NCBI GenBank assembly: GCA_003156805.1
Contig: PMHV01000008.1
Location: forward strand, 214-64,213
Direction: 5' to 3'
Origin: Acidobacteriaceae bacterium
Lineage (GTDB): Bacteria; Acidobacteriota; Terriglobia; Terriglobales; Acidobacteriaceae
Length of the DNA: 64,000 nt
The number at the start of each line of letters is the position of its first letter. Position 1 is the first letter of the stretch. Made by a program: the position numbers and the translations under genes. The notes under the pieces were generated by a model, which saw nothing but the letters and a program-made list of their open reading frames with translations, ran no database searches and was not told where the DNA came from. Positions 1 to 64,000 of this stretch are shown here, in pieces.

Positions 1-461
1 TGCCCGGCACCGCGCAGGAATATGGCGGCATCATCAAGCACGGAGCGAAGCTGCTGTTCGCCTTCGCCGAAGCCACCGTGCCCAAGGTCACTGTGATCAC
101 GCGCAAGGCCTACGGCGGCGCGTATTGCGTGATGGCGTCGAAACACATCCGCACCGATGTGAACTATGCGTGGCCGACGGCTGAGATCGCAGTGATGGGG
201 CCGGAAGGCGCGGTCGATATTGTGTACCGGCGGGATCTCGACAGTGCAGCCAACGCAGAAGCGCGAGAAGACGTGCGCCGGGGCAAGATTGAAGAGTTTC
301 GCGAGCGCTTCGCCAGTCCGTATGTGGCGGCGGAGCGCGGCTATGTGGATGCGGTGATCCAGCCGCGTGAAACCCGCAAGAAGCTGATTCAGGCGCTAGC
401 CATGCTCGAAACCAAGCGCGACAAAAACCCGCCGAAGAAGCACGGGAATATACCGCTGTAA
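1..461 (+). CDS. Acyl-CoA carboxylase carboxyltransferase (beta) subunit, C-terminal part
   Basis: The frame is open from base 3 to the TAA at 461, so the gene begins before the window and about 152 residues are visible. They read as the C-terminal half of a propionyl-CoA/methylmalonyl-CoA carboxyltransferase: [21 protein letters not shown], then [48 protein letters not shown], and a KKHGNIPL end. In this family (crotonase fold) the subunit moves carboxyl from carboxybiotin to propionyl- or acetyl-CoA in the cytoplasm. Which acyl-CoA is used cannot be told from this fragment. The biotin-carrying partner is not in the window. Confidence 0.9.
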
Positions 462-878
462 AGAACGGCATGTCCGACCCGTCGGGGTGGCCAGTCGGGC
501 CATGCCGGTGTCGTCCTTCTTGACCGTGGTCACCCGTTTGCCGGCCAGCCGGGTTACCGCCCCTTAAGTAACGCTTAATGGCTTTTCTCGTCGTTGACAG
601 GGGGAACCCAGTTTGTTACCGTTAACCAGTTCTTAACAATAGCCTTTGGCCGAGCTAAGTTCTGCATGCAGCACGCATTGCGGACCCAATGGCTTTTGGA
701 GTGCTCGGGTTGTAGTTCCGGGAGGCGGGCGCACTTAAGGTTTCCATTCCCAACATGGGAGCGTAGCCCGAAATCAGGCTCCGAACAGGCTTTCTGTACT
801 CTTAGAACTTTGCCTGGAGTTCCGGCCCTGATGATTCAAGCTGGTTTTAAGTAGGTCTGGTTCAAAGCAGTAAGGGGA
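462..878. other. Intergenic region, 417 bases, no gene seen
   Basis: No convincing coding region. An 86-codon open frame inside it has no recognisable content and no ribosome binding site. A TTGACA hexamer lies at 594-599, but no good -10 box follows at the right distance. The region presumably holds the promoter for the M23 peptidase gene, which I cannot place. Confidence 0.4.
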
Positions 879-1796
879 GTGCATTTGCAGAAGCGCTTTT
901 ACATCCTTTTTGTGGCTCGCGGGGACGACGGACAGTTACGGAAAATCTCCATCCCCTTGCATTATCTGTACGTTTTTGTGATCGGCGCCGCTATCGGGTT
1001 CCTCAGCCTGACTGGGATCGCATCTTCTTATGCCCGCATGCTGCTCAAGGTTTCCCGCTACAACGAGCTGCGCACGGAAAAACAGCAGCTCAAAGACCGC
1101 TATTCGCAGCTGGAAGAAGTCGCCAAGGAGCGGGACGTGCAGGTGGCGTCGCTGGGCTCGATTGCCAGCGAGGTTTCGGCGCTCTATGGATTGAAATCGC
1201 AGCCCACGCTGGTCACTGCTTCGCAGGAGCAGATTCAGAACTCTGACGTTACCTCGTCGCTGGACCAGCTGAGCGCGTTGCGTACTTCGGCCCTTACGGG
1301 CGCCGCTACGGTTGGCATCAGTCTTGGCCTGGTTCGAAATGCCACCACCGCTGACTGGTTCCGCGCCAACTCTGCGCCGAATCTGTGGCCGGTAGAAGGC
1401 CAGGTGACGGGCAGCTTCGGCGAGCGCATCGACCCGTTCAACGGCGAGGGCGCATTCCACAGCGGAGTGGATATTTCCAGCAACTACGGCCATCCCATTA
1501 TCGCGCCCGCCGACGGCGTCATAACCTTCGCCGACTTCCTGGGCGGATACGGCAAAGCCATTATGCTCGACCATGGCCACGGCATTTCGACTCGCTATGG
1601 CCACCTTTCCGGCTTCGCCGCCACCGTGGGCCAGCATGTTCATCGCGGCGACACAATCGGCTACGTGGGCCTGAGCGGACGCTCCACCGGTCCGCATCTT
1701 CACTACGAAGTTCGCATCAACGATACTCCGGTCAATCCCTACAAATACCTACGCATCACGGTTGCCCACTCCGGTGGGTTTACTCCCGGAAGCTGA
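879..1796 (+). CDS. Membrane-anchored M23 family metallopeptidase (LytM/Gly-Gly endopeptidase type)
   Basis: 305 residues from the GTG at 879. A purine stretch (AAGGGGA, 872-878) touches that GTG, so the TTG at 885, giving the N-terminus LQKRFYILFVAR, may be the real start. Layout: a short basic cytoplasmic N-terminus, one membrane segment at about residues 30-50, a coiled-coil-like stretch at about 60-95, a linker, and a C-terminal M23 domain at about 185-290. Zinc ligands are visible in HSGVDIS, GHGISTRYGHLS and HLHYEV. Members of this family cleave peptide cross-links in peptidoglycan or regulate amidases, in the periplasm. The neighbouring genes give no further clue. Confidence 0.9.
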   Translation: MHLQKRFYILFVARGDDGQLRKISIPLHYLYVFVIGAAIGFLSLTGIASSYARMLLKVSRYNELRTEKQQLKDRYSQLEEVAKERDVQVASLGSIASEVSALYGLKSQPTLVTASQEQIQNSDVTSSLDQLSALRTSALTGAATVGISLGLVRNATTADWFRANSAPNLWPVEGQVTGSFGERIDPFNGEGAFHSGVDISSNYGHPIIAPADGVITFADFLGGYGKAIMLDHGHGISTRYGHLSGFAATVGQHVHRGDTIGYVGLSGRSTGPHLHYEVRINDTPVNPYKYLRITVAHSGGFTPGS

Positions 1797-1948
1797 ATCA
1801 CTCCACGGTTTTCAGCCAGGTCAGAGAAGCCTGCGCCTGAGCCCCTGGCGGGTCGCAACACCGAACGAGGGGGAGGGATTTCTGGTCCTCACACACAACC
1901 TTGCAACCGTACGCCAGTTCACCTTGTCTTAAGGATTGAGGTGACAAA

Positions 1949-2323
1949 ATGAGCTACACAGTCGGTGATGGTACGGTGGTCCTGGCGTTGGCGGCGGGCT
2001 TTGTTGGTTATGTCCACGTGAAGCATCAAAGCCGCAGGAAGCGGCTCGAAATTATTCATCAGGAAAGGCTCGTGGCGATGGAAAAGGGCATACCGTTGCC
2101 CGAATTTCCGCTAGAGCCAGCGCGGGATCCACGTCCCGATCCGAACAACGTGATGCCGATCCTGGGCACCGTCCTGTTCAGCCTTTCCGTGGGAACCATG
2201 ATTGTGTTCTACCTGACTCTTAAGGCAGCGGAACATGGATTTTGGGTATTACCCCTGCCGTTCGCCTTTTTGGGTGTGGGGCTGCTAACCTTCCACTTTT
2301 TGAAACGCGATGCCGGCCGTTGA
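1949..2323 (+). CDS. Small membrane protein upstream of an ECF sigma factor (DUF6249-like)
   Basis: 124 residues. An N-terminal hydrophobic segment (about 7-24) is followed by a basic stretch (KHQSRRKRLEIIHQERL) with EKGIPLPEF, then two further membrane segments (about 70-90 and 98-115). This layout, with a heptad-like ERLVAMEKGIP motif, is that of the DUF6249-type proteins that often precede sigma factor genes. Its 3' end overlaps the sigma factor gene by 14 bases, so the two are probably co-transcribed and translationally coupled. It may act in sensing or anti-sigma function at the membrane, but nothing in the sequence shows a biochemical role. Confidence 0.75.
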   Translation: MSYTVGDGTVVLALAAGFVGYVHVKHQSRRKRLEIIHQERLVAMEKGIPLPEFPLEPARDPRPDPNNVMPILGTVLFSLSVGTMIVFYLTLKAAEHGFWVLPLPFAFLGVGLLTFHFLKRDAGR

Positions 2324-2888
2324 AGTTGTGGAGAGCGATTCCCAACTCGTGGCCCGCGCGCAAGATGGCGATCAGGACGCCTTTGCGGAGCTATTTCGCC
2401 GCCATAGCGACCGGGTATTTCATCTTGCTCTTTCGATTCTGGGGCGGGAATTTGCAGCTGAGGCGGAAGACGTGACGCAGGAGGTGTTTCTGAAAGTTCA
2501 TCACGCGCTGGCATCATTTCGGGGCGAAGCAGAATTGGGCTCCTGGATTTACCGCATCACGTTCAACCAGGCGGTGAACTTGAAGGCACGGGCTCGTTAC
2601 CGCAGGCCACACTTGGATGACACGGTGCTTTCTCATGCAGTGAGCGCGGAACCCGGCCCGCACTCGCTGCTGGAAACGGAACAGCTCGATCAATCCCTTT
2701 CGGAATGCATTCACACTCTACCCGAGGTCTACCAATCAGCTCTAGGACTGTACTATTGGATGGGGGCAAGTGTGGCTGAAGTGGCGGCCCTGCTTGACGT
2801 TCCGGAGAATACAGCCAAGTCATATCTTCACCGTGCGCGCCAGCTTCTCGATGGCATGCTGAAAGAGAGAGGATATTCGCATGTCTGA
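2310..2888 (+). CDS. RNA polymerase sigma factor, ECF (sigma-70 family)
   Basis: 192 residues, the usual ECF length. Region 2 (about 10-80) shows the DAFAELFRRHSDRVF and AEDVTQEVFLKVHHAL motifs. Region 4 (about 120-180) shows LPEVYQSALGLYYWMG, the helix-turn-helix VAEVAALLDVPENTAKSYL and a basic HRARQLL tail. It directs RNA polymerase to a specific promoter set, usually under control of a membrane-bound anti-sigma factor. The start overlaps the upstream membrane protein by 14 bases and the stop overlaps the next gene by 8, so this is a three-gene operon. The target regulon is not visible. Confidence 0.93.
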   Translation: MPAVEVVESDSQLVARAQDGDQDAFAELFRRHSDRVFHLALSILGREFAAEAEDVTQEVFLKVHHALASFRGEAELGSWIYRITFNQAVNLKARARYRRPHLDDTVLSHAVSAEPGPHSLLETEQLDQSLSECIHTLPEVYQSALGLYYWMGASVAEVAALLDVPENTAKSYLHRARQLLDGMLKERGYSHV

Positions 2889-3204
2889 TTCTGATATCGA
2901 TCCGCGCCAGGCCGAAATGGATAGCTTGCTAAGGCGATCCATGGCCGCGCCCGTTCCGCGCCTATCGCCGGATTTCCACCAAGTCTTGTCGCGCGAGTTG
3001 CGCCGAAGGTCCCAGCTTCCCAACCCATTCGGCCGGATTTTGCTCGCCGGCTACGGCGGGGTGTCGGCTGTGGTCTCCATTGTTGTAATGCGCGGCCAAG
3101 GGCTCGGCTGGGAGGCGATCGCGGTGATGACGCTTGGTTCCCTAGCCACGCTTGAACTGGCACGCCGGCTGCGACGCAGGCAATCGGGAATCGCAGCCAA
3201 GTAG
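2881..3204 (+). CDS. Putative short anti-sigma-like membrane protein
   Basis: 107 residues, starting inside the sigma factor stop region (8-base overlap). It has a hydrophilic N-terminus with LLRRSMAAPVPRLSPDFHQVL, a motif often seen at the start of proteins next to ECF sigma genes. Two hydrophobic stretches follow (about 54-70 and 77-93), then a basic C-terminus. No zinc-binding anti-sigma HxxxCxxC motif is present, so a ZAS-type anti-sigma role is not supported. Its position suggests it modulates the sigma factor; this is inference. Confidence 0.6.
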   Translation: MSDSDIDPRQAEMDSLLRRSMAAPVPRLSPDFHQVLSRELRRRSQLPNPFGRILLAGYGGVSAVVSIVVMRGQGLGWEAIAVMTLGSLATLELARRLRRRQSGIAAK

Positions 3205-3248
3205 GCCGCGTCGCGGCTCGGCGAGCGCTCGCCCCGTTACAACGCGAC

Positions 3249-3279
3249 GGGGACCACCCCTTGAAGCAGAATGGTCCCC
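3249..3279. terminator. Possible hairpin between convergent genes
   Basis: GGGGACCA (3249-3256) and TGGTCCCC (3272-3279) form a perfect 8-base-pair stem with a 15-base loop, between the ends of the convergent sigma operon and MHS transporter gene. There is no T-run on either side, so this is at best a weak or Rho-assisted terminator. Confidence 0.35.
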
Positions 3280-3327
3280 TAACGCTCAAAGAAGCCGGCA
3301 GGTGCCAAGTCTCAGGCCCTTTTTAGA

Positions 3328-4809
3328 CTAATCCGCCGCCGAGGCGCGCCCTCCGGCTTCATCCCAAATGCGCACACCGCGCGTCTCCTTCAGCAACAGA
3401 CTCCCCACAATAAAGGTCATGCCGGCCACGATCATCGGGTAATAAAGCCCCGCGTAGATGTTGCCCGTGGCCGCGACCGACCAGAGGCCGATCAAGGGCA
3501 GCAGCCCGCCAAACACGCCGTTCCCTATGTGGTAAGGCAGAGAAAGCGATGTGTAGCGAATCTTCGCCGGGAACGCCTCAATCAGGTAAGCGGCGATCGG
3601 ACCGTACACCAGGCAAACATAAAGAACCTGAATGAAAATCAGCACCACCAACATGGTCAGATTCGGATTCGGGGCTTCCTTGGCTGGCACCAATGCGCCA
3701 GTCGCGTCCGTGGTCATGGCCGTGAGCCCGATCGCGCCAGTTACCTTATTGCGGGCAGACTTGACCGTAACCACATTGTTGCCTGCGGCGCGTTCCATGG
3801 CTTTGTAGATCGGGATGTAAGTAAGGACCGCGAGCAGGCAGCCCGCCATCATGAGCTTCTTCCGTCCAATGCGATCGGAAAGCGCACCCACCACGGTGAA
3901 GAATGGCATCCCGCACAGCAGGGCGATTGCGACCACGATGTTGGCGGTTTTTACGTTCACTTTCAAGACGGTCTGCATATAGAACAGAGCGTAGAACTGC
4001 CCGGTGTACCAGACCACGCCCTGCCCCGCCGTGGCTCCGAAGAGCGAAATCAGGACGTTCTTCAGATTCGGCCACTTGGTGAAAGCATCCTTGAGCGGTT
4101 GCGTGGAGGTCATGCCCGTGCTCTTGAGCTGGGCGAAGATGGGCGACTCCTTCATCTTCAAGCGTATGTAGAGCGAGATCAGCACCAGGATGATGGAAAC
4201 CAGGAAGGGAATGCGCCAGCCGTAAGCGGCGAAATCCTCCTTCGACATTGAGTTCTGTGTAATCAGAATCACGATCAGTGACACGAAAAGACCCAGCGTG
4301 GCCGTAATCTGGATAAAGCTGGTGTAGAAGCCGCGCTTGCTGTCGGGAACATGCTCGCCCACGTAAACCGCAGCGCCGCCATACTCTCCACCCAGCGCCA
4401 GCCCCTGCAGGATGCGGATCAATAGCAGCACGACCGGTGCGAACCAGCCCGCCGTGGCGTACGAAGGCAAAAGGCCGATGACAAACGTCGAAAAACCCAT
4501 AATGGAGAGCGTCACGATAAAGGCATACTTGCGTCCCACCAGGTCGCCGATACGGCCGAAGAAAAGCGCGCCGAACGGTCGCACCAGGAATCCGACCGCG
4601 AACGTCGCCAAATAGGCGAGGTAGGCGAACGTGTCGTTGCCCGGAGGATAAAACTTCAGCGCCAGGATGGCCGTGAGACTGCCGAAAATGTAGAAGTCGT
4701 ACCACTCGATCATGGTGCCGACCGACGACGCCATAATCACGCGCCAGATGCTGTACCCTGGGTTACTAGTTCCCGCCACTTGCGCAGCATTCGCCATCAC
4801 TTCCTCCAT
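3328..4809 (-). CDS. MFS transporter, metabolite:H+ symporter (MHS) family
   Basis: 493 residues with about 12 membrane segments. Family signatures are GTMIEWYDFYIFGSL in the first segment, RPFGALFFGRIGDLVGRK in the loop between segments 2 and 3, and LGGEYGGAAVYVGEH. MHS proteins import organic acids or zwitterions (for example citrate, alpha-ketoglutarate, proline/betaine, shikimate) with protons across the inner membrane. A roughly 60-residue insert rich in Thr, Ala and Val lies between segments 8 and 9 (about 335-395), where shorter loops are usual. The second Met (residue 5) is an alternative start. The gene stands alone, so the substrate is unknown. Confidence 0.88.
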   Translation of the reverse strand: MEEVMANAAQVAGTSNPGYSIWRVIMASSVGTMIEWYDFYIFGSLTAILALKFYPPGNDTFAYLAYLATFAVGFLVRPFGALFFGRIGDLVGRKYAFIVTLSIMGFSTFVIGLLPSYATAGWFAPVVLLLIRILQGLALGGEYGGAAVYVGEHVPDSKRGFYTSFIQITATLGLFVSLIVILITQNSMSKEDFAAYGWRIPFLVSIILVLISLYIRLKMKESPIFAQLKSTGMTSTQPLKDAFTKWPNLKNVLISLFGATAGQGVVWYTGQFYALFYMQTVLKVNVKTANIVVAIALLCGMPFFTVVGALSDRIGRKKLMMAGCLLAVLTYIPIYKAMERAAGNNVVTVKSARNKVTGAIGLTAMTTDATGALVPAKEAPNPNLTMLVVLIFIQVLYVCLVYGPIAAYLIEAFPAKIRYTSLSLPYHIGNGVFGGLLPLIGLWSVAATGNIYAGLYYPMIVAGMTFIVGSLLLKETRGVRIWDEAGGRASAAD

Positions 4810-4959
4810 TTACCTGCAGGATTTTGGTCCTGGACCGCTCATTTGCATCGGTTGTGGTCTCAGGCACTACACGGCGTCGGCAAAAACTCCAGTCCCGGAT
4901 TCAACCGCCAGCCGCGAACAGACCCGGAGCGGTTTACTGCGGCGACCAACCTATCACGG

Positions 4960-5694
4960 TCACTGTCCCTTCTGCAAAGTCGCGCTCACGGTCAATTCCG
5001 ATCCCGGCAACACCGTGAGATCCCGCTTCCACTGGGCGAAGCCCGGCATCGACAAGACCACAACGTGCGTCCCCGTGACCAGTCCGATTGCAGATGGTGT
5101 GCTGCCCACGTATTTGCCGTCAAGCGTGATTTCCGCACCCGAAGGCGTCGAACTGAAATTGCACTTTATCTTCTCCGCCTTCTCCGAAACCACTTCCTGC
5201 GCCGCAGCGTGCGGGGCTGGCGCGGGGGCCAGCGAAGCCGGCGGCGATCCAACTGCAACCGCAGCCGCCGGCGGACTGGCCTTTCTGCCCATGTCTACCA
5301 GCGTGTACAACTGACTTCGCGCCTTTCCTTTGTCGTCAACGTAGTACACGATCACGCCGCGCTTTTCCTTCTTGGCCTCGAAGCTTTCCCCTTTGGGCAG
5401 GGACACGCATCTGGACCACCTTGAGTCAATGGTGCAAGCAACGCGAAACGGAGGCCCGTTGCCTTCCTGCACCTGCAAAGTGTTCGTCACTGCCGTCGTC
5501 TTGCTGTTGTTGCAGTACGCGTCGAAATTGACCTGGTCGCAATTCTTGGGAACGTCGCTGCCGCCAACGCTCACCGATCGAGTTTCAGAGTCCAGAACCT
5601 TGATCTGTATGGCGTTGTTGCGCGAAGTGGCGTTCGCGAACATGGCCACCGACAGAAGACCTGCCCCGAGAAGTGCAAATCTACGCATACTCAT
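4960..5694 (-). CDS. Exported PEGA-domain protein
   Basis: 244 residues from the ATG at 5694, chosen because a good ribosome site (TGGAGGGG, 5702-5709) lies 7 bases upstream and a signal peptide follows at once (RRFALLGAGLLSVAMFANA). The mature N-terminal half holds Cys pairs (KNCDQVNFDAYC, ACTIDSRWSRC). A Pro/Ala-rich linker follows at about 145-170. The C-terminal 65 residues are a PEGA domain (STPSGAEITLDGKYVGSTPS, then GTHVVVLSMPGFAQW). PEGA domains are small extracytoplasmic beta-sandwich modules of surface or lipoproteins. No function can be assigned to the N-terminal half. Confidence 0.8.
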   Translation of the reverse strand: MSMRRFALLGAGLLSVAMFANATSRNNAIQIKVLDSETRSVSVGGSDVPKNCDQVNFDAYCNNSKTTAVTNTLQVQEGNGPPFRVACTIDSRWSRCVSLPKGESFEAKKEKRGVIVYYVDDKGKARSQLYTLVDMGRKASPPAAAVAVGSPPASLAPAPAPHAAAQEVVSEKAEKIKCNFSSTPSGAEITLDGKYVGSTPSAIGLVTGTHVVVLSMPGFAQWKRDLTVLPGSELTVSATLQKGQ

Positions 5695-5949
5695 GCAACC
5701 AACCCCTCCAAACATTTTCCGGATGCAACCGTTGCGCCCGGGCTTTCCGAGACGGCTTCGGAAGCCGGTCTCGCCGAGTCGGTACACTGTGATCCCTTGG
5801 CGCGCGCCGCACAATTAGGTTCCTTCGCTAGAGGAAGCTTGGGAGGACAGGCTCAACTGCGGGCCTTCGCCCGAGTGGAGCCCGTCCCCCTTGCTTCGGT
5901 ATCCAGTGCTGTCAATCGCCACCAGCCATCTCGATCATCCCGGAACGGG

Positions 5950-8085
5950 CTAGAACGTGAAAATCGGCCCGAATTCCGTGCGGTGATCTTGCCATTCGTT
6001 ACTAGGGCTCCCCGCGATCGTATAGTCAACGCCAGGTTTGAGACGGGTAGCGTAGATCGACTGCTCAAAGCCGAAGGTGACATACGGGTTCAATTTGTAG
6101 TACAGGGTGCCCACAGCCATCTTGCCCATCAAGAGCGGCAAAACGCCTTCAGCGTTGACGTTGAACAGGTCCTTATGCACGACCTGGTCCTTCCCCAGGT
6201 CGAAATACAGTTGCCAGCCTGCGTTGTGGCCCTTCGGATTTGCGTTAAACCAGCGCGAGAGCGGCAATCCGAGATTGACGAATCCGCCAAACGCACGGGT
6301 CGGCCGTTCCGGAGCAACCGCGACATCGGCTGTGGGGCAGGTTCCCGCCGGGGTTACCGCGACAGTGCAAGCCAGTTGGGGGGTGCCGGAAGCTGCAACC
6401 ACGCCGTCGACGGGGGTAAACGTGACTGGGTTACTCAACCCTCCCACGTCGGTGAAGAACGTGTTGACTTGACCGCCAAAGAAGAAGCGCAGGTCGCCCC
6501 CAAAATAAGCGCTGGCCACCAGCGTGAACCAGCGAGTGGGCAATTGCACGCCAAGTTGGTTGCCGTACATTTTGCTGGAAACGTTAAAGCCGTTGGGGAA
6601 GGCATCCTGATAGGAGCAGATCAGCGGGTTCGCGGCGCAATATGCCGTTGTAGTGGTATAGGCCGAGTTGGTGACGATCTCCTCGTCCCTGGACCGGAAC
6701 CCGCTCCAGAAGATCTGAGCCGGCGCCACCGCAGAGGCTTTGTCGAGCTGGAACTGCAAGGCCAACCTGCCTTCGAACTCGGGACGGCCGGAATCGGCGC
6801 CCTCGCGCTCGCCCTGTCCAATCTGGCCCTCGAAGCCAGACAAGGTCCCAGCGAGCTTTTCGATCTGCCCGGTGCTCGGCATCATGAGCGCAAAGGTGGG
6901 TGCAATCTTGAAATTGCGCGAAGAGCTGCCCAGCTTCTGCACCAACCCGAACTGGAATTGCGGAGAACGCTCGTAGATATCGCCGTACCAGTAGCCCAGG
7001 GCCGTGGTTTCCAGAATACTGGGCAGCGCGGTGGATCCGAATAGCGTCCAGTCCTGTCCGCCCTCGAAGTAAAGGTCCGTCTTGTCGTTGGCGGCATAGT
7101 CCAGCCGCGCAAAGGCCAGACGAATTTGAAATGCGCTGCTGCGAATGGACGAAACGTCGCGATTGTCCACTTCGCTGAAGTTGCCTTCGTAGTCGCCCTC
7201 GATCTTGCCGGTCAACACGATTTTGCTCGACATGTCCGGCCATTCGATGTTCGCGCCGATGCGGGTGGAGCGCGCCTTCAAATGAAATTCGGGGTCCTCC
7301 GTGGGGCCGGTGTTTAAAATCGAGGTTGACGACAGAAACAAGCCGGGGAACGGCATGTCGTCGCCGTTCGGACTACTGCTGTCGTAAACCGCTGTTGCCT
7401 TAATGAAGCCATAAGGCGTCATCTTGACCGGGCCCATCTTAAAGGCGGCATTCAGACCGTCTTTTTTGGGCGGGTCGACCGGCAACACCCGCAAGGGGAC
7501 AACCGCCGCAACCACCGAAGGCGGGGCGGGCGTCACTGCCACTTGCGGTCCGGGACCTGGTTGCTGCAGCCCAGACCCGGCTTGCGATGACGACTCGGGT
7601 TCCGAGTTTGAAAGCGACGTCGAGGTGGTTACAGGAATCGCAGCCGGAGCTGTTGCTGCAACCGCAACCGGAACTGCAACCGGAATCGCAGCCGGCGCCG
7701 CCGCGGGGACGGAGGGTTGCGCTGCTGCCGGGCTCGCGGCAGCGCTCAAATCCGCAGCGCTCAACACACCCTTGCGGCTGAGCGCCTCCACCAGGAGTTG
7801 AAACTCGGCGTCAGGAGAAGCATTCCGAATGGCGTTAGCCTCCGCCGGCGCGAGTACTCCTTTCATCACCAGCACGCCCAGCAGGGCGGTAACATTTGCG
7901 TTTCCGAGAGCCGGAGTTGGGCTCGGATTTGCCGGTGCGCCAGCCGCTTCGGCGGCCTTCGCTGTATTGGCGGCATTGGCAGAGGGGCTGTTTTTCGCAT
8001 CCGCGGCATCATTTGTTCCAGCAAAAACCGGTGCGACCGCTACGGCTGCTAGTAGTGAAGTGCAAAGCCATCTCTTCAGCTTCAT
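5950..8085 (-). CDS. Large outer-membrane porin-like beta-barrel protein
   Basis: 711 residues. A signal peptide (RWLCTSLLAAVAVAPVFAG) is followed by about 200 residues rich in Ala, Pro and Val, including LLGVLVMKGVLAPAEANAI and LSRKGVLSAADL, two short related helical motifs. From about residue 225 the sequence becomes beta-barrel-like, opening with MGPVKMTPYGFIKATAVYDS and showing alternating aromatic strands. It ends in Phe (FGPIFTF), as expected of a Bam-assembled barrel. It resembles DcaP/porin-O-type channels. The gene is divergent from cysE across a 356-base gap. The cargo is unknown. Confidence 0.8.
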   Translation of the reverse strand: MKLKRWLCTSLLAAVAVAPVFAGTNDAADAKNSPSANAANTAKAAEAAGAPANPSPTPALGNANVTALLGVLVMKGVLAPAEANAIRNASPDAEFQLLVEALSRKGVLSAADLSAAASPAAAQPSVPAAAPAAIPVAVPVAVAATAPAAIPVTTSTSLSNSEPESSSQAGSGLQQPGPGPQVAVTPAPPSVVAAVVPLRVLPVDPPKKDGLNAAFKMGPVKMTPYGFIKATAVYDSSSPNGDDMPFPGLFLSSTSILNTGPTEDPEFHLKARSTRIGANIEWPDMSSKIVLTGKIEGDYEGNFSEVDNRDVSSIRSSAFQIRLAFARLDYAANDKTDLYFEGGQDWTLFGSTALPSILETTALGYWYGDIYERSPQFQFGLVQKLGSSSRNFKIAPTFALMMPSTGQIEKLAGTLSGFEGQIGQGEREGADSGRPEFEGRLALQFQLDKASAVAPAQIFWSGFRSRDEEIVTNSAYTTTTAYCAANPLICSYQDAFPNGFNVSSKMYGNQLGVQLPTRWFTLVASAYFGGDLRFFFGGQVNTFFTDVGGLSNPVTFTPVDGVVAASGTPQLACTVAVTPAGTCPTADVAVAPERPTRAFGGFVNLGLPLSRWFNANPKGHNAGWQLYFDLGKDQVVHKDLFNVNAEGVLPLLMGKMAVGTLYYKLNPYVTFGFEQSIYATRLKPGVDYTIAGSPSNEWQDHRTEFGPIFTF

Positions 8086-8441
8086 AAACTATGTAGTTCT
8101 CCGTAAACCGGGAGCCTTTCTTTGAAATAGGCAAGCGCGACAACTTCTTGCCGAGGGGGCATGGGTTGTAACTCGTTCCGAATCGTTGATTGCCATTTGG
8201 GATTAGGCAACTTCCGGGTTAACCTTCCGAAATTGAGGTCGGTCAGCCCTAAGGGTGGGATGTCTATCACAGGATTTCGCTAAGTGTCAATAACTAATTG
8301 TCATTCGTGGACAAAGAGAATTGCTTAAAGGTGTAATGATGAGAGGTTCCGGGAACCACATGGCTTCCTTGTGAATGCCGACGCGCGCCATGCTAGCCTG
8401 TGGTTGCGGATGGTCGAGCGTCCGTGAGGAGCGTCCATGAA
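8086..8441. other. Divergent intergenic region between porin-like gene and cysE
   Basis: 356 bases that must hold the promoters of both divergent genes. Parts are more AT-rich than the surroundings (about 8275-8345). I found no -35/-10 pair good enough to name and no riboswitch-like conserved element. Confidence 0.4.
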
Positions 8442-9176
8442 ATGATCAGTTTCTTCAAATCCGTGCATGAAGATATTACTGCCGTCGTGGAGTCTGACCC
8501 GGCGGCTCCGTCCTACGTTCAGATTCTTCTCCTGTACTCCGGACTGCATGCGGTGTGGACGCATCACCTGACCCACTGGCTTTGGATGCGCAACGCGCGC
8601 TTCTTCGCCCGTTTCCTCTCCCAAGTATCGCGTTTCCTGACCGGAATCGAGATTCACCCCGGCGCGGAAATCGGCCGGCGCCTGTTCATTGACCACGGTA
8701 CGGGTGTGGTGATTGGCGAAACCACCATCATTGGCAATGACGTCACCCTGTATCAGGGAGTCACGTTGGGGGGCACGGGCAAGGAAAGAGGCAAGCGCCA
8801 TCCCACGATCGGCAACAACGTTTCGATCGGCTCGGGGGCGCGAGTGCTCGGCAACATCACCGTCGGCGACAATTGCCGCGTGGGCGCGGGCTCGGTCGTG
8901 CTGCGCAATGTTCCCGCCAATTCCACCATCGTCGGCGTGCCCGGCCACATCGTGCTGCGCGAGGGCAAGCGCGTTGTCATCACCGATCCCAAAGACATCA
9001 GCGATCCTCTGTCAGACGTAATTATCAGGCTGGCCACCGAAGTACGCGACCTGCGCGAGCAATTTCAGAAACACACGCACGAGGCGCTGGGCGCGGAACC
9101 CAATGTCTCGATCGATGCAGAAGCCCCGGCGAGAATTTCCCCGGCGGACTTATTCGTGGAAGATTTTCAGATCTGA
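8442..9176 (+). CDS. cysE: Serine O-acetyltransferase
   Basis: 244 residues from the ATG at 8442, which has AGGAG 10 bases upstream (8427-8431). It transfers acetyl from acetyl-CoA to L-serine, the first step of cysteine synthesis, in the cytoplasm. An N-terminal helical part (about 1-65) is followed by left-handed beta-helix hexapeptide repeats: [74 protein letters not shown], then [15 protein letters not shown]. The [11 protein letters not shown] and GVTLGGTGK motifs are diagnostic. The roughly 60-residue C-terminal extension is hydrophilic and differs from the short Ile-ending tail of enterobacterial CysE, so binding to cysteine synthase is less certain; the protein does, however, end in Ile. 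Confidence 0.93.
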
Positions 9177-9260
9177 ACTGCAAGGCGCTCGCGGCCGCCG
9201 CGCAATGGCCGGTCTCTTACGACTTCTGCACCCAAGGCTTGCGGGGACTATCGATCTCTT

Positions 9261-9304
9261 ACTGGCAACTGGCAACTGACGACTGACGACTGGCAACTGG
9301 CTAC
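9261..9304. repeat. Short degenerate tandem repeat (GGCAACTG/GACGACTG units)
   Basis: Imperfect 7-10 base units built on ACTGGCA, ACTGACG and ACTGGCT run between cysE and the following gene. Similar but not identical micro-repeats occur in several other intergenic gaps of this window. Confidence 0.7.
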
Positions 9305-9693
9305 TGCCGCAATCCCATCCAGCTTTCTGAGACCACGAGTGAGTTGCCCGGATTCTGCGGATCGTATTTCACCGAAGTGGGTAAGCCAAGCCGGCAGGAG
9401 TGCAAGTTAATCCAATGGCGCAGGTAGGTGACATCCTGCGAGCACTCGTAAGAGACGCCCGCCACGTCGTAATGGTAGATCAGCAAAACCGCGGCGCGAC
9501 GACCGTCATTGGGCGCCAACTCCTGAACGTCGATCACGGTGCCGTCCGTGATGCGGCCCACGCCGTCGAGCCAGGCGCGGCGCTCGCGCTCGAGATCTTC
9601 CGCGGTCTTGGGCTTGCGCCGCAGCAGTGCGTAAGCTCCCACGCCCACGGCGCTTGCAGCCACCACCATCGAATAGAGACGAACTGAATCCAT
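9301..9693 (-). CDS. Small membrane-anchored protein, DUF3592-like
   Basis: 130 residues from the ATG at 9693; the frame stays open to a TTG at 9726 preceded by a weak AAGA, so an extra 11 residues are possible. One N-terminal membrane segment (VVAASAVGVGAYALL) precedes a soluble domain with VGRITDGTVIDVQEL, YHYDVAGVSYECSQDVTYL and a YDPQNPGNSLV motif. The last is typical of DUF3592 proteins (V-x-YDPxNPxxS). The function of that family is unknown. Confidence 0.65.
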   Translation of the reverse strand: MDSVRLYSMVVAASAVGVGAYALLRRKPKTAEDLERERRAWLDGVGRITDGTVIDVQELAPNDGRRAAVLLIYHYDVAGVSYECSQDVTYLRHWINLHSCRLGLPTSVKYDPQNPGNSLVVSESWMGLRQ

Positions 9694-9859
9694 CGGAGAA
9701 TGAGCGAGACCCTGGGCTGAGGTCAAATCTTCTTTATCAGCATATGCCGGAAGCGGTCGGCTGCGGAAGTGGGATGCCGGGTTACTGAGGGGTCCTGCTG
9801 TGGAAATTATCCCAGAGTAGAGTCCGTTGGGACCAAGAGTCAGACGAAAAGCGCCGCGC

Positions 9860-10239
9860 TCACGATTGACGAACCGGCCCAGCGCCCATTCTTAAGAACG
9901 CCACCAGAAAAAGCGCGGCAAACAGCAAGTCCACAATCGCAAATTGCAGATCCGAGCGCATGCGCCTCTGCAGATAAAGCACCACCACGGCGATTCCGTA
10001 GGCCAGTTTTTCCAGCACCGAAGGAATCATCATTGGCCGGAAGCGCACCGGTCGGTGGCGATCACGAAAAATACAAATTGCCATGCCAGCGCCACGCCTG
10101 CGAAACCGTAGTAGAAACCGGGATGCGTGATGGGTGGCGGATCCTGCCGGCCAATCAGATCGAAGATGAAGTACAAGGGAGTCAGCACCAGCACTCCCCA
10201 AATTCCCGCAATCCAAAAAAGAATCTTGGCAAACTTCAT
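9860..10239 (-). pseudogene. Small multi-pass membrane protein, broken by a one-base frameshift
   Basis: Frame one starts at 10239 and reads FAKILFWIAGIWGVLVLTPL, then DPPPITHPGFYYGFAGVALAW and FFVIATD, where it runs into a stop at 10030. A second frame takes over without a break in sense (VRFRPMMIPSVLEKLAYGIAVV, ending at 9860). Restoring one C at GACCGG (minus strand, about 10048-10053) would give one protein of about 126 residues with four membrane segments. The composite reads as a single conserved-looking membrane protein. Whether the lost base is biological or an assembly error cannot be told here. It lies 10 bases downstream of the surface-adhesin-E-like gene. Confidence 0.75.
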
Positions 10240-10249
10240 CGGAAGCGGC

Positions 10250-10687
10250 TCACCTCTGGTGGCACACGAAGTCTCGCGCCATGTCGCCGAAGTTGCCTTC
10301 CGCAGGCTGTCCGAACTGATCGTCGTGAAGGGCTTTCTTGCTGACTACCAGCTTGCCGCCGCGGTCGCGGGAATAGAACCACTCGGAGTTGGCGATGGCG
10401 CTGCCGCTGGCGCAGTTGAAGCGAACCCGGGCTCGCAGCTCGGCAAACGGTCCCCCCTGCGGCAGTTTCGTCGGTTCGCTGTATTCGACGCGCACCCACG
10501 CCGTGCGCAGATTATTCTTCTGCATCCGAACCGAGCTCACGAAGATTCTGTTCCCCGCATCGGTAGCGCCAATTTGCCGCCAGTCGCCCGCAGCAAACGC
10601 CGCCAGACCCACCAGCAGCGCCGGAGCCAGCACCACAACAACAAGGATGAACAGGCCCTTCTTCACAGGGGATGGAGATAAGCCCAT
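10250..10687 (-). CDS. Surface-adhesin-E-like exported protein
   Basis: 145 residues from the Met before GLSPSPVKKG; the frame is open to 10834 but the extra N-terminal part looks non-coding. One N-terminal hydrophobic segment (LFILVVVVLAPALLVGLAAF) acts as a signal or anchor. The rest has the pattern of the surface-adhesin E family: a strand with RMQKNNLRTAWVRVEYSEP, then a Cys in ARVRFNCASG, a SEWFYSRDRGGKLV strand and a final DFVCHQR, so one disulphide is likely. The family is poorly understood. Confidence 0.65.
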   Translation of the reverse strand: MGLSPSPVKKGLFILVVVVLAPALLVGLAAFAAGDWRQIGATDAGNRIFVSSVRMQKNNLRTAWVRVEYSEPTKLPQGGPFAELRARVRFNCASGSAIANSEWFYSRDRGGKLVVSKKALHDDQFGQPAEGNFGDMARDFVCHQR

Positions 10688-10811
10688 AAGCACGCCGCCC
10701 ACACTTTGGGCCAAAAGCCAGCTTCTGTCAACTGCAACTAGTCTCATTCCGAGACACCCGCCTGCGCGCCTGCTATGCTGTCGTGGTCTGCTGTCACAGA
10801 GGTCCGCTGGC

Positions 10812-11405
10812 ATGGAAACCCTTTGTTGTGCCACGTTCGACTCATCGGTGGGGCCGTTGTTTCTCGCTGCTTCGCCAAAAGGTCTGGTGGCTTTGGAGTT
10901 CGAGCACAGAGTGATCGACCCGACGTTTGACGAGCGAAAATCCGCTGGCTTCGAGAAGGGAAGATCCGAGAAGAGAGATGGATCTGCGCTGCGACGGAAT
11001 CCGCGACAAATCCGCGAAGAGAAACAGAGCGCTTGGCAGGAATCGCCGCGCCTGATGCAGCCTTACGTAAGCGAGCTCGAAGAATACTTCTCCGGCAATC
11101 GTCGCGAGTTCACCTTCCCGCTCGATTTGCGAGGAACCGATTTCCAACTGGCCTGCTGGCGAGCCCTCCTGGCGATTCCTTACGGCGAGACTCGCACTTA
11201 CGCGGACATCGCCCGAGCGATCGGCAAGCCGCAGGCGTTTCGCGCCGTGGGCATGGCCAACAATCGCAATCCCATCGCCATCGTGGTGCCCTGCCATCGC
11301 GTGATTGCCTCAGACGGCACTCTCTGCGGCTACGGCGGCGGACTCAGCGTGAAGCGTAAGCTGTTGGAGTTGGAAGGCGCGCTGACGGGCACTCTTGCGG
11401 CATAG
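10812..11405 (+). CDS. ogt: Methylated-DNA--protein-cysteine S-methyltransferase
   Basis: 197 residues from the ATG at 10812. The protein removes methyl from O6-methylguanine in DNA by transferring it to its own cysteine. The C-terminal domain (about 113-190) has GTDFQLACWRALLAIPYGETRTY, the helix-turn-helix region with RAVGMANNRNPIAIV, and the active-site PCHRVI. It ends with GYGGGLSVKRKLLELE. The N-terminal domain (METLCCATFDSSVGPLFLAAS) carries an unusual charged insert of about 45 residues between EFEHR and LMQPYVSELEEYF, rich in Arg, Lys, Glu and Ser and probably disordered. Confidence 0.93.
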   Translation: METLCCATFDSSVGPLFLAASPKGLVALEFEHRVIDPTFDERKSAGFEKGRSEKRDGSALRRNPRQIREEKQSAWQESPRLMQPYVSELEEYFSGNRREFTFPLDLRGTDFQLACWRALLAIPYGETRTYADIARAIGKPQAFRAVGMANNRNPIAIVVPCHRVIASDGTLCGYGGGLSVKRKLLELEGALTGTLAA

Positions 11406-11420
11406 CCGGTCACTACGGTT

Positions 11421-12806
11421 TTGCCGAGGTCCGAGGTCGGGGCCTCAGCCTTGACATCGCGAACACGTAAACCCTTGACCACCAACGGCAACTCAACCGC
11501 ACTCCGCAAAGCTGGACTCTTCTATCTCGTCTTCGTGATGTTTTCCTACACCACGGGCGGGCCCTTCGGACTCGAAGATATGGTCACCACCTCGGGTCCG
11601 GGGATGACGCTGATTTATTTGCTGGTGCTGCCGTTTTTCTGGTGCATTCCAGTTTCTTTGGTGTCGGCGGAACTTACCACCGCCATGCCCGTCGAGGGCG
11701 GCTTCTACCGCTGGACGCGCGCCGCTTTCGGCGACTTCTGGGGATTTCTCGCCGGCTGGTGGAACTGGTCGGCGTCGTTTCTGCTGGGCGGCGCATACGC
11801 GGTGCTTTTCACCGATTACCTTGTCTACTACTTTCCGCAAATCACCGGCTGGAGACATTATCTGATCTCGGTCGCACTGATCGCGGCGATCACCTGGATC
11901 AACGTCCGGGGCATTCAGATGGTCGGCCAGGTCGCAACCGCGCTTGAGATTTTCATCTTTGTGCCGGTGGCGGCGATGATTGTGATGGCATTCATGAAGT
12001 GGCATCACAATCCTTTTGTGCCGTTAATCCCGCCCCACCAGCCCACATTCAAGATTTTCGGGGTTGGCTTGGCTTTGGGGTTGTGGTTGTATTCAGGTTA
12101 CGAGCAACTTTCCACCGTAGCCGAAGAGGTCGAGAACCCGCAACGCACCTACCCGCGGGCCTTGGCGTTGGTAGTGCCGCTCTCGATTGCCGCCTATTTT
12201 CTGCCCACGCTCGCCGGGCTGGCCTCGGCGGGAAGCTGGCAGAACTGGCACACGGGATATTTCTCGGTCGCTGCGAAACAGATCGGCGCATCTTTTCTCG
12301 GGCACCCATGGCTCGGCACCTGTCTCGGAACCTCGATGACGCTGGCCGCGATGGTCGCAAACGTCGCGCTGCTCAACAGCACCGTGCTCACCACCACACG
12401 CATGCCTTTCGCCATGGCCGAAGATGGATATCTCCCGCAGATTCTGACGCGCAAGCACGCGCGCTATGGAACGCCGTGGCTGGCGATTGTGGTCTCGGCG
12501 ACGATTTATGCGCTGCTGGCGTGGCAGAGTTTGGCGCAGCTCATCTCCGTTTACATCTGGCTGCGCTCGGCCACGACCGTGCTCACGGTGCTGTCTGCGT
12601 GGAAGCTCCGCCGCACGCGGCCCGAGATGACGCGCGCGTTCGTGATCCCCGGCGGACGAATCGGATTGCTCTATGTAGTGGCTGCGCCGGTGGTGATGGC
12701 GTTGGTGGCGCTGTTAGGCAGCGACCGCTTTGCCGTGATCGGCGGAGCGGTCGCCATGGCTCTGGGGCCGCTGGTATACGCAATTGTTGCCTTCCGTCCG
12801 CGATAG
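11421..12806 (+). CDS. APC superfamily amino acid permease
   Basis: 461 residues as an open frame with about 12 membrane segments. No ATG lies near the expected start; TTG codons at 11421, 11451 or 11475 are the candidates and none has a clear ribosome site, so the N-terminus is uncertain. The fold signature is visible in TTGGPFGLEDMV (segment 1), the VEGGFYRWTRAAFGDFWGF stretch (segment 3), and YSGYEQLSTVAEEVENPQRTY (segment 6 to 7). It probably exchanges or imports an amino acid or polyamine across the inner membrane. An FAD amine oxidoreductase gene lies 1.5 kb away, but not in the same operon. Confidence 0.85.
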   Translation: MPRSEVGASALTSRTRKPLTTNGNSTALRKAGLFYLVFVMFSYTTGGPFGLEDMVTTSGPGMTLIYLLVLPFFWCIPVSLVSAELTTAMPVEGGFYRWTRAAFGDFWGFLAGWWNWSASFLLGGAYAVLFTDYLVYYFPQITGWRHYLISVALIAAITWINVRGIQMVGQVATALEIFIFVPVAAMIVMAFMKWHHNPFVPLIPPHQPTFKIFGVGLALGLWLYSGYEQLSTVAEEVENPQRTYPRALALVVPLSIAAYFLPTLAGLASAGSWQNWHTGYFSVAAKQIGASFLGHPWLGTCLGTSMTLAAMVANVALLNSTVLTTTRMPFAMAEDGYLPQILTRKHARYGTPWLAIVVSATIYALLAWQSLAQLISVYIWLRSATTVLTVLSAWKLRRTRPEMTRAFVIPGGRIGLLYVVAAPVVMALVALLGSDRFAVIGGAVAMALGPLVYAIVAFRPR

Positions 12807-12853
12807 ATATACAATGATATATGTATATCTTTGAAGCAAATTTAGGAGGCGCT

Positions 12854-13105
12854 ATGCAAGTTTCGAAATGGGGAAACAGCCTGGCAATTCGCTTGCCCGC
12901 CGCGGTAGTCGAGGCGCTTGAACTGAAAGAAGGCGACGATATCGAGATTCGCGTCGCCGGGAGCCGCGAACTAGAAGTCAGCCGCGATAAGAGCCGGCAA
13001 CGCGCGTTGGAGACTCTTCGCAAGTTGAGCCGTCCTTTGCCTCCCGGGTTCGTCTTCGACCGCGAAGAAGCACATGAGCGAGGAAGCAGGAGCGATGAGC
13101 GCTAA
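12854..13105 (+). CDS. AbrB/MazE-type antitoxin of a VapBC-like pair
   Basis: 83 residues from the ATG at 12854, with AGGAGG at 12844-12849. The N-terminus MQVSKWGNSLAIRLPAAVV followed by LKEGDDIEI is the classic swapped-hairpin AbrB/MazE DNA-binding motif. The C-terminal part (about 45-83) is charged and would bind the toxin. It overlaps the PIN-domain gene by 11 bases. Such antitoxins usually bind and repress their own promoter; AT-rich sequence with TATACAATGATATATG at 12807-12824 lies just upstream and may hold the promoter and operator. Confidence 0.88.
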   Translation: MQVSKWGNSLAIRLPAAVVEALELKEGDDIEIRVAGSRELEVSRDKSRQRALETLRKLSRPLPPGFVFDREEAHERGSRSDER

Positions 13106-13499
13106 GGCGTTCTTCGACTCCAACGTGCTGATCTACGCGATGGTTAGCGGAGATCCCCGCAGGGAGCGGGCTCAGCAGTTAGTCGCGCAAGGCGGAGTAA
13201 TCAGCGTTCAAGTTTTGAATGAATTCGTCGCGGTCGCACGACGTAAGATGCGCATGCCTTGGGAGGGAGTGATCGAAGCGCTGGATGCGGTTCGAATCTT
13301 ATTCCCTTCGCCGGTTTCAATCACGCTGGTTACACATGAAGCGGCATTGAAGATCGCCCAGCCGTACGGCTTCGGCATCTACGACGCGCTGATCGCCGCC
13401 GCTGCGCTCGAAGCGAACTGCTCTACGCTTTACTCGGAAGATATGCAGGATGGGCAAGTGATCGACGGGGAGCTGACTATTCGGAATCCGTTCCTGTGA
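13095..13499 (+). CDS. PIN-domain toxin (VapC-like ribonuclease)
   Basis: 134 residues from the ATG at 13095; an upstream ATG in frame at 13074 is possible. The four acidic residues of the PIN active site are visible: FFDSNVLIY, the Glu of LNEFVAVA, the Asp of GFGIYDALIAAAA and the Asp of LYSEDMQDG. PIN toxins cleave RNA, often tRNA or rRNA, when free of the antitoxin. All key residues are intact, so the toxin is likely active. It is coupled to the AbrB-type antitoxin gene just upstream. Confidence 0.9.
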   Translation: MSAKAFFDSNVLIYAMVSGDPRRERAQQLVAQGGVISVQVLNEFVAVARRKMRMPWEGVIEALDAVRILFPSPVSITLVTHEAALKIAQPYGFGIYDALIAAAALEANCSTLYSEDMQDGQVIDGELTIRNPFL

Positions 13500-13556
13500 T
13501 TTTGGCTCTAACTACGCCCAATTTGGCTGTCGAATTCTTCCAGCGAGAAAGCTTAG

Positions 13557-14158
13557 TCAAGGGCGTCGGTAGAGCGGACTCACCTTGCAGGTAGTGCGTC
13601 CCCCCTGGTCTACGAGCTGGCAGCCTCGGCAAAAATCTGAGCTTCCAATCTCAAACGGCCCGCGGATGCTGTAGCGTATCTTGGTGTCGTCATCAATTAC
13701 GTAGACGAATGGACATCCGCCTGCCGTGCTAATGACCTGCTGAATGCGCTCACGCGCACGGGAAGATTCGCATTGATCGAGAACATCTTCACACCGCCAA
13801 CGGATATGAAGCCCCCAATCAACGTAAAGCTGAAAATGCTGAGCAGGTTCTTAACGCTTACACTGCCCAAGGCTGCTCGGCCCGACCAGAGCAACACTAC
13901 GAAGACGATAACTGCAAGGCCTGAAAAAGTGGAAACGATCTTACCGGCCAAGTCAAGGCGACGAACCCAAATCGACTCTTCTCCACGCTCAAACTGTGTC
14001 TGCGGGGACAGGGACGAGTTTCCCCAAGAGGATAGATTCGACTGGTTGTACGATCTCAGGAGATCTCGAAGAAGTTCGTAGAACTCGGGGTGAAGGTGCG
14101 CATCTATCCTGATTTGGTCGACTTTATCGATCCGAATCGGGGTTTGGCTCCAGGGCAT
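13557..14158 (-). pseudogene. Unknown membrane protein, probably one gene split by a frameshift
   Basis: The first frame starts at 14158 and runs to a stop at 13697. It has a hydrophilic N-terminus (HLHPEFYELLRDLL) and two membrane segments (IVSTFSGLAVIVFVVLLW and LLSIFSFTLIGGFISVGGV). From about 13790 a different frame, with no start codon of its own, gives sensible protein: DVLDQCESSRARERIQQVIS, GGCPFVYVIDDDTKIRYSI, RGPFEIGSSDFCRGCQLV and a TGA at 13557-13559. This suggests one protein of about 200 residues with a Cys-bearing cytoplasmic tail, broken near TTCTCGATCAATGC (minus strand, about 13770-13790). I do not recognise the family. Programmed frameshifting is possible but less likely; no slippery site is obvious. 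Confidence 0.6.
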
Positions 14159-14279
14159 AGTGGATCTCCAATCAAAGGAGTCTTACGGCAAGGCCCGATG
14201 GAACGTCCCCATCCTACTTCCGGAACAGCAACTGCACAAGCTTTTTGCTTGCTTTTTGCTGCTCCGTCGCACCGGCTGA

Positions 14280-15578
14280 TCAGCTCACCCAATCCAGAAC
14301 CTTGTACCACATTCCCGCGAACGGCAGGAACCACGGCCTGCCGTTGTACAACCCAAGCGGCGCGCCAGGGAACGGAATGCCCACAAACGGATTCTCCGGC
14401 TTATCCCCCGCGATCAACTCAGCGATTCTCTGGCCCTGATACGTCGCCATGGCGACGCCGTGTCCGGCGTAGCCGACAGCGTAGTACATCCCGTCGATCT
14501 GCCCCGCATGCGGCATGATATCGAAGGCGAAGTCGAGCGTGCCGCCCCAAACGTATTCCACTTTAGCGTCGCGCAGTTGAGGATAAACATCGATCATGCC
14601 GCGGCGCAGGATTTCGGCGCTGCGGCGGATGGTCCGATCGTTCTCGGGGAAGAATGCGGCGCGGCCGCCGAACAACATGCGGCGCTCGGGCGTGAGCCGG
14701 TAGTAGTAAAGATAGTTTTTCGAGTCGTAGATCATGCGGTTGCGCGGGCTGAGTTCGTGCGCCAGCTGTTCGGGCAGCACTTCTGTCGTGATGATGAACG
14801 ATCCGATTGGGATAATTTTTTTCTGCAGCGCAGGCGTGGCTCGTCCCGTGTAGCCGCTGGTGCCGACAAATATGTCGCGCGCCCACAGCGAGCCGCGCGA
14901 ACTATTGATCTTCCATCCAGCCTCGCCCTGCCGCGATTCGCGCTGCAAACTTTCCACGCGCGTGCGTTCGCAAATTTCCGCCCCGGCCTTCATCGCGGCA
15001 CGGCCGAGTCCGGCAACGTAGCGCGCTGGGTTTAGTCCAGCGCTAACTTCATCCACCATGCCGCCGTAATAAATGCTTGACCCAATCTCCGAACTCAATT
15101 CGCTCCTCTGTACCACCCGCAGCTCATGATTAAATTCACGCGCAATCACCTCCGCCTGCCGCGCGTAATCGTCGAAGTGCTTGCGCTTGCAGGCGACCTC
15201 CAGATGCCCGCAGCGCGAAAAATCGCAGTCGATTTCCTCTTCGCGCACAATCTGCTCGACGCAATCAATCGACGCCAGCGACGCCGCATACATGCGCTGC
15301 GTGCGCTCACGGCCATACCTGGAAATGAGCTGGTTCACGCCCAGCTTCATACCGGTGAGCACCATGCCGCCGTTGCGCGAGCTGGCGCCCCATCCGATGG
15401 CCTCCGCTTCGAGGACGGCAACTTTCGCGCCGCGTCTGGCCAGCGTGAGCGCAGCGGAAAGTCCGGTGAAACCCGCGCCGATGACGGCGATGTCCACGCG
15501 CGCCGGCAAGGCCGGCGATTCCGCGGATCGCGGCATTTCGACCGTAGTCAGCCAGTAGTTCTGTTCGCGCAGCGGCAT
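14280..15578 (-). CDS. FAD-dependent amine/amino-acid oxidoreductase (DAO family, PuuB-like)
   Basis: 432 residues from the Met of PLREQNYWLTT; the frame is open 15 codons further. The FAD-binding Rossmann motif is clear: VDIAVIGAGFTGLSAALTLARRGAKVAVLEAE, then WGASSRNGGMVLTG, typical of the gamma-glutamylputrescine oxidase/glycine oxidase branch. The C-terminal region carries the FAD contact YAVGYAGHGVAMATYQGQRIAELI. Enzymes of this branch oxidise secondary or primary amines with O2. The nearest transport gene is the APC permease at 11.4 kb, on the other strand. The substrate is unknown. Confidence 0.88.
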   Translation of the reverse strand: MPLREQNYWLTTVEMPRSAESPALPARVDIAVIGAGFTGLSAALTLARRGAKVAVLEAEAIGWGASSRNGGMVLTGMKLGVNQLISRYGRERTQRMYAASLASIDCVEQIVREEEIDCDFSRCGHLEVACKRKHFDDYARQAEVIAREFNHELRVVQRSELSSEIGSSIYYGGMVDEVSAGLNPARYVAGLGRAAMKAGAEICERTRVESLQRESRQGEAGWKINSSRGSLWARDIFVGTSGYTGRATPALQKKIIPIGSFIITTEVLPEQLAHELSPRNRMIYDSKNYLYYYRLTPERRMLFGGRAAFFPENDRTIRRSAEILRRGMIDVYPQLRDAKVEYVWGGTLDFAFDIMPHAGQIDGMYYAVGYAGHGVAMATYQGQRIAELIAGDKPENPFVGIPFPGAPLGLYNGRPWFLPFAGMWYKVLDWVS

Positions 15579-15766
15579 GGGTGGAACGTGCGATTGGGAT
15601 TGTAAATCAGTCGTTGCTCGCAATCCGGCTCATCACCCGGCGCCGGTGAAGTCGCACGCACAATGTGACGATCGGCCATGTACTTCCGGCCGCTCAGTCC
15701 AAGAGATTGGCCAAGCCTACCTCGGTAACTTGCTCCGGTTACTCGTGGCCTCTAGGCTAAAGTGGT

Positions 15767-17722
15767 ATGCCTCTGCGTTGCGTCGTATTCAGTTCGGACC
15801 AGAGCGTGACCCGCCCGATCTGGCAGGCATTCGCCGACCTCGACATTGAGGGGGAATATTGCAGCAACGCGGTGGAAGCGGTCGAGAGGGTCACCACCCA
15901 GCTTTTTCAGATCGTCATCACCGACTGGGACGATCAGCCCGAAGCGGCCTTCCTGCTCAAGACCGCGCGCGAGTTGAAAGCCGCTCAGCGTCCGCTTACC
16001 CTGGCGATCGTTAAAGATGAAGCCAGTTTGCCCCAGGCTCTGCACGCGGGCGCAAATTCGATTCTGCGCAAACCCATCCAGGCAGAACAGGTTCGAGACA
16101 CGCTGAGCACGGCCTGCGATCTGTTACGCGCGAAAGTCGAGCCATCGCCGCCCGCGGTTGCTGCATCTTCAAAACCGCCCGCGGCTTTCCAGGCTTTTGC
16201 GGCCGCCGCTTCTGCTGGCACGGCTCCGGCGCCCGCCTTTATTAGCCAAACACCGGAGAAAGCTCTCCGTTCCGGCGAATTCCTGCAGAGCGCGAGTTCC
16301 GCACCCGGCGCGCAATTTGACACGGAAGCCGATCCTGCAGTTTCAATGGAACAATCGGCGGCAACCGAAGTCGACCCGCTCACTGAGTTAGAGCCAACCG
16401 CGGCGGCGGTGGAGTCTCCGGCGACGGAGCCTCCCATGCCCCAGGAAGAACCGCGGCAAGGTTGGTCGTCACTTGAGGACCGACTGCGGAGGTCGCCGGA
16501 CCCACCGCGAGTGCCCTCGCCGAAAAACGAATCGCTCTCATATGGCGAACCCGCCTCCCAAATTGCGCCATCGCCCGACCCCAAGAAGAAGGCAGAAGAG
16601 ACAAACAATCCGGCGGCAACAGCTTCGCACGGCCAAGACGGCCAAGAAAGAGGCGAAGCCGAGCTATTTGCCTACATGAAAGGCAAGGCTGCGGAGATTT
16701 CGGATCCCGCGCTGGCGAGGCGGCCTTCGCGAGCCGGCACGGTTCTTCTGTTGGCAGTGTTGTGCGTAACCTGTGGCGTAGCGTTCCTGAAAGCGCCGCC
16801 GGCGCAGTGGCCGCGGAACCTCGACTTGCTCGATCAATATGTCGCGCGCGCGGGAAGAAACTGGCTCAACCCGCCCCCGGCAGCTTCTCCTCAGACCACT
16901 GCTCAGCATGAAAGTTTCGCTCAGGCAGGGGACGAATACAAACTTCCAGCCGCCGGCAACATTCCGGACGCGACTACGGATCAATCACAGATCAAGGTGT
17001 TGCCGGTGGTCGACCCCACCGCGAAGCCCGCGAATGCCTCGCCAACCGCGGGAGTGGGGCAGTCGCCGCCGCCGCCCACCACGAATGACAAGAGCCCCGA
17101 TCAGGCCGCGACAGGAGCCAGCGAAGCTCCGCAGAATCCAAACCAAGAGACTGCAATCACCGCTGCTCCGGCCGCAGACCGGTCGACGGCCGCTACAACA
17201 CCCGAGCCCGGCTCGTCGGCAGCGACACCGCCCCGGCAGAATCCGCTGGTTGCGCCGTCAGACGTACCTTCGCAACGGCCGCTCGCTTCGCTCGCACAAA
17301 ACCCTCCGCAGCCCCATACGGTTGCGCCGCCGACCAGCGCTGGCATCCCCTCCAGTTTGAAATCGCAGATGGCTTCATCGACTCCCGACGCCAGCGGCAA
17401 CAAGCCGGCGGAAGCGGCGCTGCCCACGATCGGGCCGGTTGATCTGACGGAGTCGGCTGCCCGCAGTCTGCTCGTGCAACAAGTGGAGCCCGCATATCCC
17501 GATGCCGCAAAGAGCACCGCGCAGCATGGCAGCGTGGTTCTGCAAGTGATCATCGGACCAGACGGAACCGTCCAGGATGCGAAGTTTCTCCAGGGATCGC
17601 TGGCCTTTGCCCGGGATGCCATCGACGCCGTCAAGCAATGGCGGTTCAAGCCTTATTTCATGAACGGACGGCCCGTCGCTGCTCGCACCGTTCTCACGCT
17701 GAATTTCAAGCCGCCAGCATAA
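15767..17722 (+). CDS. Receiver-like / single-pass membrane / TonB C-terminal domain fusion protein
   Basis: 651 residues. Residues 1-125 look like a response-regulator receiver: CVVFSSDQS, the strand QIVITDWDD with the likely phospho-acceptor Asp at about 53, and ILRKPIQAEQV with the conserved Lys. A Pro/Ala/Glu-rich linker follows to about 300, then one membrane segment (TVLLLAVLCVTCGVAFL, about 324-340). A second Pro/Ser/Thr-rich linker runs to about 560. The last 85 residues are a TonB C-terminal domain (VEPAYPDAAKS, GSVVLQVIIGPDGTVQDAKF, AVKQWRFKPY). The topology puts the receiver in the cytoplasm and the TonB domain in the periplasm. No ExbB/ExbD genes are near. Confidence 0.82.
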   Translation: MPLRCVVFSSDQSVTRPIWQAFADLDIEGEYCSNAVEAVERVTTQLFQIVITDWDDQPEAAFLLKTARELKAAQRPLTLAIVKDEASLPQALHAGANSILRKPIQAEQVRDTLSTACDLLRAKVEPSPPAVAASSKPPAAFQAFAAAASAGTAPAPAFISQTPEKALRSGEFLQSASSAPGAQFDTEADPAVSMEQSAATEVDPLTELEPTAAAVESPATEPPMPQEEPRQGWSSLEDRLRRSPDPPRVPSPKNESLSYGEPASQIAPSPDPKKKAEETNNPAATASHGQDGQERGEAELFAYMKGKAAEISDPALARRPSRAGTVLLLAVLCVTCGVAFLKAPPAQWPRNLDLLDQYVARAGRNWLNPPPAASPQTTAQHESFAQAGDEYKLPAAGNIPDATTDQSQIKVLPVVDPTAKPANASPTAGVGQSPPPPTTNDKSPDQAATGASEAPQNPNQETAITAAPAADRSTAATTPEPGSSAATPPRQNPLVAPSDVPSQRPLASLAQNPPQPHTVAPPTSAGIPSSLKSQMASSTPDASGNKPAEAALPTIGPVDLTESAARSLLVQQVEPAYPDAAKSTAQHGSVVLQVIIGPDGTVQDAKFLQGSLAFARDAIDAVKQWRFKPYFMNGRPVAARTVLTLNFKPPA

Positions 17723-17958
17723 GCCCCCGCTGGGCACGGAAGCTAGGCACTGTCTGATATCTGCAGTTCCCGGACCGGCAAAATGCAGTTCTTTGCGCAG
17801 CCGCTCCGGCACTCTTGGCGCGACGGAAACTCATTAAGGTCTTGAACAAGTTACCGAAGAGGCGCCGATTGAGCAGCCGGCGGGCGAAAACCGGCATCTA
17901 CAGATATAATGAGAGGCAGTCCTTAGGGAGTGAAGCCTTCCCGGAAAACGACAATCTG

Positions 17959-19173
17959 ATGTCCATGAAAACCAAAGCTGCAATTCTCGTTTCGTCTTTT
18001 GCCGTGCTGCTGTTTGTGGTGGTGGGTTCGCTGGGTGGCGTGCATGCTTCTTCGAACGAAGGCGCGTACCGCCAATTACAGGTTTATAGCGAAGTGCTAT
18101 CGCGCGTGCACAGCGAGTACGTCGAAGAGCCGAACATTCCCAAGGTGACCGACGGCGCACTGCACGGTCTGGTGGAGTCGCTCGATCCCAACTCCAGCTA
18201 TCTGACGGCAGACGCCTACAAGACCTACAGAGCCCACAAGAGCGAAGCTAAGGGAGAAATTGGCGCTACGGTCTCCAAGCGTTTCGGTTATGCCGCAGTA
18301 GTCTCGGTGCTGCCAGGATCGCCGGCGGACAGAGCTGGCATCGAATCTACCGACATCTTTGAGTCGATTGAAGGTCAGAGCACCCGCGATATGTCTGTGC
18401 CGGAGATTCACAGCGCCCTGGCGGGCGTGCCGGGTTCGACGGTGACCGTTTCCGTAGTGCGGGCGCGCAAGGCGGAACCGCAGAAAATTGTGATCACGCG
18501 CGACATCATCAGCATTCCCCCAGTCGCTGAGAGGATGATGGAAGACGGCATTGGCTACATCAAAGTCGATGCGCTGACCAAAGGCAAAACCCAGGAAATC
18601 GCCGGCAACATCAAGTTTCTGGAAAAATCCGGCGCCAAGAAGCTGGTTCTGGATTTGCGCAACGCTTCCGAAGGCGATGAAAGCGAAGGCGTGGCCACGG
18701 CGAATCTGTTCCTGAACCATGGCACCATCACTTATCTGCAAGGCCAGAAATATCCGCGGGAAGCTTTTAACGCCGATCCGGCGAAGTGTGTGACTACGCT
18801 TCCCATGGCGGTGCTGGTGAACCGGGGCACATCGGGCGCGGCTGAGATTGTAGCGGCCGCTGTGCTGGAGAACGCCCGCGGCGATGTCGTCGGCGACAAG
18901 ACTTTCGGCGACGGTTCGGTGCAAAAGACCATCGACCTTCCCGACGGAGGAGCTTTGATTCTCTCCGTGGCCAAGTATTATTCGCCCAGCGGAAAAGCCA
19001 TCCAGGACGCCGCCGTGACTCCGAATGTTTTGGTTGCCGACGAAGCGGATAACGTCCTCCCCGACGATGACGAGCAGGAGCCGGCGCCCGACAATGAGGA
19101 AGCCAAGCCCAAGAACACGCAGGACGACCAGTTGCTGAAAGCTGTCGAGGTGCTGAAGAGCCGGGCTAGCTAG
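17959..19173 (+). CDS. S41 family C-terminal processing protease
   Basis: 404 residues from the ATG at 17959, followed by a signal peptide or anchor (KAAILVSSFAVLLFVVVGSL). An N-terminal helical part (RQLQVYSEVLSRVHSEYVEEP, GALHGLVESLDPNSSYL) is followed by a PDZ domain (about 90-170) and the S41 core. The catalytic Ser is in VNRGTSGAAEIVAAAV and the Lys in VGDKTFGDGSVQK. These proteases act in the periplasm on C-termini of cell-wall or envelope proteins. The Asp/Glu-rich C-terminus (DDDEQEPAPDNEE) is extra. The gene lies 236 bases after the TonB-fusion gene, on the same strand. Confidence 0.92.
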   Translation: MSMKTKAAILVSSFAVLLFVVVGSLGGVHASSNEGAYRQLQVYSEVLSRVHSEYVEEPNIPKVTDGALHGLVESLDPNSSYLTADAYKTYRAHKSEAKGEIGATVSKRFGYAAVVSVLPGSPADRAGIESTDIFESIEGQSTRDMSVPEIHSALAGVPGSTVTVSVVRARKAEPQKIVITRDIISIPPVAERMMEDGIGYIKVDALTKGKTQEIAGNIKFLEKSGAKKLVLDLRNASEGDESEGVATANLFLNHGTITYLQGQKYPREAFNADPAKCVTTLPMAVLVNRGTSGAAEIVAAAVLENARGDVVGDKTFGDGSVQKTIDLPDGGALILSVAKYYSPSGKAIQDAAVTPNVLVADEADNVLPDDDEQEPAPDNEEAKPKNTQDDQLLKAVEVLKSRAS

Positions 19174-19232
19174 CTGATTGATGTCAACCGCCGGTCCGTT
19201 AACTCTTCGCTGTGGGCTCCTTGGCTGCGTGT

Positions 19233-20045
19233 CTACGCCGCCATTTGATCCAGCACATCAGGTATACGTCGCTCTAGGCTCTCCTCGTCCCCGGCTTCCA
19301 CCTCCAACGTACTCGTCGAGAGCGACGCGACTAGCTGTTTGGCGCTGCTCCTCCATTTGTCCGCTTTCGTCATAACGGCCAACCTCAGCCACCGCTCGAA
19401 CATCGTTTTTTCAGTATCGTAGACCAGAAAGCCATACTCACGCGCTTTCGCAAGGGAGTCATCCGATGGCCGCAAGATTTTGATCGCTATAGGCTCCCGG
19501 TTTTCAGCCTGCGCGTAGCAGACGAAATCGAGAACGTGAGTTGCTCTAAGCCCCTTAATCGGGACTTTTCGTTGAACCCTCGTGGGATAGGGCGACTGCC
19601 AAATCTTGAGCCCGCGCTCGACGCGAGATTCTACGGGCTCTTCGCCAAAATCTGGCCTGTGGCCAAGCAGATGCCACATGCCCAAGGTCTCACATTGCCC
19701 AATCGCGAGGATCGCAGAGTGCAGTTCATCCTGCTTACAGGCGACCTGAAAGACGCCATTAACAAATACAGCCCCCAGTCTATCCGCCATTTGCGAAAAC
19801 GCCTCTTCGCGTAAATCCGTTACGTGGACCCCCTGAGAGTGAAGTTCTGCCGATGTTTTTCCAGCGTCATGCACCACAAAATAGTCGGCCGTTTTTCGCT
19901 CCACGAACACCGCCAGGTATCTGTCGTCAAGCGTTTTGGAAGGCAGTACCAAGACGCACCCCTCCCGCGATTCGGTAACGTGAACTTCGCTGCCGAAGTA
20001 TCTGACCAAAGATTCCTTAAGAGAATGGCAGTAGGTCTGATCCAT
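19233..20045 (-). CDS. DUF1828-domain protein of unknown function
   Basis: 270 residues. The N-terminal 100 residues fit the DUF1828 pattern: VHVTESREGCVLVLPS, a strand with YLAVFVERKTADYFVVHDAGKTSAEL and a helix. The C-terminal half has the strand LDFVCYAQAENREPIAIKIL, a nuclease-fold-like pattern, followed by SDDSLAKAREYGFLVYD. It overlaps the upstream gene by 29 bases, so the two form a unit. Genes of this kind are usually found in accessory regions and on mobile DNA. A toxin-antitoxin or defence role is possible but unproven. Confidence 0.6.
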   Translation of the reverse strand: MDQTYCHSLKESLVRYFGSEVHVTESREGCVLVLPSKTLDDRYLAVFVERKTADYFVVHDAGKTSAELHSQGVHVTDLREEAFSQMADRLGAVFVNGVFQVACKQDELHSAILAIGQCETLGMWHLLGHRPDFGEEPVESRVERGLKIWQSPYPTRVQRKVPIKGLRATHVLDFVCYAQAENREPIAIKILRPSDDSLAKAREYGFLVYDTEKTMFERWLRLAVMTKADKWRSSAKQLVASLSTSTLEVEAGDEESLERRIPDVLDQMAA

Positions 20046-20515
20046 AGTCGGTCACACTCAAGTCTATTCGGAGCAGCTTCAGCGCCCTTACTAAAAACTC
20101 CTCCCGGCTCTTGATACCAGCAAAATCCCCTATCGGGACCTTGCCCCTCTCGGCGCTCTCAAGCCTGTGATCCCAAACATGCCGATGCCAGCCGGCATGC
20201 ACGACATTGTCGATCCCCAAGAATTTTTGGTTCCCAGTCGAAGCCGTCAATTCGTGTGTTATGCAGCTTGAGTGCGATTGTCCAGCCCTCCGCATAGCTA
20301 GGATGCTTACAATGGATGTTGAGGCGCAAGATCACAGCATGCTGGCTTGAATAGTCATCGGTCGTGACATGCTCCGTGTCAATGTCCGCCTCTCCTTTTC
20401 CTTCGAGCTGCCGCACGACCTCGCTTCGGCTCGTGTCGAAATATTTCCTCTCCGTGACGATCCTCTGAACAAGAAAGAAGTAGTTTGCCGGCATAGTAGG
20501 AGGGCCGATCATCAT
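20017..20515 (-). pseudogene. TumE-like accessory protein, split by a frameshift
   Basis: The first frame starts at 20515 (PANYFFLVQRIVTERKYFDTS, VILRLNIHCKHPSYAEGW, LHNTRIDGFDWEPKILG). It then drifts into a stop at 20159. From about 20215 a second frame continues the sense, DNVVHAGWHRHVWDHRLESA, then SREEFLVRALKLLRIDLSVT, to a stop at 20017. The join lies in the run CCAAAAATTCTTGGGG (minus strand), which contains A- and G-homopolymers. The repaired protein would be about 165 residues. The RIDGFDWEP...WHRHVWD pattern resembles proteins of the TumE/DUF6516 toxin-antitoxin type; this is tentative. It overlaps the DUF1828 gene. Confidence 0.6.
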
Positions 20516-20619
20516 ACTTCGAGCCTAATATAGCTGCAACCTTTTTTCGGGAATGGTAGTTCAGATCAGCCCGGTCGTACAGATCAGTCTCCCTCCTGCT
20601 ATTCTGAGCACATCCGCGC

Positions 20620-22923
20620 ATGAAACGGCTCTATGAAGATCTTCCGCCGGTCGAAATCGCCGGGCGGAAGCTCGTGGGCCGCGTCGTGTTCGGCCTGCTG
20701 GTGCTGATTTCCGCGCTGGTCGGCGCGACCGCCGGTCTGCTGCTCGTCTACACCACCGATCTTCCCCAGGTCGAAGCGCTGGAGGCATATCGCCCCAGCT
20801 CCATCACGGAGTTGTATGACGATCATGGCCGTGTGATTGGGTCGTTCGCTTTGCAGCGCCGCGTGGTGGCCGGTTACGACGATTTTCCTCCTCTTCTGCG
20901 CGATGCGCTGGTCTCCATCGAAGACAAGGATTTCTACCGCCACTCCGGCATCAACTTCTGGCGCATCGTGGGCGCAGCCTATCGCGACGTTGAATCCGGC
21001 GGCAAAGTGCAGGGCGCATCCACTCTTACCATGCAGTTGGCGCGCAATCTTTTTCTTTCGCCCGACCGCTCGTTCCATCGCAAGGTGGAGGAAACGATGC
21101 TCGCCATTCAAATCGAGCGCCGTTTCACCAAGCCGCAAATTTTTACGCTCTATGCCAACCAGATTTTTCTCGGCCACGGCGTTTACGGCTTCGAAGCCGC
21201 CTCCGAATATTACTTCGGCAAGCCGGCAAAAAAGCTGACTCTGCCGGAAGCCGCGCTGCTGGCGGGTTTACCCAAGGGGCCGGGAGTGTATTCGCCCATC
21301 AACCATCCCGACCGGGCGGTGAAGCGGCGCAATCTGGTGATTAACGCCATGCTCGAAGATGGCAAAATTATGGCCGCGCAAGCGGCGGATGCGCGCTCGT
21401 CGCCGCCGACTTTGCATCTGCAGCACGATACAAATTCTCTTGCACCCTACTTTGTGGAAGAGATCCGCCGCTACCTCGAAAATAAATATGGAGCCGACCA
21501 GGTGCATGAAGGCGGCCTCAAGGTCTACACCTCGCTCGACATGGATCTGCAAAAGGCAGCCAATCAGGCCGTGCTCGACGGCTTGGCCGCGTACGAGCGC
21601 CGCCACGGATGGAAAGGCAATCTGGAGAACGTGCTGGCAGGCGGCACCGCGGCGTTGAATAAGGATGATAAAGATAGGGACAAGAATAAAGATAGGGACA
21701 AGAACAATAATAATAAGGACTTGTATGATAAAGACAAGTACGAACACCCCGACTGGGACGACGAACCCGAAATAAACGGCTACATGCACGCCCTGGTGAC
21801 GTCGGTCGGGGCGGGAATCGCCACCGTCAAGTTTGGCCGATACACCGCGGCTCTGGGCCAAGCCGACGTGGCCTGGACACAGAAGAAAATTCCGGATCTG
21901 CTGACAACGGGCGATATCTGCTACGTGAAAATTCTCGCGCTCGCCGCCAACGGCGCTGCGCATGTCAGCCTTGAACAGGACTCCGGCGCGCAAGGCGCTC
22001 TGCTCGCAGTCGACAACGCTACTGGTGGAATCAAGGCCATGGTCGGCGGCCGCGATTTCAACGAATCGAAATTCGACCGCGCCACGCAGGCCTTGCGCCA
22101 GGTCGGATCGTCGTTCAAGCCCTACGTTTACACCGCCGCGATCGACCAGGGCGCCAGCCCCGACGACACAATTCTGGACGAGCCGGTCACATTCGAGACC
22201 GCTTCCGGCCCTTACTCGCCGCACAACTACGATGAAAAATTCGAAGGCATCATCACGCTGCGGCGCGCGCTGTCGCAGTCGCGAAACATTCCCGCGCTGA
22301 GGTTGGCCAGCAAAATCGGCATCAAGAGCGTGATCGACTATGCCGAGCGCTTCGGCGTCACCTCCAAGCTGCCGCCCTATCTGCCGGTGGCCCTCGGCGC
22401 GGCGGAGATCACGCTGATGGAGCAAACTTCCGCCTACAGCGTCTTCCCCGACGACGGCGTGCGCGTTACACCCCGCTACATCACCAAAGTGACTGACTAC
22501 GAAGGCCGCGTGCTGGAAGAAGATTATCCCGACGTGAAAGATGTAATCGGCGTGCGCACCGCGCGAATCATGACCGCGATGTTGCGCGAAGTCGTACTGC
22601 ATGGCACGGCAATCGCCGCCGCCAAGATGCCTTTTCCCATCGCAGGAAAAACCGGCACCACCAACGATTTCACCGACGCTTGGTTCGTAGGATTTTCGCC
22701 CGCGATGACCTGCGGTGTCTGGATTGGATTCGACGAGAAGAAATCTTTGGGAACCAAAGAAACCGGAGCCCACGCCGCTCTTCCCATCTGGATGAATTTC
22801 ATGAACTTCGCTCTGGCCGGCAAAGATCCCGGAGAATTCCAGCCCCCGCCCACCACCCCCGCAAGTTCAGCGCAAAAATTGGACACGCCCGATACTGCCC
22901 CTGCTGCCGAAGAGTCGCACTAG
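20620..22923 (+). CDS. Class A penicillin-binding protein (PBP1A family)
   Basis: 767 residues. A short cytoplasmic N-terminus and one anchor (RVVFGLLVLISALVGATAGLLL) are followed by a GT51 glycosyltransferase domain (about 60-230). Its motifs are EDKDFYRHSGIN, GASTLTMQLARNLFLSP and KPQIFTLYANQIFLGHGVYG. The C-terminal transpeptidase (about 460-735) has the SxxK nucleophile in VGSSFKPYVYT, the SRN motif in SQSRNIPA and GKTGTTNDFTDAWFVGF. It polymerises and cross-links peptidoglycan. Between the domains is an odd hydrophilic insert (about 345-385) of Asp, Lys, Arg and Asn, encoded by a tandem repeat. Confidence 0.95.
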   Translation: MKRLYEDLPPVEIAGRKLVGRVVFGLLVLISALVGATAGLLLVYTTDLPQVEALEAYRPSSITELYDDHGRVIGSFALQRRVVAGYDDFPPLLRDALVSIEDKDFYRHSGINFWRIVGAAYRDVESGGKVQGASTLTMQLARNLFLSPDRSFHRKVEETMLAIQIERRFTKPQIFTLYANQIFLGHGVYGFEAASEYYFGKPAKKLTLPEAALLAGLPKGPGVYSPINHPDRAVKRRNLVINAMLEDGKIMAAQAADARSSPPTLHLQHDTNSLAPYFVEEIRRYLENKYGADQVHEGGLKVYTSLDMDLQKAANQAVLDGLAAYERRHGWKGNLENVLAGGTAALNKDDKDRDKNKDRDKNNNNKDLYDKDKYEHPDWDDEPEINGYMHALVTSVGAGIATVKFGRYTAALGQADVAWTQKKIPDLLTTGDICYVKILALAANGAAHVSLEQDSGAQGALLAVDNATGGIKAMVGGRDFNESKFDRATQALRQVGSSFKPYVYTAAIDQGASPDDTILDEPVTFETASGPYSPHNYDEKFEGIITLRRALSQSRNIPALRLASKIGIKSVIDYAERFGVTSKLPPYLPVALGAAEITLMEQTSAYSVFPDDGVRVTPRYITKVTDYEGRVLEEDYPDVKDVIGVRTARIMTAMLREVVLHGTAIAAAKMPFPIAGKTGTTNDFTDAWFVGFSPAMTCGVWIGFDEKKSLGTKETGAHAALPIWMNFMNFALAGKDPGEFQPPPTTPASSAQKLDTPDTAPAAEESH
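21658..21748 (+). repeat. Tandem repeat encoding an Asp/Lys/Asn-rich insert in the PBP
   Basis: AAAGATAGGGACAAGAAT at 21670-21687 is repeated with one change at 21688-21705; similar GATAAAGAC-type units flank it. The stretch is very AT-rich compared with the gene around it. It keeps the reading frame and codes for a charged, disordered insert. Confidence 0.85.
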
Positions 22924-23090
22924 ACCGGCTTCACTGCCCATGTGGGAACAGCCGCCCTCGGCCGTCCAGCCGGACGAAGCCCGGCAGTAGTCTACTTTCG
23001 TGGTCTTGACTAGACGCCCGCTCTTGGATCATCCTGTGATCTCAACCCTAGCTCATTCACAATCTACAGCTCCTCGGGCGCGCCCTTTAT

Positions 23091-23133
23091 CTGAGGTCTG
23101 AGGTCCGAGGTCCGATGTCCGATGTCCGAGGTC
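23091..23133. repeat. Degenerate tandem repeat, GAGGTCCGATGTCC units
   Basis: Units of 7 bases alternating GAGGTCT/GAGGTCC/GATGTCC lie upstream of the PASTA gene. No coding content. Confidence 0.75.
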
Positions 23134-23240
23134 AAATAACCTCGCTAACTCCTTCGGGCTCAAGATTTTGCCCGTAAGTGATTGGTGCCCATAGATCAAA
23201 TCGCATTTTCGCGCTAAGTCGATGATTCTAATATACCGGG

Positions 23241-23257
23241 GGGAGGGAGGGTACCCA
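23241..23257 (+). repeat. G-rich intergenic element, copy 1
   Basis: GGGAGGGAGGGTACCCA matches the reverse strand of 59054-59070 at 16 of 17 positions. The G-run extends 3 bases upstream, giving several adjacent G-tracts that could form a quadruplex. It lies 55 bases upstream of the PASTA gene start. Confidence 0.5.
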
Positions 23258-23311
23258 CCCCACGGTCGAAAATCCCAAAACGGAACGACGCTATAATCAG
23301 CGTATCCTCCC

Positions 23312-24073
23312 ATGAAGTCCTTCTTTCGCTTCGCTCTGATGGCGCTGGTTCTGGTCGTCGTAGCGCTGGTTTCGGCGCTGACGGCGATGCGCTTCGCCAT
23401 TCACGGTCAGGAAGTGGAAGTTCCCGCAGTCGTCGGACTTGCTCCCGCCGATGCCGAGCACATCGTTGCGGGCTCGGGTCTGCAATTGGAGATCGAGCGC
23501 CAATACTACAGCCCGCAGATTCCCGAAGGTCGCATCATGTCGCAGCTTCCGCTGCCGGGGACAAAGGTGCGGCGGGGATGGCAGGTGCGAGTCGCGCAGA
23601 GTCTCGGACCGCAACGCGTGGCCATTCCCGATGTCGCCAGAGAAAGTGAGCGCGCGGCAGATCTGAACATCCGGCGGCGCGGGCTGGATGTGGCGTCGGT
23701 TGCGGAGATGGAACTGCCGGAGGGTCCCGCCGATCAGGTTGTGGCGCAGAGTCCGCCGGCCAATGCCAACCAGATCGCTGCGCCGAAAATCAGCCTCCTC
23801 GTGACGGTAGCGGCCGGTCCGCAAGCCTTTGTGATGCCAAGTTTTGTGGGCCAGGCCCTGGGCAGCGCGAGTCGCGTACTACAGGATGCGGGATTCAAGC
23901 TGGGCAATGTGACTGTGGCGCCGCCGGCAAGTCCTGCTCCTCTGCCAGCAGCAACTCCGGCCCCGCCAGCGCCACCTCCGCAAGCGTCGCCGGCCAGCAT
24001 CGTCGTCTCGCAGACGCCGCCCGCGGGGCAAAAAGTTTTGGCAGGTGCAGTGGTGAATTTGGAAGTGCGATGA
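23312..24073 (+). CDS. Exported PASTA-domain protein
   Basis: 253 residues. One N-terminal membrane segment (FRFALMALVLVVVALVSALT) precedes three PASTA repeats: EVPAVVGLAPADAEHIVAGSG, VAIPDVARESERAADLNIRR and FVMPSFVGQALGSASRVLQDAG. Each ends with a SQLPLPGTKV / AQSPPANAN / SQTPPAGQKV segment. PASTA domains bind peptidoglycan or muropeptides and normally sit on Ser/Thr kinases or PBPs; here they stand alone on an anchor. A Pro/Ala-rich insert interrupts the third repeat (about 208-230). The gene is the next on the same strand after the class A PBP, so a role in cell-wall synthesis is plausible. Confidence 0.88.
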   Translation: MKSFFRFALMALVLVVVALVSALTAMRFAIHGQEVEVPAVVGLAPADAEHIVAGSGLQLEIERQYYSPQIPEGRIMSQLPLPGTKVRRGWQVRVAQSLGPQRVAIPDVARESERAADLNIRRRGLDVASVAEMELPEGPADQVVAQSPPANANQIAAPKISLLVTVAAGPQAFVMPSFVGQALGSASRVLQDAGFKLGNVTVAPPASPAPLPAATPAPPAPPPQASPASIVVSQTPPAGQKVLAGAVVNLEVR

Positions 24074-24125
24074 AGCGAGGTCCGATGAAACGAAGTGCGA
24101 TGACGCGAAATGCGATGACGCGGGG
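24064..24125. repeat. Degenerate tandem repeat, GCGATGACGCGAAAT units
   Basis: Units built on GATGAAGCGAGGTCC, GATGAAACGAAGTGC and GATGACGCGAAATGC lie between the stop regions of the convergent PASTA and rsmB genes; the first bases overlap the PASTA stop codon. Confidence 0.65.
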
Positions 24126-24133
24126 AGAATTTC

Positions 24134-25570
24134 TCAATCGCTAGCTTTTTCGAGAATCGCCGCGAAGAAGCCGTCGCACGGATGAACTCCTGGCAACGTG
24201 CGCAGATAACGACCGCAACGAAGTGAAGACAAATCGGGCCAAGTCAATTCGCCAGCGGCTTTTAGGCGATCGAGTTCACTGCGGCAATCAATCACGCGAA
24301 ACGACGAGTCTTCCGCCAAAGCGCGCTCGACAACATCTTCATTCTCTTCTTTTTCCAGCGAACAAGTGGAGTAGATGAGCCGCCCGCCGCGCGCAACTTG
24401 CTCCATACTCGAACGAAGAATGGACAATTGTCGTGAGTGCAAGTCGGCGAGATCGTCAAACTTGAGCCGCCATTTTATTTCCGGGTTACGCGCAAGTGTG
24501 CCCGTGCCAGAACAGGGAACGTCGGCTAAGACGCGATCGAATTCTCCCGCGAACGGCAGGTTGCGCGCGTCGGCAGCGACGATTTGCACTGGTTGCGCGC
24601 GCGCCGCGAATGATGGCTTCTCACCGTTCACTAATCTTTGTAACAAACGGGCTCTGTGAGAATGCAGTTCGACGGCAACGACGTGCGCGTCAGGATTACA
24701 GTCTGCTATGGCAAGAATCTTGCCCCCAGGCGCCGCACAGCAATCGAGGATGCGCGCTCCGCGCCCCACCAGAGCGGCGACGAGTTGCGAGCCTTCGTCT
24801 TGAATGGCACAACGGCCCGCGCGGAAAGCATTCGTCTGTGTGACATCTCCCTGCTGAACTCGCCGCGCGGAGGCCAGCAAAGCACCGGCCGCAAGCTCGA
24901 TTCCCTCTTTGCGGAGTTCGGACTCCGCGTCCTTCTGCCGGAGACGGATTGCCATCACTGGAACCGATTGGTTGTAAGAGCAAATGCGGCGAGCGGCATC
25001 GATTCCGTACTGTTGCGCCCAGCGTTCCACCAGCCACAAAGGATGCGCAGTCTTCGTGGCGAGAGATTCCACGGAAACGGAACTGGTTTCGACTGGCAGC
25101 GAAATCCTGTTGAGCGCGGTTGTCGTCAACTTTCGCAACACCGCGTTCACGAAAGGCGCGGCCGAGCGTTTGCGGGCGCGTTTCACCAACTCCACACTCT
25201 GGTGAATCGCCGCACGCGCCGGAACACGGCTAAGCCAGTTGAGTTGGTAGAGACCCACGCGAAGGGCGATTAGAATCTCGAGATCGAGTTTGGCAAGCGG
25301 CTGCGCGGAATTTTCCGCGATCTGCGAATCGAGAAGCGAGCGCCAGCGCAGAACGCCCATCACCAACTCTGTTGCCAACGCATGATCGGCGGTTGAGAGC
25401 GTTTCGTAGTTGCGGGAGTGCAGAAGTTCGGACGCATAGGAAGACTCGCGCTCCACGCGGAGCAGAATGTCGAATGCGGCAGCGCGCGCGGGAGAAACGG
25501 CCGAGTGCGAATTTCGGGGCTTGACGCTCAAGTGGCCAGTATGACCGAAGCGGCTGGTCGGAAGAAACAA
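24134..25570 (-). CDS. rsmB: 16S rRNA (cytosine-5)-methyltransferase, RsmB/Sun family
   Basis: 478 residues in the frame from a TTG at 25570. There is no clear ribosome site; conserved sequence begins only at SPARAAAFDILLRVE (about residue 27). An N-terminal NusB-like RNA-binding domain (about 27-165) is followed by the S-adenosylmethionine-dependent domain. This shows CAAPGGKILAIAD, ADVPCSGTGTLARNPEIKWR and LIYSTCSLEKEENEDVV, with the two catalytic cysteines in PCSG and TCS. In E. coli the enzyme methylates C967 of 16S rRNA. It is the last gene of the aroC-def-fmt-rsmB run; fmt ends 18 bases upstream. Confidence 0.92.
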   Translation of the reverse strand: MFLPTSRFGHTGHLSVKPRNSHSAVSPARAAAFDILLRVERESSYASELLHSRNYETLSTADHALATELVMGVLRWRSLLDSQIAENSAQPLAKLDLEILIALRVGLYQLNWLSRVPARAAIHQSVELVKRARKRSAAPFVNAVLRKLTTTALNRISLPVETSSVSVESLATKTAHPLWLVERWAQQYGIDAARRICSYNQSVPVMAIRLRQKDAESELRKEGIELAAGALLASARRVQQGDVTQTNAFRAGRCAIQDEGSQLVAALVGRGARILDCCAAPGGKILAIADCNPDAHVVAVELHSHRARLLQRLVNGEKPSFAARAQPVQIVAADARNLPFAGEFDRVLADVPCSGTGTLARNPEIKWRLKFDDLADLHSRQLSILRSSMEQVARGGRLIYSTCSLEKEENEDVVERALAEDSSFRVIDCRSELDRLKAAGELTWPDLSSLRCGRYLRTLPGVHPCDGFFAAILEKASD

Positions 25571-25588
25571 TTCGTATTGCGTTTTGGC

Positions 25589-26530
25589 CTAAGAGCCAAG
25601 CTTCTCGCCAGCCATGGGCCGATAACCGCGCACGAATTCGGCAGCCGAGGTGCGTTTCTTGCCTTCAAGTTGCACTTCCAGAAATTCAATTGCCGTATTT
25701 TCGCCGCAGCCAACCATCAGGCGATCGCCTTCCGGCCGCAATTCAGCCGTGGGCAAGGCTGCGTCGATCGGCGCAGCTCTCCACACTTGCAAATTCTTGC
25801 CGCGAAATTTCGTATATGCGCCGGGCCACGGCTGAAAACCGCGCATTCGATTGTAGATTTCAGCAGCCGGTCGGGCGAAGTCGATGAGCCCGTCTTCTTT
25901 TTTCAGGATCGGCGCGAGCGTCACTCGTGCATGATCTTGCGGCCGCGCACGAATTGTGCCGGCCTGCAGCGCGTTCAGCGTTTCGATCATCAGATCGGCG
26001 CCGCTGGCTGCAAGTTTCGGTGCGAGAGTTTCGGCGGTATCCTCTGGCGCGATCGGTAACTTTTGTTGCAGCAGGATGTCGCCGGTGTCGAGGCCCGCAT
26101 CGATGCGCATCGTGGTGACGCCGGTGACGGTTTCGCCATTTGCGATGGCCCATTGAATCGGGGCTGCGCCGCGGTACTTGGGCAAAAGCGAAGCGTGCAG
26201 ATTGATGTTGCCGAGCGGCGGCAGATCGAGCATCCATTGCGGAACGATGCGGCCATAGCCGACCACGATAATTGCATCCGGCTTCAGGGCGGAGAGTTGA
26301 GATTGAAATTCGTCATTGGTTTTGATCTTGTCCGGCTGTGTAATGGGCAAGCTAAATCTGACTGCGCACTGTTTCACCGGAGATCGAGCTAGCTCGAGGC
26401 CGCGGCCTTTGGGGCGATCAGGCTGAGTAACCACGAGGCTCACGCGAAAGCCCGCATCAACCAGCCTTTCGAGAGTGGGCGCAGCGAACAGCGGCGTGCC
26501 GCAGAAAACGAGATGGAGAGGGAAGGGCAT
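25589..26530 (-). CDS. fmt: Methionyl-tRNA formyltransferase
   Basis: 313 residues, the usual length. It transfers formyl from 10-formyl-tetrahydrofolate to initiator Met-tRNA. Visible signatures are LVFCGTPLFAAPTLERL at the N-terminus, AIIVVGYGRIVP, the catalytic HASLLPKYRGAAPIQWAI and GVTTMRIDAGLDTGDIL, followed by the C-terminal OB-like domain with RGFQPWPGAYTKF. It follows def (peptide deformylase) in the same orientation, the classical pairing of formyl addition and removal. A 112-base gap with tandem repeats separates the two. Confidence 0.95.
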   Translation of the reverse strand: MPFPLHLVFCGTPLFAAPTLERLVDAGFRVSLVVTQPDRPKGRGLELARSPVKQCAVRFSLPITQPDKIKTNDEFQSQLSALKPDAIIVVGYGRIVPQWMLDLPPLGNINLHASLLPKYRGAAPIQWAIANGETVTGVTTMRIDAGLDTGDILLQQKLPIAPEDTAETLAPKLAASGADLMIETLNALQAGTIRARPQDHARVTLAPILKKEDGLIDFARPAAEIYNRMRGFQPWPGAYTKFRGKNLQVWRAAPIDAALPTAELRPEGDRLMVGCGENTAIEFLEVQLEGKKRTSAAEFVRGYRPMAGEKLGS

Positions 26531-26642
26531 TGAGTGGTTGAGCGATTGGGTGATTGGGCGATTGAACTGCTGCCGCGGACTTGGGACGATGTGTTAATTG
26601 CTCAATTACTAAATTGCTCAATTACCCAATTACAAATTCCTT
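26530..26642. repeat. Degenerate tandem repeat between def and fmt
   Basis: Two families of short units, GATTGGGTGATTGGGCGATTGA and AATTGCTCAATTACTAAATTG, fill most of the gap between def and fmt. They are AT-rich and non-coding. They could interrupt the operon transcript or carry a promoter; neither is shown. Confidence 0.7.
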
Positions 26643-27152
26643 CTACCATTCTCCTTTTTTCATGAGCTTGCGAATCTTGCGTTTTATCAGATCGCGTTTC
26701 AGCGCGCTGATGTGGCTGATGTAGAGCTTGCCGTTCAGGTGGTCGGTTTCGTGCTGAAAGGCGCGAGCCAGAATGTCATCGCCGGTTTTCTCGAAAACGT
26801 TTCCGTCCAGATCTTGCGCTCTCACCGTCGCAATCTTGGCGCGGCCGACGTTCTCGCGAAAGTCGGGGATGCTGAGGCAGCCTTCGCTCTGCGTGTGGCG
26901 GCCTTCGGTGTGAATGATTTCCGGATTAATGAGAACGAGCCTGGCGTCAGGGTTTTCCTTGAAGGTGACGTCGACGACGGCGATGCGGCGCGAAATGCCA
27001 ATCTGCGGCGCAGCCAAGCCCACACCCTTAGCGGCATACATCGATTCGAACATATCGTCGATCAGTTTCTTGAGCTCGGCGTCGAACACGGCAACGGTTG
27101 CGGCTCGCTTCTCCAGCACTGGATCGCCAAATTTCACGATGGGATAGATCAT
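26643..27152 (-). CDS. def: Peptide deformylase
   Basis: 169 residues from the ATG at 27152, whose A overlaps the aroC stop (TGATG, one shared base), so translation is coupled. The three deformylase motifs are intact: GVGLAAPQIG, EGCLSIP with the metal-binding Cys, and QHETDHLNG with the two metal His and the catalytic Glu. It removes formyl from the N-terminal methionine of new proteins. The C-terminal tail is basic (LIKRKIRKLMKKGEW). Confidence 0.96.
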   Translation of the reverse strand: MIYPIVKFGDPVLEKRAATVAVFDAELKKLIDDMFESMYAAKGVGLAAPQIGISRRIAVVDVTFKENPDARLVLINPEIIHTEGRHTQSEGCLSIPDFRENVGRAKIATVRAQDLDGNVFEKTGDDILARAFQHETDHLNGKLYISHISALKRDLIKRKIRKLMKKGEW

Positions 27153-28324
27153 CAGTAGTTTCTCAGTTGCTCGCGGTATCCGGCGAAGTTTCGCACCGTC
27201 TCTCCGATGGAATCGCCGCCGAACTTTTCCAGAGCGCAGCGGGCCAAGGTCAGCGCAACCATAGCTTCCCCGGCAACGCCGGCCGCGGGAACCACGCAAA
27301 CGTCGGAACGTTCGTAGGCCGCCTTCACGGGCTCGCGGCTGGCAAAATCGACGGATTGCAGCGGCCGGCGCAAAGTGGAGATCGGCTTCAAATAACCGCG
27401 CACGCGAATTTCTTCTCCGTTGGAAACGCCGCCTTCGATGCCGCCCGCGTTATTGCGAGTGCGTGTGAATGCGGTGAAGCTCGCTGGCTTGCCGTAGCCA
27501 ATTTCATCGTGCACCGCCGAGCCCGGAGACGCAGCGGCAACGACGCCGGCGCCGATTTCGACCGCCTTCACCGCTTGCAGCGACATGACTGCCGCGGCGA
27601 GCAATGCGTCGAGGCGTTCGTCCCATTGCGCGTAAGTGCCAAGGCCGGGCGGAGCGTTGTGGGCGACGACTTCGAAAACTCCGCCCAGCGAATCGCCGGT
27701 CTTGAGAACCTTGTCGACTTCTTGTTTCATGCGCTGCTCGATCTCAGAGTCGGCACAGTTCAGCAGAATTGTTTCCTTCTGATGAAGAGCGCGAATCTGC
27801 TCCCATGGCACTTCACCTGAAACGGCAACATTTCCCACCGCGACCACATGGCTGAGCACTTCGATGCCAAGTTCGCGCAGAAAGAGCTTGGCCACGGCTC
27901 CCACAGCCACGCGTGCCGCCGACTCGCGCGCAGAGGCACGCTCGAGAACATAACGGGCCTCGGGAAAGTTATATTTCAGCGCGCCCGCAAGGTCGGCGTG
28001 TCCGGGACGAGGCGAAGCCACCCGCTTGTGTTTCTCCGGATCACCCTCCCCGACCGGCAAAGACTCCTGCCAGTTTTTCCAGTCTTTGTTTTCAAGCTGG
28101 ATGGAAATCGGTGAACCGATGGTTAAACCTTGGCGCACGCCGGAAAAAACGTGGGCGCTATCGGTTTCAATCTTCATGCGGCCGCCGCGTCCGTAACCCT
28201 GCTGACGGCGCCAGAGCTCGCGATCGACGAAGGCCTGGTCTATTTTCAACCCCGCGGGCACGCCGGAGAGAAAAGCCACGAGGGCTTCGCCGTGAGATTC
28301 TCCGGCGGTGAAATAGCGCAGCAT
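27152..28324 (-). CDS. aroC: Chorismate synthase
   Basis: 390 residues. It converts 5-enolpyruvylshikimate-3-phosphate to chorismate with reduced FMN, the last common step to aromatic amino acids. Family signatures: TAGESHGEALVAFLSGVPAGL at the N-terminus, RRQQGYGRGGRMKIETD, RPGHADLAGALKY and SARESAARVAVGA. The C-terminal part carries GGIEGGVSNGEEI, KPISTLRRPLQSVDF and RSDVCVVPAAGVAGEAMVAL. It appears to be the first gene of a minus-strand run with def, fmt and rsmB. Confidence 0.96.
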   Translation of the reverse strand: MLRYFTAGESHGEALVAFLSGVPAGLKIDQAFVDRELWRRQQGYGRGGRMKIETDSAHVFSGVRQGLTIGSPISIQLENKDWKNWQESLPVGEGDPEKHKRVASPRPGHADLAGALKYNFPEARYVLERASARESAARVAVGAVAKLFLRELGIEVLSHVVAVGNVAVSGEVPWEQIRALHQKETILLNCADSEIEQRMKQEVDKVLKTGDSLGGVFEVVAHNAPPGLGTYAQWDERLDALLAAAVMSLQAVKAVEIGAGVVAAASPGSAVHDEIGYGKPASFTAFTRTRNNAGGIEGGVSNGEEIRVRGYLKPISTLRRPLQSVDFASREPVKAAYERSDVCVVPAAGVAGEAMVALTLARCALEKFGGDSIGETVRNFAGYREQLRNY

Positions 28325-28592
28325 AAGTGCTCGATTTTACCTGATACGCGGGCTGGAACGATCTTCGCCCACGAGACCGGGGAACCGGAAGAGCCAGCAG
28401 GCTCACGAGAACCCTCTGTGGGTGCCAGTTTCCGGCCTGGGTTAATTCTTAACTAACCCGATTTCCACAGGCACAGAATCTCTGCAGACGCTACAATTAG
28501 GGCAGACCATTTCAGCACCAGTCTTGGGTTCTGCTTCAGTCTTTTATTGCCACGTCGCAAAATTCTCTGGCCGCTTATAAAAGGAGGGAACT

Positions 28593-29306
28593 GTGTGCCC
28601 CCCCGCACAGATCCGAGTGGAAAATGTTTTGTCACGCAATAAGATTCGCTGTGTGCTCGTGCACGACCACGTCTTGCTGCGGCAGGGATTGCGGCGTTTG
28701 CTGGAGGACGAACCTGACCTGGAGGTCGTCAGTGAAGCCGGCAACGCTGCCGAGGCAATCAGTAGAGTGTTTGATTGCCGGCCTGACGTTGTCATCGCGG
28801 AAGCCAGCACGCTCGGGTTGCCTGCGCCGGAAGCGGAACGTCTTCTGCAGCGCGAATCTCCGCATACCAAGGTCTTATTTTTGAGCATGCCAGACCAGGA
28901 AACCCTGCCTTTCGGTGAAATTCACGAAGCATCGTGGACCTGCACGGTGCGGCAGACGTCCTCTGACGACCTTGTCAAGATGGTTCGCCGCGCTTGCCAG
29001 AACGACGCGGAGAATTCTCCGAAACCCGTGACAACGAGCGGCGAAGTAACGGGCGGCGAAATCAGGGGTTCGAGCGAAGAGTTGTTCTCCAGAAAACGCC
29101 CGTTGACCGCCCGCGAGCGCGAAGTGCTGAAACTTCTGGCCGAGGGCAGAACAGTGCGCGCAACTGCGATGCTGCTGGGACTTAGCATCAAAACTGTGGA
29201 TGCGCACAAATTCAACCTCATGCGCAAGCTTGGCATCCACAACAAGGCCGAGTTGGTCATGTGGGCAATCCAGAGGAGAGTCGTGAAAGTCCCGGTGAAT
29301 TTCTAG
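28593..29306 (+). CDS. LuxR-type response regulator with a degenerate receiver
   Basis: 237 residues from a GTG at 28593, with AGGAGG at 28582-28587. The C-terminal LuxR/NarL helix-turn-helix is intact (LTAREREVLKLLAEGRTVRAT, LGLSIKTVDAHKFNLMRKL). The N-terminal receiver (about 18-130) is altered. The phospho-acceptor Asp position holds Glu (PDVVIAE, Glu70), the acidic pair is His-Asp (VLVHDH), and the conserved Lys region reads TVRQTSS. It is therefore unlikely to be controlled by ordinary Asp phosphorylation and may be constitutively active or respond to something else. No histidine kinase gene is adjacent. A TACAAT hexamer at 28492-28497 may be the -10 box. Confidence 0.88.
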   Translation: MCPPAQIRVENVLSRNKIRCVLVHDHVLLRQGLRRLLEDEPDLEVVSEAGNAAEAISRVFDCRPDVVIAEASTLGLPAPEAERLLQRESPHTKVLFLSMPDQETLPFGEIHEASWTCTVRQTSSDDLVKMVRRACQNDAENSPKPVTTSGEVTGGEIRGSSEELFSRKRPLTAREREVLKLLAEGRTVRATAMLLGLSIKTVDAHKFNLMRKLGIHNKAELVMWAIQRRVVKVPVNF

Positions 29307-30034
29307 CCCGAGCCGGACGGTCTCACAAGCCGGCTCTGCCCAGACACAGCCGCCTCAGCAAGTTCCGCCAAACTGGCCACTTCCATATCTGGCCGGCCCT
29401 CGGCTAATTTGACGGCGCCCACTCCTTTTCGCGGCGATGGACGGTTTACCCACACTGTTGCCAAGCCCAGCGACCGCGCCGGAATAACATCGTGATAAAT
29501 GCTCTGGCCAACATGCAAGACACAGTGGGCAGGCACGCCGATGCGGCTTAATGCCAAGTCGAAGATCTTCAAAGATGGTTTATAGGCCTGCGCTTGTTGC
29601 GCCGTGATGATGCAGTCAAATTTCACTTCGAGCAGCGGCCGGGTGCGGGCGAAAAGATCGTCATCGACGTTGGAAATAATCGCAAGCCGGAAGCGGTTCT
29701 TGAGTTCGCGGAGCGCCGCCACGGTGTCGGGCCACGGCTTCCATGTGGCGAGTGAATCGGGCAGCGCGTGTATCTGTTCCTCAGTCGGCGTGAAACTGAA
29801 TTGTTTTCCGAACTGAATTACCACAGACTGAAGCACCTCGCGGTAGCGGCGATATGGTCCCTGCTCGGCCGCGGCCTCGAAGTCCCCATAAAGTTTCAAG
29901 ATCGTGGCGTCGTCGGCCTCTTTGCCGTGAGCGGCGAGGATCGGCCGCAGGCAGGAAAGAATTCCATCTTCCCAGGCAATCAGAGTCCCATAACAATCGA
30001 AAGTCAGAATTTCGAAGCGGCCGAAATCGAGCAT
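29303..30034 (-). CDS. HAD superfamily hydrolase (haloacid dehalogenase type II-like)
   Basis: 243 residues. Motif I is LTFDCYGTLIAWEDG, the FDCYGTL form typical of haloacid dehalogenase-like (subfamily IA/II) enzymes. Motif II is in LAIISNVDDDLF and motif III/IV in KPSLKIFDLAL and VLHVGQSIYHDVIPARSLG. The nucleophile is the first Asp of motif I. The stop overlaps the LuxR-type gene end by 4 bases on opposite strands. Substrate could be a phosphorylated metabolite or a haloacid; not decidable here. Confidence 0.88.
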   Translation of the reverse strand: MLDFGRFEILTFDCYGTLIAWEDGILSCLRPILAAHGKEADDATILKLYGDFEAAAEQGPYRRYREVLQSVVIQFGKQFSFTPTEEQIHALPDSLATWKPWPDTVAALRELKNRFRLAIISNVDDDLFARTRPLLEVKFDCIITAQQAQAYKPSLKIFDLALSRIGVPAHCVLHVGQSIYHDVIPARSLGLATVWVNRPSPRKGVGAVKLAEGRPDMEVASLAELAEAAVSGQSRLVRPSGSG

Positions 30035-30059
30035 AAGAAATCGAGCATAGGCGGCGGCC

Positions 30060-31142
30060 TTACGAATCCAGACCGGGCAGCGTCGGTGTTTCTTCGTGTG
30101 AGGCAGCGGAGCGCTCCGCTTCAGCCTCCTGCTCGAACGCGATGGACGAAGAGTCCACGCTGGGCGGTGCTGGTTTCGGCGCCAGAAATTTTTCCGTATT
30201 CAGTAGAGGACGTCCCAGTGAGGCGTTATAACTGGTCCAGGGGCTCTCCAGGTCGGCCTCGCGCTCGAAATGGGCGCGCATAGCCTCCATCTTTGAGTCC
30301 AGATCGTCCATGTAGTGCAGCACCAGCGCCTCCGGGAACATAGGCAGCTTGGGTGAGCCGAATTCGTACTCCCCGTGGTGGCTGATGATCAGATGCTCCA
30401 GCATTGTCTTCAGCTCCTCGGGAAAGCCCGGCACCAGCGCGATTTTAGCCTGCAACATTTCCAGCTCGATCACCATATGGCCCAGCAACTGGCCGCGCGT
30501 GGTGTAGGAGAACGACCGTCTGTAGGTGAGTTCGTGAATCTTGCCGATGTCGTGCAGAAAAGCGCCGGAGAGCAGCAGGTCGCGGTTTAGGTGAGAATAG
30601 TTTTTGCAGATCAGATCGCAAGAGCGAAACAGCGAGACCACATGGTCCAGCAGGCCGCCGATGCAGGCGTGGTGCAAAGTCTTGGCCGCCGGTGCATCGC
30701 GATAAGCCGCCGCGACATCGGCATCGGCCATGAATGCCTGCAATAACGCCCGCAGCTGCGGATTCTGAATGGAGACGACGAAAGCTGCCAGCGTCTGCCA
30801 GAGTTCGTCGACGTTCTTGCTGGTCTTGGGCAGGTAATCCGCGAATTCGATCTCCGCTTCGCCCAGCTTGCGAAGCTTGTGAACGGTCAACTGGAAGCGG
30901 TTCTTATACTTGTTGATAAGGCCTTTGACCTTGAGAAAATCGTCCTGCTCGAAAGCGTTGAGCACTTCCTCAACGTTATCCCACATCTTGGCTTCAAGCT
31001 GGCCGCTGCGATCGCCGAGGGTAAGCGCAAGGTAAGGCTCGCCGGTTTTCTTGGGCTTGATCTGCTTGCTGACCACCACGAAGTTTGCGGTAATAATCTT
31101 GTTTTCGTGGCGGACGCAGTCGCAGATGTAAAAGTCCTTCAT
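30060..31142 (-). CDS. OB-fold and HD-domain 3'-5' exoribonuclease, YhaM-like
   Basis: 360 residues from the Met of KDFYICDC; an in-frame ATG ten codons upstream (31172) is possible. An N-terminal OB-fold nucleic-acid-binding domain (about 10-90: ITANFVVVSKQIKPKKTGEPYLALTLGDRSG, split in two strands) is followed by an HD phosphohydrolase domain. That shows LHHACIGGLLDHVVSLF, FLHDIGKIHEL and HLIISHHGEYEFG, with His and Asp metal ligands. This is the architecture of Bacillus YhaM, an RNA exonuclease. The C-terminal 50 residues are Pro/Glu/Ser-rich and probably disordered. Confidence 0.88.
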   Translation of the reverse strand: MKDFYICDCVRHENKIITANFVVVSKQIKPKKTGEPYLALTLGDRSGQLEAKMWDNVEEVLNAFEQDDFLKVKGLINKYKNRFQLTVHKLRKLGEAEIEFADYLPKTSKNVDELWQTLAAFVVSIQNPQLRALLQAFMADADVAAAYRDAPAAKTLHHACIGGLLDHVVSLFRSCDLICKNYSHLNRDLLLSGAFLHDIGKIHELTYRRSFSYTTRGQLLGHMVIELEMLQAKIALVPGFPEELKTMLEHLIISHHGEYEFGSPKLPMFPEALVLHYMDDLDSKMEAMRAHFEREADLESPWTSYNASLGRPLLNTEKFLAPKPAPPSVDSSSIAFEQEAEAERSAASHEETPTLPGLDS

Positions 31143-31281
31143 GTAGAAATGCAAACCGCAGGGACACCGCATCCCGCGGAAGGCGTATTCAGATTAAACC
31201 TTTTCGCAGGAACTTGTCCCACTGCCAGACTTTCGGAAGCCGTGCAGCCTGGGCATCTGGATCTCGCGCGGAGCCGCTCTC

Positions 31282-32424
31282 TCAGAGCACCCACAGGAAT
31301 TTCTTTTTCTTCTTTTTCAGATTCTTGTCGGCTTCTTTGGCGGCTGCGGTCTCAATGGGTTTGGTTTCGTTAGGGCTGGCGCCGGTATCCACGTAGCCCG
31401 TCTTCACGTCGATGTACGCCTCTTCGCGCAGTTTGGTCAGGTAGGCGCGGAGAGCCGGTTGCAGCTTCTGGTAATAAAGCGCGTCCTGAATCCGCGGCTC
31501 CACGTCCTTCATGGCCGGGATACCGGCCCTCTGGTGTTCCGTTACTTTCAAAATCACATAGCCCTGTTTGGTGCGGATCGCGTCGCTGACCTCGCCCGCT
31601 TTCATGGCGAAAGTTACGTCTTCCAGTTCCTTCGCCAGTGTGCCTCGTTTGAAGCTGCCCAGGTCTCCGCCTTGCGCCGCCGAAGGTCCGTCGGAGTTTT
31701 TCTTGGCGATGTCTTCGAAGCTGGCGCCGCCGCGAATCTGTTTCAGCAGATCGTTAGTCTTGGCTTCCGCCGCGGCCAGAGCCACCGCGTCCGCAGCTTG
31801 CTTGGCGTCGGCGTCCGGTTTCGGGGCCCCGGCGTCCGGCGCTGCGGGCTTGGCCGGAGTCACCAGGATCTCGCTGAGCTTGATGGCTTCCGGCTGCTCC
31901 ATCTCGCTCTTGTGCTCGTCGTAGAACTTCTGCTCGTCGTCCTTGGTGATGGTGCCGTAGAGGCGCTGGCCCACTTCATCCCCAATTACCTTCTGCGTGA
32001 TGATGCGGTTGCGGATGTTCTGCTTGAAATCCTCGTACGAAATTCCCTGGGAACTGGCCGCCTTCTCCAAATCCTCCATGGTGTCGAGCTTCATATCCTT
32101 GCGCATCTGGTCGAGTTGCTTGATAAGCTCCGTGTCGCCGGAAATGCCCAGATCCTTGCCCTTTTCCAGCAGCAATTGCTGATCGATCAGATCGCGCAGA
32201 ATGTCGCCCTCGCGCTCGGCATACAGCTTATCGGCATTGGCCGCATCCTGTTTCTTCACGTCGTCCCGGAGTTCGTCTTTGTTGCGGCTGAACTCGGAGC
32301 TCGTAATGATCTGGTTATTGACGCGGGCGATAATCTCTTCCACCACCTGGGCCGAGGCCAGCGTGGAAAAACAGGTCACAGCGATGAGCAAACCGTACAA
32401 ATTTTTCATAGAGGCTGTTTTCAT
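31282..32424 (-). CDS. Periplasmic SurA/PrsA-like peptidyl-prolyl isomerase
   Basis: 380 residues from the Met at 32424; the Met at 32409 is equally possible. A signal peptide (LYGLLIAVTCFSTLASAQ) leads into a SurA N-terminal domain (VEEIIARVNNQIITSSEF, then LIDQQLLLEKGKDLGIS). A parvulin domain follows (about 185-310), with KLSEILV and, after an Ala/Asp-rich insert of about 40 residues, GGASFEDIAKKNSDGPSAAQGGDLGSF and GYVILKVTEHQ. These proteins help fold outer-membrane barrels in the periplasm. The insert inside the parvulin domain and the Lys-rich C-terminus (KNLKKKKKKFLWVL) are unusual. Confidence 0.9.
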   Translation of the reverse strand: MKTASMKNLYGLLIAVTCFSTLASAQVVEEIIARVNNQIITSSEFSRNKDELRDDVKKQDAANADKLYAEREGDILRDLIDQQLLLEKGKDLGISGDTELIKQLDQMRKDMKLDTMEDLEKAASSQGISYEDFKQNIRNRIITQKVIGDEVGQRLYGTITKDDEQKFYDEHKSEMEQPEAIKLSEILVTPAKPAAPDAGAPKPDADAKQAADAVALAAAEAKTNDLLKQIRGGASFEDIAKKNSDGPSAAQGGDLGSFKRGTLAKELEDVTFAMKAGEVSDAIRTKQGYVILKVTEHQRAGIPAMKDVEPRIQDALYYQKLQPALRAYLTKLREEAYIDVKTGYVDTGASPNETKPIETAAAKEADKNLKKKKKKFLWVL

Positions 32425-32977
32425 AGAAGCCGGGAGCACACTGCCTGGTTTCCGGAAGTTAGTTTTGCAAGCTGAAGTTACGCTGGCCGGATCGACTGGC
32501 CACGCGCGCTTGAACGCATATTATTCTACTACTTGCGGCGGCTCTGTGGGCCGCCTTCCGCAGGTAAGTCGCCGCCCCTAAATGAGGATCTGGACGGCTC
32601 GGAAATCCTTAGTTCTGTCATCCTTCTATGAAAGAAGGGCTGGCTGGTCCACTTGTTTTTTTGTTGGCGAGCATAAATAAGAGCGGCTGCCCCACTCGTC
32701 GCGCCCGTAGGCCCTAGGCCGACTGGCCCAATCTACTCTGAGGCAAATGACTCGGCGCCCAGCCTTAAGCGTCCCGCACTCAAGGTTGGGCAAACCTGCC
32801 GTAACTCCCGCCGCTACTTCCACCTACGGCGATTTCCACAGGCCATTGTACGTACACCGCGCCTATACAAAATGTTCCCATGGGAACACTCGCCACACTT
32901 GCTCCCAATGTTCCCACGGGAACATTGGGCAGGCAAGCCCGGTCACTTCCTGGTTGAGGATGAGTTGAGGGAGAGTG
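32425..32977. other. Intergenic region with palindromic repeats, 553 bases
   Basis: No gene seen. The region lies between the starts/ends of two minus-strand genes. It contains two related palindromes at 32873-32888 and 32904-32929. Open frames crossing them (MFPWEH-type peptides) arise from the repeat itself and are not genes. Confidence 0.5.
32873..32929. repeat. Pair of palindromic repeats built on GTTCCC-N2-GGGAAC
   Basis: TGTTCCCATGGGAACA at 32873-32888 is a perfect 16-base palindrome. At 32904-32929, CCCAATGTTCCC and GGGAACATTGGG form perfect 12-base arms around AC. The copies are 15 bases apart. They could be binding sites for a dimeric regulator or members of a dispersed palindromic (REP/MITE-like) family; I recall peptides such as MFPREH from frames across this kind of repeat in soil bacteria. 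Confidence 0.75.
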
Positions 32978-33817
32978 CTAGGGTGTACGCAGCAGGGCGA
33001 GGGCGGTGTAGTCTTTGTGGTCGGCGCGTTCGGAGGCGAACTCGCCCACCTCATTCAAAATCGAAACACAGAAGGCCTGCGCCGCGCGCGAACGATCAGC
33101 TTGCAGGTGTAACTTTACGCGCGACAGGCCAAAATCCGGGTCGGGATTCTTATCGTCTTTGCTTTCGCCTTCGACGACTCCCCGCGAGACCAGCAGAACC
33201 ACCGCGCCTTTCTCCAGAGCGACGGTGGGAGCCTCCCACGTGGCGTGAGAAAACAAGCCGAGCGGCAGGCCAGTGGAAGCGAGCTCGACGACGTCGGTGC
33301 CGTCGCGCAAAAGTCCCGGAGTGTGTCCGGCGTTGGTATAGCAGAGGGTGCCGAAGTTTTCGTGGTAGCAGCCGACGAACGCGGGGCAGGAGCGCACGCC
33401 GCCGGCGGCCTCCATGATGCCGAGATTGAGCTTGATGCAAAGTTCGGTCATGGCTTCGGCTTCGTTCATGTCGGCGCGGGAAAAGAGTTCGGTGCCAACG
33501 GTACGAAAGATATTCTGAGCGGCGTCGAGGATCTGCTGATTGTCGGCGCGGCGCCCCGCGATGTCGATCGAACCGAACAGGACGCGTTCGGGGCCGACGC
33601 GCAGAGAGTCGTAATGATCACCCGAGAAGTGGCCGCCCTGAGTGGAGGCTGCGATCTCAGCGCCGTCGATCGCAGAAAACTGGCTGGGGACGGGGCTTGG
33701 CGCCGCAGCAAAATTCCCGGCACGAGGCTGGAACAGGGCACACATGGAGAGCAATACCAAAATCGAAACTAGCACAACGGCTGGCAGTGAGCAACCATGC
33801 TGCGCTGAGTTCGACAT
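32978..33817 (-). CDS. Membrane-anchored SpoIIE/PP2C-like phosphatase, degenerate
   Basis: 279 residues. One N-terminal anchor (AVVLVSILVLLSMCALF) precedes a SpoIIE-type phosphatase fold: GGHFSGDHYDSLRVGPERVLFGS (split over two strands), IDIAGRRADNQQILDAAQ, and TLCYTNAGHTPGLLRDG, followed by TGLPLGLF and VLLVSRGVVEG. The NAGHTP and GLPLG motifs are typical. The usual GDVxGKG metal-binding motif reads SIDIAGRR, so metal binding and activity may be reduced. The topology would put the domain outside the cytoplasm if the anchor is an uncleaved signal; this needs care. Confidence 0.75.
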   Translation of the reverse strand: MSNSAQHGCSLPAVVLVSILVLLSMCALFQPRAGNFAAAPSPVPSQFSAIDGAEIAASTQGGHFSGDHYDSLRVGPERVLFGSIDIAGRRADNQQILDAAQNIFRTVGTELFSRADMNEAEAMTELCIKLNLGIMEAAGGVRSCPAFVGCYHENFGTLCYTNAGHTPGLLRDGTDVVELASTGLPLGLFSHATWEAPTVALEKGAVVLLVSRGVVEGESKDDKNPDPDFGLSRVKLHLQADRSRAAQAFCVSILNEVGEFASERADHKDYTALALLRTP

Positions 33818-34026
33818 TAACGGTAAATAATGAATTATGATTAACGTAGGTTAATATACAAAAAGTTGCCTTCGGGCGGCTGCTCCAACGTACCCGTCGA
33901 AGACCGCGACAGGTGGGGCACGCCTCGGTGGGTTTCGGAGCAATCCCGCGATTTGATGTCGGCAAATCGGGAACTTGAGGCATTCTCCTACCCGGTATCC
34001 ATGACTTGCGCGGCCCGCTGGACGCT

Positions 34027-36027
34027 TTAGCCGTTCAAAATCACCAATGAGTCAGGAAGTTCAGGAGTGCCGAAATCCTGACCGAGAATCTCTTCATACT
34101 TTTCAAAGGTCTGCCGTGCCAGTCGAGACCAGCCCCCGGAAATTCTTACCAGCGAAAGTCCCCCAGCTCCCAGGCTTTTCGCCAATGCCGGGCTGGTCAG
34201 AACAAGCTCCAGAGCCTGGGCAAGCCGCGCTGGATCGGAGGGAGGAACGAGGATTCCCGTACCGCCGTCGATCACCGCATCCCGGCATCCGGCCAATGCC
34301 GAAGCGATTACGGGCTTGCCGCACGCACCCGCCTCGTGCAGCACTAAGCCAAATCCTTCCGAGTCGAGCCAGCCCCGGATTCTGCGCTCCTCGGGCGTCA
34401 GCACAAAGACATCGCAGGCGTTGTAAAGGGCGAGCAGGTCATCGTCGGAAATGCCGCCCAGCATCGAGACCTGGTCCTGCATGCGCCGTTCCCGGACTGC
34501 GTCAGCCAATTCTTCGCCGCAGGAACCTTCCCCCACGACCACCCAGTGCGCACGAAATGGGAGCCTTCGGATCGCTTCCAGAACGTTGAGATGACCCTTG
34601 CGCGGAGCGAGGCGGCTCACCGTCAAAATCAAAGGAACATCCGCGGGAATTTGCCACGCGATTCGAGCCTGCTCGCCCAGTTCAGGCCACGGCCGGAAGA
34701 AGTCGATATCGCAGCCGGGGGTAAATACATCCACGGGAGTCTTTACCCCCCATTCCCGCACCAGCGACGAGGTGTGACTGCTTACCGCGAAGATGGAATC
34801 ACAGGCATTCAACGAATCCACAATATAAGGAGTTGGATCCTCGCCGGCTGGCGAAGGCTGTTGGCCGGTAAGGTCATTGCCATGCACGGTTGCCACGGTC
34901 GGCATCCACTCGGGAATCGCAACGCGGCAAAGCGCGCTGTGGGCGCTGCCAAAATGCACGATGTCGGGTGCGAAGCTTAGCACGATGTCATCGAGCGCTT
35001 CAATAATTTGTTGCCACGCGGCTGTCCGGCTCGACGCCCTGGGTCCCACGGCGAAATGCGCGATGGGCTTGTTTCCCGGGTACCACTGTCCAAGCTTCGT
35101 GACCAAGCCTACTTCACAGAAGTCTGAGAGGCTACCGATCGTCTTCTCAATGAAGATTTGCTCTCCGCCGATCTGCGGGAAGAGAGTTCCGGTGATCCAA
35201 AGAACTCTCATCCTGGCGCCAATCCCAAGTGCGCCTCTGCGCGATTCCTGCTTGGGCGCACTCCCCAAAGATACTTGGGAACGAGGGCTCGAAAATTCTT
35301 CGACATATTGAGGCAACAGGTTGCGCTGCTTTGACAGGAAGTGGAGAATCCTGACTCCCGCCGTCTGCGCCGAATCAATCGACGGGAACCTGTTCGCCGG
35401 GCAATTCCAGGCTGATGACAAAGTGTGGGCCTCGGTTCCGGTATGAGCAAGGGCGCGCACCAGCGCCATTTGGTCGAGGTTGTGGAATCTCTTCCACTCC
35501 TCATGCCACACCTGAAACAGTCGATCAGTCGCCGCACACCGGCGCCACAGGATCACGCCACTATTAAAATAAGGGCGCTGTCTTAACGCCACGCTGTCCA
35601 TGTACTCCAATTCACTTCGTCTTAAATTTGCTTTCTCCCAGCTCACGTCGAGAAAACTTCCAACATCCGTTTGTAAGTCGTTAGCTAGACAAATGTCAGC
35701 AAACTGTAACTCATTCCAGATGGCCTCGATAGAAGCGATGGTCAATGTATCGGCATCCAGGAATAAGGTGACAGGAAATCCGAACGCATTCAGCTGCGTC
35801 TTGTAGTGACGAGATCCCCATTCATCGTCTACTGAGGGTACTTGCACCACTTCGAAGTTCAGATGTTGTTTCTCCCAGTGCTCCACGTCGGTTACGACGC
35901 GAATTGGTCCCTGGTAACCGAATCGCCTCAGAAACGAGATGCTCTGAGTCGTCAATTGGGTAAGGGCATCCCCGATGGAGAGGTATACGATGCCAACCGA
36001 AGAGGGCGCGCTACTCGAATCCTTCAT
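34027..36027 (-). CDS. Two-domain glycosyltransferase: GT-A (GT8-like) plus GT4
   Basis: 666 residues. The N-terminal domain (about 10-265) is a GT-A nucleotide-sugar transferase, with VTLFLDADTLTIAS holding the DxD motif, RPYFNSGVILWRR and a DQMALVRAL helix. The C-terminal domain (about 275-650) is a GT4 retaining transferase with MRVLWITGTLFPQIGGEQIF, PDIVHFGSAHSAL, SRLAPRKGHLNVLEAI, LVVGEG-like VVVGEGSCGEEL, and ESEGFGLVLHEAGACGKPVIAS in the variant DSEGFGLV. Both active sites look intact, so the enzyme may add two sugars in sequence. It is the last gene of the minus-strand accessory block, 86 bases after the dioxygenase-like pair. Confidence 0.85.
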   Translation of the reverse strand: MKDSSSAPSSVGIVYLSIGDALTQLTTQSISFLRRFGYQGPIRVVTDVEHWEKQHLNFEVVQVPSVDDEWGSRHYKTQLNAFGFPVTLFLDADTLTIASIEAIWNELQFADICLANDLQTDVGSFLDVSWEKANLRRSELEYMDSVALRQRPYFNSGVILWRRCAATDRLFQVWHEEWKRFHNLDQMALVRALAHTGTEAHTLSSAWNCPANRFPSIDSAQTAGVRILHFLSKQRNLLPQYVEEFSSPRSQVSLGSAPKQESRRGALGIGARMRVLWITGTLFPQIGGEQIFIEKTIGSLSDFCEVGLVTKLGQWYPGNKPIAHFAVGPRASSRTAAWQQIIEALDDIVLSFAPDIVHFGSAHSALCRVAIPEWMPTVATVHGNDLTGQQPSPAGEDPTPYIVDSLNACDSIFAVSSHTSSLVREWGVKTPVDVFTPGCDIDFFRPWPELGEQARIAWQIPADVPLILTVSRLAPRKGHLNVLEAIRRLPFRAHWVVVGEGSCGEELADAVRERRMQDQVSMLGGISDDDLLALYNACDVFVLTPEERRIRGWLDSEGFGLVLHEAGACGKPVIASALAGCRDAVIDGGTGILVPPSDPARLAQALELVLTSPALAKSLGAGGLSLVRISGGWSRLARQTFEKYEEILGQDFGTPELPDSLVILNG

Positions 36028-36113
36028 AATCTTTATTCCGATCCATTGTGCTCGTGCCTGTGGCGATAGCCCTACGCGAACGAATTGATCTATGGCGAGC
36101 CCGTCCCTGCTCC

Positions 36114-37076
36114 CTATTGAAGAGAGCCGGTGAATCCCTCATCTACATAATGCAGCAGGATCGACGAAGAGCTATATCCACGAGGCAATCTGTCACGGGA
36201 GTGGGGAAGGTATCGTCCACGATAAAGCAACCCGTCGCCGATGTGCTGCCACACCCGGAGCATCCCGTCGGCCGTCTGCAACTCGATGGGCCAGGGATTC
36301 TGCGCCTGGGGTTCAGGCGAGGCGTCAACGCACAGCGTGATGCTGTACTCACATTGCTCCCGGTCGGTGTGCCGGCTCAATTCGGATTCGCTCTGGTAGG
36401 CAACAAAATATGCATAGGAGGGTTTGACCACACTGGCGGCGACGTCGCTGACCACGTGGGCGAATTGATAGTGGTAAAAGCGGGAGACAGCCTCATTGTA
36501 GGCCGCATAGCGCCGGTCAACTTGCGGATCGCCGAGAGAAAACGACCCCATCCGCGTGTGGTAACGATAGTAGCGGCGGAGTGCGCCGATATGAAAAGGG
36601 TGAATAAGGTTGGTCAGAGTGGTGTATCCGCGTTCAAATTGGCCCGCACTGTCTTTCACCGTATGCAGCCATTCACAACGGCGGCGCCCTTCGTAGTTGC
36701 GCTCCACCAGAATGTTCGCCTCTCTCAATACCCACTCAACATGCGCGGGAAGGGCCAATGGCAGGGGATATCCCGGCGCCATCCCACTTAGATAACCGAA
36801 ATACACGCACCCCACCCAGAACGGCCAGATTACGCCAGTCGCCGGATCATCGACCCACACCACCCAATCGCTCGGGCAGAAGTACTCTGAGAACGCCACC
36901 CGCACGCCTTTATCGGGCGGCAGCGGTCCATGCCATGAGAACCAGCACTTGGGATTCACGATCAGGTCCGCGGAGGGATCATGCGCCCGTATCAACCGCG
37001 AGGGCACCAGGTAATGGGGCTGCTCATCCAGCAGACAATGATAAAGATGGGCGGGAAATCCAAAAGGTGTGCTCAT
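36114..37076 (-). CDS. Large 2-oxoglutarate/Fe(II) dioxygenase-like protein
   Basis: 320 residues from the ATG at 37076, which overlaps the upstream stop as ATGA; this decides the start. The C-terminal 100 residues show an iron-binding triad in dioxygenase spacing: His236 and Asp238 (SRHTDREQCEYSITLCVD), then His292 (YLPHSRDRL), with Arg299 as a possible 2-oxoglutarate contact. The segment QHIGDGLLYRGRYLPHSR is typical of phytanoyl/prolyl-hydroxylase-like enzymes. The N-terminal 200 residues do not resemble anything I know and are rich in aromatic residues. Fold assignment rests on motifs only. Confidence 0.65.
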   Translation of the reverse strand: MSTPFGFPAHLYHCLLDEQPHYLVPSRLIRAHDPSADLIVNPKCWFSWHGPLPPDKGVRVAFSEYFCPSDWVVWVDDPATGVIWPFWVGCVYFGYLSGMAPGYPLPLALPAHVEWVLREANILVERNYEGRRRCEWLHTVKDSAGQFERGYTTLTNLIHPFHIGALRRYYRYHTRMGSFSLGDPQVDRRYAAYNEAVSRFYHYQFAHVVSDVAASVVKPSYAYFVAYQSESELSRHTDREQCEYSITLCVDASPEPQAQNPWPIELQTADGMLRVWQHIGDGLLYRGRYLPHSRDRLPRGYSSSSILLHYVDEGFTGSLQ

Positions 37077-37690
37077 CGGTGCAACCATCCGTTCACTGTA
37101 AATCGACTGTCCATAAAGTCTGTTGACACGCACTGCACGGGAAGAACTTCGTGCAGGTATTCACTGACGAAAAAGCAGATCTGGTTCTGCGCGGGCGTGA
37201 TCACGGAATACGGACCGGGCGCCCGGTACTCGCCGTTTTCGAGCTCGGTATCGAAGATGCAGAGCTCGCCACCCGTAAAAGGCTGAGGCTGACGGTAGAA
37301 AAAATAGACGAATGTAATGAGCCGGCTGCTCAACGAATCAGTTCCGTTATCGTTGTGCCTGCGAAAGAACTCCCCGTTGTTGGTAGCGGTGAGCTGAATC
37401 TCCACATCCTTAATTGGGAACCATGGAAAATCCAACCCAGCCAGAACCTGCGGCAGGAAGGCGAAGATTCGCTCGGTGAATACATCGCGGAATTCGCCGA
37501 GTTCGAAGAGGACGCGTGAGCGCCGGTAGCTGGTGTCGACCTGGTGAGTGCCGCCGGCGCCGACCACGCGCGTCGCAGAAAAGTCGTTGCCGCGCTCATA
37601 CGTGTAACGCATGAGATTTTGCCACTCCTCGGCCACAAGAAACTCATCGAAAACTACAAGCGGGACCTGAGCGTTTGTCTCGAGTGTCAT
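37073..37690 (-). CDS. 2-oxoglutarate/Fe(II) dioxygenase, prolyl-4-hydroxylase-like
   Basis: 205 residues, the usual length of bacterial P4H-like enzymes. The triad is complete: His112 and Asp114 in FFRRHNDNGT, His180 in SEYLHEVLPV, and Arg196 (SRFTVNGWLHR) for 2-oxoglutarate. GGELCIFD before the second His is also typical. Family members hydroxylate proline or other side chains of proteins or peptides, using O2 and 2-oxoglutarate, in the cytoplasm. An AAGGA ribosome site precedes the ATG. The gene starts 16 bases after the 1384-residue protein and overlaps the next dioxygenase-like gene by 4 bases. Confidence 0.88.
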   Translation of the reverse strand: MTLETNAQVPLVVFDEFLVAEEWQNLMRYTYERGNDFSATRVVGAGGTHQVDTSYRRSRVLFELGEFRDVFTERIFAFLPQVLAGLDFPWFPIKDVEIQLTATNNGEFFRRHNDNGTDSLSSRLITFVYFFYRQPQPFTGGELCIFDTELENGEYRAPGPYSVITPAQNQICFFVSEYLHEVLPVQCVSTDFMDSRFTVNGWLHR

Positions 37691-37706
37691 GCGGAATCCT
37701 TATTCT

Positions 37707-40700
37707 TTATTCTTTCGCGATTGCCGGGTAGTCATAGGGAATAATCGCAGCATAGACCAACCTCTGTCCGTACACCGTCGCCTCGCGGGCGCTGCCCGAC
37801 CAGACCGGAATTTGCTCGAACTCACGGACTACAATGCGAAAGTCTCCAGCGGCCGGAGCCGTTGCGAAGGCGACGGTTCCAGCCCACAAGACGCTACCCG
37901 GCTGGTTTGGCGCCGGTTGGTCCTCGGTGACTGTAACCACGCTGGATGGAGCCGGTTCCCATCCCATGTTGGTCATCACTTTCGGCATCGCCTGTTCTAC
38001 GGACACCGTCAATAGCGGCGTGGACGGCCCTTGGGGTGCGAGACCACCTACAAATACGCGGGCCTGGCTTGGGTTTGTGGGATTGATACTGACGACAGCG
38101 GAGCGATCGGGAGTGAGTTGCACAAAGTCGGCAAGCACGACTCGCGAAAGTTCCACACCTTGAATGGAATGACTCTGATAGCGAGCCAGGGCCATGCGCA
38201 CTAAGGGCGCATAGGAGGTGGGATTGCTGAATTCGATATCGCAGAACCACAACTGGCGCGCCTGGTCATATTGCACGGTGTGCGCGGCCACGTCGAATGC
38301 CTGGGACGTCTCTTCGAGGGTAAGCCCGGTTGCGGTCGCCGCCGCTTCGGGAAAATCGTAGACATTCGGCACCAAATCCACCGCTCCGGTTTGCCAGATA
38401 GGGTCGCCTCCCCACTGCGTGAAGTACGGCTTGTAGGTCTCACGCAAGGCATAGCTGGGAGGGTTAAGCGAGATCGGCCACAGCACTACGCCGAGTAACT
38501 CATCGTCACCGGAGGAATACCAGGGCCGACTGAGGTAAACACGGACACTGTTTCCGTAGCGAATGGAGGACTTGACATTGGTCGTCTCCTGTTGCTCCCA
38601 TCCGAAGGTGGGAACCACATACAAGACTTCGGGCGGGGCGGGCCACGCCGAACTTGGAACATCGACAACCAGGGGCTCTCCAGTTCTGGTAAAGTCCAAG
38701 CCCGCCGGAAAGTACTCCTGGAAACGAGATGTCGCAGTGGGGGTGTAAGTAACCCATCGATGCTTCGAGTCATTGAAGTTATGGATTGGGGCGGCGACGA
38801 TGCCCGGCTGATCGACGCCCTCAAGTTCGTCGACAGGAGCGGCAAACCACAGATTGTCAACCTGGGGTATGTAGATGGCCACCGCCCGCGTAGTGGAAGC
38901 GGGTGCATAAACCGGCCCAGCCTCGGGCTCTGCCAGCGGAATCGTTTCCACATGATCGCTTTGGATGGAGCTTGTAGGGCCGGGCAGAGAGACATTGTCC
39001 TCGACTTCGATCCAGCTTCCCTGCAAATCGATCCGGGCTGTGCTGTTGGCGTGAATCTGCATGCCACCAAGCAACACCGCCGCGTGGGAGCCCAGACTCC
39101 GCCAGGCGGTAATCGGGGTAAAGTCGTTTCGCAGCGCGGAGGCAAAGATGGGGTTTGATGGCTGATGCACCACCGGCAATTGCAGAAAAGCAGGCAAACC
39201 GATCGGCTGTTGGACAGCGTGCACCATGGTCAGCGTCCGCGACGGGGTGATCATTTCATGACCGCCCTCAGTGACGAGACGCGTCAGCAAGGCGAGAATG
39301 TCGCTGCTGTACGGCACCAGGGAGTTTGCGCCTGCCGTTGTCATCAGATAGGCTTCGTCTGATTCAAAGAGCTCGCGTATCCATCCCCACACCGCCATAA
39401 TGCTCAGGTCGCTCGGAGAAAGATAGCTACTTAGGTCGACCACCGCTACGGAAGATTTTTCCAAGCCCAGGCGCAGCGTCCGAGTTGCCGGGTCCCATTC
39501 CGGAGGTTGCGATGCCTCCTGCATGGTCATCAGAAAGGCTTCGCGCTCCGGCCATTGGGTGCCGAAATCGATGAATGTAACGGAGCCCAGATTCGGTTGA
39601 ACGTCGGGCAGCGGGTCGTAATTCAGTTCCCCGCTTGCCAACAGGCCATAAGTATTATCGGGAGTATTCGGCAGATCTCGAAGCGCCGCACCCCGCGATA
39701 ACGGGTCGGGCAAATACAACACTTGTAATGTGTCCTGGGATTCAAGCTGCACGCCCCCCTGCTTGGGCAACTCGTATTTGTCGCGCGCCACGATCAGGTT
39801 GAAAAGACTTGAGTCGCCCCGCAAATGGCCATGCACATTGTCGAACATGCCATGATGCTCCGCCATGCGTACCGAAGTGCGCGGCGGCGCCACGTGCCGG
39901 GAATCGATCTCCGCAGTCGGCACCACATCCAGCGAGGGATCGCTGTTGAAGGACCGGATCACCAGCCGCTCCAGCGAAGCTCCGGGCTCGGGTGGGTTCT
40001 GGAGAACCAACAGGGGCGGAAGGACAGGCTCGAAACGGAGGTAGGGGAGCAGAACTCCGCCACCCGGAAGCGCGTTCTGTTGCTGAGTCGGGGCCGTCAA
40101 AGGCAGACTATTGCCCGCCAAATCCACGGCCCTGGCGCGGAGCCTGTACTGGTCGCCGAAGCGCAACTCCGGCAGCGAGCCCGCCACCGCCGCAAACTTC
40201 GTCGCCATTTTGAATGGAGTGATGGGCTCATCCATCGTCGGGTCTGGCGTGGTCGCTTGACTCGGATCGGGGCTGCGATTGAGGGCCAGACCGGGGCGCT
40301 GCGCACTCAAGCTCCAGCCATCCCAGCGAGCCACGCGCTCATGCACAAAGATGTCGGTGCTGGGTTGCGGAATATCGGCTGCGGTGGCGATCGGGTCCGC
40401 CGGGCGCGTTGGATCGTCGGCAGGCGACGCTGCCGCGGGCTGCAGGAAGCCTTCTTCGTCCGCGGTTGCCAGCGAAATCGTCTGATTCGGCCCGAATAGG
40501 TAAGTACCGTTGCGACGATGGAGCGAATGCCATTTGCCGGTGCGCGTGGAATAAATGTCAATGCGGAATCCGCGTGTCAGATCGCGCACGTTCAGCGCGC
40601 GGGGGAAGGCGGTGTTGCTGGTGAGGGCCTGATTGAAAGCATTGTTGTCGGTGATCGATTCGAGCAGTTGTTCTCCGCGCCCATTTGCGATCAGGGCGAT

Positions 40701-41861
40701 GCCTCCGGTACGCAATGAGTTCAGATCGGTCCCAACCACCGAAGGGTCGGCTTCGTTCAAAGCGACATTATCTGCCAGCGTCAACGCATTCAGGAGCGCG
40801 CCGTCCACGTCAACCTGCATCAATTGGTAATTGTCGGGCGACAGCATAAGAAAGCCGTTGGCTACGTCCCCGGCTTCAAAATTTCCCGCCGCAGCCTCCG
40901 GTGGTGGCGTTGCCGGTGCGGCGGCGAATATCGTCTTGCTGGACTGATACCCAGTGCTGGGGAATCCATACGCCGGTTTCAGCGACCATGAGAAGCCCGG
41001 CTGCAGGGTCTTGACGGCTAGCGTGTTGTAGATCCCTGCTGACGGCGATGGCGGGCACAACGAGGTTGGCGCCTCAATATCGAAGACCAGTCCCAGCGCC
41101 CGCAGCAGTGCCGGATAGGAGTTGATGGCGGTGAGCGCCTGGTGGAAATCCAGCGTCTTTTCGAAGCCCTTTGCGTCGGTGGGAAAATCCGGACGGTTTG
41201 GCGCCGGAGGAATGTTATGAAAGAGAGCAAAGCGAGTTGCGGAATCGTTCACGTTGGCCGGCATCGTCAGGGTGGTTGGAATGCCATCGGGCGGTGTGGA
41301 CGAAGCGTTCAGGCTCGCGGTTTCACGGATCGCGCCTACGGTCGTCTCCGCGAACGCGTGCTGCTCGTTCCACATCGTGACCCGCATGTTCGACCGGGCA
41401 GTCGAGAGCAAGGACGTGGATCCATCCCGGAAGGCGAGGGGTCGCATCAAAGCTCCGAGGCCGCGATCATCAACATCCGTATTTCGGCCGCTGCCCACGG
41501 TCTGATACAGATATTTCAAGTAACTCAGGCAATCACTCACCGGATAAGACACAATCAGCCGATCCGTGAAACTCGAGGTCTCGAACGGCGCAACATAGGT
41601 CTGTGGGGTAAAGATGTTCTGCCATAGATCGGGGCGCAAGTGGGAACGATCCGCGGCGACCGTGGCCGTCTTTGAGCCGCATGCCAAGACAAAACTCAAT
41701 CCACTTTTTTGAATCAATCCGGGCCAGTTGAGGAAGTCCGGGAACTGCGAGAGCGTTCCGCCGTCGCTCAGGCGCGGCGTCAGGTAGAGAGAGAGACTCA
41801 ACTTGTTCTGGGCGGTAATCCCGTTTGGCAATGCGACGAAGACTAGAGTCTGGCTGGGCAT
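37707..41861 (-). CDS. Very large protein of unknown function (1384 aa)
   Basis: 1384 residues from the ATG at 41861 (AGGGAGAAG ribosome-site-like sequence upstream); a longer frame to 42326 is a shadow over the neighbouring gene. There is no signal peptide or membrane segment. The sequence is rich in Pro, Asp, Leu and Ser, with beta-sandwich-like features such as YRLRARAVDLAGNSLPL. Other recurrent-looking segments are SVRVYLSRPWYSSGDDELLGVV and FIDFGTQWPEREAFLM. I do not recognise a characterised family. It is 17 bases after the 1156-residue protein and 16 before the prolyl-hydroxylase-like gene, so it belongs to the same operon. It may be a structural or scaffold protein, or a modification target. 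Confidence 0.85.
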   Translation of the reverse strand: MPSQTLVFVALPNGITAQNKLSLSLYLTPRLSDGGTLSQFPDFLNWPGLIQKSGLSFVLACGSKTATVAADRSHLRPDLWQNIFTPQTYVAPFETSSFTDRLIVSYPVSDCLSYLKYLYQTVGSGRNTDVDDRGLGALMRPLAFRDGSTSLLSTARSNMRVTMWNEQHAFAETTVGAIRETASLNASSTPPDGIPTTLTMPANVNDSATRFALFHNIPPAPNRPDFPTDAKGFEKTLDFHQALTAINSYPALLRALGLVFDIEAPTSLCPPSPSAGIYNTLAVKTLQPGFSWSLKPAYGFPSTGYQSSKTIFAAAPATPPPEAAAGNFEAGDVANGFLMLSPDNYQLMQVDVDGALLNALTLADNVALNEADPSVVGTDLNSLRTGGIALIANGRGEQLLESITDNNAFNQALTSNTAFPRALNVRDLTRGFRIDIYSTRTGKWHSLHRRNGTYLFGPNQTISLATADEEGFLQPAAASPADDPTRPADPIATAADIPQPSTDIFVHERVARWDGWSLSAQRPGLALNRSPDPSQATTPDPTMDEPITPFKMATKFAAVAGSLPELRFGDQYRLRARAVDLAGNSLPLTAPTQQQNALPGGGVLLPYLRFEPVLPPLLVLQNPPEPGASLERLVIRSFNSDPSLDVVPTAEIDSRHVAPPRTSVRMAEHHGMFDNVHGHLRGDSSLFNLIVARDKYELPKQGGVQLESQDTLQVLYLPDPLSRGAALRDLPNTPDNTYGLLASGELNYDPLPDVQPNLGSVTFIDFGTQWPEREAFLMTMQEASQPPEWDPATRTLRLGLEKSSVAVVDLSSYLSPSDLSIMAVWGWIRELFESDEAYLMTTAGANSLVPYSSDILALLTRLVTEGGHEMITPSRTLTMVHAVQQPIGLPAFLQLPVVHQPSNPIFASALRNDFTPITAWRSLGSHAAVLLGGMQIHANSTARIDLQGSWIEVEDNVSLPGPTSSIQSDHVETIPLAEPEAGPVYAPASTTRAVAIYIPQVDNLWFAAPVDELEGVDQPGIVAAPIHNFNDSKHRWVTYTPTATSRFQEYFPAGLDFTRTGEPLVVDVPSSAWPAPPEVLYVVPTFGWEQQETTNVKSSIRYGNSVRVYLSRPWYSSGDDELLGVVLWPISLNPPSYALRETYKPYFTQWGGDPIWQTGAVDLVPNVYDFPEAAATATGLTLEETSQAFDVAAHTVQYDQARQLWFCDIEFSNPTSYAPLVRMALARYQSHSIQGVELSRVVLADFVQLTPDRSAVVSINPTNPSQARVFVGGLAPQGPSTPLLTVSVEQAMPKVMTNMGWEPAPSSVVTVTEDQPAPNQPGSVLWAGTVAFATAPAAGDFRIVVREFEQIPVWSGSAREATVYGQRLVYAAIIPYDYPAIAKE

Positions 41862-41878
41862 CTCGGATCTTCTCCCTG

Positions 41879-44800
41879 TCACGCAAAGGCGGCTGCGTAT
41901 TGCGACCAATCCTGCGTCGTGAGAACGTTTTCGACGCGCGGGTCTCCCGGCTCGCTGCCGTAGCTTCTTTCCACAGAAATGCTGACTGACGCACTGAAGA
42001 ACAAAATGTGGATTGCGACTGTCAGGGTTGCGCGGCCCTGCACCTTGCTCTTTCCGTTGGAGGTCTCGTAGCTCAATGACAGGTTCAGGTCGAGGGAGAT
42101 GGAAATGATGCCCAGGACGGAAACTTCGCCCCCGACGTCGACAAAGCCTGTCAGGTCTGAGGAGGTGCCGGTGAGTTTGAAATAGATGCCGGCCATGGCA
42201 TGGACGCTGCCCGATGCGACGCCGAGATCCAGGGAAAACTCTCCGCCGAACTCCAATGCCCCCTCGACCATTTGCACGCCGTCGGCGTTCACGATCAGGT
42301 GAACGAATCCCCCGCCGCCCAGGCATTCGACGGTGATCAGGAAAGGCGAGTTGCGTTTGGCGAAAGCAAACTCGAATCCAGGCTGGCCGTCCAGATAGGG
42401 AAGATCAAGCCCGGTCGTGATCGAGATATTCTCAAGCGAGAATACACCGACCGAAACCGGCGGCAGTCCCAGCGTGTAGCTGACGACAATCTCGGAGGGT
42501 TCCAGGTCGATCGACGGTCCGGCTCCCCCGAAAATTCCCGGCGGCAAGACGTTGGCCAGCGTTTGTACGAACGACAGCGGGCCGATGAATTGTATCGGCG
42601 AATTGCTCGGAAGCTTGGCCACCACATTCAGCTTCTGGCCGTTGCTTGAGCTGAACTTGAGCGAGTTGATGGTCAGCGCGATCACGCCGAGCAGGTTGAG
42701 TTGAAAGTTTGTGAGCTGCCCGTTGATCTCCGACGAAGGTGGTCCTCCCGTCATATTTCGGGTGAGGGCCGCCTTCAAAGTCAGAGCGGACGAGAGTCCA
42801 TTTTGGTTGAATTGGATCTTGACCGGATCCTGTTCAAAGTCCTGCAGTTGAGGACTCCATTGGATCTTGGTCACCATCGACGTTGGGTTTTTGGAATTGG
42901 GCTCCAGGACAGTGCGGATTTCCGGCGCATTTTGCGCCGCGTCGGCTAAGTTCGAGCTATCCACCGGGATCAGCTTCTGAAGTGGAATGGCTCCGAATAG
43001 CTGTGCCGTGATATCGAAAAATTCCGCCGGATTAATCTTTCCCGCCGCCGCATCGGAGGCGCTTCCCGCCACCAGGCCCTTCCGGGCAGACAACGCAGTC
43101 AAGACCAGGACGGGAGTGGAAAATCCGCCCGACTGCCCTGCGTTGAAGGCGATCTGAGGTTGCGGATTTGAATTCGGTTGCGGGTCTTGAATCGCCACAT
43201 AGACCCCGGCGTTGCTGTCCAATCCATTTTGCAAATAGCCGGAGTACAAGTTGATCGCCAGGGGAGAAGTCGTTCCCAGGATCTGTTCGACTGAAGGAAC
43301 TGTCGCCGTCGCCCAGTCCAGAGAAGGAATGAACGGCGAAATCGGGTAGGGTGGCTCGGTAAGCTGTAGCTCCGTCGTAAAGTAGAGTTCTGTAGTTCGC
43401 AGCGTAGTGTCGCCCGCATCCGGGTCGGCATAGGCAATCTTTTGGCCGTTCAACGTGCATACCCGCACCGTATCGTCGCTTGCGTAAATGGTTTGCACAC
43501 CCTTCGGAAACCCCTCGTCATCGCTCACGAAAACCAGCGGCGCCAGAAAATCAATGCTGTTTCCCGCCAGGTCCGTCGCCACTACGTGGAATTGAAAGTA
43601 CTGGCTGTTCACTTGCACCCAGAAGGACTGATGCGGATTGCCATCCCCGGTAAGCATCACTGGAACGTCGATGTCCGGCGTGACCGTGGTCTTGATGCGG
43701 ACACTCTGCCAAAACGGCATCTCGCGTTTGCCATACTGGTAGGGTTCGCCTCCATAACTCAACTCCGGCTCGCGCACCACGATGTACATGTGCTGCCGCA
43801 GATAGGCTGTGGCTTGGGTCACCGTGCTTCCATCCGGAGGCACAATTTTTCTTTCCGTCACCTTGATCAGCGAAGCCGCGTGGCCAAACGGATAAAGATA
43901 GCCCGCGTACACGACGCGCACATATTGGTCGCGTCCCAGCGTGGCCTGATGGCACCACTCCATCAGATCCAGAGCCTGGGGAGCGCCAGTTGTGTCGGTG
44001 TATGTGGGTAGCAACTGCCAGCTTCCGCGCGACGAAAGATAACCACCCAAGGGCGAAAGAAAGAGACGGCTGGCTTGAATGGGTACAGGCGTCCATGGGC
44101 TGCCCGGACCAAAGCTGCTGGGAACGGAATAACCCAGCGTGCCCGAGGTCAATATGACGATCTGCATGCGATCATGCGGATCCAGCGACGAGCGAAAAGG
44201 TATCTCCTGATCCAGAAGCGGAATTGGGCCGTGATCGGTGAAATCGTCGGACCAAATCGCGCGGAGAGGAATGGTATTGCTGTCGCTCGCTTCGTCTATA
44301 ACCTGTTCCGTATTCTTACCCGAGGTTACGTTCTTGATTGTGCCCAAGCGCGTATGCCACAGAGCGGTCCGGCCGGCAAAGGTTTCCGGCTCGGTCGCGT
44401 GAGCCCAGCCCACACCTTTTTCTGGCGAAAGCACGATCCGCCAGGGAATCTCAATTGCGGTTTGCAGAAATGCCGGCTCTGGGATCGGCGGCGGTAACGG
44501 CGTACCCAGGGCGACCGGCGAAACCACAAGCTCCAGATTCGACCAGTCCAGCAGACCTTCGATGGTGTAGGGAATTTCCTTTACGCTCGGCGGTACCTCA
44601 AATACGAGCCGGCTTTGTCCCGCCAGGTAAGCCGGAACTGAACCTGGCGCAGCCAGCGGATCGTCGCCCGTGGGCAGCGGGGGAACGGGTGAGTCGAAGC
44701 CGGGATTCGATGTGATCTCCGCGGCCACCTCAAAATACGCTTGCTCCAGAATGCTCTGCGGCGCGAACCACACCACCAGGTAAGCCGGGGTTGAGGCATC

Positions 44801-45349
44801 TTGAATGACGAGTTTCGGATTCCTCGAATTGGAAGTGTCGAGGCGAAGATTGACAAAGTTCACGTAAAACGAAAGCAGATCATCCGGGCGCAAAACCTCG
44901 AGAGGGTTCAGTCCCAGGATGATGGGGATAACTGGCTTCACCGGCACAATGGGCGTTACCGGCACGATTGGCTTCACTGGCACGATGGGCTTCACCGGCA
45001 CAATGGGTTTTACCGGCAAGATGGGCTTGACTGGCGCAGTTGGGATCGCCTTGACGGGAGCGCTCGCAGCGGTCGCTTTTGCCAGCGCGGAATTCGCCCG
45101 AGCGGCTTTGGTAAGCGGCTGAACCACCTTCGTTTGCGAGGGTTTTTGCGCTTCCTGTTTGTTCTTCGCCTGCGCAGGCTTCTTCTTCGCGGGCACTGGT
45201 TTCGCTTGCGCAGGCTTCGCAACCAGTTGATTCTTGGGCTCCGCCTGGGATGGAGCAGGTTTCTCAGACCTGACGGAGTTCGCGGCATGCTCGGCCCGCC
45301 CGTCACCCTGGGGAGCGGATTTCTTCGTGCGGGGCTTTCTTGCTGGCAT
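41879..45349 (-). CDS. Very large protein with basic Pro/Ala/Lys-rich head and DUF6603-like C-terminus (1156 aa)
   Basis: 1156 residues from the ATG at 45349 (PARKPRTKKSAPQ). The first 95 residues are Lys/Ala/Pro-rich and disordered-looking. Then come about six VPVKPI-type repeats (about 98-140), and a soluble beta-rich body with FHVVATDLAGNSIDFLAPLVF, the same DLAGNS motif seen in the 1384-residue neighbour. The last 150 residues (GGGGFVHLIVNADGVQMVEGAL, ALEFGGEFSLDLGVASG, HILFFSASVSISVERSYG) resemble the DUF6603-type beta-structure known from actinobacterial and myxobacterial proteins; this is from memory. No signal peptide. Operon member between the GT27-like gene and the 1384-residue protein. 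Confidence 0.8.
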   Translation of the reverse strand: MPARKPRTKKSAPQGDGRAEHAANSVRSEKPAPSQAEPKNQLVAKPAQAKPVPAKKKPAQAKNKQEAQKPSQTKVVQPLTKAARANSALAKATAASAPVKAIPTAPVKPILPVKPIVPVKPIVPVKPIVPVTPIVPVKPVIPIILGLNPLEVLRPDDLLSFYVNFVNLRLDTSNSRNPKLVIQDASTPAYLVVWFAPQSILEQAYFEVAAEITSNPGFDSPVPPLPTGDDPLAAPGSVPAYLAGQSRLVFEVPPSVKEIPYTIEGLLDWSNLELVVSPVALGTPLPPPIPEPAFLQTAIEIPWRIVLSPEKGVGWAHATEPETFAGRTALWHTRLGTIKNVTSGKNTEQVIDEASDSNTIPLRAIWSDDFTDHGPIPLLDQEIPFRSSLDPHDRMQIVILTSGTLGYSVPSSFGPGSPWTPVPIQASRLFLSPLGGYLSSRGSWQLLPTYTDTTGAPQALDLMEWCHQATLGRDQYVRVVYAGYLYPFGHAASLIKVTERKIVPPDGSTVTQATAYLRQHMYIVVREPELSYGGEPYQYGKREMPFWQSVRIKTTVTPDIDVPVMLTGDGNPHQSFWVQVNSQYFQFHVVATDLAGNSIDFLAPLVFVSDDEGFPKGVQTIYASDDTVRVCTLNGQKIAYADPDAGDTTLRTTELYFTTELQLTEPPYPISPFIPSLDWATATVPSVEQILGTTSPLAINLYSGYLQNGLDSNAGVYVAIQDPQPNSNPQPQIAFNAGQSGGFSTPVLVLTALSARKGLVAGSASDAAAGKINPAEFFDITAQLFGAIPLQKLIPVDSSNLADAAQNAPEIRTVLEPNSKNPTSMVTKIQWSPQLQDFEQDPVKIQFNQNGLSSALTLKAALTRNMTGGPPSSEINGQLTNFQLNLLGVIALTINSLKFSSSNGQKLNVVAKLPSNSPIQFIGPLSFVQTLANVLPPGIFGGAGPSIDLEPSEIVVSYTLGLPPVSVGVFSLENISITTGLDLPYLDGQPGFEFAFAKRNSPFLITVECLGGGGFVHLIVNADGVQMVEGALEFGGEFSLDLGVASGSVHAMAGIYFKLTGTSSDLTGFVDVGGEVSVLGIISISLDLNLSLSYETSNGKSKVQGRATLTVAIHILFFSASVSISVERSYGSEPGDPRVENVLTTQDWSQYAAAFA
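44921..45050 (-). repeat. 18-base tandem repeat encoding VPVKPI units
   Basis: About seven 18-base units of the form GGCTTCACCGGCACAATG (plus strand) with point changes; all changes keep the frame. The coding strand gives VKPILP, VKPIVP (three times), VTPIVP and VKPVIP. Confidence 0.9.
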
Positions 45350-45375
45350 GGTGCGCGTCTCCGAATGGCGGTCGA

Positions 45376-46311
45376 TCACACGATCTCGCCACCCGCCTGG
45401 TCCTCTATTCCGAAGTAACCCACGAACCACTCGAAGGAACGGCGTTGATTCTCCTCAAGCCAGCTTCTTCGTTCCCATACGTCGCTCTGGTTTACTAACT
45501 TCAACGCGGCTTGGAACACTTGCGGGAACGAGCGGGAGTAATACCGGAGTACCTGCATGCATCCCAACTCGCTGAGGTAAAGCAGCGCAAAACGCAGACT
45601 GTTATGGACCCAATAGTCGCGAATGGAGTGAAGAAAAAATGCGAACCGGTCTCTGCTCTTGAATTCATGCTGCACTTCCAGGCCTGCTTGGCAGTGGATC
45701 TCGGCGCCGCGCAGCCAGGCGCGAACGCTGAATTCCGGTTCGCCCCCGCCATACAGAATCATGCCCGGGTCGTAACCACCCAGCTCATAAAAGAGTTCGC
45801 GCGTGAGCACGGTGGCGTGGCAGGTCGCAATCTGCACTGCCGCTGTACCATTCCCCGGTTCACGGTTCCAGGATGTACCCATGAGTGGTACCAGCAAATT
45901 GCAGCCGTAACTGCGAAACTCCGTCCCTTTCTGCACGGTTGTCGCAGCCAGGATGCGGTCACGTCGAATCCGCCGCAACACCAGATCGTCCCATCCGGTT
46001 GAGAATTCCACGTGGGCGTCGGTCATGAACAGAATGTCCGCAGAGGCAACTTCGGCGCCTCGGTTGCGCGCGTGATAATTTCCCGAACGCTGGTCAAGGC
46101 CCTCGACACGAATATCGATATTGGGCTCCTCCAGCAGCCGCGGCAAAGCGGATACCAGATTGGCCACCGTGCCGTCCGTCGAGCCATCGTCAACGATCAC
46201 GAATTCGATGCGCGCGCCACTTGTCCTGGCGCGCGCAATGCTCTGGATTGTCGGCGCAATTCTGGACTTTTCGTTGTGCGCCGGAATCACAACGCTGATG
46301 TCTGCTTGCAC
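45376..46311 (-). CDS. GT-A glycosyltransferase resembling polypeptide GalNAc-transferases (GT2/GT27-like)
   Basis: 311 residues. N-terminal nucleotide-sugar part: ISVVIPAHNEKSRIAPTIQSI and IVDDGSTDGT. The metal motif is DAH (residues 98-100, in FMTDAHVEFSTGWDD), the DxH form that marks GT27 enzymes rather than the DxD of most GT2. Later, YGGGEPEFSVRAWLRGAEI (187-205) and VQHEF (His215) match the order of the WGGE(N)xE...R.W..G and GH motifs of polypeptide GalNAc-transferases. Those enzymes glycosylate Ser/Thr of mucin-like regions. It starts 6 bases after the Pro/Ser/Gly-rich protein gene, a likely acceptor. Confidence 0.85.
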   Translation of the reverse strand: MQADISVVIPAHNEKSRIAPTIQSIARARTSGARIEFVIVDDGSTDGTVANLVSALPRLLEEPNIDIRVEGLDQRSGNYHARNRGAEVASADILFMTDAHVEFSTGWDDLVLRRIRRDRILAATTVQKGTEFRSYGCNLLVPLMGTSWNREPGNGTAAVQIATCHATVLTRELFYELGGYDPGMILYGGGEPEFSVRAWLRGAEIHCQAGLEVQHEFKSRDRFAFFLHSIRDYWVHNSLRFALLYLSELGCMQVLRYYSRSFPQVFQAALKLVNQSDVWERRSWLEENQRRSFEWFVGYFGIEDQAGGEIV

Positions 46312-46317
46312 GGCGTT

Positions 46318-47184
46318 CTAATCCCTCCTTGCACCCAGAGAGGCAATCGCGGTAATGGCAGTGATCGCGGTGGTTGCCGTAGTCGAGACCATAGATACAA
46401 TGCCGAGCACCGAAGTAGCGCAGCAGCATGATCCGCCTCCCCCGCCGGGCGCAGCGACTCCACCCGGCAGCCCCAGTCCGGCCACAATTCCCCCGGGTCC
46501 GGTGGCCACAGTCCCACCGCCGCCTTGGCCGACGCCTCCCCCTCCCGGATAGCTGACAACGCCGCCTGGAGCACCACCCTGTGGTTGCACGACTCCCGGA
46601 TAGAAAACCGGCGCCATAATACCCGGACTTCCGGGATATCCGCTCGGGGTCGCGGGGTAGCCACTAGGTCCAGGGTAGCTGCTTGGAGCGCCAGGGTAAC
46701 TGCTTGGTGCGCCCGGATAACTGCTGGGTGCGCCGATAGAACCGCTGGGTCCACTCGGAGACAAACCCGGCGATGGCTGCCCTGGAGTGCCCGGAGATGC
46801 CGGAGGCTGGCCTCCCGGTGTGCTTCCCGGTCCGCTCGGTGAAGGCCCGGATGGCGACTTACTCGGACCGGTAGACGGCGAAGGACCGGGCGCTGCCGGT
46901 GAGGGACCGGGCCCGCTGGGTGTTTTGGTCGGACCTGCCGGTGAGGGACCAGGACCACTCGGCGTCTTGGTCGGACCCGCCGGTGATTTACCGGGGCTGC
47001 TTGGCCCTGAGCCGGGTCCCACCGGCGTTCCCGAGCTACCGGCGGCGTCGGCGAAACTATACACTGCCTGCTTGAATCTGGGCTGCGTATAGAAAGTGCT
47101 CCCAGTGCGGGGTTGTGCGATTCGCACGGCTGGATTGCTCTGCTGATTGCCATGTTGCGCTGGTTTGGTTGGACGTAAAGCCAT
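46318..47184 (-). CDS. Low-complexity Pro/Ser/Gly-rich (mucin- or collagen-like) protein with Cys tail
   Basis: 288 residues from the ATG at 47184, which has GGAGG 8 bases upstream. Residues 1-50 are ordinary (ALRPTKPAQHGNQQSN, FYTQPRFKQAVYSFADAAG). Then follow tandem PAGPTKTPSGPGPS units (two copies), PSGPSPSGPG, and three GAPSSYP units, a Gly-rich stretch (GGGGVGQGGGGT) and finally CCCATSVLGIVSM...TTAITAITAIASLGARRD. The tail from the Cys cluster is shared with the next upstream gene. Ser, Thr and Pro density makes it a natural target for O-glycosylation and hydroxylation by the neighbouring enzymes. No signal peptide. Other-frame Arg-rich ORFs over this region are shadows. Confidence 0.8.
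   Translation of the reverse strand: MALRPTKPAQHGNQQSNPAVRIAQPRTGSTFYTQPRFKQAVYSFADAAGSSGTPVGPGSGPSSPGKSPAGPTKTPSGPGPSPAGPTKTPSGPGPSPAAPGPSPSTGPSKSPSGPSPSGPGSTPGGQPPASPGTPGQPSPGLSPSGPSGSIGAPSSYPGAPSSYPGAPSSYPGPSGYPATPSGYPGSPGIMAPVFYPGVVQPQGGAPGGVVSYPGGGGVGQGGGGTVATGPGGIVAGLGLPGGVAAPGGGGGSCCCATSVLGIVSMVSTTATTAITAITAIASLGARRD
46663..46985 (-). repeat. In-frame tandem repeats of the Pro/Ser/Gly-rich protein
   Basis: Two blocks: 21-base units coding GAPSSYP near 46675-46738, and 42-base units coding PAGPTKTPSGPGPS near 46900-46985. Units differ by synonymous and a few other changes and keep the frame. Confidence 0.8.
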
Positions 47185-47241
47185 GAAAGTTTCCTCCACT
47201 CTTTCGTAGCGCGGATCCCGCTGGGGTCCCGCGGTTGATGG

Positions 47242-48108
47242 TTATCGAAGTGTGGCAATCGCCGTGATCGCCGTAATCGCAGTTTGAGATGTGGTTGTTA
47301 CTGTCGCCACAAGAGCTGTCACATACGGAGAACAGTCGCATCCCTCTGAGCTGTTCGGCGGCCGAAAAACGGCAGCTTGGTTCGGCGCTGTCTGCATCGG
47401 TATGTGTTCCTGGACACTGGGCGGATTCTCGGAAACTGGAATCGGAGCCCCATAGCTGGGCTCAGTCATGCTCGGGGCGGGTTGTGCTTGTCGAAGGACC
47501 GGTATCGTAGGCAGAGGGTACAGGGGCAGACGGCCAACCGGTACCCGAGTTGGTATGTTCTGCCAGGGAAAAGGTCCCAGCGGCGACGGGGCCCGAAGCG
47601 GAGTCGGCGCAGGTGCGGAAGCGGTCGGCGATGCAGCAGGCGCGGGTTGACTCACCGGAGATCCCACGGGGGCGGGAGACGCAGGTGCAGGCGCAGGTGC
47701 AGGTTGAGGCGCCGGACTGGGTAGTGGGGGCAGATTGGTCAAGACCGGCTCCGGAGGCTGCCCTGAACCTTCGGGAGGCAGTAATCCATCATTCGCAACG
47801 GGTGCCGTTAAATCATCTTTCGTTGCAGCCGGCCCGGGAGCATTGGAAGACATAGCCCGGCTTGTAACAGACCGGCTCGCAACCGTCGTTTTGCTTTCAC
47901 CGTTGGTCTGGGTTGCCTGTTCTTTGCCCGATATCGAGGAAGCCTTTTGCGGAAGTGGAAAGACGCTGGCTCTTTGCAAAACACGAACGTGATCCGCCCG
48001 CAGGCCCAGCGGCGTCCTCAACTTGGCAGGATGATTCCGCAAAGCTGAGACGATATCCGAACTGGCAGCAGCCAGCCGCACAAGTTTGGCGATACGGTCA
48101 AGAGACAT
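47242..48108 (-). CDS. Precursor-like protein: NHLP/Os1348-like N-terminus, Pro/Ala-rich middle, Cys-containing tail
   Basis: 288 residues from the ATG at 48108; the frame is open to 48315 but the earlier part looks non-coding. Residues 1-48 (SLDRIAKLVRLAAASSDIV, SALRNHPAKLRTPLGLRAD, HVRVLQRAS) follow the helix pattern of the Os1348/Franean-type NHLP-clan leader domains: small helix, ALRxxP, LxxxLGL, VxxLxxA. The middle (about 100-250) is Pro/Ala/Ser-rich. The last 33 residues (EGCDCSPYVTALVATV, TAITAITAIATLR) match the tail of the downstream protein. Such leaders normally guide enzymes that modify the C-terminal core. No signal peptide. Confidence 0.7.
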   Translation of the reverse strand: MSLDRIAKLVRLAAASSDIVSALRNHPAKLRTPLGLRADHVRVLQRASVFPLPQKASSISGKEQATQTNGESKTTVASRSVTSRAMSSNAPGPAATKDDLTAPVANDGLLPPEGSGQPPEPVLTNLPPLPSPAPQPAPAPAPASPAPVGSPVSQPAPAASPTASAPAPTPLRAPSPLGPFPWQNIPTRVPVGRLPLYPLPTIPVLRQAQPAPSMTEPSYGAPIPVSENPPSVQEHIPMQTAPNQAAVFRPPNSSEGCDCSPYVTALVATVTTTSQTAITAITAIATLR

Positions 48109-48656
48109 CCGCCTTAAGCCCCCCGAATTGAGCTCGAGCTGCAGCTTTCGACAAAACTTGTGAATAGCAGGTCTTAGCGTGAAGTGACGCCAGAGAGAAC
48201 AACTGCCTGCCAAGCGAACCCCAACAAAAGGCGGCATTAATGGCATCGCCATTTGCACGCCTCGTCGAACGTCCTGCCCCGGGCAGATGAGCGCGATTGC
48301 TCGCGCTGAACACACCCCAAAAAGAGGGCGATTCTACACTTAGGATTTTTTTCACGGCGTATTTATTTGCCGGCCGTTACGATTTCAGGACAGACGCGTT
48401 AGGATCGCCAGTTTTTGTGATATTTTGCGCGTTCAGGTCTTGGGCTTAGCCCGTCCTGCATTTACAAAATCCGGACAAATCTCGAAACGATACCCGCTAA
48501 TTTTGGTTTCTGCAGGCGCGCCTTCACTTCTCTCCCTCTCTTAAGACTCAACCGTTTGAAAGAAAATGAAAATACGGTGAGGCGCAGCTCGAATCAGTCA
48601 GCGGACAACCATTGAAAGGGGCCGTTCTGTCGTTCAAACCGCCGTTGGCGGAATGG
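48109..48656. other. Intergenic region ahead of the precursor-like gene, 548 bases
   Basis: No gene supported. The stretch 48331-48440 is AT-rich. On the minus strand it contains TAGAAT (from 48336 to 48331), which could be a -10 box for the operon, but no good -35 is at the right distance. This is the only long gap inside the accessory block, so the main promoter probably lies here. Confidence 0.45.
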
Positions 48657-49574
48657 CTAATCCCCCAGAGGTGAGACATGATGGAAGAATTTCTTTCGAT
48701 TCGAACTGAAATAATGTGCGGCAACGGGACGCCGGCCGGCCTGAATCGCTTCCACAAACTCGTCGCCCTGGATTAGGTAGTCCCGGGTCAACATCCCTTG
48801 AGACAAATTGCGGATATGGCCGAGGGTCAGCCACAAGGCTATCTCGTCTAATATCCAGTGATTACTCGAGGGATAAGGAAGCGCGCGATCGCGGTCGTAC
48901 GCTGTCGCGGTTCGTCCGACTGCCGTTCGGATGTCGCCGCCTTCCGCGGCCTCGTCGCCAAAGCAGTGGCGGCCGACCAGCAGTCGCCACGCAGCGTCAA
49001 AAAAGGTAGCTCTTAATTGCCCAAAGGTCTCCCAGATATTGTTGTTAAGCAGGCAAACGCCGGTGTTGAAAGGCGACACCCAGCGCAGGCCTTCAAAAGA
49101 GACAATTCGTTCGATCAGTTCTTCGTTGATATTCGACGGATCGTATCCATGGGGACACAAGCGCGAAGTCGGCGCCTCACGCGCAGACCAATGAGCGGGG
49201 ACCGGAGATTCGAAGAGGATTTCCGGATCATTGAAGAAAAACGTATCGCAATCCAGATAGAGCGCCTGTGAAAGTCCAGTGGTATCAGCCTCATTTAAAA
49301 CAAGAAACTTATGGAGCTGGAGCTCGGGACACACAGCTAAGGTTGACCCGTGCGGATGGTTGCGGCGGAGCCAATCGCGATAGTCCCCCAACGGTAGCAA
49401 CATCACCTGCCACCGCTCAGCCTCTCTCTGTATGGCTTCGGAGACTCCGTTGAACACAAAGAAGCAGACTGAAATCCGTCGATTGTACAATCGCAGGCTG
49501 CGGATGCTCTGGATCCATTGATGGTCGTATTCGCGATTTGTGGTTCGTGCCAGAGAGTAATAGATGAGCCGCAT
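48657..49574 (-). CDS. GT-A glycosyltransferase (GT8-like)
   Basis: 305 residues from the ATG at 49574 (GGCGGAGAAG upstream); the frame extends to 49787 without supporting features. The nucleotide-sugar fold shows RLIYYSLARTTNREYDHQW, the helix LQLHKFLVLNEAD, and the DxD motif in QALYLDCDTFFFNDPEIL. WVSPFNTGVCLLNNNIW and a final AAHYFSSNRKKFFHH complete the GT8-like pattern. It resembles the N-terminal domain of the 666-residue fusion. It lies 548 bases upstream of the precursor-like gene, on the same strand. Donor and acceptor are unknown. Confidence 0.82.
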   Translation of the reverse strand: MRLIYYSLARTTNREYDHQWIQSIRSLRLYNRRISVCFFVFNGVSEAIQREAERWQVMLLPLGDYRDWLRRNHPHGSTLAVCPELQLHKFLVLNEADTTGLSQALYLDCDTFFFNDPEILFESPVPAHWSAREAPTSRLCPHGYDPSNINEELIERIVSFEGLRWVSPFNTGVCLLNNNIWETFGQLRATFFDAAWRLLVGRHCFGDEAAEGGDIRTAVGRTATAYDRDRALPYPSSNHWILDEIALWLTLGHIRNLSQGMLTRDYLIQGDEFVEAIQAGRRPVAAHYFSSNRKKFFHHVSPLGD

Positions 49575-49870
49575 TATCTTCTCCGCCTTTCGTGCCGAGC
49601 TTACGGTGCCCTTCGCCGTGCGCCTGAAAAAGGAATGACGTTGACAAAACCTTTTAGGCAGACCCCGGTCCGCCGTGTTTATCCGGACCGAATCGATCCA
49701 TCCATCCGAGCCAGGCTTTACAGCTTCCGTTTTCCTGTTCTTTGCCGGGGGGATCAGATCGTTGTCGAAATCGACCATGAAACTCACCCTGGTTTTCAGT
49801 GCGTTTGCTTTGTCGTGTTATACTCCCCCACCAAATTCCTGGGCGGGAGCTTCTTTTTCGAAAACCTGGA

Positions 49871-51097
49871 CTACGAGTAACTATTCGAAGAGGAATTTGT
49901 CGTCGTCCTGCGTGCAGGCTCCCGAAGAAAGAGGGCCGCGAGAAACAGCACCGCGCTTCCGCCCGCGGCCAACCACATGGTCACACCGAGACCGCGTTTT
50001 TCTGCCAGCGCTCCAGCCAGGAGCGGTGCCCCAGTCGCACCCATGATTTCACCAACCAGAGTCGTCAGGCCGATGGATGTAGCGCGGAATTGCGGCGGGA
50101 CGCTCTCCGTCGGAACCAGCACCATGATGAGGCTGGCGATGCCCTGACCAGTATTGGCCGCGAAGACGATGGCCGCCAGCAGGAGCGGATACACATACAA
50201 CACCGGTACCAGAAAAGCGAGGGGCACAACTGCGGACAGCGCGGCCATCAGCAGCAAAACCGGCTTGCGCCCCACTCGGTCAGAGAGCGAAGGAAGAAGG
50301 AAGCCCAGAAAAAAGCTGCCCAGTCCGCTCGCGCCTAACAAGAATCCCGCAGTCGTCGGAGGTTCGTGCGCCACTTCCGTGATGTAGAGCGGCGCGAATA
50401 CGTTCAATGCAAACAACCACGACATGAAACCGGTCGCGCCCAGGCCACACAACCAGATGTTGCGATAGCGCAGGAGGGAAAAGTATTCGCGCAAGGAAGG
50501 CTTCTGGTGTGTTGTCCCTCCGTCTGCGGAAGGCTCTTTCACGAACTTCCAAATCAAGAAGCCGGCCAGCAATCCGGGAATGCCGGCAACGAAAAAGGCC
50601 GACCGCCAACCCCAACGGCTGGCCACTTGCGTCGTCAGTACCGGCGCTGCCGCCAGACCGACCAGCGCAGCGGCACTCACTACCAACCCGATGTTTCGGC
50701 CGCGCCGCTTGACCGACGAGGTCTCCTCGATTAGGGCCGTCATGATCGACCACGTCGGCCCTTCCGCGACTCCCATCAAGGCGCGAATCAAGAGCAGTTG
50801 GTGGAAGCTATGCGCCAGCCCCGACATCCACGACAAGGCCGAGAAGGCAAACACCGCGGGAATCAACACGGGTCTCCGGCCCACCCGGTCTGACAGAGCG
50901 CCGAAAAAGAAGGTCGAGGCGGCCCATGTAATTGCCAGAACGGAAGCTAATGTCCCGATCTGCTCGCGGCTGAGACGAAACTCGGGGGCGAAGTATGGAG
51001 CGAGATACAGTTGCGACATGCGGTCGAGGAAGACCGTGCCCCAGGTGAAAAACAGGATTGCGACCAGCGTGTTTTCGTAACGCCTCGTGGGGTCCAT
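49871..51097 (-). CDS. MFS transporter (anion:cation symporter/exporter type)
   Basis: 408 residues from the ATG at 51097 (DPTRRYENTLVAILFF); the frame reaches 51142. About 12 membrane segments. Signatures: GALSDRVGRRPVLIP between segments 2 and 3, RALMGVAEGPTWSIMTALIEE in segment 4, and SLSDRVGRKPVLLLM between segments 8 and 9. The RALMGVAEGP form is frequent in ACS-family (organic anion) importers. It lies directly upstream of the glycosyltransferase gene (gap 296 bases, same strand). It could import or export a substrate for that block; no direct link is shown. Confidence 0.87.
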   Translation of the reverse strand: MDPTRRYENTLVAILFFTWGTVFLDRMSQLYLAPYFAPEFRLSREQIGTLASVLAITWAASTFFFGALSDRVGRRPVLIPAVFAFSALSWMSGLAHSFHQLLLIRALMGVAEGPTWSIMTALIEETSSVKRRGRNIGLVVSAAALVGLAAAPVLTTQVASRWGWRSAFFVAGIPGLLAGFLIWKFVKEPSADGGTTHQKPSLREYFSLLRYRNIWLCGLGATGFMSWLFALNVFAPLYITEVAHEPPTTAGFLLGASGLGSFFLGFLLPSLSDRVGRKPVLLLMAALSAVVPLAFLVPVLYVYPLLLAAIVFAANTGQGIASLIMVLVPTESVPPQFRATSIGLTTLVGEIMGATGAPLLAGALAEKRGLGVTMWLAAGGSAVLFLAALFLREPARRTTTNSSSNSYS

Positions 51098-51141
51098 GCG
51101 GTCGCATGATAGCAAACATGCTGCGGATTCCAGTCGGATCA

Positions 51142-51360
51142 ATGGCGCAGCGAATCGAGGCGCTACCAGCGGCTTTCGCAGATGTCGTCAGCCCGGCCAC
51201 GCAACGGCCATTCGCCCAGGTGTTCATGGCTCAGCCAGACCACATACGCCGGGCGATCGACGCCGCCCATGCGTCCAGGGATGTATGGGAACATACGCTG
51301 GCAGCGGAACGTGAATTGATTCTGCAAAGGGCGAATGGGGTTCGAAGGCAAGAGCCAATT
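51142..51360 (+). pseudogene. Remnant of an aldehyde dehydrogenase N-terminus
   Basis: Reading from ATG 51142, about 70 residues (VVSPATQRPFAQVFMAQPD, HIRRAIDAAHASRDVWEHT, LAAERELILQRAN) follow the order of the N-terminal ALDH pattern: V-NPATGE, V..A...DV..AV.AA..A...W, ER..IL...A. The similarity then stops near 51340. The frame continues as sense-free sequence antisense to the beta-propeller gene. The nucleotide-binding and catalytic parts of an ALDH are absent, so this is a fragment left by deletion or rearrangement. Confidence 0.55.
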
Positions 51361-51411
51361 CACCGTGGCCTCGGCAATACTGCAGAACCAACAACCAGCT
51401 TGGCCACCCTT

Positions 51412-53214
51412 TCACGCCAATCCGAGTACCCAAACGTCGCCGTCATAAGTCGGGAGGAACACACGGCCGTTCCAAACCACAGGACGGTTGAACTTGTTGT
51501 GGCTGAACTGCCAGTTCCACTGCTGGCTGTCCCACAGCGGTGGGATAGATCCACTCCCGTCCAAATACTTGCCAAAATTTGCCGCGTCATAAGCCAGAAA
51601 GCGTCCAGCGCTGATCCCCATATTGGCGTCCGTGTAAGGGATCGATGCCCAGATGACTCCGTCCTGATCTCCATTCGCGGAGAGTGAAATCATGCCGCCC
51701 GGCATTCCGCCATGGGGGCCATTTGCCTGGGCGGACGCGGGTGAGTCGGCGGACGCAACCTCGGCGCTGCACGCCAGATAAGTGGAGGCCCCGGTATTCG
51801 TCAGTGCCCACGCGCGCAGATTGCCGTTTTCACCCCAGCAGAAATGCGTCAAACCATGAGCCGCGCTTTCCCACAGGACCGGGGTCCCATGCAAATGGTG
51901 AGTGCAATTGCCTCCCCAGAAATTCAAACCGGTGACGTTCGTGGGGGCGGGGCCCGGTTGCGCGCCCGGGTAGTAGGTATAAAAAATTGGCGGCGCCTTC
52001 AACTTGGAGTAGTTGTGCGCCGTGTTTACGGGATTCAGGTCTGCCGGCTGAGTCTTGCCCAGGTTTTGTAGGTTGACGGTGTACAGAATGCCGTCCTTGT
52101 TGGAAGCTAGAACTGCGCCGATGGCCGGCGCCAAAACCGGTCCCGCCGCGCCAAAATCCTGATCGCCCCAAGAGTCGGACATATTCATTGCAGCCGCGCC
52201 GTACAGCCGGGCGAGGTGCATGTCTCTGCGGAAGTTGGTTGGCATTGCTTTCGCCTGGGATTGTTTTGCGGCTTCACCGTTGGGGTTTCCGCCCGTGCGT
52301 CCGTCGTCGGTCCAGGGCGTCCACCAGTCAACGACCGCCAGAGAGCCGGCGCTGTTGGGATGAGGGGGCGTGTATCGCAGCTTGACGATACTCTCGCCGA
52401 AGTCGGTGGTGGCGTCGAAGTCGCCGTTGCCGGTTACCACATAGATGTTGCCCTCGGCATCGGCGGCTGGTCCGCCACCGGAATGCCAGATGCCGCCGCC
52501 GCTCCCGCGTGAAGTTGAGGTCCAGGTGGCCGAGATCTTGAACGTAGCGGTGTCGACCGCAATCAGCCAGCCGCGCGCGGTCGCGGCGCTTTCCACGATC
52601 GTGCCGAAAGCGACAAAAACGGTGCCGTTCAGCAGCAACAGAGCGGCGCGCTGTTTCCGCTCCGCCGACCGGAACTGCTGCACCGGCCGTCCCTGACCCG
52701 GATCATAGGAAACGCCCTCCAGGTTCAGAGGTGGATGGGCATCGCTGCCGTCTCGCAACCGGATGGCGCGCAAGTAATGCTGCCCCCTCGCGGGCGAGCC
52801 GTCCACACTGGTCCAAACGCAGGCGTACATTACCGCGGCCTGAGTATCGATGACCGGGGTCGACAGAATACCCCAATGATCGTTGATCAAGTGCGAATCG
52901 ATGCTGCTGTTGCCTTTGATCGGCGTACCCAGTTGCACCATCCACAGGCCGGCTCCGGTATTGGCGTCGAAAGCAAACACCTGATTGGCCATCGTCGCAA
53001 CATAGACCACGTCATGGGTGCGGCCATCCGCCAGCTTCACGCCGGGAACGATGAGCGGCTGAGCTTCGCAGCCTCGCGCGTCTCCGGGCAGCGCCAGCGA
53101 GAACAGGCGCTGGATGCCTCGGGTTCGGATCGCCGCGGGCGTGAGAATTGTCTCCTGCGTGTTGGCGCCGGAGCGAGTGTTGTCGTAGGAGCGGGTGGTG
53201 ACCGCAATGCTCAT
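51412..53214 (-). CDS. PQQ/quinoprotein-like beta-propeller protein
   Basis: 600 residues from the ATG at 53214, which overlaps the upstream stop as ATGA. No signal peptide is seen with this start (SIAVTTRSYDNTRSGANTQET). Repeated blades show VVYVATMANQVFAFDANTGAGLW, GILSTPVIDTQAAVMYACVW, NIYVVTGNGDFDATTDFGESIVKL and HGTPVLWESAAHGLTHFCWGENGNLRAW, as in PQQ-like/pyrrolo-quinoline propellers. Key quinoprotein dehydrogenase residues cannot be verified, so it may be a non-enzymatic propeller. It is the last gene of a coupled trio with an amylase-like and a small membrane protein. Confidence 0.8.
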   Translation of the reverse strand: MSIAVTTRSYDNTRSGANTQETILTPAAIRTRGIQRLFSLALPGDARGCEAQPLIVPGVKLADGRTHDVVYVATMANQVFAFDANTGAGLWMVQLGTPIKGNSSIDSHLINDHWGILSTPVIDTQAAVMYACVWTSVDGSPARGQHYLRAIRLRDGSDAHPPLNLEGVSYDPGQGRPVQQFRSAERKQRAALLLLNGTVFVAFGTIVESAATARGWLIAVDTATFKISATWTSTSRGSGGGIWHSGGGPAADAEGNIYVVTGNGDFDATTDFGESIVKLRYTPPHPNSAGSLAVVDWWTPWTDDGRTGGNPNGEAAKQSQAKAMPTNFRRDMHLARLYGAAAMNMSDSWGDQDFGAAGPVLAPAIGAVLASNKDGILYTVNLQNLGKTQPADLNPVNTAHNYSKLKAPPIFYTYYPGAQPGPAPTNVTGLNFWGGNCTHHLHGTPVLWESAAHGLTHFCWGENGNLRAWALTNTGASTYLACSAEVASADSPASAQANGPHGGMPGGMISLSANGDQDGVIWASIPYTDANMGISAGRFLAYDAANFGKYLDGSGSIPPLWDSQQWNWQFSHNKFNRPVVWNGRVFLPTYDGDVWVLGLA

Positions 53215-54962
53215 GACGCAAGCTCCTGAGTTCCAGTGTAGGTTACCGTCAGTTCGTAGGCCGCGCCGGTGGCCGGCAATCCACGTCCGGTCATGCGCAA
53301 TGTGAACCATCCGGACTGATTTGCCTTGGTCTTGATTTGCTGATTCGCCGGCTTCGCGCCGTACGCATGGCTCGCCAGCACCTTGCCTTGGCGGTCGAGA
53401 ATATCCACGACGATTTCCGCGCCCGCACTCCAGCCTGAGGTGTCGGGCTTGAGTTTGGCATCAATGGCAGTGCCGTCCTGGCACCAGATGCGCCCGGCCT
53501 GCACCTGACCACCATTTTCGGCAGGGCCTGTGTCCAGGTCCGCCGCGCCAAAGAATATCTGCGTCGTCGGCCGTTGCTTCAGCGAAAAGGCTTGTGCGTA
53601 GCCCGTTCGCGAAAAGCAAAGATAGCTTTGGCCGTTGTTGTTTCGAGGGATGGTAAATGTCGCCCTGCCCTGGCCATCCGTCCAGATGTCACCGTGCTTT
53701 CCGGTGTAGTCATGGAGCTCGACATTGGGCCCGAAGCTGGACTGCACCGTGCGGGTGTAACTGTTCCCCTGATCGTTATTCAACGCAACCAGCAGTCCTG
53801 GATAGCCTTGCCGCTCGAAGACATAAACCTGCGGATCGTTGCCCCAGCGAGTTAACGTGGGGCCAAAGGCCAGGTTCTCATGGATCCAAATCAGATTGTC
53901 GAGGTACGGCTTGAGGCCATAACAGCCGGGATCGGTGCTGTAGTCCTTGTAGTAGACCGCCGGGTAGCCTTCGGCGGTGAGTATCAATGCATAGCCGAGG
54001 ATCTTGTTCCAAATCACGTTTTCGCCAAACGACAGGTCCGTGTCGGGATTATCCACGAAGGTGACCGCGTTCATCGGATCGACCGCGATGTAGCCGGCGC
54101 CCTGAAGCCCACCCATCCACCAGCGCGAATTGTTATTGCACATGTCCTGGATCGTCCAATGCAGAGTGAAATCGAAGGCATTGCAGCGGCCGCCCATGCC
54201 GCTGTTCCACACCCACCAATGCAGAGCGGAGGGATCGCCGTCGAAATATTCTCCCACCGCGAACCTGCCGGCCATGGAATCGGAATCGAGGGTTTGCCGC
54301 ACCGCCTGCACCGCCATGCCCTTAACGTCATCGATTCGGTAACCCTGCACTCCGAGCGTGCGCGTCAGCCAATCGGCGGCCTCGATTGCGCCGTTGAGCA
54401 TGTACCCCTTCGGAGTTGAATTGATGTACGAGGCCATGTCGCCAAAGCCAAAATTGCCCACAGGATTCGCCACCGGATCTACTGGCACGCGCGGCGGCGC
54501 GCCGGCAAAGCAGGATGGATGCTTGGCAAAACGCCCGTTCAGCCTCTTGCCGTCCGCCCCCAGATACCGGTACGTGCCGTTGTTGCCGCCGTCATACTGA
54601 TGCATGACGACGTCGGCATATACATCGAGCCCGCAGGCGTGCATGATGCCAATCATGCGCCGCAGGCGCTCGTGGTCACCGAAACGCGTCGGAATGTTGA
54701 AGAACTGGTTCTTCGAGCCGATGTCGTACGGATCGTAGAGGCCATAGCCATCGGCGTCCGGCGCGGCGCCCGACGCCGTCTTGCTGGCGGGCGGTAGTAA
54801 AACCGCGGTGAATCCGCAGCGCTGGAAATCCGCCGCCTGGCTCGCGAGGTGGTCCCACCACCAGGGTGCATGTGGCGTGTCTTTGTCCAGCGGTGCCGGC
54901 ATGACGATCTTCTGACCATTCGGCCCCATAAGACGGTAGTGCGCATGTAGTAGCACGCCCAC
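53211..54962 (-). CDS. Alpha-amylase family (GH13) protein with altered conserved regions
   Basis: 583 residues from a GTG at 54962 that overlaps the upstream TAG by one base (TAGTG), with GGAGGCGG 7 bases before; longer frames toward 55304 overlap that gene and look spurious. A TIM-barrel with GLYDPYDIGSKNQF, catalytic GYRIDD (Asp211) and AVGEYFDGD (Glu238) is clear. Region I reads DVVMHQ (117-122) instead of DVVxNH, and region IV reads FVDNPD (303-307) instead of FVDNHD, so two usual His are lost. A C-terminal all-beta domain (about 400-583) follows. Activity on starch-like glucans is uncertain. Confidence 0.85.
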   Translation of the reverse strand: MGVLLHAHYRLMGPNGQKIVMPAPLDKDTPHAPWWWDHLASQAADFQRCGFTAVLLPPASKTASGAAPDADGYGLYDPYDIGSKNQFFNIPTRFGDHERLRRMIGIMHACGLDVYADVVMHQYDGGNNGTYRYLGADGKRLNGRFAKHPSCFAGAPPRVPVDPVANPVGNFGFGDMASYINSTPKGYMLNGAIEAADWLTRTLGVQGYRIDDVKGMAVQAVRQTLDSDSMAGRFAVGEYFDGDPSALHWWVWNSGMGGRCNAFDFTLHWTIQDMCNNNSRWWMGGLQGAGYIAVDPMNAVTFVDNPDTDLSFGENVIWNKILGYALILTAEGYPAVYYKDYSTDPGCYGLKPYLDNLIWIHENLAFGPTLTRWGNDPQVYVFERQGYPGLLVALNNDQGNSYTRTVQSSFGPNVELHDYTGKHGDIWTDGQGRATFTIPRNNNGQSYLCFSRTGYAQAFSLKQRPTTQIFFGAADLDTGPAENGGQVQAGRIWCQDGTAIDAKLKPDTSGWSAGAEIVVDILDRQGKVLASHAYGAKPANQQIKTKANQSGWFTLRMTGRGLPATGAAYELTVTYTGTQELAS

Positions 54963-55369
54963 TAAACCGCCTCCGCCGCCAGGAACCTGTCTCTGCCCAG
55001 AGCCGCCAGGCTCAGACCGAGCAGGGCCACCGCCGCGCTGCTCCCTCCCAGCGCCGGCGCCATGCTGGCGGGAACTCCACCAAACAGATTGTCGACGCTC
55101 AACAACACGGGCAGGCAGTAGAGCAGTACACGGTGGGTTCGCGCGGCCGAAGCCAGCAGCCACACGCATATAAGATAGATAGCAAGCGCGGGCGGCTCCG
55201 CTAATCGGTGCGGCCATAGTGACCCCGCAAACGTGGCTGCTGCATCGCATGCGCCAAACGCTATCGCAAACCCAAACCGCTCGCGCCGCGACAGCGCGTA
55301 GCATCCGATCGCCACACCGGCCAGGAAGCTATCGCATCCCAGGCCCACTACCGAAAAGAGTCCGTGCAT
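54962..55369 (-). CDS. Small multi-pass membrane protein (MntP-like)
   Basis: 135 residues with five or so membrane segments. The N-terminus (LFSVVGLGCDSFLAGVAIG) and the second helix pair (FGFAIAFGACDAAATFAGSLW) each carry a polar Cys-Asp in mid-membrane, as in MntP-like manganese exporters, though the protein is short and the match is loose. Its TAG stop overlaps the GTG start of the amylase-like gene, so it opens a coupled three-gene operon. What a membrane protein of this kind does beside an amylase and a propeller is not clear. Confidence 0.6.
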   Translation of the reverse strand: MHGLFSVVGLGCDSFLAGVAIGCYALSRRERFGFAIAFGACDAAATFAGSLWPHRLAEPPALAIYLICVWLLASAARTHRVLLYCLPVLLSVDNLFGGVPASMAPALGGSSAAVALLGLSLAALGRDRFLAAEAV

Positions 55370-55867
55370 AAAGACCTCCGCAAGTCCGACATCTGCGCTC
55401 GAGATACACGATCTTTGCTCGCGCGTGGCTCCAGCCGCCTAGCCCTGGCCCGCCTAGCCCTGGCTTAGAGTGATTCAGGAGTCCTTCGCGGAACTCCCCG
55501 GGAAAAACAGCTCAGCCCTCTGCAATCCTGGGAATCGGTGCTGGTCCATTCGATGGCTGGCGAAGTTAGCAGCAGACCGGCAAGAAAGCAAGCGATTCTT
55601 GCGCTTGTTACGAAAAACGGAAAAAAGCCGAAGACCTGTACCGATCGGGAAAGGGGCACGACTTCGTCAACCTGCACCGATCGGGAAGGCAAATCCAGCA
55701 GAATCAAGTGTGGCTTCAGCCCCTGACGTGCTCGACCCTGCCCACGGAGCTTTTCCACAATCTGTCAGGGTTTCCCCTGCCCTGCCCGGACTGGCATCCG
55801 GGCCTTTCTATTGCTGGGTTTCGGCCCCGGTTTTCGCGGCGCCTCGTCTCAGAATAAGGACGGTGAC
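55370..55867. other. Intergenic region, 498 bases, with a 17-base direct repeat
   Basis: No gene seen. CCTGTACCGATCGGGAA (55635-55651) recurs as CCTGCACCGATCGGGAA (55671-55687), one mismatch, start-to-start distance 36 bases. The region may hold the promoter of the amylase operon. Confidence 0.5.
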
Positions 55868-56335
55868 TCACGGTTGAGGAACGAGTTTTGTCCATCCTTG
55901 GATGAGCAAATTCTTCGCCTCATCGACGCTCATGGTGTGATCCACGCACACTTTCTGATAGAGCATACGTTCGACTTTGTCTTTTGCGTACGAGCCGAAC
56001 TTTCCCGCATGCGGCTCGAACCAGATGTTCTTCGGCCCATCGGAGCCGCCCATCCACTCCGGAAACCAGTGATCGAACTCACCAGAAGACTTGTCTGTAT
56101 CCGCCGGTAATCCGTAAGCCACAAGGATATAGGTTTTCTCGGAATCGCTAACCTGGCGCAGGCGGCCACTGCTTGAGCACGCGAGCGACGCATCCATCTC
56201 GCCGGGGGTCAATAAAGGATCCGGGACCGTGCAAAAGCCGCTCGACTTGTCGATATCAGTCTTACGGCAGTGCTGCGCCGACGCCAGACTGGTTACAAGC
56301 ATCAACGCCAACACCATGAGGGTGTTCGACCGCAT
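55868..56335 (-). CDS. Exported HNH-like nuclease
   Basis: 155 residues. A signal peptide (RSNTLMVLALMLVTSLASAQ) is followed by a mature protein with four Cys before residue 60 and two later. The segment GEFDHWFPEWMGGSDGPKNIWFEP (two pieces: about 88-102, 103-112) follows the HNH/beta-beta-alpha pattern DHxxP...GG...xxNIW. Here the second His of the common motif reads Phe/Trp, but the DH and N are kept. Family members are metal-dependent endonucleases or DNA-uptake nucleases. Periplasmic or secreted location is likely. Confidence 0.7.
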   Translation of the reverse strand: MRSNTLMVLALMLVTSLASAQHCRKTDIDKSSGFCTVPDPLLTPGEMDASLACSSSGRLRQVSDSEKTYILVAYGLPADTDKSSGEFDHWFPEWMGGSDGPKNIWFEPHAGKFGSYAKDKVERMLYQKVCVDHTMSVDEAKNLLIQGWTKLVPQP

Positions 56336-56653
56336 AGGATACCTCCTCTGCCGCTCTGCTTGAAGTTTGGGGACTTGTCTTGGATTCTAGACTTTTTTTT
56401 CGGCGTGTCAATCGAATCAGCCAGGCGGTAGTGTCCTATGAGTACTCTTACTACGGGGGCTGGCTCAGCCTTTTCTGTTAGCTCATTAGCGGGCGCCCCG
56501 TCCTTTGTCTCTGCGTTCTTTGCAGACAGAGCGGGGACTTCGATCTTCCGCGCGGGTAATCGCGGCCGTACTCGCACCAGAGTCAAGAAAAAACACAGCG
56601 CGGGGCAGTCATCCAACGTCTACTAAAAGCAATTGGTTTAGTACAATGAGCGC
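56336..56653. other. Intergenic region between divergent genes, 318 bases
   Basis: No gene supported. A T-run at 56392-56400 on the plus strand follows a weak hairpin-like sequence. The region must carry promoters for both the nuclease-like gene and the amidotransferase gene; none is clear. Confidence 0.35.
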
Positions 56654-57424
56654 GTGAGTGACGCCGTTCGCATCGGAATCCTCGGCGATTTCAACCCTGA
56701 GTCTCGTTCCCACCACGCCACGAACGATTCTCTGCAGCACGCGGCGCGCAAACTGGGCACGAAGGTCGAGTCACAGTGGCTGCCGACACCCTCGCTGATG
56801 GCTGCCGGTGCGGAAAAAACTTTAGAGAACTTTGACGGCTTGTGGGCTTCACCCGGCAGTCCCTACAAGAGTTTTGACGGCATGCTCCAGGGAATCGAGT
56901 TCGCGCGGCGGCGCAACTGGCCCTTCCTCGGAACCTGCGCAGGTTTTCAGTACGCGCTGATCGAATTCTCCCGCAATGTGCTGGGCATAGCCGACGCCGA
57001 CAGCGCGGAGAATAATTCCGGATCGAAGAATATTGTGATCTATCCCGTGGCCTGCGCTGTGCCCGGCCGCAACGGCAACGCGCCGAAATTGTCCGGCGTG
57101 ATTCCCGAGATTCGCCTGCGTCCGGGTTCTTACCTGCAGAGGTTTTACGGCAAAGACACGGCAGAGGAAGAATTCTTCTGCAACTTCGAAGTCAACCCCG
57201 ACTACGAATGGGCGACCATGGAAGCGGGCTTTCCCGTTGTAGCGCGAGGAGCAGACGGCGAAATTCGCGCGATTGAGTCGCCGACGCACCGGTTTTTTGT
57301 CGCGACTTTGTTCCAACCGCAGTTGTCGTCCAGCGAGAAACATCCGCATCCAATAGTGATCGCTTTCGTTCAGGCTGCTGCGGATTGGCGCAGGAAGAAG
57401 CTGGACGACAGCGTGCTGGAGTAA
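56654..57424 (+). CDS. Class I glutamine amidotransferase-like protein
   Basis: 256 residues from a GTG at 56654. It has the triad-type fold of CTP-synthase-like amidotransferases: DFNPESRSHHATNDSLQHA at the start, DGLWASPGSPYKSFDGMLQGI, the nucleophile elbow FLGTCAGFQYALIEF with Cys, and a C-terminal FFVATLFQPQLSSSEKHPHP with the position of the usual HPE motif. No synthase domain is attached. It would release ammonia from glutamine or hydrolyse a gamma-glutamyl peptide. The usual Glu of the HPE triad is not clearly present, so activity is uncertain. Confidence 0.75.
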   Translation: MSDAVRIGILGDFNPESRSHHATNDSLQHAARKLGTKVESQWLPTPSLMAAGAEKTLENFDGLWASPGSPYKSFDGMLQGIEFARRRNWPFLGTCAGFQYALIEFSRNVLGIADADSAENNSGSKNIVIYPVACAVPGRNGNAPKLSGVIPEIRLRPGSYLQRFYGKDTAEEEFFCNFEVNPDYEWATMEAGFPVVARGADGEIRAIESPTHRFFVATLFQPQLSSSEKHPHPIVIAFVQAAADWRRKKLDDSVLE

Positions 57425-57486
57425 CAGCACCGAAAGACATGCGAGCGGGCCGACCATTGCTACTTCTGCTGCTGCGCGGCTTCGCT

Positions 57487-58155
57487 CTATGCGGCTTTCA
57501 CGAATCGCAGCGAAGCCGAATTCATGCAATAGCGCAGTCCCGTTGGCTGCGGGCCGTCATCGAAAACGTGGCCGAGGTGCGCGTCGCATTCAGTGCAGGC
57601 AACCGCAGTCCGGGCCATGCCTAAGCTGGCGTCGCGGATTTCGCGAACGTTTTCTTTCGCAATCGGCGTCCAGAAGCTGGGCCAACCGGTGCCGGATTCG
57701 AATTTTGTCTCGGAGCTGAACAGCGCATTGTCACAGCAGATGCAGCGGTAGATTCCTTTGTCGTGCAGGTTCCAGTATTTTCCGCTGAAGGCCATCTCGG
57801 TATCGGCGCGGCGGGTAATGTCGAAGGCATTTCCCGAAAGCTGTTTGCGCCACTGGTCTTCGCTCTTGACGACCTTGGCGATGCGCACCGGCTTCAGGCG
57901 CTCGCCCGAATCGGAGAATTGCACAATCGTGACTTCCTGCGGCGGGCCTGGCGGGGCAGCGGCCGCGACTGGCAGCAATCGCGATCTTCTCCACGACAAC
58001 AACGCCGCACCCGCCAGAGCGGAAGCCGCGCCGGCGAGAAACACCCGGCGCCGTACATTGGGTACGAGGTCGCGGGGCGCGCCTTCGCTCTTGAGATCGG
58101 GATCGAGCTTCGCTCCGTCAAACGTTGATTTATCAAACATTGATTTATCAGACAT
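57487..58155 (-). CDS. msrB: Exported methionine-R-sulfoxide reductase (Tat signal)
   Basis: 222 residues from the ATG at 58155. The N-terminus carries a twin-arginine signal, RRRVFLAGAASALAGAAL, after a hydrophilic lead. The MsrB domain (about 90-220) has DITRRADTEMAFSGKYW, the zinc pair CICCDN and CTECDAH, TGWPSFW and the catalytic RYCMNSASLRF. It reduces methionine-R-sulfoxide in proteins. It sits 19 bases after msrA on the same strand, and both are exported, so the pair repairs oxidised methionine in the cell envelope. Confidence 0.93.
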   Translation of the reverse strand: MSDKSMFDKSTFDGAKLDPDLKSEGAPRDLVPNVRRRVFLAGAASALAGAALLSWRRSRLLPVAAAAPPGPPQEVTIVQFSDSGERLKPVRIAKVVKSEDQWRKQLSGNAFDITRRADTEMAFSGKYWNLHDKGIYRCICCDNALFSSETKFESGTGWPSFWTPIAKENVREIRDASLGMARTAVACTECDAHLGHVFDDGPQPTGLRYCMNSASLRFVKAA

Positions 58156-58174
58156 CGCTGTGTCTCGCTTTCTC

Positions 58175-58849
58175 CTACTTGCCGGTATACAGATCGGGAA
58201 ACTCGCGGCGGAGATGCTCGACTTTGGGAGCATCGTTGTACGCGATGTAGGGATTGTCGGGATGCGTGGCGGCATAGTTCTGGTGATAAGCCTCGGCCGG
58301 GTAGAAGGCTTTCAACGGCACCAGTTGGGTGACGATTGGCTTGGAAAAAATCCGGGCCTGATTGAGCTGCGCGATGTAAGCCTCGGCGATGTGCTTCTGT
58401 TCGTCGTTTCCGTAGAAGATCACGGAGCGATACTGCGTGCCTTCGTCGGGCCCCTGCCGGTTCAGTTCCGTGGGGTCGTGCGCGACGGAGAAAAATATCC
58501 GCAGCAACTCACCGTAGGTAATCTGCGAGGGATCGTAGACGATCTGCTCCGACTCCGCGTGGCCGGTCTCGCCGGTGCTGACGGTTTCATATTCGGCCGT
58601 CTTCGCCGAACCTCCGGAATAACCCGAGGTCGCGCTGACCACGCCCTTCACATGCTGAAACACCGCCTGGATTCCCCAGAAGCATCCGCCGGCAACCACC
58701 GCCGTCTGCTTCCCGGAAGCCGTCGCCTTCAACTCGTCCACCGCCGGCGCGGGTACCGCCGCTGCCGCACCGCTGCCTGCGCTGCATGAGATTGCACCTG
58801 CCAGCAACGTCAGCATCATCGCGAACATACGAACCGAAACTCTGGACAT
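58175..58849 (-). CDS. msrA: Exported methionine-S-sulfoxide reductase
   Basis: 224 residues. A signal peptide or lipoprotein signal (FAMMLTLLAGAISCSAG) precedes the MsrA domain. The catalytic motif is VVAGGCFWGIQAVF; YSGGSAKTAEYETVSTGETGHAE and DPTELNRQGPDEGTQYRSVIF are also diagnostic. It reduces methionine-S-sulfoxide, complementing the adjacent MsrB. The reducing partner is not in the operon; the thioredoxin gene near 63.5 kb codes for a cytoplasmic protein. Confidence 0.94.
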   Translation of the reverse strand: MSRVSVRMFAMMLTLLAGAISCSAGSGAAAAVPAPAVDELKATASGKQTAVVAGGCFWGIQAVFQHVKGVVSATSGYSGGSAKTAEYETVSTGETGHAESEQIVYDPSQITYGELLRIFFSVAHDPTELNRQGPDEGTQYRSVIFYGNDEQKHIAEAYIAQLNQARIFSKPIVTQLVPLKAFYPAEAYHQNYAATHPDNPYIAYNDAPKVEHLRREFPDLYTGK

Positions 58850-59506
58850 GATAATTTCTCCCTAACCTGAATCGCCTGCATCCTCGGAAATCCGTCTCCA
58901 GCATTAGAGTTACGAGTCCGGTGGAAGTTTCGGATGTCTTCGCGAGCATTCAGTCCAGCGCGGGCCTGTGGATTTCTATTGAAAAAAATTGAGAAACAAC
59001 TTTCCTCCTGGCTCCGTTGGACATTCCCGCAATGGGAAAAATCCTCCCCATACTGGGTACCCCCCCTCCCTCATACCTCTGAATCGCCCGCCAGGCTTGG
59101 GTCTCGCCAAGAGGGTGTGTCAAAATATTGACAGCAAAGAAGTTAGAGGTCAAAATCCAGACAATAAAGGACTTACGACCGTTGTCGCCGGAGCTGGCCA
59201 CAGCGCCTTCGCTTCGACCATGATGAGCTGATTCGATGTGGGAGGCAAGGTCAGATGTCACACCACGGGTTGGAGGCAACGCCGGCGATCAAAAAATAAA
59301 ATGCTTCCTCGCGCTCCGGATTATCGGCAAGATTGCCGGTCCGAGGGCGCGAATCCGGTGCGCAGCGGGCTTTCGGCAGGGCTAGTAACTAGGGACTAGT
59401 CTACTTGGGGACTTGCAGTGCGAGTTAGAATTGTCGTGGCAATGCGCCCGAAGAACCGAGCCAACGACTTCGCAGGTTGGCGGCGAAATCTCCAGGAGGA
59501 GAATCA
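58850..59506. other. Intergenic region, 657 bases, with a shared G-rich element
   Basis: No gene supported. It carries TGGGTACCCCCCCTCCC at 59054-59070, the reverse complement (16/17) of the element at 23241-23257, and an AT-rich stretch at 59111-59175 (TGTCAAAATATTGACAGC, GAAGTTAGAGGTCAAAATCC). I recall both kinds of element from other acidobacterial intergenic regions. A TAGAAT at 59426-59431 may be a -10 box for the first Cys-rich paralogue. Confidence 0.5.
59054..59070 (-). repeat. G-rich intergenic element, copy 2
   Basis: On the minus strand reads GGGAGGGGGGGTACCCA, matching 23241-23257 with one mismatch. Orientation is opposite to copy 1. Both lie in long gaps next to gene starts. Confidence 0.5.
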
Positions 59507-60082
59507 ATGCGTCGAACCACAATGCTCGTAGTCTGTATGTTAGCTGTAGCCGTTTGTAGCGGGTACGCGGCAACCACCCCGCCTCCCGACACTCTGAAGG
59601 TAGACTATTTCGCTAACGCCCACAGTAGTGCACCGGATGGGACAGTACGTCTCACCAACCCTGGAACAGCGGGCGGGAATATCTGCGCCGCTATCTTCGT
59701 CCTCGATGAGTATGAGGAGCTCTCGGAATGCTGCAGCTGCTTCCTGTCTCCCGATGGTCTGCGTACGCTTTCGGTGAACACGGACTTGACCGGCAATCCG
59801 CTGACGGGCGTAACCCTGACCACCGGGGCTATCAAGCTGGTCTCGATCCCAGCCGACGGCGGCGCTACTTGCCCGTATCCAGACAGCCTCGCTCCGAAGC
59901 CTGCGCTTCGGGCCTGGGCCACTCACATCCAAAATTTTGGTTCAGCTTTCACATTGACTGAGACGGCTTCGCAGGATGCCACGCTGAGCTCGGCTGAAGT
60001 AGGCCGGCTGGAGCTGGAGTGCTCGGGCATTCTAGACGACGGCAGCGGCAAGGGTATTTGCTCCTGCGGCACAGGCGATTAA
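59507..60082 (+). CDS. Secreted Cys-rich protein, tandem paralogue 1
   Basis: 191 residues from the ATG at 59507 (AGGAGGAG just upstream). Signal peptide: RRTTMLVVCMLAVAVCSGYAA. The mature protein reads DTLKVDYFANAHS, APDGTVRLTNPGTAGGN, ELSECCSCFLSPDGLRTLSV, NPLTGVTLTTG, and ends with a Cys-rich GICSCGTGD. The ECCSC cluster, the single Cys in the middle and CSC at the end are kept in all three paralogues, suggesting fixed disulphides. The family is unknown to me. It is the first of three tandem copies. Confidence 0.85.
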   Translation: MRRTTMLVVCMLAVAVCSGYAATTPPPDTLKVDYFANAHSSAPDGTVRLTNPGTAGGNICAAIFVLDEYEELSECCSCFLSPDGLRTLSVNTDLTGNPLTGVTLTTGAIKLVSIPADGGATCPYPDSLAPKPALRAWATHIQNFGSAFTLTETASQDATLSSAEVGRLELECSGILDDGSGKGICSCGTGD

Positions 60083-60102
60083 TTACAGTTCAACTTGGGC
60101 AT

Positions 60103-60127
60103 GGGCGGAGCTTGGTTCGGCTTCGCC
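60103..60127 (+). terminator. Hairpin after paralogue 1
   Basis: GGGCGGA and TCGCCC in 60103-60127 can pair around an 11-base loop just after the first paralogue's stop. No T-run follows, so the terminator function is uncertain. Confidence 0.3.
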
Positions 60128-60203
60128 CACACCCGGTACCTTCCCCCGGTAGGTCTTCGCAAGTGGGCCCCTTCTTTTCGGCTTAATTCTAAGGAGGTCG
60201 ACA

Positions 60204-60788
60204 ATGCGTCGAACCACAACGGTCGTAGTTTGTACCTTAGCTCTGGCCCTTTGCGCCGGGTACGCGGGAGCACAGACAGCCCCGCCCCCGGACACTCTGA
60301 AGGTAAGTTATTTCGTGAACGCCAACACCGCCGGTGCTCCGGACGGGACGGTACGTATGACGAATCCGGGCACGTCAGGGGGTAACCTTTGCGCTGCCAT
60401 TTACGTATCTGCTACGGATCAGGAATTGTCTGAGTGCTGCAGTTGCTTCCTGTCTCCTGATGGTCTGCGTACACTTTCGTTGAACACCGACCTTACCAGC
60501 GATCCGCTCACGGGAGTGCTGCTTACCGAGGGCACCGTCTACATGGTCTCAACCAAGACCACGAGCGGCACTTGCCCGCTCCCGACCACTCTCACCCCCA
60601 CGCCTGCGGTGCGCGCTACAGCCATTAACTACAATAGCAGCAAATCGAATCTCTACGAAGCTACCGAGACGGCTTCGCAGGATGCCACTTTCAGCGCCAC
60701 CGAGCAGACCCGTCTGCAGAACGAGTGCGGCGCCGTTCAGTTGGTCGGCAGCGGCAAGGGTATTTGCACCTGCGGAACGGGGGATTAG
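60204..60788 (+). CDS. Secreted Cys-rich protein, tandem paralogue 2
   Basis: 194 residues. Signal peptide RRTTTVVVCTLALALCAGYAG. Same order of motifs as paralogue 1: DTLKVSYFVNANTAG, APDGTVRMTNPGTSGGNLCAA, ELSECCSCFLSPDGLRTLSL, DPLTGVLLTEG, and a KGICTCGTGD end. The gene and its leader (TTAATTCTAAGGAGGTC) match those of paralogue 3. The intergenic stretch before it also resembles that before copy 3, so the whole unit was duplicated. Confidence 0.87.
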   Translation: MRRTTTVVVCTLALALCAGYAGAQTAPPPDTLKVSYFVNANTAGAPDGTVRMTNPGTSGGNLCAAIYVSATDQELSECCSCFLSPDGLRTLSLNTDLTSDPLTGVLLTEGTVYMVSTKTTSGTCPLPTTLTPTPAVRATAINYNSSKSNLYEATETASQDATFSATEQTRLQNECGAVQLVGSGKGICTCGTGD

Positions 60789-60962
60789 TTCCGGTTTAAC
60801 TTGGGTCTGGGTTGCTGGCTCCCTCTCGCAAGGGAGAAGAGTTTAGAGCTGGGTAAATCGAAGAGAACAAGCCGCTCATTTGCGACACAGGCGGTGCCTT
60901 CCCCCATTAAGTCCTCCGAAGTCGGGCCCCTGCTTAACGGCTTAATTTTAAGGAGGTCAACA

Positions 60963-61568
60963 ATGCGTCGAACCACAATGCTCGTAGTGTGCACGTTAGG
61001 TCTGGCCCTTTGTGGGGGTCACGCCGCCGCACAGGCACAGCCGGCCGACACTCTGAAGGTGGATTACTTCGCTTATGCCCACACAACCGGCGCTCCAGAT
61101 GGGACGCTACGCTTGACGAATCCAGGCACGTCAGGGGGCAACCTTTGCGCCGCCATTTACGTATTCGACCCGGAGCAGGAATTGTCGGAATGCTGCAGTT
61201 GCCTGCTTACTCCGAATGGTCTGCGCACGCTTTCGGTGAATAGCGACCTAACCAATAATCCGCTGACCGGCGTAGTCCTCAAGACAGGGTTGATCAGCAT
61301 CGTTTCGACCCCAACCACGGCCGGCCAGTGCCCATTCCCAGTCACGCTCACCCCTTTCCCGGCGTTGCGCGCGTGGGCTACGCACATCGACCAAACTTCG
61401 CTTCGGATAATCGGGCAACCGTTCAATATGGCCGGCTTCGCGGGTTCAGTCGCAGCTTCCCAGGATGCGACTCTCAGTTCCACGGAGGTTACCGAGCTGG
61501 CGAACGCGTGCCACGCCATCGTGCTTGGCACCAGCGGGGGTATTTGCACCTGCGGAACGGGCGATTAG
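60963..61568 (+). CDS. Secreted Cys-rich protein, tandem paralogue 3
   Basis: 201 residues from the ATG at 60963; the frame is open to 60801 but homology to the paralogues and the AAGGAGGTC ribosome site fix the start. Signal peptide RRTTMLVVCTLGLALCGGH. Motifs: DTLKVDYFAYAHTTG, DGTLRLTNPGTSGGNLCAA, ELSECCSCLLTPNGLRTLSV, NPLTGVVLKTG, GGICTCGTGD. The copy has a short insert after HIDQTS, where copies 1 and 2 are shorter. It is followed by lexA, with no sign of co-transcription. Confidence 0.87.
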   Translation: MRRTTMLVVCTLGLALCGGHAAAQAQPADTLKVDYFAYAHTTGAPDGTLRLTNPGTSGGNLCAAIYVFDPEQELSECCSCLLTPNGLRTLSVNSDLTNNPLTGVVLKTGLISIVSTPTTAGQCPFPVTLTPFPALRAWATHIDQTSLRIIGQPFNMAGFAGSVAASQDATLSSTEVTELANACHAIVLGTSGGICTCGTGD

Positions 61569-61588
61569 TTACAGTTCAACTTGGGAAT

Positions 61589-61618
61589 GGGCGGAGGTCG
61601 GCTCGGCTGACTCCGCCC
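61589..61618 (+). terminator. Hairpin after paralogue 3
   Basis: GGGCGGAG (61589-61596) and CTCCGCCC (61611-61618) form a perfect 8-base-pair stem with a 14-base loop after the third paralogue's stop. A poor T-run follows, so it may act as an attenuator or Rho-assisted stop. Confidence 0.4.
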
Positions 61619-61698
61619 GGCCCAGGGGACTTCTCTGTTAGGTCCTCCCAAGTCGGTTCGTGCTTGACATTCGCCTTATATTCGCCAACAATGGCAGC

Positions 61699-62319
61699 AT
61701 GGCGATTACACGCAGGCAGCGCGAAGTCTATGACTTCATCTCCCGCTTCGTGGCGGAGCATGGATATTCTCCGTCGTTTGAGGAAATCGGCCAAGGGCTG
61801 GATCTGAGTTCGCTGGCCACGGTACACAAGCACATCACTAACCTGGAGAAAAAAGGGTTGCTGACGCGCGATTACAACCGCAGCCGGTCGATTGACCTGT
61901 TGCCGCCCAAGGGACGGCTGAAGCAGGCGATGAGCGTGAATACGGGCCTGGTGCTGCCGTTGTTGGGACGCATCGCGGCCGGCCAGCCGATTGAGGCGGT
62001 GCAGAATAATGAGACCATCTCACTCGCCGACTTTGTCCGCTCAAAAGACGTGTTCGTGCTGGAGGTGCGCGGCGATTCCATGCAGGATGAGCACATTCTC
62101 GATGGCGACTACGTGCTGGTGGAAAGATCGAAGACCGCGCACAACGGAGATATCGTGGTTGCGCTGGTGGATGCGAGCGACGCGACGCTGAAGCGCTTCT
62201 ACCGCGAAGGAGATAACATCCGCTTGCAGCCGTCGAATGTGACCATGAAGCCGATCATTGTGCCGGCGGCGTCGGTGGAAGTGCAGGGTAGGGTGATTGG
62301 AGTGCTGAGGAAGTATTAG
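61699..62319 (+). CDS. lexA: LexA SOS repressor
   Basis: 206 residues from the ATG at 61699. The N-terminal winged helix has RRQREVYDFISRFVAEHGYS, SFEEIGQGLDLSSLATVHKH and LTRDYNRSRSIDL. The cleavage site is Ala-Gly in GRIAAGQPIEA, and the catalytic dyad is Ser in RGDSMQDEHI and Lys in DATLKRFYREG. Self-cleavage after RecA activation relieves repression of DNA-repair genes. TTGACA at 61664-61669 and the nearby direct repeat TTCGCC-TTATA-TTCGCC (61671-61686) could be promoter or operator parts. Typical LexA boxes are not evident. Confidence 0.94.
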   Translation: MAITRRQREVYDFISRFVAEHGYSPSFEEIGQGLDLSSLATVHKHITNLEKKGLLTRDYNRSRSIDLLPPKGRLKQAMSVNTGLVLPLLGRIAAGQPIEAVQNNETISLADFVRSKDVFVLEVRGDSMQDEHILDGDYVLVERSKTAHNGDIVVALVDASDATLKRFYREGDNIRLQPSNVTMKPIIVPAASVEVQGRVIGVLRKY

Positions 62320-62342
62320 AGGCGCTGCGGGGCTTTTCTATC

Positions 62343-63267
62343 TTAGAGATGGAAATCGACTTCGACGGAGATCTCTTTGTCGATCGGTTGACCTTCTTTT
62401 AGCGCCGGGCTGAACCGCCAGGTCGCTACTGTCTCCACCGCTCGCTGGTCCATGCCGTAGCCTAGGGGCTTTACGATCTGAATGTCCCGAGGTTTGCCAG
62501 CCTTGTCCACGGTGAGGATCAGCACGACAAAGCCTTGCAAACGGTCCTGGCGTGCTTCTTCCGGGTAACCTGGCTCGCTCGGCTTAATTACGCGGGGCGC
62601 GCTTATGCCCTTGTCGATGTGGGCGAGCTCGAACTGTGAGGCCGTCGGCGAGCCGGGATTCGCATCCTCTAAGGACTGCGGGTTGTTCGCCGAAGGGGAT
62701 CCGACCCCCGGAACTGCGGCGAACTCTGGGGAGAAGCGACAAGCTGGGAGCTGTTTGCTGTTCTTCCCGGTCACTGCCGCCGAAACACACGCGCCCCAGT
62801 CGTCGGGGACCTGCTCGGCGAAGCGGTCTTGCGAGGTGAGAAAGACGCGGGACAATGCCGCATCGGCGTTCTCGGCCGTAACGGCTTCGGAGCCGAGGTC
62901 AACCGTGATGCGGACGTGAATCCCTCTCCTTTTCCCGCCGTTCTGCTGGCTGTCTGGGGCTGGAACTGAAAGCCTTCGGGGCCGGTCACCGCCACGGGCA
63001 CTCGCGTTGCCTTGACGATCAAGCGATGGCCGGACACGCGAATCTCGTTCACCTGTACCACTCCATATAGCGTCCAATCGCCGGAGGTTGCAGTTCTCGA
63101 GAGCCGGCGGTGTAGAAGTTGCGGAGCAGAAGAATCTTGCTGTTGTACTGATCGCGCAGGTGCTGCTCAACGACGGCAGCGGTCTGTGAGCCGGCGGTAC
63201 CGGATGAGAGAAGACACACCAACACGGAAGCGCCGGAAAGAAGGCGAATCCGCATGGTCTTGCGCAT
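62343..63267 (-). pseudogene. TonB C-terminal-domain protein broken by two frameshifts
   Basis: Frame A from 63267 gives a signal peptide (RIRLLSGASVLVCLLSSGTAG) and VVEQHLRDQYNSKILLLRNFY. It fails near 63090, where frame B continues (GDWTLYGVVQVNEIRVSGHR, LIVKATRVPVAVTG). Near 62920, in GGGAAAAGGAGAGGG, frame C takes over (GIHVRITVDLGSEAVTAENA, DAALSRVFLTSQDRF) to the C-terminal TonB domain (GFVVLILTVDKAGKPRDIQI, ETVATWRFSPAL) and the stop at 62343. The whole, about 305 residues, matches a secreted TonB-domain family I recall from acidobacteria. Two indels in one gene suggest real decay or local assembly error. Confidence 0.75.
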
Positions 63268-63351
63268 AGCGCGGATTGTAGTCTGGTTGCGCGGGGAAAG
63301 AAAAGACAGGAAACCCCCGGATTACTCCCGGGCATTGACCTTCTGAACGCT

Positions 63352-63388
63352 TGATGGTGACGGCTGAATGCTGACGACTGAGCGCTTA
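63352..63388. repeat. Short degenerate tandem repeat near trxA
   Basis: Units on GCTGAATGCTGACGACTGAGC lie between the TonB-type gene and trxA. Similar in kind to the repeat at 9261-9304. Confidence 0.5.
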
Positions 63389-63718
63389 CCCTACGTGCTT
63401 GTCTAGCGCTTGCGCGATGGCTTCTTTGGGGCGATAGCCGACCAGTTGCTCGACTACCTGGCCATTCTTGAAAACCAGCAGGGTGGGGATGCCGGTGACT
63501 TTGTAGCGCATGGGAGTGGAGCTGTTGGAATCCACGTCCATCTTGCCGACTTTGAGCTTGCCCTGATAGTCCTTGGCCAGTTCGTCGACGATAGGCGCGA
63601 GTGCGCGGCAGGGGCCGCACCAGGTTGCCCAGAAATCCACCAGAACGGGCTTATCCGATTTCAAAACATCTGCGTCGAAGTTCGCGTCGGTGACTTCCAC
63701 AACGCCGTTGCCTGCCAT
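63386..63718 (-). CDS. trxA: Thioredoxin
   Basis: 110 residues from the ATG at 63718, with AGGAGAAAG just upstream (63722-63732 region). The redox motif is WATWCGPCRALAPI, followed by MDVDSNSSTPMRYKV and the cis-Pro in TGIPTLLVF. It is a cytoplasmic protein-disulphide reductant, the usual electron source for ribonucleotide reductase, Msr enzymes and peroxiredoxins. It lacks a signal peptide. The frame is open further upstream (to 63835), but that part has no thioredoxin character. Confidence 0.96.
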   Translation of the reverse strand: MAGNGVVEVTDANFDADVLKSDKPVLVDFWATWCGPCRALAPIVDELAKDYQGKLKVGKMDVDSNSSTPMRYKVTGIPTLLVFKNGQVVEQLVGYRPKEAIAQALDKHVG

Positions 63719-63951
63719 ATTCTTTCTCCTCGCTGTAACGTCGCGCTGTCGGCGGACGCTCCCATCGAAGGCGCTGCCGGGGCCCGGACGATCTGTGCTT
63801 AGGCCTGTGGCAGGCCGAAGCCCTGAGTGCAACATGATTATCGTAACACTTTTTATTGGATGCGCGGCGAGCGGCGGAGGTCGCAGGAAGAGGAAGATTC
63901 AGGAGTGTGACCTCCAGACACCTGCGGCATCGGTACCACACAAAATCAGAC

Positions 63952-64000
63952 CTAAAAGATGAACTTGACCGCAGCTTGCATCAGGCGGGGAGCGGCCGCG
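63952..64000 (-). CDS. C-terminal end of a probable outer-membrane beta-barrel protein
   Basis: Fifteen codons before the TAG (63952-63954) read AAAPRLMQAAVKFIF. A final Phe after an alternating hydrophobic strand is the Bam-recognised barrel end, and the PRxxQ..xKFIF pattern is common at the end of Oar/carboxypeptidase-regulated TonB-dependent receptors of acidobacteria. The gene continues beyond the window, so the identity is an inference from 15 residues. Confidence 0.5.
   Translation of the reverse strand, partial: AAAPRLMQAAVKFIF

Follow-up and report, generated by a model that had tools for sequence, protein, structure and literature searches.

Do nine genes packed onto one strand of an Acidobacteriaceae genome (G000) make up a single system, and what might that system build? 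The locus lies in the window, the 64,000-nucleotide stretch of DNA analyzed here, where the first-pass annotation had reported nine genes and tight packing. All nine open reading frames were confirmed on the minus strand between 34027 and 49574 (Table 1). At homolog-supported starts, the genes from PR2 through the second oxygenase are indeed closely spaced, with gaps of 6 (PR2 to the GT27-like gene), 26 (to G1), 17 (G1 to G2), 16 (G2 to the 2OG oxygenase), and 14 bases (to the second oxygenase); PR1 and PR2 are 57 bases apart, and the second oxygenase and GTbi 86. For PR1 the most likely start is 48108 (288 aa, MSLD...), judging from a homolog in a second genome that aligns well from that point, and the corrected starts are 41861 for G2 (1384 aa) and about 37058 for the second oxygenase. 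We recognized no description of such a locus in the literature searched.

Table 1. Genes and C-terminal tails of the locus, with the evidence for each
Feature	Position	Strand	Basis or remark
GT8-like glycosyltransferase, 305 aa	48657..49574	-	Accessory; sub-threshold Pfam Glyco_transf_8
PR1, Pro/Ser/Thr/Ala-rich protein, 288 aa	47242..48108	-	Alignment with G167, composition
PR1 C-terminal tail, CDC...TAITAITAIATLR	47245..47355	-	Alignment
PR2, Pro/Gly/Ser/Thr-rich low-complexity protein, 288 aa	46318..47184	-	Alignment, composition
PR2 C-terminal tail, CCC...TAITAITAIASLGARRD, type as in PR1	46321..46449	-	Alignment
GT27-like (polypeptide GalNAc-transferase-like) glycosyltransferase, 311 aa, DAH = DxH	45376..46311	-	PF00535, PDB profile
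G1, giant protein, 1156 aa	41879..45349	-	Homologs, structure model
G2, giant protein, 1384 aa	37707..41861	-	Homologs, structure model
2OG-Fe(II) oxygenase, prolyl-4-hydroxylase type, 205 aa	37073..37690	-	PF13640, conserved residues
Second, 2OG-oxygenase-like protein (HTD...H)	36114..37058	-	Conserved residues; without family match
GTbi, two-domain glycosyltransferase, 666 aa	34027..36027	-	GT4-type C-terminus, weakly GT8-like N-terminus; accessory

Of the nine genes, seven recur with order and strand unchanged in G167, a genome from another genus of the same family (PR1-PR2-GT27-like-G1-G2-2OG-2OG-like). The five non-repetitive genes are 53-61% identical between the two genomes, the GT27-like gene being at 61%; the middles of PR1 and PR2 align poorly. 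The two G1 copies are sisters in the tree, with support 100/100. It is well supported that these seven genes form one unit. The proposal that the whole locus is one system is therefore supported for the seven genes but not for the outer glycosyltransferases (GT8-like and GTbi), neither of which has a homolog at the G167 locus, where GT10 and O-FucT-like genes are found instead. Additional glycosyltransferase genes, of differing families, thus adjoin the cassette in both loci. Only these two genomes are known to carry the cassette, and the comparison therefore stops at two loci. By its content, the seven-gene set appears suited to producing and modifying mucin-like, proline-rich proteins alongside two giants.

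The first-pass annotation had proposed to check whether homologs of the giants bring the same neighbors and to regard the cluster as chance if they usually do not. We collected 91 G1 loci, namely the best 80 of at least 133 genome relatives plus 11 plasmid loci, with one Streptomyces plasmid entered twice (L014, L046). In 64 loci the sequence extended 3 kb or more before G1 and 2 kb or more past G2; the other 27 had shorter flanks or no detectable G2. G2 accompanies G1 in 82 of the 91, and the available flanks show the P-rich proteins, the GT27-like enzyme, and the oxygenases in none (flanks ample in 64). Likewise, eight other genomes of the family with G1 show none of the genes that accompany the giant pair in the cassette, with more than 3 kb on both sides in only three. 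With no widely recurrent partner among these loci, the idea that the giants hold the key to the cassette was rejected. Their homologs usually occur as a pair without the rest, exactly the outcome reserved for a verdict of chance, yet that verdict is wrong and the cluster is real, since its order is kept in G167. G1-G2 is a separate two-protein module of many phyla, among them Cyanobacteria, Chloroflexota, Actinomycetota, Pseudomonadota, and Acidobacteriota, and the giants do not define the cassette.

Pfam, NCBIfam, and PADLOC contain no model that matches either giant. In the structure models, G1 has a basic/proline-rich N-terminus followed by an all-beta core (residues about 150-1156, pLDDT 81), and G2 is predicted to be a tandem beta-sandwich (FN3/Ig-like) protein (residues 190-1384, pLDDT 79); structure matches are partial only. 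Residues 787-981 of G1 form a curved, porin-like sheet that matches OmpG (Z 13.4, rmsd 4.8, 184 aligned, 8% identity), and strands are amphipathic, as a closed outer-membrane barrel might show, yet the family also occurs in many Streptomyces. The FN3/Ig-like matches of G2 reach a Z of at most 8.7, near the level rated common. Usher, lipid-transfer, and other structure matches of G1 were too weak to use, and G1 matches in 5 of 100 other genomes were dropped as low-complexity N-terminal stretches of 27-66 aa. Tat-type N-termini occur in 12 of 61 G1 homologs by a strict pattern, and one homolog has LysM domains. An anti-phage role was rejected, since G1, G2, the GT27-like enzyme, and the second oxygenase all lack a PADLOC match; so was a phage origin, with G1 in no phage record and the giants in one IMG/VR contig.

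Could the giants themselves be the substrates and the product, decorated by the GT27-like enzyme and the oxygenases while PR1 and PR2 serve as helpers, for example as chaperones or as linkers binding the enzymes through the tail? No genes of the locus are larger than theirs, which are flanked by those for the enzymes, and the window's G1 opens with a long Lys/Ala/Pro-rich N-terminus bearing VKPIVPVKPIVP repeats, with low-complexity N-termini in a number of other homologs. The G1 of G167, however, lacks such an N-terminus while the enzymes are retained, none of these enzymes stands beside the giants in the available flanks of the 91 other loci (ample in 64), and the dense S/T/P regions are those of PR1 and PR2. 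We therefore consider this arrangement unlikely.

PR1 consists of 18% P and 19% S+T, and PR2 of 19% P, 21.5% G, and 22% S+T. Pro and Ser/Thr richness is retained in both genera despite the diverged middles, and Ser/Thr occurs near Pro in these candidate acceptors. All four proteins (PR1 and PR2, both genomes) end in a Cys-rich tail, ...TAITAITAIA, with 10 invariant columns across the four sequences. There is no LPXTG cell-wall anchor, the C-termini being the CxC...TAITAITAIA tail; inspection by eye revealed no signal peptide on PR1 and PR2 or on the enzymes, and no export route for PR1 and PR2 was found. Besides G000 and G167, one of 297 other genomes of the class searched gave a tail match better than 1e-3. 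G696 has a third tail-tagged protein, which is Gly/Ser/Asp-rich with 0.8% P and adjoins other possible tailoring genes (phosphoribosyltransferase-like, Stealth-like); no homolog of the cassette oxygenases was found in the 44 kb around it, whereas the two proline-rich loci carry them. Gly-X-Y runs of at least five triplets number three in the G696 protein and zero in PR1 and PR2 of both genomes. Weaker tail matches in 13 further genomes (0.006-0.05) were dropped, six low-scoring open reading frames from the search had no tail on inspection, and a plasmid search gave only chance-level matches.

Paralogous proteins beside tailoring enzymes also bring to mind the peptide-precursor alternative of the first-pass annotation, here taken as a RiPP-like natural-product pathway. 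PR1 and PR2 would be precursors led by the MSL(D/E)... stretch of PR1 or by the tail, and the product would be a short, modified piece released from them. The N-terminal stretch of PR1, about 50 aa, is 46% conserved with G167 while the middle varies, and the Cys-rich tails are conserved. This stretch is missing from PR2 in the alignment, though, the tail sits at the extreme C-terminus, and the PR proteins are repetitive, with lengths of about 260-360 aa. No protease, transporter, or cyclizing enzyme was recognized among the seven conserved genes, although three of them (G1, G2, and the second oxygenase) match no family and could hide one. On balance we regard this pathway as distinctly unlikely.

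Of the two dioxygenases originally claimed, the 205-aa protein is supported by Pfam (PF13640, 1.3e-15), and its His, Asp, distal His, and Arg are conserved in 9 of 9 aligned sequences (RRHND, LHEVLPV, DSRFT). It is of the prolyl-4-hydroxylase type, with proline hydroxylation as its putative activity; its matches to prolyl hydroxylases in the PDB are weak (best 6t8m, 0.0034, and 4iw3, 0.005), and PADLOC returns only generic 2OG models. The second protein has no family or PDB match, and its assignment therefore draws on the HxD...H residues conserved among nine aligned homologs. In Pfam, its 339-aa open reading frame, G1, G2, PR1, and PR2 are all without a match. Oxygenase pairs like that of the cassette also occur elsewhere on the chromosomes of the same genus, with no P-rich neighbor in the loci examined; in several, the oxygenase's own N-terminal part is proline-rich, so the cassette pair may act on something other than PR1 and PR2.

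The GT27 resemblance of the first glycosyltransferase was borne out. Beyond its Pfam match (PF00535, 1.4e-21), a two-sequence profile against the PDB gave 16 matches, the 15 best being polypeptide GalNAc-transferases (best 3.5e-18 over residues 4-219). D97-A98-H99 and H214 are invariant in both copies and align with the LDAH and VGH of 1xhb; the DxH motif is assigned to GT27 and GT60 in PMC7185993, and PMC4202792 also describes the motif. The enzyme (311 aa) has no match to the C-terminal ricin-type lectin domain of GT27 and in this respect falls outside that family. Among GALNT proteins the best, GALNT1, scores 65.5 bits, barely above the 59.4 bits of the NCBIfam mycofactocin glycosyltransferase MftF, whose cutoff is 280. 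By sequence, then, it appears to be a relative of protein-modifying GalNAc-transferases, with GalNAc transfer to Ser/Thr as a putative activity. Weak GT27-like matches were seen in G204 and G559 (28-29% identity); because scoring was limited to the 5-11 top candidates of each genome, further homologs may exist. The gene was found in 0 viral contigs. Of the outer enzymes, GTbi matches PF00534 over its C-terminal half (9.9e-35). The GT8-like gene falls below the cutoff for Glyco_transf_8 (E 0.012), has no match at 1e-6 in 199 other genomes searched, is absent from L171/L172, and has no detectable relationship to the N-terminal part of GTbi.

Enzymes of the GT2, GT4, GT8, and GT10 types are typical of surface-polysaccharide and lipid-glycan loci, and all are present at the cassette loci. 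An ordinary locus of that kind, with the low-complexity proteins and giants adjacent but unrelated, would nevertheless leave the P-rich proteins within the conserved gene order unaccounted for. The best PDB relatives of the GT27-like enzyme are protein-modifying, and no flippase, polymerase, or nucleotide-sugar gene was recognized among the seven genes, which makes such a locus a highly improbable source of the pattern.

The left flank of the cassette is syntenic in five of five same-genus genomes, and past it the next 12.5-13.6 kb of those genomes contain none of the window's genes at 1e-15; the left boundary adjoins a conserved flank and is therefore a variable site. That boundary, the 0 of 91 giant loci (27 short-flanked or without detectable G2), and the eight other family genomes with G1, which likewise show none of the cassette's other genes (three with more than 3 kb on both sides), would fit a chance gathering of a giant pair, an oxygenase pair, and glycosyltransferases in a variable region. 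Against it, another genus keeps the order and strand of seven genes, five of them at 53-61% identity, and the tails are conserved in both genomes, which makes this the most remote of the explanations.

Our preferred reading, in line with the first-pass annotation and assigned a probability of roughly 0.55, is that of a rare accessory cassette whose enzymes O-glycosylate two disordered proteins bearing the tail, and probably hydroxylate them as well, perhaps for display with a beta-rich complex of the giants. We infer its substrate, chemistry, and location as follows. The cassette genes would be co-transcribed, and the disordered, Pro/Ser/Thr-rich PR1 and PR2 would be made and then modified before display. 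The Cys-rich TAITAITAIA tail may be the tag that the modifying enzymes recognize. The GT27-like enzyme would add the first sugar to Ser/Thr of the P-rich regions, presumably in the cytosol, since neither the enzymes nor PR1 and PR2 show a signal peptide by eye. The oxygenases would hydroxylate prolines in the same regions, and the outer, genome-specific glycosyltransferases may extend or cap the glycan. The product could then act at the cell surface with the independent, beta-rich G1-G2 module, which several relatives mark for Tat export.

Among bacterial systems, the serine-rich repeat glycoproteins of Gram-positives (Fap1, GspB, and other SRRPs) receive their sugars in the cytosol and leave the cell by accessory Sec. 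They resemble the proposed cassette in having a gene set devoted to them, in which a low-complexity, Ser-rich acceptor comes with glycosyltransferases of its own (PMC7948813, PMC5207161, PMC6291802). The cassette differs in its Pro-rich, TAITAITAIA-tailed acceptors, GT27-like enzyme, two oxygenases, and giant pair, and family matches recognized no accessory Sec genes (SecA2/SecY2, Asp) among the seven conserved genes. The Pgf locus of Streptococcus mutans is a small glycosyltransferase locus for the surface adhesin Cnm (PMC5856776), and Bacillus BclA is a glycosylated collagen-like surface protein of a species that also has a P4H (PMC8968730). BclA resembles the cassette in pairing a candidate glycosylated low-complexity surface protein with a P4H-type enzyme; unlike it, PR1 and PR2 have no Gly-X-Y runs of at least five triplets. 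We know of no TAITAITAIA-type tail or giants for BclA, nor of oxygenases, a tail-tagged pair, or giants for Pgf.

Among eukaryotic systems, animal mucin-type O-glycosylation (GT27) shares with the cassette the nearest solved structures, which are pp-GalNAc-transferases, the DxH and distal His, and Ser/Thr near Pro in the candidate acceptors. The cassette enzyme differs in being bacterial and without a lectin domain, and its donor sugar and acceptor are putative. Plant and algal hydroxyproline-rich glycoproteins (extensins, AGPs) offer a similar combination of Pro/Ser/Thr-rich proteins with a P4H-type oxygenase and glycosyltransferases; in the cassette, hydroxyproline is putative. The glycosyltransferase families of the plant and algal systems differ from the cassette's.

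A wider reading, which we offer tentatively and consider doubtful as a whole, is that the locus represents an undescribed bacterial class of proteins in which a short C-terminal tail marks any low-complexity chain for adjacent enzymes. The acceptors would be Pro/Ser/Thr-rich in two loci and Gly/Ser/Asp-rich in a third; the enzymes would be the GT27-like protein and oxygenases with GT10/O-FucT-like or GT8-like/GT4 partners, and phosphoribosyltransferase-like and Stealth-like proteins in the third. With such a class, bacteria would have a counterpart of their own, modular in design, to mucins and hydroxyproline-rich glycoproteins, combined in this locus with G1-G2.

Independently of how the cassette is read, G1-G2 is a large two-gene family in many phyla whose function can now be tested. 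If the cassette reading is true, mucin-type glycosylation would exist in bacteria as a cassette that combines a GT27-like enzyme and oxygenases with a C-terminal tag that is portable. Such a cassette would offer small enzymes for producing defined glycoproteins, and it would bear on the origin of mucin-type and hydroxyproline-linked glycosylation.

The window forms part of a 5.03 Mb assembly (contig 38 of the source genome, G000), and the nine minus-strand genes named in the first-pass annotation are all present in it, as judged from reading frames and homology (see table). Seven of them, from PR1 and PR2 (proline-, serine- and threonine-rich proteins) through the GT27-like glycosyltransferase and the giant proteins G1 and G2 to the two oxygenases, are treated here as the cassette. 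Intergenic gaps of only 6 to 26 bases from PR2 to the second oxygenase suggest that this stretch is read as a single transcript. G1, G2, PR1, PR2 and the second oxygenase had no match in Pfam or NCBIfam.

Genes of the minus-strand locus and the basis of their assignment
Feature	Coordinates	Strand	Basis
GT8-like	48657-49574	-	homology + reading frame
PR1	47242-48108	-	homology + reading frame
PR2	46318-47184	-	homology + reading frame
GT27-like	45376-46311	-	homology + reading frame
G1	41879-45349	-	homology + reading frame
G2	37707-41861	-	homology + reading frame
2OG oxygenase	37073-37690	-	homology + reading frame
Second oxygenase-like protein	36114-37058	-	homology + reading frame
GTbi, two-domain glycosyltransferase	34027-36027	-	homology + reading frame

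The left flank (genes up to 33817) is syntenic in all five same-genus genomes examined, and past it the window's further genes are absent from the next 12.5-13.6 kb of those genomes (at 1e-15); the start of the cassette, at about 33.9-34.0 kb, is therefore a variable site. No tRNA was detected in the window. Beyond the cassette, 49871-55304 on the same strand encodes an MFS-type transporter (named by eye), a propeller protein of PQQ/BamB-like type and a protein with weak resemblance to alpha-amylases (Alpha-amy_C_pro, 0.00038, just under cutoff), all outside the seven conserved genes.

A first search, covering 199 other genomes, gave a single strong relative of the GT27-like enzyme, in a genome from another genus of the family (G167). 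No further strong relative was present in 396 genomes of the phylum, which yielded two matches at 28-29% identity. The G167 locus carries all seven genes in the window's order on one strand, with identities of 61% (GT27-like), 55% (G1), 53% (G2), 53% (2OG oxygenase) and 54% (second oxygenase), and the seven almost certainly constitute one unit. Adjoining the G167 cassette are a GT10 gene (PF00852, 7.3e-9) and an O-FucT-like gene (PF10250, 5.2e-6, below cutoff). Of 398 genomes of the family, 10 encode G1; the eight besides these two have the giants (G589 has G1 only in part) and show none of the other cassette genes, with flanks of more than 3 kb on both sides of the giants in three (G692, G522, G544) and short flanks in the rest, from a contig end (G589, G693, G815) or the limited stretch compared (G483, G777). 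A tree built from 41 G1 sequences places the two cassette copies as sisters (100/100), with those of G483, Cyanobacteria and Methylobacter next to them (100/96).

The giant pair is a module independent of the cassette. A pattern-based scan of 84,980 species, one genome each, found at least 133 G1 relatives, and tblastn found G1 in 15 of 72,556 plasmid records and in no phage records. We compared the neighbourhoods of the best 80 of these 133 and of 11 plasmid loci (one locus is counted twice), 64 of the 91 extending 3 kb or more upstream of G1 and 2 kb or more downstream of G2. G2 was found in 82 loci, immediately after G1 in 80; in the other two, either the preceding G1 or G2 itself is broken. 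Nine loci have no G2, and in five of these the sequence stops within 0.5 kb of G1. At none of the 91 loci was there a homologue (at 1e-4) of PR1, PR2, the GT27-like enzyme, either oxygenase or the GT8-like protein, and the GT4 part of GTbi had a weak match at two. No neighbour family recurs widely among the 91, the commonest being short-chain-dehydrogenase-like (named by eye; seven loci).

Four Streptomyces loci (L044, L051, L054, L056) have a related gene in common, which encodes about 366-372 aa and immediately precedes G1 in at least three of them. On plasmids of Agrobacterium vitis, Sinorhizobium meliloti and Ruegeria (L018 1922-16633, L015 7550-19028 and L016 6086-20777) the G1 homologues are very large (2277-3311 aa), and one or two further large ORFs come after them; the homologue lies near dpdE/dpdF in L018 and has an N-6 DNA methylase gene upstream in L015. 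An IMG/VR contig classed as viral (L228, IMGVR_UViG_3300004093_000021) has a G1-G2 pair at 5815-13612 (G1 identity 37%), about 2.7 kb from an ORF resembling a phage terminase (by eye) and an HNH-type ORF; prophages may carry the giants at times.

Some G1 proteins are probably exported or envelope-bound, given a strict Tat pattern in 12 of 61 homologues with a readable N-terminus and LysM domains in the N-terminal part of G1 from Mycobacterium sp. ACS4331 (L062 8231-12775). AlphaFold2 models the G1 core as all-beta, with a C-terminal curved sheet like part of porins whose strands are amphipathic in all seven sequences examined, Streptomyces among them. Most of G2 (residues 190-1384) is beta-rich in the model, and its C-terminal part contains FN3/Ig-like sandwiches.

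In both genomes PR1 and PR2 contain 16-21% Pro and 19-33% Ser+Thr, and 28/54, 47/64, 42/62 and 95/118 of the Ser/Thr residues in the four proteins have a Pro no more than three residues away. Their middles are barely alignable, residues 1-50 of PR1 are 46% identical between the genomes, and all four end in a tail with Cys-x-Cys, a TAITAITAIA-type end and 10 invariant columns. A search of 299 genomes from the class with a profile of the tail recovered these four and one protein in G696 (1.3e-6); matches in 13 other genomes were all 0.006 or worse, and six low-scoring ORFs inspected lacked the tail. With 0.8% Pro, 33% Gly and 28% Ser+Thr over its 255 aa, the protein of G696 contrasts with the proline-rich PR1 and PR2, so that, judging by these sequences, the tail is bound to no single chain composition. 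Its locus (L213 12282-15502) comprises the Gly/Ser/Asp-rich tagged protein, a phosphoribosyltransferase-like gene overlapping it by 4 bases (TIGR00336, 9.5e-8, below cutoff) and, 6 bases on, a weakly Stealth-like gene (Stealth_CR2, 0.019, below cutoff); the surrounding 44 kb hold no homologues of the giants, oxygenases or GT27-like enzyme. These genes may modify a substrate of this kind in another way.

The 15 best solved relatives of the GT27-like protein in the PDB are polypeptide GalNAc-transferases. Both copies conserve DxH and the distal His, in agreement with the motifs given for GT27 in passages of PMC7185993 and PMC4202792. Of the NCBIfam models, all of which fall far below cutoff, MftF (mycofactocin glycosyltransferase) fits the GT27-like protein best, its 59.4 bits being not far from those of GALNT1 (65.5). 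Because of this proximity and the absence of a lectin domain, we call it GT27-like and not a GT27 member.

The 205-aa 2OG oxygenase has the HxD...H...R set and the second oxygenase HxD...H. Of the 45 genomes of the genus, 36 (G000 counted) have a relative of the latter, as do 4 of 105 others; in G000 the one besides the window copy lies on C74, in an oxygenase pair at G000:C74:75536-76492 (L156 9031-11390). In the eight chromosomal loci read (its own, six others of the genus or family, and G123), the relative is paired with a 2OG oxygenase whose N-terminal part is longer and, in several, rich in proline. A protein-kinase-like gene adjoins seven of the eight pairs and purQ- and yebC-like genes lie near some (names by eye); in G123 the second oxygenase sits inside a 704-aa ORF. 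The window copy of the second oxygenase is 54% identical to its G167 counterpart and 43% to its own paralogue, so the two cassette copies probably form their own lineage.

In the portions of the open-access literature searched, no description of such a locus was recognised, and the Gram-positive serine-rich repeat glycoprotein system, as portrayed there, is the nearest working analogue. A further bacterial parallel is the glycosylated, collagen-like Bacillus protein BclA, from a species with a prolyl-4-hydroxylase (PMC8968730). PR1 and PR2 are probably the modified products, and we consider it rather likely that the GT27-like enzyme glycosylates them at Ser/Thr. The oxygenases stand in both proline-rich loci and are absent from the proline-poor one (n=3 loci); hydroxylation of the prolines is put forward tentatively. 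Display of the product together with the giants is conceivable, at slightly less than even odds. For the statement as a whole, that the cassette glycosylates and probably hydroxylates tail-tagged proteins, we estimate a probability of roughly 0.55.
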